From Verrucomicrobiota bacterium (GTDB taxonomy: Bacteria > Verrucomicrobiota > Verrucomicrobiia > Opitutales > UBA953), in contig JAURFU010000014.1 in assembly GCA_030834165.1 (NCBI GenBank), positions 1-40,649 on the forward strand: DNA of 40,649 bases, given 5' to 3'. Position numbers and translations under genes: made by a program. Positions 1-40,649 of this stretch are shown in pieces; position 1 is the stretch's first letter; every line of letters begins with the position of its first letter. The notes under the pieces are model-generated. The model was not told the origin of the DNA and made no database searches. It saw only the letters and a list, made by a program, of their open reading frames with translations.

Positions 1-68
1 ACGATGCAGTGGAGTTTTTTCATAGCAGAATCAGGGTAACCTATATGAGGCTTTATGAAAGGGCTAAG

Positions 69-308
69 TTAGAGGGCCTTATGGGCTCCGTCGCACAGGG
101 CACCCTTCTTCGAGTGCTTGCACGCGCAGAAATAGACCGTGCCGTTGGCTTCGGCCTTATAGGGTACGGGCGTGAAGGCCGAACCTTTATGCGCACCGTC
201 GCAGAAGGGCTGGTTCTTGCTGTGGCCGCAGGAACACCAGTAGTAGGTCTTGCCGGCTTCGACGAGGACAGGAAGGGGGGACTTTTGAGGGATGTGGGGG
301 GAGCTCAT
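69..308 (-). CDS. CDGSH iron-sulfur domain protein (79 aa)
   Basis: Small protein expected to bind two [2Fe-2S] clusters, each through three Cys and one His. The first CDGSH motif uses C25, C27, C36 and H40 and the second C61, C63, C72 and H76; both end in CDGAH. Tandem-motif members of this family are small redox or iron-sulfur transfer proteins; the physiological partner is unknown. The ATG at 308 gives a compact protein that starts just before the conserved region; the frame stays open upstream, but that extension overlaps the pirin gene and has a low-complexity Arg-rich composition, so I rejected it. It lies 56 bp downstream of the pirin gene on the same strand and could be co-transcribed. 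No Shine-Dalgarno sequence is visible. Confidence 0.88.
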   Translation of the reverse strand: MSSPHIPQKSPLPVLVEAGKTYYWCSCGHSKNQPFCDGAHKGSAFTPVPYKAEANGTVYFCACKHSKKGALCDGAHKAL

Positions 309-364
309 ATTTCGAGAGTATGGAGTTTGGAGTATGGAGTACAGGGGGGAATGCAGGATGAGAA
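309..364. repeat. short purine-rich tandem repeat between pirin and CDGSH genes
   Basis: The gap contains two copies of a TATGGAGT word (about 315-337) separated by a related TTGGAG, giving a purine-rich plus strand. No promoter or terminator is obvious. It is the first of many intergenic regions in this window built from repeated short words. Confidence 0.4.
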
Positions 365-1066
365 TCAGGCGAGGTCGAAGAGGAGCGCTTCGACGGGGCC
401 GGAGTGTTTGAAGGCGAAGGTGCCCGCGTCTTCGGAATTCACGGCATCTCCGGGCGAAAGCTTCAGGCCGCCGACTTCGACTTCTCCGGCGATGAGCTGG
501 AGCCAAAGTCCCCTGCCCGCCCGAAGCTCGTGCGAGACCGTGCCGCCGGCCGAAGCCTTCACACGGTAGACGTCGGCGTCCTGGCTGATGTGCGCGGATC
601 CCTCGCGACCATCGTTCGAGATGATGAGCACCTTAGGGGCGGCGAGCTGCTCCGGCGTGGGCGTCCACTCGGCGTAGCGCGGACGGAGGTTAGGGCGGTC
701 CGGCGTGATCCATACCTGGATGAGGTGGAGGCGGTCGGTCTTGGAGGGGTTATATTCGCTGTGCTTCACGCCGCTGCCGGCGCTCATGACCTGGATCTGG
801 CCGGGCTTGATCTGCGCATGGTTGCCCAGGCTGTCGCGGTGCTCGATGACGCCCTCGAGGACATAGGTGAAGATTTCCATGTCCCGGTGGCCATGGGGCG
901 GGAACCCGTTACCGGGGGCGACCAGGTCCTGGTTGATGACCCGCAACGACCGGAAGCCCATGTGCGCCGGGTCGTAATAATCGGCGAAACTGAAGCTATG
1001 CCGGGCCACCAACCAGCCATGATCGGCGTACCCGCGGTCCCCGGACCTTCTGACGGTAAGGTTCAT
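365..1066 (-). CDS. Pirin family bicupin protein (quercetinase-like)
   Basis: Bicupin of 233 aa, the usual length of bacterial pirins such as E. coli YhhW. The N-terminal cupin carries the full metal site: H58 and H60 in the PPHGHRDME motif, and H102 and E104 in GSGVKHSEYNP. Characterised members bind a mononuclear metal and some show quercetin 2,3-dioxygenase activity; the cellular substrate is usually unknown. The second cupin (about residues 140-233) ends at the expected C-terminus. There is no signal peptide, so it is cytoplasmic. It is the first gene of a probable two-gene unit with the CDGSH protein, which together could suggest a redox-stress role (inference). No close Shine-Dalgarno is visible; a GGAGG lies about 35 nt upstream of the start, too far to act as one. 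Confidence 0.92.
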   Translation of the reverse strand: MNLTVRRSGDRGYADHGWLVARHSFSFADYYDPAHMGFRSLRVINQDLVAPGNGFPPHGHRDMEIFTYVLEGVIEHRDSLGNHAQIKPGQIQVMSAGSGVKHSEYNPSKTDRLHLIQVWITPDRPNLRPRYAEWTPTPEQLAAPKVLIISNDGREGSAHISQDADVYRVKASAGGTVSHELRAGRGLWLQLIAGEVEVGGLKLSPGDAVNSEDAGTFAFKHSGPVEALLFDLA

Positions 1067-1135
1067 ATCTCGGGGAAGTTGGCCTTAAAATCCTCCAAGT
1101 CCACCGCCCCGCGACAATTTCCCGACGGATTTAGT

Positions 1136-1166
1136 TTGAAAACCCGCCCATGGAATGGTCTATGCT
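1136..1166 (+). promoter_or_regulatory. putative promoter of tRNA-Pro
   Basis: A TTGAAA at 1136-1141 and TATGCT at 1161-1166, 19 bp apart, resemble sigma-70 -35 and -10 boxes. They would start transcription a few bases before the mature tRNA 5' end at 1179. The spacer is longer than the 17 bp optimum, so support is moderate. Confidence 0.4.
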
Positions 1167-1178
1167 GACCTCTCGTGT

Positions 1179-1255
1179 CGGGCTGTGGCTCAATCTGGTA
1201 GAGCGCTGCTTTCGGGTAGCAGAGGCTGAGAGTTCAAATCTCTCCAGCCCGACCA
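1179..1255 (+). tRNA. tRNA-Pro (anticodon CGG)
   Basis: Complete cloverleaf of 77 nt with encoded CCA. The acceptor stem CGGGCTG pairs with CAGCCCG, followed by discriminator A and CCA (1253-1255). The D stem GCTC/GAGC and T stem GAGAG/CTCTC are perfect; the T loop is TTCAAAT. The anticodon stem CTGCT/AGCAG encloses loop TTCGGGT, placing anticodon CGG at positions 34-36, which reads CCG proline codons. The C1-G72 pair agrees with bacterial tRNA-Pro. Confidence 0.96.
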
Positions 1256-1261
1256 ATTTAA

Positions 1262-1295
1262 AGACCCCGGGGATATTTCGATGTCCCCGGGGTCT
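1262..1295 (+). terminator. strong hairpin after tRNA-Pro, terminator-like
   Basis: A perfect 12-bp stem (AGACCCCGGGGA at 1262-1273 with its complement at 1284-1295) encloses a 10-nt loop. It begins 7 nt after the tRNA CCA end. No U-tract follows (next bases are CCTCC), so it is either a non-canonical terminator or a 3'-end stabilising or processing structure. Confidence 0.6.
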
Positions 1296-1342
1296 CCTCC
1301 TTGGGGATTGAAGGGTTCGGCGCCCCTCGGCCTACTGCCTCC

Positions 1343-2182
1343 ATGCGCCGAATCCTCGCACTTTTTCTGGCGATCGCATCCGCCACCGCCGCCGCGGCGG
1401 CTCCGCTGCTTGATCGCACTCCAGGAGTCGTCTCCTACACCTTCCGCAACGAGTTCAAGGCCGACATGGCCGGAACGTTCGATAAGGTGAAAGGCTTCGG
1501 CATCACCGATATCGAGATGTCGAATCTCTTCGGCCAGGAACCGGCCAAGATCCGCGCCCTCATGGATGACCGCGGCATCACCTGCTCATCCTACGGCGCC
1601 CCTTACAACGACGTGCTCAAGAAGACCGACGACGTGGCCGCCGTCGCGAAGACCCTCGGCGCGAAATACGTCCGCGTGTCGCTGCCGGGGAGCAAGACCC
1701 CCTTCGACAAGGCCGCCGCCCTGCAGCGGATCGCCGAGATGAACGCGATGGGCAAGCAGCTTCGGGAGAAGCATGGGCTTACGTTCGTGCTCCACAACCA
1801 CGGGATGGAATTCGTCCCCGAGGGACAGGACACGCTCTACGACCTCATCCACGCCCAGACCCGCCCCGAGGACGTCAGCTTCGAGCTCGACGTGCTCTGG
1901 GCCTACCTGCCTGGCGCCGATCCCGTCGCGCTTTTCGAGAAATACGGCACCCGCATCCCGCTCATGCACGTGAAGGATGTCCGCAAAGGCGTGCCGCGCA
2001 GCTGGGGTCATAAATATGACTCCGACAACGACGTGACGCTCGGCACCGGCCAGCTCGATCAGGCCGCGATCTTCGCCGCCGCGAAGAAGGCGGGCGTGAA
2101 GCATTTCTATCTCGAGGACGAGAGCTCGCATTCCCTGGAACAGGTCCCGCTTTCCATTGCTTACCTGAAGGCGGACCGTTGA
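1343..2182 (+). CDS. exported sugar phosphate isomerase/epimerase-like TIM barrel
   Basis: Protein of 279 aa of the xylose-isomerase-like (AP endonuclease family 2) TIM-barrel superfamily. Residues 1-20 form a Sec signal peptide (Ala-rich, cleavage after AAAAA), unusual for these mostly cytoplasmic enzymes but common in Verrucomicrobia and Planctomycetes glycan loci. Likely metal ligands lie in the VLHNHGMEF, SFELDVLW, MHVKD and YLEDES segments, matching the Glu/Asp/His set of the family. Family members isomerise, epimerise or hydrate sugars and keto-sugars, often beside DUF1080 proteins; a DUF1080 gene is present at 11094. An in-frame ATG at 1301 exists but would hide the signal peptide. The gene stands alone between the tRNA and PSD1 module A. 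Confidence 0.85.
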   Translation: MRRILALFLAIASATAAAAAPLLDRTPGVVSYTFRNEFKADMAGTFDKVKGFGITDIEMSNLFGQEPAKIRALMDDRGITCSSYGAPYNDVLKKTDDVAAVAKTLGAKYVRVSLPGSKTPFDKAAALQRIAEMNAMGKQLREKHGLTFVLHNHGMEFVPEGQDTLYDLIHAQTRPEDVSFELDVLWAYLPGADPVALFEKYGTRIPLMHVKDVRKGVPRSWGHKYDSDNDVTLGTGQLDQAAIFAAAKKAGVKHFYLEDESSHSLEQVPLSIAYLKADR

Positions 2183-2314
2183 AGCCCGGCGGCAGGAAAA
2201 GGACAGGCTTACGACCGATTACTTCCCTTTGTAGGGGTTGAAATCCCATGCCCAGGGGGTTGTTTAAAGGCCTACCCTCGGAACACCCCTGCTCCGACGG
2301 CTGTCCCCTTCCCC
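2183..2314 (+). promoter_or_regulatory. upstream region of PSD1 module A with weak promoter-like boxes
   Basis: TTGAAA (2238-2243) and TTTAAA (2263-2268) are 19 bp apart. They lie between GTAGG (2231-2235) and CCTAC (2271-2275), which can pair. This is the only AT-rich patch before the module and is the best promoter candidate; support is weak. Confidence 0.3.
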
Positions 2315-4774
2315 ATGCCCTCCAAGGCCACCCTCTTCCTCGGCGTCTTCCTGGCCGCCGCCTGCTCGGCCGAGCCGATCCATTTCAGCCGCCAGATCCG
2401 CCCGATTCTGTCCGAGAACTGCATCGCCTGCCACGGCCCCGACGAGAAAGGCCGCAAGGGGAAGCTGCGCCTCGACGACGAACAGGACGCCAAGCGCGAC
2501 CGCAAGGGCGAGTTCGTCATCCTCCCCGGCAAGCCTGAGCAGAGCGAACTCATCAAGCGTATCGAGTCGACCGACCCGGATGAGGTCATGCCGCCGCCCA
2601 AGCAGCACAAGACGATCCCGCCCGCGCAGCTCGCGCTCCTCAAAGAATGGATCCGCCAAGGCGCCCCTTGGGGACGTCATTGGTCCTATGAACCGGTCGC
2701 CAGGCCGTCCGTACCGAAGAACGGCGAAGCCAACCCCGTCGACGCCTTCCTCGCTGACCGACAGAAGAAGGAAGGACTGACCTGGTCCGCAGAAGCGCCG
2801 AAGTCCGTCCTGATCCGCCGCGTCGCCCTCGACGTCACCGGCCTGCCGCCCACGCCCGCCGAGGTGGCTCAGCTCGCCGATGCTCCGCATGCGGAGGTCG
2901 TCGCCCACTTCCTCGCCACGCCCGCCTACGGCGAACACTGGGCCCGCCAGTGGCTCGACCTTGCCCGCTATGCCGACAGCGCCGGCTACCCGTCCGACCC
3001 AGGCCGTACGATCTGGGCCTACCGCGACTGGGTGATCAAAGCCCTCAATCGCAACCAGCCCTTCGACCAGTTCGTGATCGACCAGCTGGCCGGCGACCTG
3101 CTGCCCAATCCGACCGAAGACCAGATCATCGCCACGGCCTTCCATCGCAACACGATGACTCAGAACGAAGGCGGCACCAGCGACGAGGAGTTCCGTAACG
3201 CCGCCGTCATCGACCGAGTCAACACGACCTATGCCGTCTTCATGGGCACGACGATGGCATGTGCGCAGTGCCACACCCATAAGTACGACCCCATCACCAT
3301 CACGGAATATTTCCGTTCCTACGCCTTCCTCAACCAGAGCGCCGACAGCGACAAGAAGGACGAATCGCCGCTCCACGAGATCTATCCGCCCGGCGTGAAG
3401 GCCAAGCGCGACCAATGGATGAAGGAGAGCGCCGCCGCCGAGGCTGCCTTCAAATCGGCGAAACTCAACCCGGACTGGCTCGCGGGTTACGAGGAGTGGC
3501 TGGCGAAGAATCCGAAGCTCACGGACAAGGCCCTCAAGGCCGCCCTGGAAGCGCCCAAGGAGAAGCGCACCAAGGCCCAGGACAACCTGCTACGTCAGCA
3601 TTACGTCCGCAACGTCTCGCCGGCGACCAAAGCCGAACGAGCCAAGGCCGACACCCTGAAGAAACAGATCGCCGACTCCGCTCCCGTGACGGTGCCGATC
3701 ATGCAGGACCTCGCCGGTGAGAAACGTCGCAAGACCTTCGTACAGCTCCGCGGCAACTGGCAGGCCCTCGGCGACCAGGTCGACGAAGGCGTGCCGACGC
3801 ACCTCGCCCGCTGGGACGAAACCTTTCCGAAGAACCGCCTCGGCCTCGCCCGCTGGATCGTCAGCCCGGACAACCCCCTGACCGCCCGTGTCACGATGAA
3901 TCGCCTCTGGGAGTCAGTATTCGGCGTGGGCATCGTGCGCACCAGCGAGGAGTTCGGCAGCCAGGGCGACCTACCCGTCCACCCTGAGCTGCTCGACTGG
4001 CTCGCGAGCGAGTTCGTGGCCAGCGGCTGGGACACCAAGAAGATGCTTTCGCTCCTGCTGAACAGCCGCGCCTATCGCCAGAGTTCGGCCAGCGACGCGA
4101 AGCGCAACGAACGCGATCCTGACAACCGTTTCATCGCCCGCGGTCCGCGCTTCCGCCCCTCCGGTGAGATGCTCCGCGACCAGGCGCTCGCGGTCAGCGG
4201 ACTCCTCAGCGCCAAGATGTACGGCGCGCCGGTCCGGCCGATGCGCCCGAACATGGGCCTGAGCATCGCCTTCGGCGGCTCGGGCGACTGGATGACCAGC
4301 ACCGGCGAAGACCGCCACCGCCGCAGCCTTTACACCGAGACGCGCCGCAGCACGCCCTACCCCAGTTTCGCGACCTTCGACGCCCCGAACCGCGAGACCT
4401 GCGTGATCCGCCGCGACCGCTCCAACACGCCGCTCCAGGCCTTCGTGACGCTCAACGACCCGGTCTTCGTCGAGACCAGCCAGGCCCTCGCCCGTCGTCT
4501 GCTCAAGGAAGGCGGCGTCACCGAGGAATCGCGCCTGAAGCTCGCCTACGCGTTGTGCCTCTCGCGTGAACCCGACGCGGGCGAACTCAAGACGCTCAAA
4601 GCGCTGCTTGCGAAGTCCCTCGCCGAGTATCGCGCCGACGTCGGTCTCGCGACCAAGATGGCCACCGAACCCCTCGGCCCTGCCGACAAGGGCGCCGACC
4701 TCCCTACCCTCGCCGCCTGGACCGCCGTCAGCAGCGTGATCATGAACCTCGACGAATTCCTCATGCGCCGCTGA
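2315..4774 (+). CDS. PSD1 / planctomycete-type cytochrome c protein, module A (no insert)
   Basis: Protein of 819 aa. Order: Sec signal (1-19); planctomycete cytochrome C domain with haem motif C36-I-A-C39-H40; DUF1549 (about 130-340) with LTGLPPTPAE and a second motif C316-A-Q-C319-H320 followed by HKYDPI; a helical linker (345-500); and DUF1553/PSD1 (about 507-800) with NPLTARVTMNRLW and RSNTPLQA. It is exported, and the two CxxCH motifs suggest covalent c-type haem. The biochemical activity of this family is not established; it recurs in Planctomycetes and Verrucomicrobia glycan gene clusters. This is the shortest of the four copies and lacks a carbohydrate-binding insert. The DUF1501 partner follows after 46 bp. 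Confidence 0.9.
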   Translation: MPSKATLFLGVFLAAACSAEPIHFSRQIRPILSENCIACHGPDEKGRKGKLRLDDEQDAKRDRKGEFVILPGKPEQSELIKRIESTDPDEVMPPPKQHKTIPPAQLALLKEWIRQGAPWGRHWSYEPVARPSVPKNGEANPVDAFLADRQKKEGLTWSAEAPKSVLIRRVALDVTGLPPTPAEVAQLADAPHAEVVAHFLATPAYGEHWARQWLDLARYADSAGYPSDPGRTIWAYRDWVIKALNRNQPFDQFVIDQLAGDLLPNPTEDQIIATAFHRNTMTQNEGGTSDEEFRNAAVIDRVNTTYAVFMGTTMACAQCHTHKYDPITITEYFRSYAFLNQSADSDKKDESPLHEIYPPGVKAKRDQWMKESAAAEAAFKSAKLNPDWLAGYEEWLAKNPKLTDKALKAALEAPKEKRTKAQDNLLRQHYVRNVSPATKAERAKADTLKKQIADSAPVTVPIMQDLAGEKRRKTFVQLRGNWQALGDQVDEGVPTHLARWDETFPKNRLGLARWIVSPDNPLTARVTMNRLWESVFGVGIVRTSEEFGSQGDLPVHPELLDWLASEFVASGWDTKKMLSLLLNSRAYRQSSASDAKRNERDPDNRFIARGPRFRPSGEMLRDQALAVSGLLSAKMYGAPVRPMRPNMGLSIAFGGSGDWMTSTGEDRHRRSLYTETRRSTPYPSFATFDAPNRETCVIRRDRSNTPLQAFVTLNDPVFVETSQALARRLLKEGGVTEESRLKLAYALCLSREPDAGELKTLKALLAKSLAEYRADVGLATKMATEPLGPADKGADLPTLAAWTAVSSVIMNLDEFLMRR

Positions 4775-4787
4775 GCGCAACAAGCCC

Positions 4788-4810
4788 ACCCCTACCCCTG
4801 CCCCTACCCC
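4788..4810 (+). repeat. CCCCTACCCC word array before DUF1501-A
   Basis: Three near-copies of a CCCCTA/CCCCTG word fill most of the gap between the module A genes and end about 10 nt before the ATG. The same CCTACCCC words recur at 20940-20955. There is no Shine-Dalgarno sequence. Confidence 0.5.
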
Positions 4811-4820
4811 TTTCAGTCCG

Positions 4821-6278
4821 ATGCTCCACCCTCTCCGCGAAGCCCAGCTCAGCCTCCAGACGCGCCGCACGTTCCTCAGCAGCGTCGGCCAGTTCAGCCT
4901 CGGCGCCATCGCCCTCCACGCGCTGCAGGCCGACGCCTTCGGCGCCTCCTCCGTCGCCGACAACCCGCTGGCCCCTCGGAAGCCGCACTTCAAGCCCAAG
5001 GCCAAGCGCGTCATCTACCTCCACATGTCGGGCGGCCCGCCCAACCTCGACATCTTCGACCACAAGCCGGAGCTCGTGAAACGCAACGCGCAGGACTGCC
5101 CCGACTCGTTCCTCAAGGGAAGGACCTTCGCCTTCACCACCGGCGTGCCCAAGCTCATGGGCAGCCCGCGCACGTTCAAGCAATACGGCCAAGGAGGCCT
5201 CTGGATGAGCGACGCCGTCCCGAACTTCCACAAGGTCGCCGACGATGTCACGCTGCTGAAGGCGATGCATACGGACCAGTTCAACCACGCCCCCGCCGAA
5301 CTGCTCCTCTTCACCGGACATAACCGTCAAGGCCGCCCCTCCATGGGCTCCTGGGCGACCTACGGCCTCGGCACGGAGAACCAGGACCTCCCGGGCTTCG
5401 TCACGATGATCTCCAACGGCGTGCAGCCCAGCGGCGGCCAGGGTTGCTGGGGCTCCGGCTTCATCCCTTCCGTCTTCCAAGGCGTCCAGTGTCGCAGCAA
5501 GGGCGACCCCGTCCTCTTCGCCAATGACCCGCCCGGCATGACCCGCGACCTGCGTCGCGCCACGCTCGACGCGCTCAAGGACCTGAACCAGCGCCAGCAG
5601 GACGAACTCGGCCACGCCGAGACGGTCACGCGCATCGCCCAATACGAACTCGCCTTCCGCATGCAGGCCAGCGTGCCCGAGGTCATGGACATCTCCAAGG
5701 AGAAGCCCGCGACCCTCGAGGCCTACGGCGCCACCCCCGGCGCGGCCAGCTTCGCCAACAACTGCCTGCTCGCCCGTCGTCTCGTCGAGAAAGGCGTTCG
5801 CTTCGTGCACCTCTTCGACTGGGGCTGGGACTTCCACGGGACCAACCCCAAGGAGGACATCCGCGACGGACTCACCGCCAAGATGGCCGCGACCGACAAG
5901 CCCGTCGCCGCGCTCATCAACGACCTCAAGGAACGCGGATTGCTCGAGGATACGCTCATCGTCTGGGGCGGCGAATTCGGCCGCACGCCTTTCCGCGAGG
6001 GACGTACCTCGAAGGGGCAGGTCCTCGGCCGCGACCACTACCCGGACTGCTTCACCATCATGATGGCCGGCGGCGGCGTGAAGGGCGGTTTCCAGTTCGG
6101 CGAAACGGACGAGATGGGCTTCGGCGGCGTGAAGGACAAGGTCCACGTCCACGACCTGCAGGCCACCATCATGCACCTCCTGGGCTTCGACCACGAACGC
6201 CTCACCTACCGCTTCCAAGGCCGTGACTATCGTCTCACCGACGTCCATGGCCATGTCGTGAAGGAGATCCTGAGTTAG
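4821..6278 (+). CDS. DUF1501 protein, module A (Tat-exported alkaline-phosphatase-like fold)
   Basis: Protein of 485 aa of the DUF1501 family, related to the alkaline phosphatase/sulfatase superfamily. A twin-arginine leader (TRRTFLSSVG, about residues 15-24) implies export in folded form. Candidate metal-site motifs are [35 protein letters not shown] and HDLQATIMHLLG, ending in the family-typical YRFQGRDYRLTDVHG. Catalytic activity of the family is not established. It follows PSD1-A and is probably its partner. The stop codon TAG is itself part of the GGGCTAG repeat that begins at 6275. Confidence 0.9.
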   Translation: MLHPLREAQLSLQTRRTFLSSVGQFSLGAIALHALQADAFGASSVADNPLAPRKPHFKPKAKRVIYLHMSGGPPNLDIFDHKPELVKRNAQDCPDSFLKGRTFAFTTGVPKLMGSPRTFKQYGQGGLWMSDAVPNFHKVADDVTLLKAMHTDQFNHAPAELLLFTGHNRQGRPSMGSWATYGLGTENQDLPGFVTMISNGVQPSGGQGCWGSGFIPSVFQGVQCRSKGDPVLFANDPPGMTRDLRRATLDALKDLNQRQQDELGHAETVTRIAQYELAFRMQASVPEVMDISKEKPATLEAYGATPGAASFANNCLLARRLVEKGVRFVHLFDWGWDFHGTNPKEDIRDGLTAKMAATDKPVAALINDLKERGLLEDTLIVWGGEFGRTPFREGRTSKGQVLGRDHYPDCFTIMMAGGGVKGGFQFGETDEMGFGGVKDKVHVHDLQATIMHLLGFDHERLTYRFQGRDYRLTDVHGHVVKEILS

Positions 6279-6365
6279 GGCTAGGGCCAGGGACAGATCT
6301 TACAACCGCACCTAATATAACTAGCCCTAGCCCCAGCCCTAGCCCCAGCCCTAGCCCTAGCCCTA
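6275..6365. repeat. inverted GGGCTAG / CTAGCCC word arrays between modules A and B
   Basis: TTAGGGCTAGGGCCAGGG starts in the DUF1501-A stop codon. After about 28 nt of unrelated AT-richer sequence, six CTAGCCC/CCAGCCC units (6321-6365) follow and end 4 nt before the next ATG. The two arms are reverse complements over about 17 nt with one mismatch, so RNA or single strands could fold into a long hairpin. The right arm is longer than the left and offers several pairing registers. Confidence 0.8.
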
Positions 6366-6369
6366 TCCG

Positions 6370-9300
6370 ATGTTCCGTCCACTTTGCCTGCTTCTCATCT
6401 CGGCTTCCGCCTTCGCCGCCGAAGACATCCGCTTCAACCGCGACATCCGGCCGATCCTCTCGGAGAACTGCTTCTACTGCCACGGACAGGACCCGAAGCA
6501 TCGGGAGGCGGACCTACGTCTCGACGTCCGTGATGAGGCCGTGAAGGCCCACGACGGCGTCACGGCGATCGTGCCCGGCAAACCCGAACAGAGCGAGATG
6601 CTGAAGCGCCTGCTGTCGCACGATCCGGACGACCAGATGCCGCCGCCCGAATCCAACCGCAAGGTCACGCCGGCGCAGATCGAACTCATCCGACGCTGGA
6701 TCGCCCAAGGCGCCCCTTACGAGAAGCACTGGTCCTTCGTCCCACCGGAGCGAGCGCCCGCACCTAAGGTGGCTGACGCATCCTGGGCCAGGCAGCCTAT
6801 CGACCGCTTCGTATTGGCGAAGCTCGAAGCCGAGGGACTCAAACCCTCCGCCGCCGCCTCGCCTGCCGCCTGGCTCCGCCGGGCCTCCTTCGACCTGACG
6901 GGCCTGCCGCCCACGCCGGCCGAGATCGAGGCCTTCGAGGCTGAGACGACCTTGAAAAGCGATGCGGCCTATGCCGCCGCCGCCGACCGCCTCCTGGCTT
7001 CGCCCCGCTTCGGCGAGCGCCAAGCGCAGGAGTGGCTCGACGTCGCCCGCTACGCCGACACGCACGGCTTCAACAACGACTCCGCCCGCTCGATGTGGCG
7101 CTGGCGCGACTACGTCATCGAGTCCTTCAACGCCAACGTGCCGTTCGACCGCTTCGTCACCGAGCAGCTTGCCGGCGACCTGCTGCCGAAACCGACGCTC
7201 GACCAGAAACTCGCCACGGCCTTCAACCGCAACCACGTCATCAACAGCGAAGGCGGCATCATCGACGAGGAATACCGTGTCGAATATGTCGCCGACCGCG
7301 TCCGCACCACGAGCACCGCCCTCCTCGGCCTGACGATGGAGTGCGCCCGCTGCCACGACCACAAATACGACCCGATCAGCCAGAAGGACTACTATCGGAT
7401 GTTCGCGTTCTTCAACAACGTGCACGAATACGGCGAAGACGGCCGTATCGCCAACGCCGTCCCCCTGCTCGTGACGCCTACTCCCGAGCAACAGCGACGC
7501 CTACGGGAAATGGATCAGCGCATGGAGGCGATCGACCTGAAGCTCCAAGCCACGCCGGCTCCTGCCGCCGTGCCCGCCGACCTGCGTGCGCGTCTCACCG
7601 CCGAGGACGCCAAGCTTCAGCCCAAGAGCCCGAAGCCGGCCAAGCCGGCCGAGGCCCGCCTGCTGGCCAAGGACGCCGACGTGGATGCCAAACGCGGCAC
7701 GACGCTCTCGGTCTGGTTCAAGGCGAAGACGGCCTCGCTGGACGCACCGATCATCAGCGCCTTGGACCGCTCCGGCAACCCCGCCGCGGTCAGCTACGGC
7801 GGCGGACGCGAACTCCGCCTCGTCGGCGAGGAACTTGAATGGGCCGCGAGCCAGCGCTACCCGGCTTATGCGACGATCGTCCGTACGGTCGGTGCGAAGA
7901 TCCGCCCCGGAACCTGGCATCAGGTCGCCGTGCACATCCACGGCAAGGAGAACGCATCGACGATCGCGTTGTTCGTCGACGGCGAGGAAGTCCCCACCCA
8001 GATCCGCCATGACGGCGTGTCCGGCGCCCCCGCCAAGCGCGACTGGCTCCTCGGCGCCGACGGCAAGGCCAAGCCCTTCGACGGCGAGGTCAGCGGCTTC
8101 CGCACCTATCCCTCCCTGCTCAAGTCCGGGCAGATCCGCCACGCCTACTGGCTGCAGTCGACCGATAAGCTCACCGCCGAACAGCGGACCGTGGCCGACC
8201 GAGGCATCGCCCGACGTCACACCGGCAACAACCTAGCCCTGCAGACCGAGCGCGACACCCTCTGGACTGAGCGCCTGGCCTTCATCCGAAATCTACCGAC
8301 CACGATGGTGATGGAAGAGATGCCGACGCCCCGCCAGGCCTACGTCCTCACCCGCGGCAACTACGACGCCCATGGGGAAAAGGCGGACCCAGGCATGCCG
8401 GAGCAATTGATCGCACCTTGGCCCCAGGATGCGCCGCGTAACCGTCTCGGCCTCGCCCGCTGGTTCCTTCAGCCGCAGCACCCGCTCACCGCCCGCGTGG
8501 TCGTCAACCGCTTCTGGGCGCAGCTCTTCGGCGTGGGACTGGCGAAGAGCGTCGAAGATTTCGGCACGCAAGGCGAATGGCCCAGCCATCCTGAGGTGCT
8601 CGACACCCTGGCCCGCGACTTCGTCGACGGCGGCTGGGACGTGAAGAAGCTCTTCCGTAGCATCGTCCTGTCGTCGACCTACCGCCAGACCAGCGACGCC
8701 ACGCCGGCCCTGTATGCCCGCGACCCGGAGAACCGCCTGCTCGCCCGCGGTCCGCGTGTGCGCCTGACCTCCGAGCAGATCCGCGACCAAGCCCTCGCGG
8801 TCTCCGGCCTGCTGGCCGAGAAGATCGGCGGACCGAGCGTCCGTCCCTACCAGCCCGAAGGCCTCTACAAAGGCATCGTGGTCGACGCCCCCTACCCCAG
8901 CACGACCTGGGAACTCGGCAAAGGTGATGAACTCTACCGCCGTAGCCTTTACACCTTCTGGAAGCGTACGGTCCCCCATCCGGCGATGCTGACCTTCGAT
9001 TCGCCGGACCGTGAATTCTGCAGCGCCCGTCGCTCGCGCACCAACACGCCTTTGCAGGCGCTGGTGCTCTGGAACGAGACCGGCTACCTCGAAGCCTCCC
9101 GTAAACTCGCCGAACGCATGCTCAAGGAAGGCGGCCCCGATGACGCCGCCCGCACGGCCTTAGCCTTCCGTCTCGCCACCGGCCGCGCTCCCCGTCCCGC
9201 CGAGATCGAGGTTCTCGTCCGTACGCTCGCCCAGCTCCGCACCGATTTCGCGGCCCGCCCGGACGATGCCGCCAAGCTCGTCAAAGTCGGCGCCTCCGTC

Positions 9301-9393
9301 CCCGACCCGGCCCTGCCCGCCGTCGAACTCGCGGCCGCCGCCGGCGTCGCGAACCTGATCCTCACGTTGGACGAGACCATCACCAAGAACTGA
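6370..9393 (+). CDS. PSD1 / planctomycete-type cytochrome c protein, module B (LamG insert)
   Basis: Protein of 1007 aa. Order: Sec signal (1-17); cytochrome domain with C34-F-Y-C37-H38; DUF1549 with second haem motif C325-A-R-C328-H329 followed by DHKYDPI; a LamG/concanavalin-like insert (about 437-595, with TLSVWFKAK, WHQVAVHI and ALFVDGEEV); and DUF1553/PSD1 from about 691 (NRLGLARWFLQPQHPLTARVV begins there). The LamG insert is absent from module A at the same position and could bind a glycan. It starts 5 nt after a CTAGCCC array with no Shine-Dalgarno. DUF1501-B follows after 5 bp, so the pair is clearly co-transcribed. Confidence 0.9.
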   Translation: MFRPLCLLLISASAFAAEDIRFNRDIRPILSENCFYCHGQDPKHREADLRLDVRDEAVKAHDGVTAIVPGKPEQSEMLKRLLSHDPDDQMPPPESNRKVTPAQIELIRRWIAQGAPYEKHWSFVPPERAPAPKVADASWARQPIDRFVLAKLEAEGLKPSAAASPAAWLRRASFDLTGLPPTPAEIEAFEAETTLKSDAAYAAAADRLLASPRFGERQAQEWLDVARYADTHGFNNDSARSMWRWRDYVIESFNANVPFDRFVTEQLAGDLLPKPTLDQKLATAFNRNHVINSEGGIIDEEYRVEYVADRVRTTSTALLGLTMECARCHDHKYDPISQKDYYRMFAFFNNVHEYGEDGRIANAVPLLVTPTPEQQRRLREMDQRMEAIDLKLQATPAPAAVPADLRARLTAEDAKLQPKSPKPAKPAEARLLAKDADVDAKRGTTLSVWFKAKTASLDAPIISALDRSGNPAAVSYGGGRELRLVGEELEWAASQRYPAYATIVRTVGAKIRPGTWHQVAVHIHGKENASTIALFVDGEEVPTQIRHDGVSGAPAKRDWLLGADGKAKPFDGEVSGFRTYPSLLKSGQIRHAYWLQSTDKLTAEQRTVADRGIARRHTGNNLALQTERDTLWTERLAFIRNLPTTMVMEEMPTPRQAYVLTRGNYDAHGEKADPGMPEQLIAPWPQDAPRNRLGLARWFLQPQHPLTARVVVNRFWAQLFGVGLAKSVEDFGTQGEWPSHPEVLDTLARDFVDGGWDVKKLFRSIVLSSTYRQTSDATPALYARDPENRLLARGPRVRLTSEQIRDQALAVSGLLAEKIGGPSVRPYQPEGLYKGIVVDAPYPSTTWELGKGDELYRRSLYTFWKRTVPHPAMLTFDSPDREFCSARRSRTNTPLQALVLWNETGYLEASRKLAERMLKEGGPDDAARTALAFRLATGRAPRPAEIEVLVRTLAQLRTDFAARPDDAAKLVKVGASVPDPALPAVELAAAAGVANLILTLDETITKN

Positions 9394-9398
9394 CCGCC

Positions 9399-10853
9399 AT
9401 GTCCTGCCACCAATACGAGATCATGCACTCAAGGCGCGAGTTCCTGCAGAAAACCGGCCTGGGTCTCGGCGCCGGCGCCCTCGCCCACCTGCTCGGCGGC
9501 TGCGCGACTTCCGATGTCGCCGGCGATCCGCACATCAACGGACTACCGGGCCTGCCTCACTTCGCCCCGAAGGCCAAGCGCGTCATCTGCCTCTTCCAGT
9601 CCGGCGGCCCTTCGCACCTGGACCTGCTCGACCCCAAGCCCGAGCTCGAGCGCCAGTTCGACAAGGACCTGCCTGATTCCGTCCGCCGCGGCCAACGCAT
9701 CACCGGCATGGTGGCCTCGCAAGCCCGACTCGCCTGCCAGCCGAGCCGTTTCAAATTCACCCGTCACGGCAAGGCCGGCACCGAGATCAGCGAACTCCTC
9801 CCGCACATCGGCGGCATCGCCGACGAGATCTGCGTGGTCCGCTCGATGCACACCGAGGCGATCAACCACGACCCCGCGATCACCTTCTTCCAGACCGGCA
9901 GCCAGCTGCCCGGCCGGCCAAGCATGGGCGCATGGACCGATTACGGACTCGGCCGCATGAGCGACAACCTGCCGTCGTTCGTCGTGCTTGTCTCGACCAA
10001 CAAGGACCGCTCCGGACAAGGCCTGCTCGCCCGCCTCTGGGGCAGCGGCTTCCTGCCCAGCGCCCACCAAGGCGTCCAGTTCCGCGGTGCCGGCGAGCCG
10101 GTGCTATATCTCCGCGATCCGGAAGGGCTCACCCGCGAACAGCGCAAGAAGCTGCTCGAGGGCGCCAACGAACTCAATCGCCTCAATCTCGCCTCCGCCG
10201 GCGACCCGGAGATCTCCGCCCGCATCAGCCAGACCGAGATGGCCTACCGCATGCAGGCCAGCGTCCCGGAACTCATGGACCTCGCCGGAGAAAGCAAGGC
10301 GGTCATGGAGAGCTACGGGCCCGACGTGAACACCCCGGGATCCTTCGCGCGCAATGCCCTGCTGGCCCGCCGCCTCGCCGAGAAAGGTGTGCGCTTCGTC
10401 CAGCTCTACCACCGCGACTGGGACCACCACGGAGGCCTCCACGACCAGCTGCCCAAGATGGCCCGTGACGTCGACCAGCCCGCGGCGGCCTTGGTCAAGG
10501 ACCTCAAGCAACGCGGCATGCTCGACGACACGCTCGTCATCTGGGGCGGGGAGTTCGGCCGGACTCCTTACGCGCAGGGCGGCGCCAACCGACAGAAATA
10601 CGGACGCGACCACCACGGCAAAGCGTTCTCGATCTGGATGGCCGGCGGCGGCATCAAGCCGGGCATGACCTTCGGCAGCACCGACGACTTCGGCTTCAAC
10701 ACGCAGGAAAACCCGGTCCATATCCACGACCTTCAGGCGACCATCCTGCACTGCCTCGGCATCCATCACGAACGCCTCACCTATCGCTTCCAAGGCCGCC
10801 AGTTCCGACTGACGGATGTGCATGGGCGCGTCGTTAAGCAGATCCTTAGTTAG
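9399..10853 (+). CDS. DUF1501 protein, module B (probable Tat lipoprotein)
   Basis: Protein of 484 aa from the first ATG. An internal ATG at 9423 (MHSRREFLQ) is equally possible and puts the twin-arginine motif at the usual distance from the start. The Tat leader SRREFLQKTGLGLGAGALAHLL runs into LGGC, a lipobox-like sequence, so this copy is probably a membrane-anchored lipoprotein, unlike the other three DUF1501 proteins. Motifs QSGGPSHLDLLD, HRDWDHHGG, GGEFGRTPY, GRDHHGKAF and HDLQATILHCLG match the family. The stop TAG lies inside a GGGCTAG repeat, as for module A. Confidence 0.9.
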   Translation: MSCHQYEIMHSRREFLQKTGLGLGAGALAHLLGGCATSDVAGDPHINGLPGLPHFAPKAKRVICLFQSGGPSHLDLLDPKPELERQFDKDLPDSVRRGQRITGMVASQARLACQPSRFKFTRHGKAGTEISELLPHIGGIADEICVVRSMHTEAINHDPAITFFQTGSQLPGRPSMGAWTDYGLGRMSDNLPSFVVLVSTNKDRSGQGLLARLWGSGFLPSAHQGVQFRGAGEPVLYLRDPEGLTREQRKKLLEGANELNRLNLASAGDPEISARISQTEMAYRMQASVPELMDLAGESKAVMESYGPDVNTPGSFARNALLARRLAEKGVRFVQLYHRDWDHHGGLHDQLPKMARDVDQPAAALVKDLKQRGMLDDTLVIWGGEFGRTPYAQGGANRQKYGRDHHGKAFSIWMAGGGIKPGMTFGSTDDFGFNTQENPVHIHDLQATILHCLGIHHERLTYRFQGRQFRLTDVHGRVVKQILS

Positions 10854-11047
10854 GGCTAGAGCCAGGGCTGGGGCTAGGGCCAGCTACACAAACTCAAAGA
10901 AAGACGGGAACCGGGATGTTAGCCGGGCCCTGGGTAGGGATGACCGGCTCGGTCATCCTAGGCGTGCGGGCCGCACGCCCCTACCTATCTTCCAGATCAG
11001 GCTTAATTCAAACTGGCCCTAGCCCTAGCTCAGACCCTAGCCCTATT
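10851..11047. repeat. inverted GGGCTAG / CTAGCCC arms flanking a structured centre
   Basis: The left arm (10851-10884) has several GGGCTAG/GGGCCAG words. The right arm (11013-11047) has CTGGCCCTAGCCCTAG and CTAGCCCTA. GGGCTAGGGCCAG pairs exactly with CTGGCCCTAGCCC over 13 bp, and TAGGGCTAG pairs with CTAGCCCTA further out. Between the arms lie a CTCAAAG...GGGAACCGG module (10893-10915) and the three-way element at 10933-10985. Confidence 0.8.
10933..10985. repeat. three-way-junction repeat element, copy 1
   Basis: Outer arms GGTAGGG (10933-10939) and CCCTACC (10979-10985) enclose two hairpins: GGATGACCG/CGGTCATCC (10938-10946 with 10950-10958) and GGCGTGC/GCACGCC (10961-10967 with 10973-10979). 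A homologous copy in opposite orientation lies at 14269-14322. Resembles a REP-type or small palindromic mobile repeat. Confidence 0.8.
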
Positions 11048-11050
11048 TCG

Positions 11051-11080
11051 CTTTATCATCCATCCTTAATCTCCCATCTT
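11051..11080 (+). repeat. CTTTATCATCCATCC leader word before DUF1080 gene
   Basis: CTTTATCATCCATCC (11051-11065) is repeated exactly at 39765-39779 before the DUF6807 gene, and in both places it follows CTAGCCC words and is trailed by a degenerate ATCTNCCATC. It sits 28-43 nt before the start codon and may belong to a shared promoter or leader. Confidence 0.6.
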
Positions 11081-11093
11081 CGGCCCCATCCCC

Positions 11094-12068
11094 ATGCGTC
11101 TCCTCGCCCTCCTGCTCGCGACCTCGCTCTTCGCCGCCGATGCGCCGAAGGCCAAAGCTCCCGCCGCCCCGAAGCCGCCGGAGCCGCCGGTCTACCTGAC
11201 GGAGAAAGAAGCGGCCGAAGCCGGCGAAGACCCCCGCCTGCAGGGCGAATTCGCCAACGCCAAGATGGGCGCCAACGTGATCGCCCTCGGCAAAGGCGAA
11301 TACCGGCTCGTGCTCTTCAAGGGCGGCCTGCCCGGCGCCGGCTGGGACGGCACCCCGAAGATCGAAGTCGAAGGCAAGCGTGACGGCGCGACGGTCACTT
11401 TCCAGGACAGCATCGACTCGGCCACGCTCACCGACGGCGTCCTGAAGATCAAGAGCATGCCGGTCGCCCTCAAGCGTACCATCCGCCACAGCCCTTCCGA
11501 AGGCCTCGCCGCTCCCAAGGGCGCGACCATCCTCTTCGACGGCAAGAACGCCGACGCCTGGGTGGACGGCAAGATCGACCCGCGTGGCTTCCTCGAAGCG
11601 AACACCAAGACCAAGCAGGCGTTCACCGACTTCACGCTGCACCTCGAATTCTTCCTGCCCTTCAAGCCCCTCGGCCGCGGCCAGGGACGCGCCAACAGCG
11701 GACTCTACCTCCAGCATCGCTACGAGGTCCAGGTCCTCGACAGCTTCGGACTCAAGGGACTCGATAACGAGTGCGGCGGCATCTACAAGAACGCCGCCCC
11801 CAAGGTGAACATGTGCTTCCCGCCCCTGCAGTGGCAGACCTACGACGTCGAATTCACCGCCGCCAAGTTCGACCAGGACGGCAAGAAGACCGCCAACGCC
11901 GTCGTCAGCGTCCGCCACAACGGCGTGCTCGTCCACGACAACCTCGAGCTCAAGGGCGCGACCCCCGGCGGCGCCTTCAAGACCGAAGTCCCCGCCCCCG
12001 GCCCCTTCTACCTGCAAGGCCACGGCAATCCCGTCGTCTACCGGAACATCTGGGTGGTAGCCAAATAA
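11094..12068 (+). CDS. exported DUF1080 protein (3-keto-disaccharide hydrolase-like)
   Basis: Protein of 324 aa with a Sec signal peptide (1-15), a Pro/Ala/Lys-rich linker (18-33), and a concanavalin-like DUF1080 domain (about 140-324). The motifs ILFDGKNADAW, NSGLYLQHRYEVQVLDSFG and GPFYLQGHGNPVVYRNIWV are typical. Characterised DUF1080 proteins act on 3-keto-glycosides, cleaving the glycosidic bond after oxidation at C3; the domain is also found as a likely binding module. Residues 40-135 form a poorly characterised N-terminal beta domain. No Gfo/Idh oxidase is adjacent, so a full 3-keto pathway is not shown here. Monocistronic between two inverted-repeat intergenic regions. Confidence 0.88.
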   Translation: MRLLALLLATSLFAADAPKAKAPAAPKPPEPPVYLTEKEAAEAGEDPRLQGEFANAKMGANVIALGKGEYRLVLFKGGLPGAGWDGTPKIEVEGKRDGATVTFQDSIDSATLTDGVLKIKSMPVALKRTIRHSPSEGLAAPKGATILFDGKNADAWVDGKIDPRGFLEANTKTKQAFTDFTLHLEFFLPFKPLGRGQGRANSGLYLQHRYEVQVLDSFGLKGLDNECGGIYKNAAPKVNMCFPPLQWQTYDVEFTAAKFDQDGKKTANAVVSVRHNGVLVHDNLELKGATPGGAFKTEVPAPGPFYLQGHGNPVVYRNIWVVAK

Positions 12069-12070
12069 GC

Positions 12071-12150
12071 GAGGACCTGAGGCCCCGAGGATTCGAGGAA
12101 TGAGGGAATGGGTGCCTTTGTACCAACTTGCCTCGAGTCCTCAGGTCCTC
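12071..12150. repeat. inverted repeat GAGGACCTGAGG / CCTCAGGTCCTC
   Basis: A perfect 12-bp arm pair (12071-12082 with 12139-12150), extended by a partial TTCGAGG/CCTCGAG pairing (12092-12098 with 12131-12137). It occupies almost the whole gap between the DUF1080 stop and the next gene. The architecture matches the GGGCTAG regions but uses an unrelated word. No U-tract follows. Confidence 0.8.
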
Positions 12151-12168
12151 TAGCCCTCATGTCCTCCC

Positions 12169-14223
12169 ATGCTGCGTATCTTCCTGCTCTTCATTACCGC
12201 CTCCCTCTACGCGGCCGAACACAAGATCAAGCCGGGTGACGACCCGCAGGCGGCGATGGATGCCGCCGCGCCGGGCGACAAGCTGACCTTCCTCCCCGGA
12301 CTGCACCAGCACGGGCTGAAGAAGCACCGCTCGATCCTCTACGTTGATAAGTCCGTCGAAATCGAGCTGATGGCCGGCGCCACCCTGAAGCTGGCCGATA
12401 ACGTCTGCCGCAAGGAAAGCATCGGTGAGATCACGACCGACCAGGATTCGGGCAAGAAGCTCGATGACCTCGAGATCGGCGGCGCCTACGACATGAAGAA
12501 GACCAAGGTCGACGGCTCGGAGCTCTTCGGCAGCACGGTCTACACGATCATCGTCACGGGCGGCAAGAACGGCGCCCCTGACACGATCGCCTGGGGCGAC
12601 GGCAAACTCTTCGACACCCCGCACAAAGGCATCCCGATCACGGGCGACTGGCAGGAACTGAGCCACGGCGTGAAGATCAAGTTCGCCCACAAGACCGGCC
12701 ACGGCGCCCGCAGCCTCTGGTTCGTCTCCTATGACGCCCCCGAGGCCTACGGCATCCGCATCGGCCATGGACTGCAGAAAGATTACATCTCCGGCGTGCG
12801 CATCACCGGCAAGGGCACCATCGATCTTAACGCTTCGCACAACGACCTGCCCAGCGGGCTGGTGAAGAACATCAACGCCTGCGTGCTCATCCACGGACGC
12901 GTCCGCAACGTGCTCGTCGAGGGCATCACGATGACCGACACCATGCGCGCGGTGATGATGTACGGCGAACATACGGGCAAATTCCTGCCCGGCGGCAAGG
13001 TCGGTCCGGGCGAATCCTTCGACGCCGAGAACATCACGGTGCAGTTCACGCGCACCCTTAATCCGAACGGCAGCGGCACCCTGCTCGGCCATCCGTCCTT
13101 CCGCGGCGGCCTCCGCAATGTCCGCTGCAATTACAACTATTTCGAGACCAAGCTCACCGCGATCGAACCGAACTTCAACCTGGACGGCTATGAGGTCATC
13201 GGAAACCACATCAAGAGTGACGGCGAAGCCATCCACTGCTGGCGACACTCGCAGAACGGCTTGATCGCCGACAACCTGCGTCTCGGCGACGTCACCTTCC
13301 GCAAGGTCATCAGCGTGAACGCTCCGGCCGGATGGGAAGCACCCATGCCCCCGGTGATGCGCAACAACCGTAACGCCCTCGGCGACCGCGCCCAAGGCCC
13401 CCAGACCAGCCTCGACCCTAAGCCCTTCGGCCGCCGCCTGCTCGTCAGCGATTATGTCGGCAATAAGGTGTCCATCGTCGCCGCCGATGGCCGCGTCGAA
13501 TGGTCCACCCCCGCCGAGAAGCCGCAGGACTCCTGGCTCCTGCCCAACGGCAACGTACTCTTCAGCCACGTCAAAGGCGCCAAGGAAGTGAAGCCCGACC
13601 AATCCGTGGCCTGGGAATACGTCGCTGACCCCAAGACCGAGATCCAGGGCTGCCAGCCTCTCGCCGACGGCCGCGTGCTCGTGGTCGAATGCGGCCCGGG
13701 CCGCCTCCTGGAGATCGGCCGCGACGGCAAGATCGCCAAGGAGATCAAAGTCCCGCTGACGCCGACCATCCGCACGCACGAGCAGATGCGCGGCTGCCGC
13801 AAGACGGCTGACGGACGTTACCTTGTGAGCGCCAAGGGCGACCGCGCGGTCCTCGAGCTCGCCGCCGACGGCAAGCTGCTCCGCTCCCAGCCCGTCAATG
13901 GCGACATCCATGACGTCCGCGAACTCGCCGAAGGCAACTGGCTCGTCGCGCTCGGCGAAGGCGACGGCGTCGTGGAATTAGACAAGGCCGGCAAGATCGT
14001 CTGGCGCATCGGCCGCGACGAGGTCACCGACAACCATCTCTACCTGGCCAGTTCCGTCGAACGCCTCGCGAACGGCAACACGATCGTCATGAACTGGCTC
14101 GGCCACGGCCACCTCGGCGCCACTGCGCAGATCTTCGAGGTCGACACCCAGAAGAAGCTGATTCGCCAGTTCACCGACCACCGTCAGTTCACGAGCATCA
14201 ATCATATCCAGGTGCTGGAGTAA
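12169..14223 (+). CDS. exported parallel beta-helix / beta-propeller fusion protein
   Basis: Protein of 684 aa with a Sec signal peptide (1-15). Residues about 20-410 look like a right-handed parallel beta-helix of the pectate-lyase type: the start AAMDAAAPGDKLTFLPG is the typical beta-helix opening, followed by VRNVLVEGITM and LRNVRCNYNYF coils. Residues about 418-684 are a beta-propeller with repeated units such as LLPNGNVLF, LADGRVLVVE, ADGRYLVSAK, LAEGNWLVAL and LANGNTIVMNW. Beta-helix proteins often bind or cleave polysaccharides and propellers often bind ligands, so a bifunctional glycan protein is plausible, but no catalytic set could be assigned. The fusion boundary is a short Pro-rich stretch near residue 415. 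Monocistronic. Confidence 0.82.
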   Translation: MLRIFLLFITASLYAAEHKIKPGDDPQAAMDAAAPGDKLTFLPGLHQHGLKKHRSILYVDKSVEIELMAGATLKLADNVCRKESIGEITTDQDSGKKLDDLEIGGAYDMKKTKVDGSELFGSTVYTIIVTGGKNGAPDTIAWGDGKLFDTPHKGIPITGDWQELSHGVKIKFAHKTGHGARSLWFVSYDAPEAYGIRIGHGLQKDYISGVRITGKGTIDLNASHNDLPSGLVKNINACVLIHGRVRNVLVEGITMTDTMRAVMMYGEHTGKFLPGGKVGPGESFDAENITVQFTRTLNPNGSGTLLGHPSFRGGLRNVRCNYNYFETKLTAIEPNFNLDGYEVIGNHIKSDGEAIHCWRHSQNGLIADNLRLGDVTFRKVISVNAPAGWEAPMPPVMRNNRNALGDRAQGPQTSLDPKPFGRRLLVSDYVGNKVSIVAADGRVEWSTPAEKPQDSWLLPNGNVLFSHVKGAKEVKPDQSVAWEYVADPKTEIQGCQPLADGRVLVVECGPGRLLEIGRDGKIAKEIKVPLTPTIRTHEQMRGCRKTADGRYLVSAKGDRAVLELAADGKLLRSQPVNGDIHDVRELAEGNWLVALGEGDGVVELDKAGKIVWRIGRDEVTDNHLYLASSVERLANGNTIVMNWLGHGHLGATAQIFEVDTQKKLIRQFTDHRQFTSINHIQVLE

Positions 14224-14364
14224 GCGGTAAGCGGTTAGCGGTTAGGTAAATCCCTTCCGTTGCATCGAGGTAGGGGCGTGCGGCCCGCGCGCCCGCGGCT
14301 GACCGGGTCGGTCAGCCCTACCCAATACAGATTTTAGCGGTTTGCGGTTGGCGGTCAGGAAATC
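14221..14364. repeat. GCGGTTAG direct word arrays flanking the three-way element
   Basis: GCGG-TTAG words run from 14221 to about 14252 and again from 14332 to 14364, in the same orientation, each ending in an AAATC. They flank the three-way element at 14269-14322. Related GCGGTTAGCGG arrays recur after stop codons at 20624-20646 and 37482-37512. Unlike the GGGCTAG regions the flanks are direct, not inverted, repeats. Confidence 0.75.
14269..14322. repeat. three-way-junction repeat element, copy 2 (inverted orientation)
   Basis: GGTAGGG (14269-14275) and CCCTACC (14316-14322) enclose GGGCGTGC/GCGCGCCC (14274-14281 with 14287-14294, one G-U) and GGCTGACCG/CGGTCAGCC (14297-14305 with 14309-14317). 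The order of the two inner hairpins is the reverse complement of copy 1, and base changes on the two sides of each stem largely compensate (GATGACC/GGTCATC versus GCTGACC/GGTCAGC). Confidence 0.8.
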
Positions 14365-14381
14365 ACCAGTCTCAAGGGAGG

Positions 14382-14418
14382 CTTAAGGGAACCCGCCCCC
14401 TGAGGGGATGTCCCTAAG
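14382..14418. terminator. hairpin before the IclR gene
   Basis: CTTA-A-GGGA (14382-14390) pairs with TCCCTAAG (14411-14418), leaving one bulged A, and an inner CCCC-TGA-GGGG hairpin (14397-14407) sits inside. It lies upstream of the IclR promoter and could insulate it from read-through. There is no U-tract. Confidence 0.4.
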
Positions 14419-14436
14419 ACTTACCCTGCCGCCTGC

Positions 14437-14475
14437 TTGACTCGAGCCAATCCGGCTATTCCATACTTGGAATAG
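14437..14475 (+). promoter_or_regulatory. IclR-gene promoter with perfect palindromic operator candidate
   Basis: TTGACT (14437-14442) is followed after 19 bp by CATACT (14462-14467), a weak -10. The palindrome CTATTCCA-TACT-TGGAATAG (14456-14475; 8-bp arms, 4-nt spacer) covers the -10 and ends 9 nt before the ATG. This geometry fits autoregulation by the IclR protein, which would also control PSD1/DUF1501 module C downstream. The binding assignment is inference. Confidence 0.6.
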
Positions 14476-14484
14476 TTTCCGCAT

Positions 14485-15288
14485 ATGAAAACCTCTGCCG
14501 CGAAGCGCCTCTCCTCCTCCTCGTCCGAAACGGGTACGTCGAGCGTGCCTGCCCTCGAACGCGGCCTCGCGATGATCGAGACGCTGGCGCATCGGCCTGC
14601 AGGCCTGACGCTCTCCGAGCTGACCGCCGCCTTGGACCTATCACCGGCCTCCGCCCATCGTATCACCGGCACCCTCGAAGAATCCGGCTACCTGCGTCGG
14701 GATGAAGTGACGCGCCGCTACACCCTCACCCGCAAACTGCTCCTGCTGAGCCAACCCCGAGGCGAGTCCCGAAGCCTGGTCGCGGCCGCCGCCGAAGCGA
14801 TGCGTGCCATCCAACAACAGACCGGCGAGACGACCCAGCTCTGCTGCCTCGCCGACGACCACTGCGTGATGCTCGATCAGCTGGCCTCCATTCACCCGTT
14901 CAAATACATCGTCGACCTGGGCTGCCTCGCCCCGCTCCACTGCACGGCTCCGGGAAAGGCGATGGTGGCCTTCCTGCCCGACGCCGAACAGGACGCCCTG
15001 CTCGCCCGTCTGAAACTCGAGAAACACACGGAGAAGACGATCGTCACGAAGCGCGAACTCGCCACGGAGATCGAACGCATCCGTAGCCACGGCTATGCCT
15101 TCGATAAAGGCGAACATTTCGACGGGATCAGCTGCGTCGCCGCACCCATCCTCGACCAGCATGGCCATGCCATCGGCGCCGTGACCATCGCGGGTCCGTC
15201 CAGCCGCTTCCCGGCCGCCACCATGGTCGAGCGAGGCCAGTTCATCCGCGAGCAGGCCGACCGCATCGCCCGCGCCTTCCTTTCCTGA
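14485..15288 (+). CDS. IclR family transcriptional regulator
   Basis: Protein of 267 aa. The N-terminal winged helix-turn-helix (about 21-83) contains VPALERGLAMIETLA, LTLSELTAALDLSPASAHRIT and the wing GYLRRDEVTRRYTLT. The C-terminal effector-binding domain (about 95-265) carries APLHCTAPGKAMVAFLP, RSHGYAFDKGEHFDGISCVAAPI and GAVTIAGPSSRF, all typical of IclR. A Ser-rich stretch (9-20) precedes the domain. IclR proteins sense small catabolites such as sugar acids or keto-acids. Its stop codon overlaps the start of PSD1-C (TGATG), so the regulator and module C are one transcription unit. The start is supported by the promoter-palindrome just upstream. Confidence 0.93.
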   Translation: MKTSAAKRLSSSSSETGTSSVPALERGLAMIETLAHRPAGLTLSELTAALDLSPASAHRITGTLEESGYLRRDEVTRRYTLTRKLLLLSQPRGESRSLVAAAAEAMRAIQQQTGETTQLCCLADDHCVMLDQLASIHPFKYIVDLGCLAPLHCTAPGKAMVAFLPDAEQDALLARLKLEKHTEKTIVTKRELATEIERIRSHGYAFDKGEHFDGISCVAAPILDQHGHAIGAVTIAGPSSRFPAATMVERGQFIREQADRIARAFLS

Positions 15289-18200
15289 TGCGCCGCGGTC
15301 TCGCCATCCTCGTGCTGGGAACCTCCTCCCTGGCGGCCGCCGACCTCAAGCCGGCGGACGTGGAATTCTTCGAGACGAAGATTCGTCCGGTGCTGGTGGC
15401 GGAGTGCTACGAATGCCACGACGCGAAGAAACAGAAAGGCGACCTGCGCCTCGATCATCGCGACGGTCTGCTCAAGGGAGGCGAAGAAGGCCCGGCCATC
15501 GTCCCGGGTGACGCGAAGAAGAGCATCCTGCTCCAGTCCATGGACTACAGCCATGAGACGCTGCAGATGCCCAAGAAGCGCCCTAAGCTCGACGCGCAGA
15601 TCATCGCCGATTTCGCCGAATGGGTGAACCGTGGCGCACCGGATCCGCGCACCAAGGCCCCCGAAGACTCCATCACGCCCGCGTGGTCGGATCTCCTCCA
15701 GGTCCGACGCAACTGGTGGAGCCTCCAGCCGCTCACCTCACCTGCCGTCCCTGCCGGCAAGGCCGCCAGCCCGATCGACCGCTTCCTCGATACGAGGATC
15801 GCCGCCGCGGGCATCACGCCTTCCGCCCCCGTAGACAAGGCCACGCTGATCCGTCGCGCGACCTACGTGCTGACGGGCCTCCCGCCTTCCCCCGCCGAGC
15901 TCGCCGCTTTCGAGGCCGACGCCTCGCCGGAGGCCTTCGCCAAGGTCGTCGACCGGCTCCTGGCCTCACCGCGCTATGGCGAACACTTCGCCCGCCACTG
16001 GATGGACCTCGTCCGTTACGCTGACAGCCATGGCAGCGAAGGCGACCCGGCCATCCCGCAGGCTTGGCGCTACCGCGATTACCTGATCCGCGCGTTCAAT
16101 GCCGACGTGCCCTACGACCAGTTCGTCCGCGAACACCTCGCCGGCGACCTCCTGCCGAACCCGCGTCTCAACGCGGACGAGAAGCTCAATGAGTCGATGC
16201 TGGGTACCGGGCACTTCCGCATGGTCGAACACGGCTACCAGCCGGTCGATACGGTCGACGAACAGGTGCGCAACGTCGACAACCAGATCGACGTGGTGAG
16301 CAAGACGTTCCTTGGGCAGACGGTCTCCTGCGCCCGCTGTCACGACCACAAGTTCGACGCCATCAGCCAGGACGACTTCACCGCTTTCTACGGCATCTTC
16401 GCGTCGAGCCGTCCCGGACAGGTGACCGTGGATTCGCCCGAAGTCCTCGACCGGCACCGCGAACGGCTGACCGAGCTCAAGCAGGCGATCCGTACGGAGC
16501 TCTCCGCCCGCTGGATGCGCCAAGCCCAGGATCTGCCCGGCGCGCTGGAACGCATCCGCGCCGTCTCCAAAGAACGCGCTGGACTGAAGGAGCGGCTCGC
16601 CCAGATCGAAAGCGAACTCTCCGCCGATGAATTCCGCCGTCGACTTAAAGCCGAGCAGAACGCCGGCCCCGCCCCCGGCCACTGGTGGACCTTCGAACAG
16701 GACGGACGTGACCTCGTCGGCAAGCTGGACGCCCAGTTGAAGGGCGCGGCCGTCATCAGGAACGGACGTCTCATCCTCGACGGGAAAGATGCTTTCGCCG
16801 AGACCGCTCCGACCGCCGCGACCCTGACGGCCAAGACCCTTGAAGCCTGGGTGGCCCTCCCCACCCTCGATCAACGCGGCGGGGGCGTCATCACGGTCGA
16901 GTCCGTCGGCGGAGCCGTCTTTGATTCACTCGTCTTCGCCGAGAAGCAGAAAGCCCGCTGGATGGCCGGCAGCAACAACGGGGTCCGGACGCAGAACGTG
17001 AACGGAGAACCCGAGACGGCGAAGCCGGACGAGCTCGTCCACCTCGCCATCGTCTATCAGCCGGACGGACGCATCGAACTCTACCGCAACGGCAAGGCCT
17101 ACGGTTCGGGCTACGCACCGGCCAATGAGAAGGCCGGACTGCATGCCTTCGCCGCAGGAAAATCGCGCCTGCTCTTCGGACGACGCCATACCGGCGGCGG
17201 TAACGCCTTCCTCCGAGGCGAACTCGAGGAAGCTCGCCTTTACGGCTTCGCGCTCACGGCCGGACAGATCGCCGATTCCTTCCGCGCCGGCACGCTTCGG
17301 GGCGAACTCCCGGCCGTTGCCGTGAAGAACGAGCGGCTCGACGCCTTACGCGCCCAAGCCGATGCCCTGCGCGAATCCATCGCTGCCCTCGGCGCCGCCG
17401 ACGCGCGTCTCGACGAAGGTTTGATCAAAGGCGAAGCCGACCCGACCCATCCGCTGCACGCTTCCACCTTCCTTCGCGTCGGACTTCGTCCGAAGGAAGC
17501 CCCTGCCGCCCGCAGTGAGAAGGCCGACTGGACCCTGAGCGACGGTACTTCCGCCGCCTGGCGTCGCCATGGCAACGGCCTCGACGGACGCTTCACGCCC
17601 GGCGACTTCCGCGTCGAGACCAAGGGAGATGCCGTTCTCGGACGCATCCTGCCCTCCGGCCTGCACTCCCATACCCTTTCATCCAAGCACAGCGCCGTCC
17701 TGACCTCGCCGCGCTTCAAGGTCACCACGGACTTCATCAGCGTCCAGGCCATGGGCAAAGGGGCGACGCTCCGCCTCATCCCGGATAACTACCCTCTTTC
17801 GCCTGGCGGCTCCCGTTTCCCCAAGGCGGCCGTGAGCAGCGAGCGCCCGACGTGGATCACGCTCGATACTGCCTACCGTAAAGGCTCCTACGCCTATCTG
17901 GAACTGACGCTTCCCGACGACTCCACCCACCCCGACAAGCAGGCCGACACCCGCGAAGGCTGGTATGACGTGCGCGAAGTCGTCCTCCATGCCACCCGTG
18001 AAGCCGGCCCCTCGGGCGGCGCCGTCGTGGTCCAAGCTCCGCAGTTCCCCACGGCCGAAGCCGCCGCCGACGCCCTGTCCGAAGCCGCTTCCGCATGGGG
18101 CCGCGATGAAGCAAACGAAGCGCAAGCCGCCCTTCTCGATGCCGCGGTCCGTCACGGAATCCTCGACGCCTCGATGCGCGGCGCGGACAAGCTTGCGGCG

Positions 18201-19202
18201 CTCACCGACGAATACCGCAGGCTGGAAGCCGACCTTTCCGTCCCGCGCCGCGCCCCGGGCTTCCTTGAGGCCGATGGCTTCGACCAGCCGCTGTATGTCC
18301 GCGGAGACCATAACAAGCCCTCGGCACCGGTGCCCCGACGCTACCTCGAGGTCTTCGATACCAAGGCCTTCGTGACCCAGGGCAGCGGACGTCTCGAGCT
18401 GGCCGCGAAGATCGCCTCCGCGGACAACCCGTTGACCGCACGCGTCATGACGAACCGCCTCTGGCATCATGTCTTCGGCCGCGGGCTCGTCGGCACCGTC
18501 GATAACTTTGGACGTCTCGGCGACCAACCCACGCACCCCGAGCTGCTCGATCATCTCTCCAGGCGCTTCATCCAAGAGAAGTGGTCCGTGAAGGCCCTCC
18601 TGCGCGAGATACTCCTCACCGAAGCCTTCCGACGCTCGAGCGTGCCGACGGCCAGCGCCTCGGCCAAGGACGCCGGCAACGACCTGCTGGCCCACATGCG
18701 CGTGCGTCGTCTCGGCGGCGAGGCCCTGCGCGACTCGCTGATCGTCCTTTCCGGCAGAATGGAACACCGCATGTATGGCCCGGGTGACAACGCCGTCGCC
18801 GCCCCCAAGGAGCAGGTCCGTCGCAGCGTCTACCTGACCATCCGTCGTAATTCGCTTAACCCGCTGATCACCGCGTTCGACGGACCCAAGCCCTTCACCA
18901 CCGTCGGGCGTCGCGACGCGACGAACGTCCCGGCGCAGTCCCTGACGCTCCTCAACGGCGAGTTCGCGATCGACGCGGCCAAGCGCTGGGCCGCGACGCT
19001 CGACACGACGCAAAGCGACGCCGCGAAGGTCGACGCCCTCTTCCTCCAAGCGCTCGCCCGCAAGGCCACGCCGGCGGAACAGGCGGCCGCGGCCCGCTAC
19101 CTCAAAGACCTCGGCGCGGCCCACTCCGCGAAGCCGGCGCAGGTCTGGGCGGACTTCGCCCAGTCGGTGCTCAACCTCAAGGAGTTCCTTTACCTCAGAT
19201 AA
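15288..19202 (+). CDS. PSD1 / planctomycete-type cytochrome c protein, module C (LamG plus extra domain)
   Basis: The largest copy, 1304 aa. Order: Sec signal (1-18); cytochrome domain with C40-Y-E-C43-H44; DUF1549 with second haem motif C348-A-R-C351-H352 (DHKFDAIS follows); a helical linker; a LamG domain (about 466-670, [11 protein letters not shown] to [18 protein letters not shown]); a further region (about 690-1015) with a short coiled coil and a beta-rich part I cannot assign; then DUF1553/PSD1 (about 1018-1300). A function as exported, possibly dihaem, cytochrome linked to glycan binding is inferred. It starts inside the IclR stop codon and is followed after 1 bp by DUF1501-C. It is about 300-485 residues longer than the other copies. 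Confidence 0.9.
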
Positions 19203-19203
19203 C

Positions 19204-20610
19204 ATGTCACCGCTCACCCGCCGCGAACTCCTCCGCCGCTGCTCCCTGGGCTTCGGCGGCATCGCCCTGTCCGGCCTGCTCTCCTCCCCCGCCTTCGGCG
19301 CGGAGACCTCCGGCAAGCGTCCGCTCAAGGCCAAGGCGAAGAACGTCATCTTCTGCTACATGTCCGGCGGCGTCTCCCACGTCGACTCCTTCGACCCGAA
19401 GGCCGCCCTGGCCAGGCTCCACGGCAAGCCGATGCCCGTGCCGGTCCAGCGCACGGTCTTCAACAACAACGGCAACATCATGGGCAGCCCTTGGGAGATC
19501 AAGCGCCACGGCCAGTCCGGCATCGAGATGACCAACCTCTTCCCGCAGATCGCCGCCTGCGCCGACGACCTCACCGTCGTCCGTTCGATGACGAGCAAGG
19601 TCAGCGAGCACGCCCAAGGGAACTACTTCTTCCATACCGGGTTCCCGTTCATGGGTCACCCGAGCGCCGGCGCCTGGCTCAACTACGGGCTCGGCAGCGA
19701 GAACCAGAACCTGCCGGGCTTCGTCGTCCTGCAGAGCGGCAACGCCGGAGTGCCGCACGGCGGCGTGGGCGTGTTCAACAACGGCTACCTCCCCGGCCAG
19801 CATCAGGCCTCGATCATCAAGGCCGACGGCGCCCTGCCCCTCGCGAATATCAAGCCCGGCGAAGCCGACGCCGCCCAGCGTCGACGGCTCGGCTTCATCA
19901 ACGAAGTCGACAAGGCCTTCGCGGAGGCCACCCGCGAGCCGCAGGTCGAAGCGGCCATCCGTAATTACGAGACCGCCTATCGCATGCAGGCCGCCGTGCC
20001 CGAGATCTGCGACCTCAGCGGCGAATCCGCGGCCACCAAGGCGATGTACGGCATCGACTCACCCGACAAGCTCACCGCCGGTTACGCCCGCCAGGCCTTG
20101 CTCGCCCGACGTCTCGTCGAAAAGGGCGTCCGCTTCGTCGAACTCAGCTGCCTCTCCGGCAATATCGGCGGCGGCAACGCGGCCAACCCGTGGGACCACC
20201 ATGGCGCCATCGTCAAAGGCCACGGCATGATGGCCCATCAGGTCGACCAACCCATCGCGGCCTTGCTCAAGGACCTCAAGCAGCGCGGACTGCTCGACAG
20301 CACGATCGTCATCTTCTCCGGCGAATTCGGGCGCACGCCGTTCTCGCAGGGCAGCGACGGACGTGACCACAACCCCTACGGCTTCAGCCTCTGGGTGGCC
20401 GGCGGCGGCTTCAAGCCCGGCACCGTCTTCGGCGCGACCGACGAACTCGGATACTACGCCGTGGACAAGCCGCTCACCGTCTATGATTTCTGGGCGACCA
20501 TCCTGCACCAGCTCGGCATCGACCACGAGAAGCTCACGTACCGTTTCGGCGGACGTGATTTCCGTCTGACGGATGTGCATGGCAGCGTCGTCCGCGAGAT
20601 TGTCGCGTGA
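19204..20610 (+). CDS. DUF1501 protein, module C
   Basis: Protein of 468 aa with a Tat leader ([22 protein letters not shown], cleavage probably after AFGA). Motifs [37 protein letters not shown] and [12 protein letters not shown] match the family; the last motif has YDFW where modules A and B have HDLQ. A Gly/Asn-rich loop ([12 protein letters not shown]) precedes the WDHH motif. The start codon lies 1 bp after the PSD1-C stop, giving tight coupling. Regulated with the IclR gene (inference from operon structure). Confidence 0.9.
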
Positions 20611-20955
20611 CGACAAAGGTTACGGCGGCTGGCGGTTAGCGGTTAGAATCATCTCAGGTCCCTGGTCTCGGCCGGCGGGTATCAGGTACGGGTTTTCGGG
20701 AACGGGTACGGGACCCGAACCTGAACCTGGGGCTGACGGCCGGGACCCGAGACCTGAAATTGCTTTCCGTCACCGGCCACCCGGGGCCGCCACCCGCCAC
20801 CTGAGGGGCACGATTCCGCTATGTCGTGACGCGGTCCCGACCCTACCCCTCGCCCACGTGTCACCTTGCCCACATGCCCCCTCGCGTGCTTCGCACGCGT
20901 TCACCTTTGCACTTTTGCACCTTTGCACCTATGCAAAGCCTACCCCTACCCTCCC
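20611..20955. repeat. 345-bp gene-free mosaic of intergenic words and hairpins
   Basis: No coding potential was accepted here. From left to right: a GGCGGCTGGCGGTTAGCGG array (20624-20646); a nested hairpin (20654-20757) with a 23-bp outer stem and an 11-bp inner stem (20683-20693 with 20713-20723); the word CCTGAGGGG (20800-20808); the CCACGTGTCACC module (20854-20878); a perfect CGCGTGC-TTC-GCACGCG hairpin (20883-20899); a TTTGCAC array (20902-20931) whose last unit forms CTTTGCA-CCTA-TGCAAAG; and CCTACCCC words up to the next ATG. Most of these words recur in other gaps of this window. Confidence 0.75.
20902..20931 (+). repeat. TTTGCACC array, copy 1 (before SMP-30 gene)
   Basis: A 30-nt stretch of three TTTGCACC-like units, identical to 22026-22055 upstream of the NHL-repeat gene. 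Both lie about 25 nt before the start codon. Confidence 0.85.
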
Positions 20956-21849
20956 ATGCGCTCCCTCCTCCTGACCGCCGCCCTGCTCTCCGCCTCGTTC
21001 GCCTCCGCCGCCGAAGTCTTCACGCACGGCCCGGCCCAGAAGGTCGGCGAGGGTTATAAGTTCACCGAAGGTCCGGCGTGGCATCCGCAGGAGAAGGCGT
21101 TTTATTTCTCGGACATCCCGAGCAACAACATCCAGCGCTGGACGGCCGAGGGTGGCAGCAAGCTCTTCGTCGACCGCAAGTCCCGCTCCAACGGGATCGT
21201 CGTCGACCCGCAGGGCCGCCTGATCTTCTGCGAGATCGACAAGCGCGCGATCGTGCGCCGCGCCCAGGACGGCACCGAGACCATCCTCGCCGACAACGTC
21301 GCCGGCCAGAAACTCAACGCGCCGAACGACCTCTGGCTCGCCCCGAATGGTGACATCTACTTCACGCTCCCGAAGCTCCGTCCGGCCAAGGCCAAGAAGG
21401 ACGGCGTCCCGGAGGACGTCCTCAACGGCACGCTCTGCCGCATCTCCGCCGACGGCAAGTCGGTGACCAACGTCGGCAAGGCCGTGGGCGTCGAAGCGCC
21501 CAACGGCGTCGTCGGCACCTCCGACGGCAAGCAGATCTGGTGGACCGACGGCGCCGTCTGCAAGACCGCCAAGATCAACGCCGACGGCACGCTCTCCGAC
21601 CCCAAGGTCGCGGCCAAGGTCGGCAGCGACGGCCTCGCCGTGGATGCCCGCGGACGTCTCTACACCACCGCCAAGGAAGGCCTCGCCATCCATGACGCGG
21701 ACGCCAACCAGATCGGCCTCATCCCCGTCCCCGAAAGCCCCTCGAACATGAAGTTCGGCGGAGCCGACGGCACCATGCTCTTCATCACCGCCCGCACCGG
21801 CGCCTATCTCGTCAAATCCAAGACCGCCGGCGAAGGATTTGGGAAGTAA
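20956..21849 (+). CDS. exported SMP-30/gluconolactonase-type six-bladed propeller
   Basis: Protein of 297 aa with a Sec signal peptide (MRSLLLTAALL to ASA, 1-18). The SMP-30/gluconolactonase/LRE family enzyme binds a divalent metal through Glu, Asn and Asp residues; candidates are E38 in KFTEGPAWH, the Asn of LNAPNDLWL and the Asp of VGSDGLAVDARG. Family members hydrolyse sugar lactones, the products of sugar oxidation, which fits a locus with putative oxidative enzymes. An upstream in-frame ATG at 20866 would remove the signal peptide and read through repeat words, so 20956 is preferred. The first 33 coding bases are identical to those of the NHL gene at 22079. Confidence 0.87.
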   Translation: MRSLLLTAALLSASFASAAEVFTHGPAQKVGEGYKFTEGPAWHPQEKAFYFSDIPSNNIQRWTAEGGSKLFVDRKSRSNGIVVDPQGRLIFCEIDKRAIVRRAQDGTETILADNVAGQKLNAPNDLWLAPNGDIYFTLPKLRPAKAKKDGVPEDVLNGTLCRISADGKSVTNVGKAVGVEAPNGVVGTSDGKQIWWTDGAVCKTAKINADGTLSDPKVAAKVGSDGLAVDARGRLYTTAKEGLAIHDADANQIGLIPVPESPSNMKFGGADGTMLFITARTGAYLVKSKTAGEGFGK

Positions 21850-21855
21850 GCCGAG

Positions 21856-22022
21856 TTAGGGCTAGGGCCAGGGCTTGGGCTAGGGCCAGCAACACAGACT
21901 CTAAGGGAAACCGGGAACCCGGCTGCTCACTTTGGCCTGCACACCAAACAATGAACCAAGAACAAGGAACGTTTAAACCCATTCAGCGCTTCCACTAGCT
22001 CCAGCCCTGGCTCTAGCCCTAA
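21856..22022. repeat. 28-bp inverted GGGCTAG arms after SMP-30 gene
   Basis: Left arm 21856-21883 and right arm 21995-22022 are reverse complements over 28 nt with 25 matches; two of the three differences are G-U wobbles in RNA. The loop of about 110 nt contains a CTC(T)AAGGGAAACCGGGAACCCGG module (21899-21922) that also occurs in the gaps at 10893 and 39640. No U-tract. Confidence 0.85.
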
Positions 22023-22025
22023 AAC

Positions 22026-22055
22026 CACCTTTGCACTTTTGCACCTTTGCACCTA
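22026..22055 (+). repeat. TTTGCACC array, copy 2 (before NHL gene)
   Basis: Identical over 30 nt to 20902-20931. It directly follows the right arm of the GGGCTAG inverted repeat and ends 23 nt before the ATG. Confidence 0.85.
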
Positions 22056-22078
22056 ATCACACCCAACCCCCAAGTCCC

Positions 22079-23152
22079 ATGCGCTCCCTCCTCCTGACCG
22101 CCGCCCTGCTCGCCGCGGCTTCCCTTTCCGCCGCCTCGGTCTCGACCTTCGCCGGCAACGGCCAAAAGGGTTACTCCGGTGACGGCGGTCCGGCCACGTC
22201 CGCCATGATGGACAACCCGTTCGGGGTCGTGCGCGGCCCCGACGGAGCCATCTGGTATTGCGAATACACCGGCCAGCGCATCCGTCGCGTCGACAAGGAC
22301 GGCAAGATCACGCTGATCGCCGGGACGGGCAAGGCCGGCTATTCCGGCGACGGCGGCCCCGCCACCGCGGCCACGTTCAACCTTCCCCACGAACTCCGTT
22401 TCGGACCGAAGCGCGGCAACCTCTTCATCGTGGACATGCAGAACCACGCGGTCCGCAAGATCGACGTGAAGACGGGCATCATCACGACGGTCGTCGGCAC
22501 GGGCAAGCCGGGCTACGCCGGCGACGGCGGTCCCGCCGACCAGGCCCAGCTGAAGCAGCCGCACAGCATCCAGTTCGATGCGCGCGGCGATCTCTTCATC
22601 TGCGACATCGGCAACAACGTCATCCGCAAGGTCGACATGAAGACCAAGGTCATCACGACCATCGCCGGCACGGGCAAGCCCGGCGTCACTCCTGACGGCG
22701 CCCCGGTGAAAGGCACGCCCCTGAAGGGCCCGCGCTCGATCGACTTCGATGCCGCCGGCAACCTCTGGGTCTGCACCCGCGAGGGCAACCAGGTCTTCAA
22801 GCTGGACCTCAAGGCCGACAAGATCACGCACATCGCCGGCAACGGCAAGAAGGGCTTCACCGGCAACGGCGGCCCCGCCAAGCTCGCCACCCTCAGCGGC
22901 CCGAAGGGCGTCGCCATCGACGCCGCCGGCAACGCCTGGCTGGTCGACACCGAATCGCACTCCATCCGCATGGTCGACGCCAAGACCGGCAACCTCGAAC
23001 TGATGATCGGCACCGGCCAGAAGCATGACGGCCCCGACGGCGACCCGCTCAAGTGCGGCCTCGCCCGTCCGCACGGCATCTGGGTCGACGCGGATGGCAC
23101 TGTCTTCGTCGGCGATTCCGAGAACCACCGCCTGCGCGTCCTGAAGAAGTAA
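22079..23152 (+). CDS. exported NHL-repeat beta-propeller protein
   Basis: Protein of 357 aa with a Sec signal peptide nearly identical at its start to that of the SMP-30 gene. Six NHL-type repeats of about 55 residues are visible through their recurring turns YSGDGGPATSAMMDNP, YSGDGGPATAATFNLP, YAGDGGPADQAQLKQP, VTPDGAPVKGTPLKGP, FTGNGGPAKLATLSGP and DGPDGDPLKCGLARP, predicting a six-bladed propeller. No catalytic residues can be assigned; such proteins mostly bind ligands or partners outside the cytoplasm. The start at 22079 is preferred to the in-frame ATG at 22031 because it exposes the signal peptide. It is followed after 3 bp by the next propeller gene. Confidence 0.87.
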   Translation: MRSLLLTAALLAAASLSAASVSTFAGNGQKGYSGDGGPATSAMMDNPFGVVRGPDGAIWYCEYTGQRIRRVDKDGKITLIAGTGKAGYSGDGGPATAATFNLPHELRFGPKRGNLFIVDMQNHAVRKIDVKTGIITTVVGTGKPGYAGDGGPADQAQLKQPHSIQFDARGDLFICDIGNNVIRKVDMKTKVITTIAGTGKPGVTPDGAPVKGTPLKGPRSIDFDAAGNLWVCTREGNQVFKLDLKADKITHIAGNGKKGFTGNGGPAKLATLSGPKGVAIDAAGNAWLVDTESHSIRMVDAKTGNLELMIGTGQKHDGPDGDPLKCGLARPHGIWVDADGTVFVGDSENHRLRVLKK

Positions 23153-23155
23153 GCC

Positions 23156-24208
23156 GTGACACTTAGCCGCCGCGCCCTCCTCAAGAACGCCCTCCTCGCC
23201 GGGGCTTGGTATGGCGCGGTCGGTCGGACCTTCGCCCAGGCTTCTTCACCAGAGGTCCTCGGCCAAGGAGATTTCAAGTATCGCATCGTCCCCGGCTGGG
23301 GCGTGCTCGACGCGCGGACGCCGGTCAACGACTGCCACGGCCTGGCCCGCACGGCCGACGGGCACATCGTGCTGCTGACCAACCACGTCGCCAACAACGT
23401 CATCGTCTACGACGAACGCGGCAAGCTGGCGCACAAATGGATCGGACCCAAGTTCCCCGGTGCGCACGGACTCTCGCTCGTCCGCACCCCGAAGTCCGAA
23501 GCCCTCTTCGTCACCGACCTCAACCTCCACACGGTCACGAAACTCTCCCTCGCCGGCGAAGCGCTGGGCGAATGGCGACTCCCCGCCGGTACGGGCAAAT
23601 ACGCCAAGGAGTCGGATTATCGTCCTTCCTGGACGTTGCATCGGGCGGACGGCGGCTTCTACGTCCTCGATGGTTACGGCAAGGACTACGTCCTGGACTA
23701 CGCCGCCGACGGTTCGTTCAAGCGCCTGCTCGGCGGTCCGGAAGGCGGCATCGTCCACTGGGGCCCGCACGGCGGCATGATCGACACCGACCCGCGCCCG
23801 GAGGTCGACAGCGCGGAGACGATGCTCATCGCGATGAGCGACCAGCAGCATCTCCTGCGACTCGACCTCGACGGGAAGAAGCTCGGCCAGGCCGACCTAC
23901 CCGGCGGCAACCCGCGTCAGATCCGCCGTTTCGGACGGCACTACGTCGTCGCGCACCTGGCCGACAACTGGCCCAAGGATCGGAACAGCCGCGGCTTCCT
24001 TTCGATCCTGGACCGGAACCTCCGCGTGGTCTCGAACATCGCCGGTTCGGCGCCCGAATACGACGACGCCGGCAAGCTCCGGACGATGCGTCACACCGCC
24101 GAGGTCTTCACGCACCCGCACGACGTCCTGGCGAACCCCGATGGTTCGCTGGTCGTCGCGCAGTTCGCGTCCGGTCGGACCTATCCGCTCAAGCTCGAAC
24201 GGATCTGA
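23156..24208 (+). CDS. Tat-exported beta-propeller protein (NHL/PAL-like)
   Basis: Protein of 350 aa starting with GTG, 3 bp after the preceding stop. The leader SRRALLKNALLAG followed by a hydrophobic segment and AQA is a Tat signal. The mature part has NHL-like repeats (HGLARTADGHIVLLTNH, HGLSLVRTPKSEALFVTD, GGFYVLDGYGKDYVLDY, HPHDVLANPDGSLVVAQF) resembling the six-bladed peptidyl-glycine alpha-amidating lyase type propeller. Conserved His residues (HGL, HWGPHGG, HPHD) could bind metal, which would fit Tat rather than Sec export. Function unknown. It ends 6 bp from the convergent FadL-type gene. Confidence 0.8.
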   Translation: MTLSRRALLKNALLAGAWYGAVGRTFAQASSPEVLGQGDFKYRIVPGWGVLDARTPVNDCHGLARTADGHIVLLTNHVANNVIVYDERGKLAHKWIGPKFPGAHGLSLVRTPKSEALFVTDLNLHTVTKLSLAGEALGEWRLPAGTGKYAKESDYRPSWTLHRADGGFYVLDGYGKDYVLDYAADGSFKRLLGGPEGGIVHWGPHGGMIDTDPRPEVDSAETMLIAMSDQQHLLRLDLDGKKLGQADLPGGNPRQIRRFGRHYVVAHLADNWPKDRNSRGFLSILDRNLRVVSNIAGSAPEYDDAGKLRTMRHTAEVFTHPHDVLANPDGSLVVAQFASGRTYPLKLERI

Positions 24209-24214
24209 GCCGGC

Positions 24215-25387
24215 TCAGTGCTTCCAGTTCAGGCTGAAGCCGAAGGAGTCCTGATCCATGCGGAGGGAAAGCGGGAAACCCGGATTGCCCGAGACCGTCT
24301 CATTGAACGCATGGGCGTAGAAGAACGAGACCTCGGTCGAGGGCGTGGCCTGCCAGGTCGCGCCAAGCGTGGCGTGATGACGGACGACGCCGGGGGCGAG
24401 CTGGTTGAAGTAGACTTCCGACGAACCGATCGGCTGCGTGGTGTGGTTGTAGCCGAGACGCACGAGCAGGGTCGGCGAAACCTCGTAGGCGAGGCCGGTC
24501 TTGATGACCGTGACGTCCTTCCAGCCGAAGCCGGGGCCGTCGGCGTCACCGAGGTTGCCCGGCGAGGAGCCGGGATTGCCGACCGAGTTCACCTCGCTGT
24601 AATGGATGCGCTCGACGTCGAAGGCCCAGGTGAGCGCAGAATCGACCTTGTAGGCGAAACCCACCGCATAGTTGGAAGGAATGTCAAAGCCGCCGCGCTC
24701 GGCGAAGAGGCCGGCATACTTGTCGAACTTGCTCATCCACAGACGAGACTGATAGGTCGCGCCGACCTTGAGCGACTGGTTGGCCTGCCAGGTCCAGCCC
24801 AGACGGGCGCCGCCGCCGAAGGAGGTGTCATAGCCGGCGTTGGCGATGCCGAATTCTTCGAGGCCGGTCGCCTTGAAGCGCTGGCCGGCCAGGATCGCGG
24901 AGACACCGAAGGCATGCCCGCCGTCGACGCGCCACGACCAGGTCGGCGCGATGAAGAGCTGCGACATGTCCATCGAGGTGTTCGAAGGAGTACCGGGGGC
25001 AGGCGTATCGAACAGCGGAGCCTGGTAGCCGGTGTTCATCCCGCCGTTGCCGAAGATGGCGAGGCCGTAGGCGACGCCATTGGAGAGGGTGGTCTTGTAA
25101 CCGAAATCAGGGATGTAGAAACTGCCGTCCTCGTTGCCGTCGGAGGTGTTGCCGGCGGCGGTGACGCTACGATCGGGAGAGAACCAGGTCAGGCCGACTT
25201 GGTGACTGTCGGCTACGTCGACCAGACCCGCCGGGTTGGTGGCCGAAGCCAGAGAGTCCTGCGCGAAGGCCACGCCGGCCCCGCCGAGGCCCTTGGCCTT
25301 GACCCCGTAGCCGTGATCAAAGTAGCCGTCGGTCGCCAGGGCGGCGGAGGCGGTGAGCAAAAGAGCGAGTGAGAGTTGGGTGCGCAT
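24215..25387 (-). CDS. FadL/OmpP1-type outer-membrane transport protein
   Basis: Protein of 390 aa with a Sec signal peptide (MRTQLSLALLLTASAALA). The mature N-terminus GYFDHGYGVKAKGLGGAGVAFAQDSLASATNPAGLVD contains the NPA motif and the plug-like start typical of FadL/TodX/OmpP1 channels for long-chain fatty acids and other hydrophobic compounds. Alternating beta-strand segments and many aromatic residues follow (YRLGYNHT-like strands, GATWQATPSTEVSFFYAHAFNE). An upstream in-frame extension to 25489 was rejected because it covers the promoter region and hides the signal. It is the only minus-strand gene in the right three quarters of the window and is divergent from the sulfatase at 25504. 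Confidence 0.88.
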   Translation of the reverse strand: MRTQLSLALLLTASAALATDGYFDHGYGVKAKGLGGAGVAFAQDSLASATNPAGLVDVADSHQVGLTWFSPDRSVTAAGNTSDGNEDGSFYIPDFGYKTTLSNGVAYGLAIFGNGGMNTGYQAPLFDTPAPGTPSNTSMDMSQLFIAPTWSWRVDGGHAFGVSAILAGQRFKATGLEEFGIANAGYDTSFGGGARLGWTWQANQSLKVGATYQSRLWMSKFDKYAGLFAERGGFDIPSNYAVGFAYKVDSALTWAFDVERIHYSEVNSVGNPGSSPGNLGDADGPGFGWKDVTVIKTGLAYEVSPTLLVRLGYNHTTQPIGSSEVYFNQLAPGVVRHHATLGATWQATPSTEVSFFYAHAFNETVSGNPGFPLSLRMDQDSFGFSLNWKH

Positions 25388-25430
25388 AGGGAGGTGTGAA
25401 ATAAACATTAGTTCTTTGGTAATGATGTAA

Positions 25431-25440
25431 AGTATAAAAT
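25431..25440. promoter_or_regulatory. overlapping divergent -10 elements in an AT-rich island
   Basis: AGTATAAAAT reads TATAAA on the plus strand (25433-25438, toward the sulfatase) and TATACT on the minus strand (25436-25431, toward the FadL gene). It sits in the most AT-rich stretch of the window (about 25395-25450). No good -35 box is visible for either direction. Confidence 0.45.
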
Positions 25441-25503
25441 CCCTCTTTGTTCTCTTTCCCCTTTTACCCCAGCCTTTTCTCCACCCCACCCCCCTTCCCG
25501 ACC

Positions 25504-26970
25504 ATGCTTCGCCGCCTGCTCTGCTGCCTAGGACTTATCTCGGCCAGCCTTACGTTCGCCGACCCGGCCAGACCCAACATCGTCCTGATCCTGGTGGATG
25601 ACCTGGGTTATGGCGACCTGAGCTGCTTCGGAGCCAAAGACATCCGCACCCCCCACCTTGACCGACTGGCGGCCCAAGGGAGCCGTTTCACGGACTTCTA
25701 CGTGGCCCAAGCCGTCTGCACCGCCAGCCGCGCCGCCCTGCTGACCGGCTGCTATCCGAACCGTGTCGGCATGCAGGGGGCCCTCAACCATACGAGCCGC
25801 TTCGGACTGAGCCCGGCCGAATGGACGCTCCCGAAGATGCTCAAGGAGCGCGGCTACGCGACCGCCTGCTTCGGCAAGTGGCATCTCGGCACGGTCCCGG
25901 AACTCTCGGCCCCTCGCCAAGGCTTCGATGAATTCTTCGGCCTGCCCTACTCCAACGATAATTCGAAATATCACCCGACCTTGGCGCCGGAGATGCCCCC
26001 GCTGCCGCTGCTCGACGGAGAAAAGGTCGCCGAACTCGACCCCGACCAGTCGACGTTCACCGCGCGCTTCACGGCGAAAGGCGTCGACTTCATCGAGCGA
26101 CACAAGGACCGCCCGTTCTTCCTGTACCTGCCTCACGTTATGCCGCATGTGCCGATCTTCGCTTCCGAGAAATTCAAAGGCCGCTCCGCCCGCGGGCTCT
26201 ATGGCGACGTGGTCGAAGAACTCGACGAGGCCATCGGGACCTTGCTGGCGAAACTGCGCTCCGCCGGCCTCGAACAAGACACCTTGGTCATCTTCTTCTC
26301 CGACAACGGCGCCTGGACCAGCTACGGCGAACACGCCGGCTCCAACGCCCCGCTGCGCGAGGGGAAGCTGACCTGCTTCGAAGGCGGCATGCGCTCGCCG
26401 CTCATCGTGCGCTGGCCCGGCCGGGTGCCCGCCGGACGCGTCAGCGCGACGCCGTTCATGTCCATCGACCTGCTGCCGACGCTGACCGAGATCGTCGGCG
26501 GGAAGCCGTCGACGCTCCGGATCGACGGAAGAACCTCGCTCCCGCTGCTGCGCGGAACCGACGAGACCTCACCTCATGAGGCCTTGTTCTATTACGCGGG
26601 TGAAGAACTGCATGCGGTCCGCGCCGGACGCTGGAAACTCCATTTCGACCACCCCTATCTCACCAATCGCGGCGCGCCCGGCAAAGGCGGCAAACCTTCG
26701 GGCTTCGGCACCTACGAGCCCCTGCCAATCAAGGATTCGTCGATGGACGCCATCGCCAGCCGCCACGGGCAGAAAGTGCTGCGCCAGCCGCAGGCGCTGT
26801 TCGACCTGACCGCCGATCCGGGCGAAACGCGGGACCTGTCCGCGCAGAACCCTGAAGTCGTCGCACGTCTGTCCGCCCTGGCCGCCCCTGTCCGACGCGC
26901 CTTGGGAGACAAACTCACGGGTGCCAGCGGCGACGAGCGGCGGCCAGCCGGCTTCATCCCGGCCAAGTAA
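25504..26970 (+). CDS. exported sulfatase (type I formylglycine)
   Basis: Protein of 488 aa with a Sec signal (1-19). The alkaline-phosphatase-fold sulfatase starts at PNIVLILVDDLGYGDLSCFG, with metal ligands D32 and D33. The formylglycine site is C72-T-A-S-R with the downstream LLTG; Cys is present, so activation by a formylglycine-generating enzyme or an anaerobic maturase is required, and none is in this window. FGKWHLG and the FFSDNGAW metal motif follow. Length is normal for arylsulfatases. It probably removes sulfate esters from glycans. It is followed after 27 bp by the large lipoprotein, with which it is probably co-transcribed. Confidence 0.93.
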   Translation: MLRRLLCCLGLISASLTFADPARPNIVLILVDDLGYGDLSCFGAKDIRTPHLDRLAAQGSRFTDFYVAQAVCTASRAALLTGCYPNRVGMQGALNHTSRFGLSPAEWTLPKMLKERGYATACFGKWHLGTVPELSAPRQGFDEFFGLPYSNDNSKYHPTLAPEMPPLPLLDGEKVAELDPDQSTFTARFTAKGVDFIERHKDRPFFLYLPHVMPHVPIFASEKFKGRSARGLYGDVVEELDEAIGTLLAKLRSAGLEQDTLVIFFSDNGAWTSYGEHAGSNAPLREGKLTCFEGGMRSPLIVRWPGRVPAGRVSATPFMSIDLLPTLTEIVGGKPSTLRIDGRTSLPLLRGTDETSPHEALFYYAGEELHAVRAGRWKLHFDHPYLTNRGAPGKGGKPSGFGTYEPLPIKDSSMDAIASRHGQKVLRQPQALFDLTADPGETRDLSAQNPEVVARLSALAAPVRRALGDKLTGASGDERRPAGFIPAK

Positions 26971-26980
26971 CCTGCGGATT

Positions 26981-26987
26981 AAGGTGG
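26981..26987 (+). promoter_or_regulatory. Shine-Dalgarno-like AAGGTGG deciding a GTG start
   Basis: AAGGTGG lies 10 nt before the GTG at 26998, one of the few ribosome-binding-site-like sequences in the window. It supports GTG 26998 over the ATG at 27019. Confidence 0.5.
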
Positions 26988-26997
26988 AAAGCCGTCG

Positions 26998-29373
26998 GTG
27001 CGGTTCTTGATTCCGACCATGCTCACCCCTGGCCTGACCTCCGGCCTCCTCGCCGTCATGCTCCTTTCTTGCCCGGCGCCGGCGGCGACTCCGCTCCGCG
27101 TCGAGGTCTCTCGTGATGCCTGGATTTCCTCCTTCCCTTCCGAACAGGAAGGCAACAACGGCGGCGCCTCGAAACTGAAGCTCAAAGGCACGCAGGAGTT
27201 CTTCCTCATCGATTTCGATCCGGCCAAGCTCAAGGGCCGTCGCGTCATCCGGGCGACCTTGAACGTGAAACTCGAAGCCGCCTTCCCCCTCGGCCGCACG
27301 ACCGTCTCGACGATCACCCAGGAATGGGTCGAAGGCAAAGGTTCGAACTACGCCAAGGAACCCGGCGCCACGAGCTTCCGCTGGGCGCGCAACGGCGAAC
27401 AGCGCTGGAACGGCGACGGCAAGGACATCACCGCGGTCTCGCTCGGACTCGGCGGCTCGATCTGGGGTTTCGGCGACCCGACCCCGCCCGACGCGAACCG
27501 CTGGCAGGCCATCCCGATCGACCCTGCGGTCGTCCAGGCCCGCATAGATGGCCGCAGCCATGGCTTCCTGGTGATGGATGACGTCGGCAGCGAGTATCAG
27601 CGCGACGGAGATAAGTTCACCTACACGCTCTTCCCGAACCGCTACGTCGCCAGCAAGGACAGCAATCGTAAGTCGGCGCCCTACTTCACGCTCTGGCTCG
27701 AAGACGGCCCCGCCGCTCCCGCCCCGCAGGCCAAGGCCGATGCTTATCAGGCTCCGCAAGCCCCGGTGACCTTGCCCGCGGTGCCGAAGCTCCCTCCCGC
27801 CGAGACTTCCGTGACCGCGACCGACGCCCTCGGCCTGCCGATCCCGGGCCTGCGCCTCTTCGCCGCGAAAGGCGAGGCGGTCACGATGCTGCTTCCGAGT
27901 CCTCCCGCCAAGGTCACCATCGACCTGCCTCATCGTCGCTACGACCTGCCGAAGGTCGGCGCGCATGTCGACCCGCTCAAAGCCTCGCCGAACGGGCGTC
28001 TCCTCGAATTCCAGATCCCCAAGGACGCCAAGCCCGGCGAACACCGCGGACTGTTGCACGTTGAGGGCCAGGACGTGCCGTTCTTCATCCACGTCTGGAA
28101 CTTCACCCTGCCCGACCAGCTCTCGTTCATCGCCCAGATGAACGGCTACGGACTGCATGACACTCCGCGTGATTGGTTCCGCCTGGCGCACGAGCATCGC
28201 CTGACGCTCAACATGCTGCCCTACGGCTGGACCGGCCGAGTCAGCGCCGCCCCGAAGCTCCGCCCTGATGGCAGCTTCGATTGGAAAGAATGGGACGATC
28301 GCTTCGGTCCGCTCCTGGATGGCTCGGCCTTCGCCGACCTCCCCCGCGGCGCCGTGCCGACCGAAGCCCTGTATCTCCCGCTCAATGAAAACTGGCCGAT
28401 GAACCATGAGCAGCACTTCAAGGGCGGCTATTGGATCGAAGATGCTTATGATCCTGCTTACTGGCAGGGCTTCCGCAACGCCGCCGATGGCTTCGCCAAG
28501 CATTTCGCCGAACGCGGCTGGAAGGAGACGATGTTCGAGTTCTACCTGAACAACAAAGTCTACTTCAAGAACGGCAAGAACGGCCAGCCCGGCAACTGGA
28601 AGGCCTGCTCGGCTCCGTGGATCTTCGACGAACCCCAGCATACGCAGGACTTCTGGGCCATCCGCCGTTTCGGTCAGGAATTCTGGCAGGCCGTGGCGCC
28701 CTACAAGGACGTGCGCACCGCCTATCGCATGGATATCTCGCGTCCGGAATGGCAGCGCGACCTGCTCGACGGCGTCTCGAACGTCGACGTCGTCGCCGGA
28801 GTGCTCCGCGAATACCCCGCCCGCGTCATCGGTCGCAACCGACGCGACGGCAAGCTGACCTACATGTATGGCGCCGCGAGCAAACTCGGCCAACCGCTCG
28901 TCATCAACGTCGCCTGGTGCGCCGAGACCTGGGCGCTCGGGGCCGACGGCGTCGTGCCGTGGCAGACGATCGGCGACAAAGATTCGCTGACCAAGCCCGA
29001 CGAACTCGCGGTGCTCTACCCCGGACCCGATGGACCGCTCCCGAGCCTGCGCCTCAAGGCCTTCCGCGCCGGCCAGCAGCTCGCCGAATACCTGACCATC
29101 TACTCGCAGGCCTCCGGCCAGGATCGTGATGCCGTCGGCGCCGCCGTGCTCGCCTTGCCCGGCCTGCGTGCCGGGACGATCAAGACCTATGCCGACGACG
29201 CCGGCAGCTCGGCCTTCGGCGTCGGCGCCGCCCGCTCGGTCGCCGAACTCCGCCTCCGCCTCGGCGCCTGGCTCGACGCCAAGGCCCCCGCCCCACGAGC
29301 CCGCTGGCACGACCCTCGCCCCAAGGTGATGGCCCCCGCCAAGATCGAGCCCCGCAAGGCGCTCAAGCCCTGA
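26998..29373 (+). CDS. large lipoprotein: DNRLRE-like domain plus DUF4091-like glycosidase
   Basis: Protein of 791 aa. The N-terminus ends in VMLLSC, a good lipobox (Cys at residue 25), so it is a lipoprotein. Residues 32-240 form a DNRLRE/CBM96-like beta-sandwich (EVSRDAWISS, FFLIDFDPAKLKGRRVIRATLNV, FLVMDDVGSE). About 265-370 is a second beta-sandwich. Residues 375-770 look like a TIM barrel with similarity to glycoside-hydrolase-like families ending in DUF4091 (LRLKAFRAGQQLAEYLTIYSQ). A catalytic pair is not identified with confidence; E in YLPLNENWPMNHE is a candidate. Flanked by two sulfatases, it probably acts on a sulfated polysaccharide. Confidence 0.72.
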   Translation: MRFLIPTMLTPGLTSGLLAVMLLSCPAPAATPLRVEVSRDAWISSFPSEQEGNNGGASKLKLKGTQEFFLIDFDPAKLKGRRVIRATLNVKLEAAFPLGRTTVSTITQEWVEGKGSNYAKEPGATSFRWARNGEQRWNGDGKDITAVSLGLGGSIWGFGDPTPPDANRWQAIPIDPAVVQARIDGRSHGFLVMDDVGSEYQRDGDKFTYTLFPNRYVASKDSNRKSAPYFTLWLEDGPAAPAPQAKADAYQAPQAPVTLPAVPKLPPAETSVTATDALGLPIPGLRLFAAKGEAVTMLLPSPPAKVTIDLPHRRYDLPKVGAHVDPLKASPNGRLLEFQIPKDAKPGEHRGLLHVEGQDVPFFIHVWNFTLPDQLSFIAQMNGYGLHDTPRDWFRLAHEHRLTLNMLPYGWTGRVSAAPKLRPDGSFDWKEWDDRFGPLLDGSAFADLPRGAVPTEALYLPLNENWPMNHEQHFKGGYWIEDAYDPAYWQGFRNAADGFAKHFAERGWKETMFEFYLNNKVYFKNGKNGQPGNWKACSAPWIFDEPQHTQDFWAIRRFGQEFWQAVAPYKDVRTAYRMDISRPEWQRDLLDGVSNVDVVAGVLREYPARVIGRNRRDGKLTYMYGAASKLGQPLVINVAWCAETWALGADGVVPWQTIGDKDSLTKPDELAVLYPGPDGPLPSLRLKAFRAGQQLAEYLTIYSQASGQDRDAVGAAVLALPGLRAGTIKTYADDAGSSAFGVGAARSVAELRLRLGAWLDAKAPAPRARWHDPRPKVMAPAKIEPRKALKP

Positions 29374-29382
29374 GGGCAAAAG

Positions 29383-29403
29383 TTGACGGAACCTGCGCGC
29401 AGG
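29383..29403 (+). promoter_or_regulatory. TTGACG box followed by 12-bp palindrome before sulfatase 2
   Basis: TTGACG (29383-29388) is followed by the perfect palindrome CCTGCGCGCAGG (29392-29403). The same arrangement (TTGAC box then palindrome) precedes the IclR gene (14437) and the GntR gene (31009). No clear -10 is visible. Confidence 0.35.
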
Positions 29404-29430
29404 AGCAGGCTGACGCTCCCGGAACCTACC

Positions 29431-30981
29431 ATGCGACCGTCTTTCCTGCTCCTGGCATTTTCCCTGCTGACGTGGTCCTCCGCGCCGGCCAGGACGAACG
29501 TGGTCCTCATCCTGATCGACGACTTCGGTTACGAATGCGTCACGGCCAACGGCGGCGAAAGTTACCGCACTCCCGTGATGGACAAGCTCGCGGCGACCGG
29601 CGTGCGGCTCGACCAACTCCACGCGCAACCGCTGTGCACGCCGACTCGCGTGGCCCTCATGACCGGCCAGGGCAACAAGCGGAACTACACCCATTTCGGC
29701 CATCTCGACCCGAAGCAACAGACCTTCGGAAACATCTTCAAGGCGGCCGGCTACGCCACCTGCGTGGTCGGAAAATGGCAGCTCGGCAACGGCCTCGAAG
29801 GACCCGGCCTCTTCGGCTTCCAGGAGCACTGCCTATGGCAGCTCGTGCGCCGTCCCGGCCGCTACCGCAACCCGGGCCTCGAGATCAACGGCAAGGAGGT
29901 CGACTACCGGATGGACGAGTACGGCCCCGACCTCGTCAACGACTACGCCCTCGACTTCATCGCCCGCAAGAAGGACCAGCCTTTCTTCCTGTACTACCCG
30001 ATGATGCTCACGCACTCGCCTTATGATGCGACGCCGGACAGCTCGGATTACCGGACGGCGAAGTCCGTCGATGGCACGAAGGAAATCCGCCACTTCCCGG
30101 ACATGGTGGCCTATACGGACAAGATGATCGGGAAGGTCGTGGCGAAACTCGAGGAGCTGAAGCTGCGCGAGAACACGCTCATCGTCATCATGGGCGACAA
30201 CGGCACCGGCGCAGGCACGCCCTCGCGCTTCAAGGGGCGCGACGTGATCGGCGGCAAAGGAACCAGCACCGTCTGGGGCACGCACGTGCCGGGCATCATC
30301 AGCTGGCCCGGCCACGCGGCGTCCGGTCGGGTCTGCGCCGACATGCTCGAAGCCGCCGACATCCTCCCGACGATCTGCGAGGCGGCCCGGGTGCCCGTCC
30401 CCCCTGGGCTCAAGGTCGAAGGGCGCAGCTTCCTGCCCCAGGTCCGCGGCGAGAAGGGCGATCCGAAGGACGCCCTCTACGTCTGGTATAACCCCGACGG
30501 CGGCGACGCCGCCAAATACGAGTTCGCCCACGACGCCCGTTTCAAGCTCTACGCCGACGGACGCTTCTTCGACACCGTGGCCGACGACCGCGAGAAGTCG
30601 CCGCTGCAGGAATCAGGCCGCTCCGCCGAAGCCAGAACCTCCCATGCCAGACTCAAGGCCCTGCTCGACGCCCATCAGGGCTCTCGCGACGCCTACTTCG
30701 CCCGGCAGGGCGAGCCCGGGCCCGGCGGAGAGGGCGCCAGGAAAGGCAAGTCGGGCAAGAAGGCGGCCGCGGCGACCCCGAATGCCGCCGAAGCCGATCC
30801 GAGGGTCGCCCGTTTCAAGGAACGCGACGCCGACCATGACGGCAAGATCACCTACGAGGAGTTCCAGGCATCCATGAACGACAAGCAGGTCGCGCGGGAG
30901 CGCTTTAAGTCCCGGGATCTCAATCAGGACGGCACGCTGAGCCTCGACGAGTTTATCGCGACCCTCCAGAAGCCGAAGTAA
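29431..30981 (+). CDS. exported sulfatase with C-terminal EF-hand pair
   Basis: Protein of 516 aa with a Sec signal (1-20). Sulfatase fold: VVLILIDDFGYE with D30 and D31, formylglycine motif C69-T-P-T-R73, GKWQLG and IMGDNGTG. After residue about 425 a Gly/Lys/Ala-rich linker leads to two EF-hand loops, D466-ADHDGKITYE-E477 and D496-LNQDGTLSLD-E507, each with the expected Asp/Asn, Gly and Glu positions, so they should bind calcium. Sulfatases normally bind Ca2+ in the active site, and an additional EF-hand tail is uncommon; it may mediate attachment to partners or to the surface. In-frame TTG at 29383 rejected. It is the last gene of the sulfatase unit. Confidence 0.9.
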   Translation: MRPSFLLLAFSLLTWSSAPARTNVVLILIDDFGYECVTANGGESYRTPVMDKLAATGVRLDQLHAQPLCTPTRVALMTGQGNKRNYTHFGHLDPKQQTFGNIFKAAGYATCVVGKWQLGNGLEGPGLFGFQEHCLWQLVRRPGRYRNPGLEINGKEVDYRMDEYGPDLVNDYALDFIARKKDQPFFLYYPMMLTHSPYDATPDSSDYRTAKSVDGTKEIRHFPDMVAYTDKMIGKVVAKLEELKLRENTLIVIMGDNGTGAGTPSRFKGRDVIGGKGTSTVWGTHVPGIISWPGHAASGRVCADMLEAADILPTICEAARVPVPPGLKVEGRSFLPQVRGEKGDPKDALYVWYNPDGGDAAKYEFAHDARFKLYADGRFFDTVADDREKSPLQESGRSAEARTSHARLKALLDAHQGSRDAYFARQGEPGPGGEGARKGKSGKKAAAATPNAAEADPRVARFKERDADHDGKITYEEFQASMNDKQVARERFKSRDLNQDGTLSLDEFIATLQKPK

Positions 30982-31008
30982 GGTCCTCCCCCATTCACCC
31001 TTGGGAAC

Positions 31009-31035
31009 TTGACGGCTCTAAAAGTGTCGACACTT
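31009..31035 (+). promoter_or_regulatory. GntR-gene promoter with perfect palindromic operator candidate
   Basis: TTGACG (31009-31014) is followed by AAGTGTCGACACTT (31022-31035), a perfect 14-bp palindrome ending 6 nt before the ATG at 31042. A weak -10 could lie at 31031-31036 (CACTTA). FCD-type GntR proteins commonly bind such palindromes near their own promoter, so autoregulation and control of module D are likely (inference). Confidence 0.6.
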
Positions 31036-31041
31036 AAGCCT

Positions 31042-31707
31042 ATGGCCTCACCCCAAGCCCAGCGACGCCCCCGTGCCCCACGGAGTAATCGCGCGACCAC
31101 CGTGCACCTGCGTCTCCGCAAGGAGATCGTCTGCGGCCGCTTCCCCCAAGGCTCCGCTCTGGCCGAACCCGTCCTCGCCGAGCATTACCAGACGAGCCGC
31201 GCCCCCATCCGCGAGGCCCTCATCGCCCTGGAGCGGGAAGGCCTGGTCACTTTCGAAAAGACCGGCCGGACCCGGGTTCGTACCATCGCGGCCAAAGACC
31301 TCCGCGAGATCATGGAAGCCCGCGCCGCGCTCGAAAGCATGGCCGCCGGCCTCGCCAACCGGAACTGGAAGGACGCCGACACCGAGTTCGTGACCCGGAA
31401 CATCGAGAAACAAACTAACGCAGGTTCGCTCGCCGAGCTCTCGAGGCTGGACATCGACCTTCATCAGTACGTCGTGGCCCGCAGCGGCAACGACCGGCTG
31501 CGGCAACTCTGGGAACCCTTGCGCTGGCAATGGGAGGCGCACCTCGTCGAGATCTACCGTCGTCAGAAGGACGACGACTTCATCCCGGAGCAGGAAACCA
31601 TCACGGCGCATCGGCATCTGCTCCGAGCCTTGGCGAAAGGCACGCCGTCCGAGGCTTCGCAATCGATGATGAACCACATCCTCTTCAACCTGCGCTGGGC
31701 GAAATAA
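31042..31707 (+). CDS. GntR family regulator, FadR/FCD subfamily
   Basis: Protein of 221 aa. The N-terminal winged helix (about 17-82) has LAEHYQTSRAPIREALIALEREGLVTF, the classic GntR recognition helix. The C-terminal FCD domain (about 90-218) carries likely metal ligands in LDIDLHQYVV (Asp, His), TAHRHLL (His) and MMNHILF (His). Members bind sugar acids such as hexuronates or related carboxylates. The TTG at 31009 in the same frame is rejected because it would make the operator palindrome coding. PSD1-D begins 3 bp after its stop, so regulator and module D form one unit, parallel to the IclR arrangement of module C. Confidence 0.93.
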   Translation: MASPQAQRRPRAPRSNRATTVHLRLRKEIVCGRFPQGSALAEPVLAEHYQTSRAPIREALIALEREGLVTFEKTGRTRVRTIAAKDLREIMEARAALESMAAGLANRNWKDADTEFVTRNIEKQTNAGSLAELSRLDIDLHQYVVARSGNDRLRQLWEPLRWQWEAHLVEIYRRQKDDDFIPEQETITAHRHLLRALAKGTPSEASQSMMNHILFNLRWAK

Positions 31708-31710
31708 ACC

Positions 31711-34683
31711 ATGCGGATCCGCCTTATAACGCCCCTGCTGCTAACCTCGACAGCCCTCTGTGCCGCGGTCTCGTTCGAGTCGGAGGTGAAGCCGATCTTC
31801 GAGAAACACTGCGTGGAATGCCACGGGCCGAAGAAGCAGAAGAGCGACTTCCGACTCGATGACCGCGAGGTCGCCCTGCACGGCGGCGAGAGCCACGCCC
31901 CCAACATCCTGCCGGGCAAGCCGACCGAAAGCCCGCTCCTGAAGTTCGTGACGACCGATGACCGCGACACACGCATGCCGCCCAAGGGCGAAAGGCTGAG
32001 TGCCGCCGAGGTCGCTACGCTCAAGCGCTGGATTGCAGAAGGCGCGGTCTGGCCGGAATCCGCCTCCCCCAAGAAGGCAGACCCGCTGGACTGGTGGTCG
32101 CTCAAGCCACTCAGCAAGCCCTCCCTGCCCTCCGGCGACGACGCCCATCCGATCGACCGCTTCATCCTGGCCAAGCTCAAGGAGAAGAACCTGCAGCCCT
32201 CCGGCACCGCCGACGCCCGCACGATCCTACGGCGCCTCAACTTCGACCTGATCGGCCTGCCGCCCACCGCCGAGGAACTCGCGGCTTTCGAGAAGGATGC
32301 CGCCCAAGACCTGCCCGCCGCCATCGGCCGCGCCGCCGACCGCCTGCTGGCTTCGCCTCGGTACGGGGAACGCTGGGGCCGTCACTGGCTTGACGTGGTC
32401 CACTACGGCGACACCCACGGCTACGACAAGGACAAGCTCCGGCCCAACGCCTGGCCGTATCGCGATTATGTCATCCGCGCCTTCAACGAGGACAAGCCCT
32501 ACGCCCGCTTCGTCGAAGAACAGCTGGCGGGTGACACGCTCTACCCGCAGTCGGCCGACGGGCACATCGCCCAAGGTTTCATCTCGGCCGGCCCCTGGGA
32601 CTTCATCGGCCATGCCGAACTCCCCGAGACCAAGCTCGACGGCAAAATCGCCCGCGCCCTCGACCGTGACGACATGGTCTCGAATACGACCGGGGCCTTC
32701 CTCGCGACGACCTCCCAATGCGCCCGCTGTCACCACCATAAGTTCGACCCGATCAAGCAGGAGGATTACTATCGCCTGCAGGCCGTCTTCGCCGCCCTCG
32801 ACCGGGCCGACAAGACCTTCGACACGGACCCGGAGGTCGCCAAGCGACGCACGGCATCGCTCGCCGAACGCACGCGGCTCGACGGCGAGATCAAGGCGCT
32901 GAACGACAAGTCCGCCTCGACCGACTCACGCCGGGTTACGCTCATCGGCAAGATCATCGACGAACTCAAGCAAGGGACCGCCGCCGTCGAACGTCCGGAA
33001 TTCGGCTACCATGGCGCCATCTCGAAAGACCAGCTCGCCACCAAGTGGGTGCAGGTCGACCTCGGCGTCGCCCGCGAGCTCACCGAGGTCATCCTGACGG
33101 GCTGCCACGATACCTTTAACAATATCGGCGCCGGCTTCGGCTTCCCGGTCCGCTACAAGGTCGAACTGTCCGATGATGCCAAATTCGCCCAAGGGGTCAC
33201 CGTCATCACCGATCTCACCGGCGCCGACGTCCCCAATCCCGGCGTGAAGCCGCAGCGCTTCCCCCTGGCCAAGCTGAAGGGCCGCTACCTGCGCGTGACG
33301 GCCACCAAGCTGGCCCTACGTAAGAACGACTACATCCTGGCCCTCGCGGAACTGCAGGCCATCGACCCCAAAGGGCGCAACGTCGCCCTGGGAGCGAACG
33401 TGACGTCGCTCGACAGCATCGAAGCCGGTCCGCGCTGGGGTCGACTCAATCTGACCGATGGTTATTTCTACGGCCCGAAGTCCGAACGCGACGACGCCCG
33501 CATCGCCCTCCTGGAACGCGAACGCGCCGAGATCCGCAAGGGCGCGCTCAAGACGGATCCCGCGGCCGCCCGGAAACTGGACGGGCTCACCGCCGCCCGC
33601 GCCAAGGTCGCCAAGGAACTCTCCGCGCTGCCCGCCCCGCAGGTCGCCTACGTGGGTACGATTCATAAAGGCGCCGGCGCCTTCGCCGGTACCGGCGCCA
33701 ACGGCGGCAAGCCCCGGCCGATCTTCGTGCTGAAACGCGGCGACGTCAGCAGCCCCGACAAGGAAGTCGGCCCCGGCGCCCTGCCTTTCGCCAAGGAACT
33801 GACTTCCCAGTTCGACCTGCCCAAAGACGCCCCCGAAGGCGCCCGTCGCGTCGCCCTGGCCAGATGGATCACCGATGACCGCAATCCGCTCACCTGGCGC
33901 GTCATCGTGAACCGCGTCTGGCATTACCATTTCGGCCGCGGACTGAGCGATACGCCGAACGATTTCGGTCGCATGGGCAGCCAGCCCACCCATCCCGAGC
34001 TGCTCGATTGGCTGGCGGTCGATTTCCGCGACGGCGGCCAGTCGCTCAAGAAGCTCCACCGTCTCATCGTCACGAGCGCGACCTACCGCCAGTCCTCCCT
34101 CGGGAATCCCGCCAATGAGAAGATCGACACGAGCAACGCCCTCCTCTGGCGGATGAACCGTCGCAAGCTCGAGGCCGAGGCGGTCAGCGACTCCGTGCTC
34201 GCGGTCGCGGGCAAGCTCGACCTCACGATGGGCGGCCCTGGCTTCCAGGACTTCATCATCGAGAAGCCCCAGCACTCGCCGCACTATGAGTATGACCAGC
34301 ACGACGTCGAGGACCCGAAGTCCCACCGCCGCTCGGTCTACCGCTTCATCGTCCGCTCCCAACCGCAACCCTTCCTGACCGTCTTGGACTGCGCCGACCC
34401 CTCGATGTCGGTCGCCAGCCGCAATGAGACCGTCAACGCCTTGCAGGCCCTGGCGATGCGCAACAACCGCCTGACGGTCGCGATGGCCAGGCACTTCGCC
34501 GCCCGCGTCTCCAAAGACGCCTCCACCCCGGCCGCCCAGATCGACCTGGCTTTCCGACTGGCGCTCAGCCGTCCGCCATCGGCGGACGAAACCAAGGCCA
34601 TGTCGGGCTACTTAACCGAACACGGTCTGGCGAACCTCTGCCGGCTGATCTTCAACCTGAACGAGTTCAACTTCGTCGACTGA
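31711..34683 (+). CDS. PSD1 / planctomycete-type cytochrome c protein, module D (F5/8C insert)
   Basis: Protein of 990 aa. Order: Sec signal (1-19); cytochrome domain with C34-V-E-C37-H38; DUF1549 with second haem motif C337-A-R-C340-H341 followed by HHKFDPIK; an F5/8 type C (discoidin-like) insert at about 427-554 (WVQVDLGVARELTEVILTG, GRYLRVTATKL, LALAELQAID); a charged helical linker; and DUF1553/PSD1 from about 712 (NPLTWRVIVNRVWHYHFGRG). The F5/8C domain replaces the LamG domains of modules B and C at a comparable place and may bind a glycan. DUF1501-D follows after 2 bp. Confidence 0.9.
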   Translation: MRIRLITPLLLTSTALCAAVSFESEVKPIFEKHCVECHGPKKQKSDFRLDDREVALHGGESHAPNILPGKPTESPLLKFVTTDDRDTRMPPKGERLSAAEVATLKRWIAEGAVWPESASPKKADPLDWWSLKPLSKPSLPSGDDAHPIDRFILAKLKEKNLQPSGTADARTILRRLNFDLIGLPPTAEELAAFEKDAAQDLPAAIGRAADRLLASPRYGERWGRHWLDVVHYGDTHGYDKDKLRPNAWPYRDYVIRAFNEDKPYARFVEEQLAGDTLYPQSADGHIAQGFISAGPWDFIGHAELPETKLDGKIARALDRDDMVSNTTGAFLATTSQCARCHHHKFDPIKQEDYYRLQAVFAALDRADKTFDTDPEVAKRRTASLAERTRLDGEIKALNDKSASTDSRRVTLIGKIIDELKQGTAAVERPEFGYHGAISKDQLATKWVQVDLGVARELTEVILTGCHDTFNNIGAGFGFPVRYKVELSDDAKFAQGVTVITDLTGADVPNPGVKPQRFPLAKLKGRYLRVTATKLALRKNDYILALAELQAIDPKGRNVALGANVTSLDSIEAGPRWGRLNLTDGYFYGPKSERDDARIALLERERAEIRKGALKTDPAAARKLDGLTAARAKVAKELSALPAPQVAYVGTIHKGAGAFAGTGANGGKPRPIFVLKRGDVSSPDKEVGPGALPFAKELTSQFDLPKDAPEGARRVALARWITDDRNPLTWRVIVNRVWHYHFGRGLSDTPNDFGRMGSQPTHPELLDWLAVDFRDGGQSLKKLHRLIVTSATYRQSSLGNPANEKIDTSNALLWRMNRRKLEAEAVSDSVLAVAGKLDLTMGGPGFQDFIIEKPQHSPHYEYDQHDVEDPKSHRRSVYRFIVRSQPQPFLTVLDCADPSMSVASRNETVNALQALAMRNNRLTVAMARHFAARVSKDASTPAAQIDLAFRLALSRPPSADETKAMSGYLTEHGLANLCRLIFNLNEFNFVD

Positions 34684-34685
34684 CC

Positions 34686-36173
34686 ATGAACGACTCCCCT
34701 TACCATCGTCAGTCCGGCGTCACCGCCATGAACCGTCGTGACTTCCTGTTCACCTCCGGCGGCGGCCTCGGCGGCATCGCCCTCGCCAGCCTGCTCGGAC
34801 ACGAAAGACTCCTCGGCGCCACGCCCACCAGCGGCATCCTCCACGCGCCGGCCAAGGCCAAACGCGTCGTCCAGCTCTTCATGGCCGGCGCCGCCAGCCA
34901 TGTCGACATGTGGGACCACAAGCCGCTGCTTGAGAAGAAGCACGGCGAAAAGTGGGACCCGGGCGAAGCGGTCGAGCTGTTCCAGAGCAGCCCCGGCTCG
35001 ACCTTCGCGTCGCCCTGGAAGTTCAAGCGCTATGGCCAATCGGGCAAGATGCTCAGCGACATCGTCGCGCCTCTCGGAGACGTCGCGGATGACATCGCCT
35101 TCGTGCATGACATCGTCGGCCGCTCCGGCGTGCACAGCCAGGCCACCTTGCTGCAGTCCACCGGCTTCCTGATCCCGGGCTATCCGAGCATGGGCGCCTG
35201 GGTGAGTTACGGCCTCGGCTCGCTCAACGACAACCTGCCGACCTTCGTGGTCCTGCCCGACATCCGCGGTCTGCCGTCCAACGGCCAGAAGAACTGGGAC
35301 TCCGCCTTCCTCCCCGGCCAGAACCAGGCCACCCAGGTGCGCGTCAACGCTCCGAAGCCGATCGACAACCTTGCCCCGCCGCCCGCGGATTACATCACGC
35401 CCTCGGGCGAGACCGCCGGACTCGCACTCCTCGACAAGCTCAACCGGGCCCACGCGGATTCGCGACCGGGAGACCCGCGGCTCGAAGCCCGCATCCGCAG
35501 CTACGAGCTCGCCGCCAAGATGCAGCTCGCCGCCCCCGAAGCGCTCGACCTGTCCAGGGAGTCCGAGAAGACGCTGGCCCGCTATGGCATCGATAACTCG
35601 ACCAAGGTCTGGCCGAAAGAGATCAACGTCGCCGAAGAGCAGGACGCCTTCGGGCGCAAGTGCCTGACCGCCCGACGCCTGCTCGAGCGCGGCGTCCGCT
35701 TCGTGCAGATCTGGTCCGGGAACGACAACGGCTTTCCCCGTCGGAACTGGGATTCGCACGAGGACATCGCCCGCGACCACGCCCCGCTTTCCCTCGGCAT
35801 GGCCAAGGGCACCGCGGCGCTCATCCAAGACCTCAAGGACCGGGGCATGTTCGAGGACACCCTCATCCTCTGGACCACCGAGTTCGGCCGCATGCCCTGC
35901 GCCCAGGGCGGCAAGGGGCGCGACCACAATCCCTTCGTCTTCACCAACTGGCTCGCCGGCGGCGGCATCAAGGGCGGCGTCACCCACGGCCAGAGCGACG
36001 AATGGGGCTACAAGCCCGCCGATCGCAAACGCTTCACCCAAGGCTACGACATCCACGCCACCGTCCTGCACCTCCTCGGCCTCGACCACGAGAAGCTGAC
36101 CTTCCGCCACAACGGCGCCGACCGCCGCCTCACGGACGTGCATGGGCACGTGATCAAAGATATCCTGAGCTAA
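34686..36173 (+). CDS. DUF1501 protein, module D
   Basis: Protein of 495 aa from the first ATG. An internal ATG at 34728 (MNRRDFLFTSGGG) would place the Tat motif close to the start and is possible. Motifs: AGAASHVDMWD, NWDSHED, TTEFGRMPC, GRDHNPFVF and YDIHATVLHLLG. Compared with the other copies it has TEFGRMP instead of GEFGRTP and AGAASH instead of SGGxxxx at the first motif, so its active site may differ. Exported as a folded protein and probably the partner of PSD1-D, whose stop lies 2 bp upstream. Confidence 0.9.
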   Translation: MNDSPYHRQSGVTAMNRRDFLFTSGGGLGGIALASLLGHERLLGATPTSGILHAPAKAKRVVQLFMAGAASHVDMWDHKPLLEKKHGEKWDPGEAVELFQSSPGSTFASPWKFKRYGQSGKMLSDIVAPLGDVADDIAFVHDIVGRSGVHSQATLLQSTGFLIPGYPSMGAWVSYGLGSLNDNLPTFVVLPDIRGLPSNGQKNWDSAFLPGQNQATQVRVNAPKPIDNLAPPPADYITPSGETAGLALLDKLNRAHADSRPGDPRLEARIRSYELAAKMQLAAPEALDLSRESEKTLARYGIDNSTKVWPKEINVAEEQDAFGRKCLTARRLLERGVRFVQIWSGNDNGFPRRNWDSHEDIARDHAPLSLGMAKGTAALIQDLKDRGMFEDTLILWTTEFGRMPCAQGGKGRDHNPFVFTNWLAGGGIKGGVTHGQSDEWGYKPADRKRFTQGYDIHATVLHLLGLDHEKLTFRHNGADRRLTDVHGHVIKDILS

Positions 36174-36245
36174 GGCAACCGGTTCTCTTCGGTGAAGGAC
36201 GAAATCGACCTTTGCGATTCAGCAGAGGGTCGCTTTATCTCATGC

Positions 36246-37478
36246 ATGGTTCGTCATATCGCCTCGCTCCTCCTCACCTCGATCGCGCTCCCCGCCGCTG
36301 ACTCCGTCCAGGACCGTATCATGACGGTGACGAACACTCCTGGCTTGGTGGCCTTCTGGGACTTCACCAAGCGGGAAGCTCCCGGCAAACGCTTCACGGC
36401 CCACGTGCCGGCCGGAGCGACCAATGACTACGCCCTCGATGCCGGCAATTACGTCAAAGACCTCTGGAACGCCGGCCCCGCCGCCACGTATGATGACTTC
36501 CCCCTCCTCGGCTCGGGCCCGTTCGGTCAGGCGATCCGCATCAAGGCCGAGACGAATCCGGATTTCCGTCCCCTGCTCTACGTGCCGCGCGCCCGCCTGC
36601 ATGACTCGCCGCTCGACATCAAGGGCGCCGGCAAGGCCGTCACGATCGTCGTCTGGGCCATCCGCGAAAGCGGCAACCACGCCCTCGCCGGCATCTGGCA
36701 CGAAGGCACCGACCTAAAAGAGAAGACCACCGAGACTATCGCCAAGGTCGAACGCGGTCAGCGCCAATACGCCCTCTTCGCCGGTCTGAACAAGGAAGGC
36801 GCCGCCTGCGGCCACGTCTCCGAGAACGGCGCGAGCTCCTTCACGAACAAATACGCGCTGCACAAGTGCAACTCCGCGGCGCAGTCACCGAAGGTGCCGC
36901 ACGACGCTCCGCCCGAAGTCCTCGCCAAGTCCTGGCAGACCTTCGCGATGACCTTCGACAGCAAGACGCAGCAGCTCACCGGCTGGCTCGACGGCCAGAG
37001 CGGCGATCGCTGGCTCGACAACCCGCAGAAGGACAAACTGCTCTCCTTCGCCGCCAACGCCTGGCTGCAGGGCCGACTTGCCAAGATTCCCGGCCAGCAG
37101 GAAGGCGAAGACCCCAAGTTCCCGGCCGACCAGTATTACAACCCGCCCGAAGACAAGGCCGTCAGTGTGAAGGTGCTCAGCGAAAAAGATAACACCCGCG
37201 TCGAACTCCGCGAATACGCCTACACCAAGGTCAAGGTCACGCTCGTCGCCGGACAAGAGACTAGCCGCGAACTCGTCTCCCTTCGCCTCAACCCCTGGTG
37301 GTACCCGCACGACCTCTACCAGCCGAAGAACGACGGCACCGGCGGCCCTTTCACCATCGGACGCGTCATCCATAGCTCCCGCAGCGTCGGCTTCACCGGC
37401 TGGATCGGCGGCGTCGCCGTCTTCGACCGCGCGCTGACGGCCGAGGAACTCGCCAAGTTCCACGCGCTGGCGAAATAG
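36246..37478 (+). CDS. exported LamG/concanavalin-like protein
   Basis: Protein of 410 aa with a Sec signal (MVRHIASLLLTSIALPAADS). It has LamG/concanavalin-like features: an N-terminal GLVAFWDFTKREAPG strand, a central WQTFAMTFDSKTQQLTGWLDG segment and a C-terminal GFTGWIGGVAVFDRALTAEELA. Such domains bind or cleave glycans; no catalytic residues are evident. In-frame GTG at 36192 would add 18 residues and bury the signal. TTGCGA (36212-36217) and TTTATC (36234-36239), 16 bp apart, could form a promoter starting transcription at or next to the ATG, hence a possibly leaderless mRNA (weak inference). Otherwise it is read from the module D promoter. Confidence 0.8.
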   Translation: MVRHIASLLLTSIALPAADSVQDRIMTVTNTPGLVAFWDFTKREAPGKRFTAHVPAGATNDYALDAGNYVKDLWNAGPAATYDDFPLLGSGPFGQAIRIKAETNPDFRPLLYVPRARLHDSPLDIKGAGKAVTIVVWAIRESGNHALAGIWHEGTDLKEKTTETIAKVERGQRQYALFAGLNKEGAACGHVSENGASSFTNKYALHKCNSAAQSPKVPHDAPPEVLAKSWQTFAMTFDSKTQQLTGWLDGQSGDRWLDNPQKDKLLSFAANAWLQGRLAKIPGQQEGEDPKFPADQYYNPPEDKAVSVKVLSEKDNTRVELREYAYTKVKVTLVAGQETSRELVSLRLNPWWYPHDLYQPKNDGTGGPFTIGRVIHSSRSVGFTGWIGGVAVFDRALTAEELAKFHALAK

Positions 37479-37481
37479 GTC

Positions 37482-37512
37482 TTAGCGGTTAGCGGCTGGC
37501 GGTTAGCGGCTG
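37482..37512 (+). repeat. GCGGTTAG / GCGGCTGG word array
   Basis: TTAGCGG, TTAGCGG, CTGGCGG and TTAGCGG units in tandem, beginning 3 nt after the LamG stop codon. GGCTGGCGGTTAGCGG is shared with 20624-20642. A short CTGGGA/TCCCAG pair (37510-37515 with 37540-37545) follows. Confidence 0.7.
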
Positions 37513-37577
37513 GGATACATGCCGCCACGATACCCAAAATCCCAGCAAAACCGAGGTCCGTACTGATGTTTCCGGTG

Positions 37578-37583
37578 TATAAT
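37578..37583 (+). promoter_or_regulatory. consensus -10 (TATAAT) before GH36 gene
   Basis: A perfect TATAAT, the best -10 in the window, 56 nt before the ATG. There is no recognisable -35 at the right distance (GGTCCG at 37555), so an activator or alternative sigma factor may be needed. Confidence 0.5.
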
Positions 37584-37593
37584 CGGAACAAAA

Positions 37594-37638
37594 CCCTCCT
37601 GAGGGGCATCGGATATTACAGCCTCTATCGGCTCCGAT
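37594..37638 (+). promoter_or_regulatory. two-hairpin structured leader of the GH36 mRNA
   Basis: CCCTC-CT-GAGGG (37594-37605) is followed by a bulged stem: ATCGG (37608-37612) with CCGAT (37634-37638), and AGCC (37620-37623) with GGCT (37630-37633). The second stem ends 1 nt before the start codon, so folding could limit initiation. No known riboswitch consensus was recognised. Confidence 0.4.
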
Positions 37639-37639
37639 C

Positions 37640-39505
37640 ATGCGCCTCCGCCTCTCGAGCCTCATCGCTCTGCTCCTCGCGACGATCGCGATGCTGAAGG
37701 CGGAAGATGGACTGAAAGTCCTACGTCCCGATTCACCTTTACGCGAAAAAGCCCCGGGACTTCGTGTCACTGCCAACGCTTACCCTGAATTCGAGGCCAC
37801 CGAGTGGCAACTCCGTCTCCGCAGCCCTGAGACCGGCGCTTCTCCGCTTTACGAAAATCTGCAGTCGGCTGACTTCGACGTAAGTTTTCCTTCGAACTCC
37901 CCCGTCAGGCTCCATTGGAGCAAGGGGAGCCACTCCGAACCAAGCGACTTCGAGCCAAAGGTCGAAAAGTTGACCATAGGGAAGGCGTTCGTCCTGGAAT
38001 CCTTCGGTGGACGCTCCTCGGACGGAGTCATGCCTTACTTCAACCTGTGCGGCGAAGGCGGAGGCTTGATCTTGGCGGTCGGCTGGACGGGCGACTGGAA
38101 GGCCACCTTCACACTCCAGGAAAACGGCAAGGTCAGGGTCATCGCGGGCCTTAAGCGCACGCGGTTCCGACTCACCCCCGGCGAGGAGGTTCGGCTGCCC
38201 TCGATCCTGGTCATGAACTACCGCGGCGACCACATGGCCGGACAGAACCAGTTCCGTCGGCTGATGCTGGCGCAATTCACCCCGCAGAACCATCCCCCGA
38301 TGACCCTCATGCCGGTGCAGGCCGGCGTGCATGGCATCTTCCCTTTCAATGTCACCTCGGAGGAGAAACTGGTTAAGCTGGCCGCCGACATCATGGCACT
38401 CAAGTTACCGCTCGATTGCTACCACCTCGATGCGGGCTGGAACGAAGGCGGCTTTCCGAAAGGCCAGGGTAATCCCCAGGCCGACCCCGCCCGCTTTCCA
38501 AACGGGCTCGCGCCGGTGGGGGCCGCCGTGCGCAAGACGGGGATGCGCTTCCTCGCCTGGTTCGAGCCGGAGCGTGCCATGCGCGGCACCTGGCTCCACC
38601 GCGAGCATCCCGAGTGGCTGCTAAAGCCAACAGGAACCCCCGACGGGCTTCGCTATCAAGAAAGGGATGGCTTCCACCTTCTGGATCTCGGAAATCCGCA
38701 GGCACGGAAGTGGGTCATAGACTCCATCTCCGAGGAGATCAGTCGCTCGGACCTGAGCTTCTACCGACAGGACTTCAACCTCTACCCCGCCTACTTCTGG
38801 CATACCGATGAGAAGCTGGATGAGGTCGGCCTACGCGAGATCCGCCACATCAACGGTCTCTACGCTTTCCTGGACGAACTCGCCCGGCGTCACCCCGGCC
38901 TGATCCTCGATAACTGCGCCGCGGGAGGCCGGCGTCTCGATTTCGAGATGATGCGACGATGCATCGTCCTCTGGCGAAGCGACAGCACCTGGGGCGCCAA
39001 GACCTTCCCCCAGAATGTGCAAGCCATGACCCACGGCCTTTCCTACTGGCTACCCTTGCACGGACTAGGCGCCGCCGCCACCGACGATCTCGCCCTTCGG
39101 AGCGGGATGGGAGCCTGCGGGGGGTTCTCGATCAACTACCGTGACCCGAAGGCCGTCCTGGCCCTGCGTAAGCACCTAGATCGTTATCTCAAGATACGCC
39201 CGATCTTCACCGGAGACTATTACCCGCTGACCGCCCACAGCTTAGATAAGACGGCTTGGATCGCCTGGCAGTTCCATCGTAGCGATCTTAACGAAAGCGT
39301 CGTGCAAGCCTTCCGCCGTCCGGAGGCCGTGAGCGAAACACTCACCGTCAAACTTCAAGGCCTCATCCCGCAGCAACGCTACGAGGTCGAAGACTTCGAA
39401 GGGAGTAAAGAAGTCCTCACCGGCGCCGAGCTCATGCAGGGCTACGCGATCACGCTACGCGAGAAGCCCGACTCCGCCGTCCTGCTGATCAAGGCGGCGA
39501 AGTGA
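37640..39505 (+). CDS. GH36-like alpha-galactosidase (exported)
   Basis: Protein of 621 aa with a Sec signal (1-21). N-terminal beta-supersandwich (about 25-215), then a TIM barrel with VQAGVHGIFPFNVTSEEKLV, YHLDAGWNEG, FLAWFEPERAM, then FYRQDFN with the probable nucleophile D378, and NCAAGGRRLDFEMM followed by WRSDST with the probable acid/base D448. The 70-residue spacing fits GH36. It probably releases terminal alpha-galactosyl (or related) residues. In retaining GH36 enzymes the nucleophile motif is often KWD; here it is RQD. Codon use looks less GC-rich than its neighbours (more TTA, CTA, AAA), and it has the best -10 box, which together hint at separate acquisition. It stands alone. Confidence 0.87.
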   Translation: MRLRLSSLIALLLATIAMLKAEDGLKVLRPDSPLREKAPGLRVTANAYPEFEATEWQLRLRSPETGASPLYENLQSADFDVSFPSNSPVRLHWSKGSHSEPSDFEPKVEKLTIGKAFVLESFGGRSSDGVMPYFNLCGEGGGLILAVGWTGDWKATFTLQENGKVRVIAGLKRTRFRLTPGEEVRLPSILVMNYRGDHMAGQNQFRRLMLAQFTPQNHPPMTLMPVQAGVHGIFPFNVTSEEKLVKLAADIMALKLPLDCYHLDAGWNEGGFPKGQGNPQADPARFPNGLAPVGAAVRKTGMRFLAWFEPERAMRGTWLHREHPEWLLKPTGTPDGLRYQERDGFHLLDLGNPQARKWVIDSISEEISRSDLSFYRQDFNLYPAYFWHTDEKLDEVGLREIRHINGLYAFLDELARRHPGLILDNCAAGGRRLDFEMMRRCIVLWRSDSTWGAKTFPQNVQAMTHGLSYWLPLHGLGAAATDDLALRSGMGACGGFSINYRDPKAVLALRKHLDRYLKIRPIFTGDYYPLTAHSLDKTAWIAWQFHRSDLNESVVQAFRRPEAVSETLTVKLQGLIPQQRYEVEDFEGSKEVLTGAELMQGYAITLREKPDSAVLLIKAAK

Positions 39506-39808
39506 TTGGGTAGCTCGCGGCACTCGTTTCAGGTGGCGGGTAATAAGCGCTCAAAAGGAGACCGGATGATTGGCTGATGCATGACTACCCCCTAGGTCGG
39601 CACGCAGTGCCGTCTCTACCTCATGCACCGCAGCATTCATTCCGGTTTCCGGTCTCCCTTTGAGCCCTGCCTCTACCCGTGTCCACGTGTCACCATGCCC
39701 ACGTGCCTCCTTGATCGCATCCGCTAGCCCTAGCCCTGGCCCTGGCCCCAGCCCTAAAACCATCCTTTATCATCCATCCCTGATCTTCCATCCTGCTTCA
39801 ACAGCCCC
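39506..39808. repeat. 303-bp gene-free mosaic between GH36 and DUF6807 genes
   Basis: No gene accepted. Contents in order: GGTGGCGGGT-like words (39530-39541); a 117-bp imperfect inverted repeat (39549-39665); the CCACGTGTCACC module (39683-39707); CTAGCCC/CTGGCCC words (39722-39756) with no matching left arm after the GH36 stop; and the CTTTATCATCCATCC word (39765-39779) with its degenerate ATCTTCCATC follow-up, ending 14 nt before the ATG. Confidence 0.75.
39549..39665. repeat. 117-bp imperfect inverted repeat with central hairpin
   Basis: GCTCAAAAGGAGACCGGA (39549-39566) is the reverse complement, with one mismatch, of the right end (39648-39665). TGCATGA/TCATGCA pairs inside (39578-39584 with 39621-39627). 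The centre has CGGCAC-GCA-GTGCCG (39598-39612) flanked by GGT and CTCTACC, recalling the three-way elements. The right arm also matches the GGGAAACCGG module of 21899 and 10893. Confidence 0.75.
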
Positions 39809-40649
39809 ATGCGCCCCCTCGCCCTCCTGCTCCTCCTCGCATCCTCCCTCTCGGCCCAGACGATCACCATCGCCCCGGCGCCGGTCGATCGGGCCGCGCT
39901 GACGGTTGAGTTCAAAACTCCGGAAGGTTCGACGAAGATCGCCCGGGCCACGAAGAAAGACGGCGACACCCTCCCGGTGCAGGTCGATGAAGACGGCAAG
40001 GCCTGCCTGGTGGTCGGCTTCCTCCGCGCCGGCGAATCACTCACGCTCAGCCTCGCAGCCAACAACGGGCAGTCCGCCGAGGTCGTGCGCACGCGTCCCG
40101 GCAGCGATGGCCTGAGCCTCAGCGCCCAAGGCAAAGAGGTCCTGAACTTCCGCACGGATAAGGATAAGATCCCTCGCACCGATATCCCCGCGACCATCCT
40201 TCGCGCCGGCTATCTGCACCCAGTCCGTTCCCCCTCCGGTGCCATCGTCACGGGCGACTACCCTTCCAACCACGCCCACCATCACGGCATCTGGACTCCC
40301 TTCACCAAGGCGGTTTTCCAGGGACGCACGACGGACTTCTGGAACATGCAATCGAAGAAGGGCGAGGAACAGCTACGCGCTGTCGGCCGTCTCTGGGCCG
40401 GAGAAGTCCACGGCGGCTTCGACGCCGAGCTCCGCATGACCGACCTGAGCGGTACCGCCCCGATCGATGCCTTGATCGACCGCTGGTCCGTCAAAGCCTA
40501 TGCCATCAAGGGATCGCTCAAGCCGATGCATGTCTTCGACCTGACGACCAGCCAGTCCTGCGCGACCAACGATCCGCTCGAACTCCCCGAATACCATTAC
40601 GGCAGCTTCGGCCTCCGCGGCCCCGACGAATGGAACGGCAAGGACGGCG
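39809..40649 (+). CDS. DUF6807 (PmoA-type) exported protein, 3' end beyond window
   Basis: 280 codons are present and the frame is open at the window edge, so the gene is partial. A Sec signal (MRPLALLLLLASSLSAQ) precedes the DUF6807 domain, a family once annotated as methane-oxygenase PmoA. It is not a membrane monooxygenase subunit. Family motifs DYPSNHAHHHGIWTPF (about residues 150-165) and YHYGSFGLRG (about 262-271) are present; the His cluster may bind metal. DUF6807 genes occur in sugar-utilisation loci of Bacteroidota, Verrucomicrobiota and Planctomycetota, but their reaction is unknown. The promoter region contains CTAGCCC and CTTTATCATCCATCC words shared with the DUF1080 gene. Confidence 0.85.
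   Translation, partial: MRPLALLLLLASSLSAQTITIAPAPVDRAALTVEFKTPEGSTKIARATKKDGDTLPVQVDEDGKACLVVGFLRAGESLTLSLAANNGQSAEVVRTRPGSDGLSLSAQGKEVLNFRTDKDKIPRTDIPATILRAGYLHPVRSPSGAIVTGDYPSNHAHHHGIWTPFTKAVFQGRTTDFWNMQSKKGEEQLRAVGRLWAGEVHGGFDAELRMTDLSGTAPIDALIDRWSVKAYAIKGSLKPMHVFDLTTSQSCATNDPLELPEYHYGSFGLRGPDEWNGKDG

Follow-up and report, generated by a model that had tools for sequence, protein, structure and literature searches.

The window, i.e., the whole 40,649-nucleotide stretch of Verrucomicrobiota contig JAURFU010000014.1 analyzed here, yielded one tRNA and nothing else in an Rfam search, and the gaps between its protein genes hold short recurring words, arranged as arms and designated by letters that were assigned partly by eye. 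Upstream of the first paired arms lies a single arm of word I (CCCTACCCCTGCCCCTACCCC; 4788-4810, with its G-rich arm on the - strand). A simple, ORF-less palindrome of word B follows, whose left arm (6275-6296, + strand) overlaps a TAG stop codon and whose right arm (6321-6365, - strand) stands just before the next start. The next B pair has its left arm at 10850-10883 (+) and its right arm at 11013-11045 (-), and encloses a degenerate arm of word C (CTCAAAG..GGGAACCGGGATG; 10893-10924, +), read by eye for a family defined separately, and two facing GTAG-REPs (a BIME; 10933-10985); a single arm of word H (CTTTATCATCCATCCTTAATCTCCCATCTTC; 11050-11080, -) lies beyond it. At 12069-12106 (+) a left arm of word P2, an array of GAGGACC, directly follows a stop codon, and the right arm (12131-12168, -) directly precedes an ATG. 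Both arms of the homologous gap can be I or T words in congeners. An array of word A (GCGGTTA; 14224-14246, +) likewise directly follows a stop codon and is succeeded by a REP pair (BIME; 14269-14322) and by a second A array (14336-14359, +).

The remaining gaps are denser. Between 20625 and 20928 we located an A arm (20625-20646, +), a palindrome of word E (20655-20756, bounded by its outermost word hits) and single arms, all on the - strand, of words U (20785-20801), G (CCACGTGTCACC..; 20852-20881) and F (TTTGCACC; 20906-20928). A further B pair (21857-21889, +, and 21988-22022, -) encloses a degenerate C arm (21899-21921, +) and is followed by an F arm (22030-22052, -). A single A array (37484-37514, +) lies just after a stop codon, and the last gap holds a C palindrome (39550-39664) whose loop contains a degenerate REP-like hairpin (at about 39594-39620) and then, on the - strand, a G arm (39677-39708) and single B (39723-39755) and H (39763-39795) arms. 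The first-pass annotation had described inverted arms across such gaps, and these are present at 6279-6369, 10854-11093, 12069-12168 and 21850-22078. At 14224-14484, however, the two GCGGTTAG arrays share one orientation, so that the second is not an inverted partner of the first, and 37479-37639 has one arm only; neither is an inverted repeat.

To compare gaps with genes, words were counted on both strands of a 746-kb (Opitutales-like) sample of the organism's own genome, comprising 369 gaps, 59.1 kb of intergenic and 680 kb of coding DNA, and compared with the average of 30 resamplings of the gap sequence under an order-2 Markov model. GGGCTAG had 65 intergenic copies in 27 gaps (8.4 simulated, 3 coding), TTTGCACC had 35 in 19 gaps (3.3 simulated, 0 coding), CCTACCCC had 29 in 17 gaps (3.6 simulated, 12 coding) and GCGGTTAG had 15 in 11 gaps (2.7 simulated, 2 coding). 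Three further words were enriched on small counts of 2 to 4 copies each, with none simulated and none coding: CCACGTGTCACC (4 copies, 4 gaps), CTTTATCATCCATCC (2 copies, 2 gaps) and CTCAAAG..GGGAACCGG (2 copies, 2 gaps), the core of which, CTCAAAGGGA, had 12 intergenic copies (0.2 simulated, 1 coding). Since CCTGAGGGG alone had 3 copies versus 2.2 simulated, and 2 in coding DNA, it was not enriched. The recurring words are thus real and, but for CCTGAGGGG, all those listed are strongly intergenic in these 746 kb. They are also present elsewhere in the genome and in congeners, so the possibility that they were limited to the window fails. The C-word pattern (≤2 mismatches) was found in 33 of 37 genomes of the genus, the organism's own included, and 16 of these 37 carried the B-word pattern in its exact form; neither pattern occurred in 20 genomes from other families.

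The arms consist of arrayed, degenerate units of 6-9 bp and are G-rich on the 5' side, and in 92 of 94 same-family arm pairs the G-rich arm leads. In three genomes palindrome pairs were nested in 33 cases and crossed in 2. Many palindromes sit in the loops of others and therefore form concentric mosaics, with G-rich arms on the left and C-rich arms on the right. The earlier picture of shuffled intergenic modules that build long inverted repeats, and that ordinary terminators do not explain, accordingly extends to the genome as a whole. The C family has an 83 bp asymmetric consensus with two different inner halves (three genomes), and the F family has two arm types, again with a long asymmetric consensus. 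Because these consensus sequences are long and asymmetric, head-to-head, telomere-like addition at breaks, an idea that came from the polarity, was dropped. Among 60 C pairs, 38 were simple copies and 12 had an insert in the loop with both halves intact; breakpoints fell at the loop in 75 of 119 cases, a biased count, since the variable loop is where single arms stop. No excess of target-site duplication over shuffled pairs was found at the 60 C elements.

Terminators, insulators and RNA stabilizers had been suggested as roles for these palindromes, which would then be functional RNA elements (terminators, 3'-end stabilizers) under selection. Several observations are consistent with this: two palindromes of the window fold far better than shuffled sequences (z -5.7 for the whole P2 gap and -5.6 for the C palindrome), arms abut stop and start codons, arm density is higher in convergent than in divergent gaps, and the inner hairpin of F arms is kept despite changed stems (stem ≥4 in 26 of 29, versus 15% of shuffled sequences). 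However, divergent gaps hold palindromes as well, at densities of 3.4, 7.3 and 5.2 arms per kb in three samples of genomes, the simple B gap folds just slightly better than its shuffles (z only -1.5) and the words of homologous gaps vary between congeners. U-tract hairpins, compared in codirectional or convergent gaps of at least 100 bp in the three genome samples, were no commoner in mosaic gaps (46/208) than in others (34/122). Of 53 such hairpins in the 208 mosaic gaps, 40 touched no arm, 8 were REP hairpins followed by T and 5 touched a word arm; where the order was read, the hairpin lay before the first arm in 16 cases and after its start in 20. Since T-runs follow these 8 REP hairpins, some REPs may act as terminators. 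The absence of U-tracts reported at first pass holds for the word arms of the window's gaps as read and has these exceptions elsewhere, and termination or insulation is not supported as a general role. On balance, we regard a functional-RNA role of the palindromes as quite unlikely.

Complete elements were found where the words surround a gene. At 77 of the 92 genus loci read, a gene of PF05635 (23S_rRNA_IVP/S23, four-helix-bundle) lies inside inverted arms with a local inverted score of at least 22, the other 15 scoring below 22. These 92, plus L119, were drawn from 138 matches in the genus, the remaining 45 being left out. By batch, this score was reached at 29 of 32 loci (two of them the organism's own genes), 33 of 40 and 15 of 20, versus 1 of 32 and 1 of 40 in direct orientation (1 of 20 at ≥18), and inverted arms surrounded 26 of 1,040 genes overall in three genome samples. 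Words around PF05635 genes were A, B, C, E, F, G, H, I, J, N, P and U, H weakly; word K, around which no such gene was found, is the sole exception among the listed non-REP families. For the words of the window, genes lie inside arms of A (L307, L316, L318, L352, L353, L355-L357, L365, L369), B (L391, L119, L406), E (L402), F (L398-L400, L407-L409), G (L295-L298 and others), I (L376, L383, L388), P2 (L379, L381) and U (L394-L397), with H-like arms at L390 (score 22) and L401 (score 17); the G arm at 39677-39708, compared by eye, resembles the arms of congeners' G-type genes. The organism's own genome has two PF05635 genes (E 1.8e-29 and 2.6e-24), one of which occupies precisely the loop of a 530-bp C element, the other lying between N arms (score 20); for the C67 protein there is a match to 2gsc chain A (E 2.7e-20). 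A PF05635 match is present in 32 of the 33 C-word genomes. The C element occurs with and without the gene, and in one neighborhood gene-less T palindromes (L245, L247) stand where L246 and L248 keep it. In the window, the palindromes and single arms are all ORF-less, none being complete with a gene. No rRNA was found in the 93 sources of PF05635 genes, where only 3 tRNAs matched. Outside the genus, similar arms flank PF05635 genes at 21 of 30 loci in Verrucomicrobiota and 17 of 30 in other phyla, although outside Verrucomicrobiota 9 of 30 flanks match in direct orientation too; PF05635/S23-family genes occur in 143 of 193 Verrucomicrobiota genomes.

Two systems are thus mixed in these gaps: the word elements with a PF05635 gene and the known GTAG-REPs with their RAYT. 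The GGTAGGG modules (module D), at 10933-10985 and 14269-14322 in the window, are short hairpins with GTAG at the foot, in inverted pairs, and correspond to GTAG-REP/BIMEs as described in PMC3733652. A RAYT ORF (L180:1408-1842; PF01797, E 1.3e-6) occurs in the genome with BIMEs on both sides that are near-identical to the pair at 10933-10985. Accordingly, the statement that no described class matches the modules was wrong for GGTAGGG and stands for the other words, for which a literature search found no description. Both systems combine one gene with many gene-less palindromes, but the other words are untagged and surround PF05635 rather than Y1 genes. It could be argued that RAYT/TIRYT (Y1) transposases mobilize all modules as REP-like or TIR repeats, with the four-helix-bundle genes as passengers in repeat-rich gaps; the BIME-flanked RAYT, the TIRtrons described in that source, the occurrence of Y1 matches in 28 of the 55 genus genomes and the lack of target-site duplication at the 60 C elements would all agree with this. 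However, words A-U have no GTAG tag, and in the 11 Y1 loci read (L180-L190) they did not form the inverted ends of any Y1 gene, L189 having words farther off; the three short-ORF loci (L180, L188, L189) adjoin GTAG-REPs and the other eight carry GGGTCAG-type palindromes. Further, PF05635 genes do lie inside the words, and G024, G027 and G029 hold many C words without a Y1 match, albeit in incomplete genomes. We therefore consider mobilization of all modules by Y1 transposases unlikely.

At shared loci with both flanks in common, the gene and both arms are replaced together. Where protein identity was ≥0.65, the word was the same in 98 of 101 pairs, and where it was <0.65 the word differed in 18 of 26; between L405, whose right arm is weak (score 19), and L406 the difference spans everything between the stop codon and the opposite arm's outer end. 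This two-flank count supersedes a one-flank cassette count (44/45, 81/81), replaced because G and J loci have only one common flank among the matches listed. On a protein tree of 81 rows (of 93 loci, 7 without a clear protein motif and 5 unlabelled were left out), 22 word labels required 23 changes, versus a minimum of 21 and a shuffled mean of 63.8, but this congruence is mostly orthology because the loci are largely syntenic. Mantel tests left out loci with an arm score <18. The first gave r 0.26 for word versus protein (19 of 5,000 permutations); between loci the correlation was weak to moderate and varied with word length, with 373 and 215 of 3,000 permutations as high in two groupings at K=3, 103 and 34 at K=4, and 22 and 11 at K=5. 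Strict co-evolution of protein and word was rejected, as the tree and the first Mantel test largely reflect orthologous loci and the per-locus test is weaker. Within a single synteny group the word is C, U or E depending on the species, and genomes in which the gene at that locus carries a different word still commonly contain C arms; scattered copies therefore do not simply track the present gene.

The concerted change of both arms in one gap between congeners, and the arms' structure as degenerate tandem arrays, could also have a local origin in slippage during replication and inverted-template switching at hairpins; words would then be shared through gene conversion or convergence, with the gene as a bystander. 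Such an origin is very unlikely, given the long, asymmetric, family-specific consensus of C and F, the recurrence of the same words across many gaps and species, and the enclosure of PF05635 genes by arms. Instead, we think it probable that the non-REP words are the paired ends of short selfish elements, the complete form of which is a PF05635 gene between inverted arms. Each gene lineage would have its own word, repeated as the degenerate units of the arms, and derivatives without the ORF, which would be the majority of copies, would persist either as both arms in a palindrome or as one stranded arm. The PF05635 protein may recognize the word of its own element, probably in hairpin form, and in this way help the cassette to spread or be exchanged, as is supposed for S23 elements in 23S rRNA hairpin loops. 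A reverse-transcriptase partner, an idea modeled on Avd of diversity-generating retroelements, was rejected as a general requirement, since of the 55 genus genomes just one has an RVT_1 match.

The closest known counterparts are the S23 intervening sequences of 23S rRNA, e.g., in Coxiella, which replace tetraloops of helices 9, 25, and 45, are regarded as selfish with their mobility unexplained, and carry genes of no known function, according to PMC4990558. The likeness lies in a PF05635/S23 four-helix-bundle ORF between complementary, stem-forming ends, in hairpin loops, as at the 77 loci above. Unlike these sequences, the present elements lie in spacers between protein genes, with no 23S rRNA helix insertion among the 93 sources, their arms are lineage-specific tandem word arrays, and their gene-less copies are dispersed through the genome and nested in one another. 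Short gene-less palindromes akin to larger coding elements are also described for MITEs and TIRtrons (PMC3733652). Here, too, gene-less copies of a coding element occur (the T palindromes and the C element). The words differ from MITEs in the lack of a known-family transposase and of target-site duplication and in arms made of short repeated units. Intergenic arrays of short units are familiar from the STRR/heptamer sequences of cyanobacteria. The TAACTGA repeats of Beggiatoaceae are similar arrays but almost all direct repeats, and the available part of that account draws no tie to a four-helix or S23 gene (PMC4679880).

More broadly, and as a tentative proposal that we hold to be possible rather than probable, PF05635 proteins may act as specificity factors in a widespread mobile system able to work without a known transposase and without its own reverse transcriptase, in which the protein reads its word in hairpin arms, drives spread or exchange of the enclosed DNA and fills spacers with that word. 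The S23 genes of 23S rRNA would then be an rRNA-dwelling branch, and the degenerate intergenic arrays of Verrucomicrobiota, Planctomycetota, Bacteroidota, and Acidobacteriota would be the footprint of the whole system; we know of no explanation for the degenerate short-repeat arrays between genes in these phyla. Joining PF05635 genes with repeat arrays gives each a testable role and suggests a route for the spread of intervening sequences in rRNA; within one genus, some twenty natural protein-word pairs could be used for binding assays. For genomes of this kind, it also means that reading intergenic hairpins by default as terminators or regulatory RNAs is unwarranted.

The own genome of the window (2.25 Mb in 150 contigs, 81% complete, the window being its contig C54) has Opitutae/Opitutaceae MAGs as its nearest named relatives in a one-protein comparison. 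Gaps of the window were read directly, and 746 kb of own-genome stretches were used for counts; since gene calling relied on a simple codon-usage script, gene starts are approximate. The first-pass annotation had held that the gaps are mosaics of recurring short words, and their intergenic character proved to exceed what composition predicts: eight of nine word patterns were above the order-2 Markov expectation in gaps and rare in genes (the enrichment of three of the eight consisting of counts of only 2 to 4), the exception being CCTGAGGGG, which showed no enrichment in gaps over that expectation. A search performed without prior words returned largely the same families among the top enriched intergenic 8-mers, e.g., AGGGCTAG (48 intergenic vs. 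2.0 expected; 1 coding) and TTTGCACT (35 vs. 1.2; 0 coding). On the basis of a manually compiled list of word families, the density of arms, i.e., G-rich or C-rich arrays of such units, per kb of spacer was 6.0 for the own genome and 10.3 and 7.2 for the congeners G015 and G016, whose samples were drawn from regions rich in word C; in coding DNA of the three, densities were 0.38 to 0.49 per kb. Long direct repeats of the window result from several pairs of large genes (2315-12068, 15288-20610 and 31711-36173), presumably DUF1549/DUF1553- and DUF1501-like. The gene at ~22079-23152 contains coding repeats in four copies with 171 bp spacing (22411-23042).

The GGTAGGG hairpins are GTAG-REPs, a system separate from the other words: a Y1 transposase (RAYT) ORF of the own genome (L180:1408-1842) has, on both sides, near-identical copies of the BIMEs, i.e., pairs of such hairpins, located in the window at 10933-10985 and 14269-14322. 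According to PMC3733652, GTAG-REPs are known from the PVC group and are abundant in Opitutus terrae. Longer Y1-like ORFs of congeners (L181-L187, L190) were seen near palindromes of type GGGGTCAGGC..GCCTGACCCC, which form another family of repeats in this genus.

A role as terminators had also been proposed for the mosaics. In gaps of at least 100 bp, divergent ones excluded, U-tract hairpins were present in 46 of 208 mosaic gaps vs. 34 of 122 other gaps, and 40 of the 53 such hairpins in mosaic gaps touched no arm, while 8 were REPs and 5 touched a word arm. Therefore, a class-wide terminator function was not borne out; termination may be the work of a small number of modules, chiefly REPs. 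T-runs come immediately after some GTAG-REP hairpins (C65:733 in the own genome; L262-L264 in G015), and such hairpins could serve in this way.

Genes of the four-helix-bundle family PF05635 (23S_rRNA_IVP/S23) and the word arms around them belong together. In the own genome, one gene occupies the loop of a 530-bp C element at C58:36515 (inverted-arm score 22) and a second, on contig C67, lies between N arms (score 20); both are PF05635, and the C67 protein has sequence similarity to XCC0516 (2gsc). Across the genus, PF05635 matches were found in 44 of 55 genomes (138 matches, 92 scored for flanks), and inverted flanking arms with a local score of at least 22 were present at 29/32, 33/40 and 15/20 loci in three sets. 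The same flanks in direct orientation yielded 1/32 and 1/40 at this threshold and 1/20 at a score of at least 18. Inverted flanks occurred at 3/320 other genes <700 bp and at 26/1,040 of all genes; at least one of these matches was merely a stretch of N, and the best of those listed were whole palindromes in neighbouring gaps. Swapped flank partners matched in 17%, since orthologs repeat the same words. Mosaic words A, B, C, E, F, G, H (weakly), I, J, N, P and U were all found as arms of PF05635 genes in the genus; K was not found around any such gene among the loci read. A PF05635 match was present in 32 of 33 genomes with C words and in 2 of 4 without them, one of these weak and partial. None of the 93 sources holding these genes gave an rRNA match.

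Beyond the genus, Verrucomicrobiota carried PF05635 in 143 of 193 genomes (almost all at least 90% complete), with arm words varying by genome. Among 30 of the best loci, inverted arms scored at least 18 in 21 and at least 22 in 11 (controls: swapped partners 3.9%, direct orientation 2/30). For genomes labelled as other phyla, 26 of 45 had a match, and the corresponding values at 30 loci were 17 and 11 (swapped partners 0.8%, direct orientation 9/30, the latter probably because some arrays are of low complexity).

The gap at window 12069-12168, bearing P2 arms, was compared with 21 congener loci printed after the homologous gene. These carried P2 on both sides (2 loci), I on both sides (6), I left with B right (1, L249), I left only (2), B and P2 left only (1), a gene-less T palindrome (2, L245 and L247), T arms with a PF05635 gene placed by the genus-wide PF05635 matches (2, L246 and L248), or no arms (5). 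Gene-less and gene-bearing T forms thus occupy the same place, and we read the former as loss of the ORF. Modules likewise differed among congeners in the gap after window gene 9399-10853. In 127 pairs of gene loci with both flanks in common, the word was the same in 98 of 101 pairs whose proteins were at least 65% identical and different in 18 of 26 below 65%. In the clearest pair (L405/L406), flanks were 98% and 94% identical, proteins 54%, and the arrays were GGGACA vs. GGGCTT/GGGCTA; homology stopped, on one side, with the stop codon and, on the other, with the outer limit of the opposite arm, the right arm of L405 being weak. Therefore, gene and arms are replaced jointly, as one cassette. 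On an ML tree of 81 proteins, 22 word labels required 23 changes, an agreement that is mostly inheritance because the loci are syntenic; the per-locus correlation between word and protein distance was weak to moderate. One gap of congener G019 (L240) has GGGACA on both sides in place of GGGCTA, and this word also flanks the PF05635 genes L359 and L405.

Within a gap, arms also follow a polarity. Same-family pairs had the G-rich arm first in 92:2 (own genome), 170:6 (G015) and 220:23 (G016) cases, where shuffling gave halves, and different-family pairs had G-rich before C-rich in 307:46, 546:73 and 457:65. Single arms mostly obeyed the rule too, with G-rich ones in the left half of the gap (58/69, 76/98 and 55/75 in the three samples) and C-rich ones in the right (70/81, 83/107 and 84/108). 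Since divergent gaps kept the G-rich-first order (9:0, 28:0, 25:0), polarity is not simply a product of transcription direction. Nested, crossed and side-by-side pairs, counted for families present once in each orientation, numbered 8:0:0, 17:1:7 and 8:1:2, respectively. Alignment defined family C as an ~83-bp element whose two halves differ slightly; 38 of 60 C pairs were simple copies, longer copies held other palindromes (REPs, E, U) in their loop, and in 12 both halves were intact around the insert. F arms (e.g., C58 22737) each had an inner hairpin, GGCC..GGCC or GGAGC..GCTCC, with stem kept (at least 4 in 26/29) and sequence varying; several F elements listed had one arm of each type. 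At C58 ~22.7-33.8 kb (L032), mosaics containing F and B arms recur in closely similar form in several gaps, a pattern like that expected of copying together with adjacent genes or of conversion from one gap to another.

We thus observed word-gene association, joint replacement, gene-bearing and gene-less forms at one place, and nesting. In the literature searched, with most subscription papers and preprints outside reach, there was no recognisable report tying PF05635 or four-helix-bundle genes to intergenic palindromes. RVT_1 was present in only 1 of 55 genus genomes, many of them incomplete, and a search for target-site duplications at 60 C elements found none. The C loops, and the replacement of rRNA tetraloops by IVS described in PMC4990558, suggest that insertion might occur at hairpin tips. 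The protein, in turn, may recognise the word of its own arms; since S23 of X. campestris forms a homopentamer (same source), an array of repeated units would fit such a multivalent protein.
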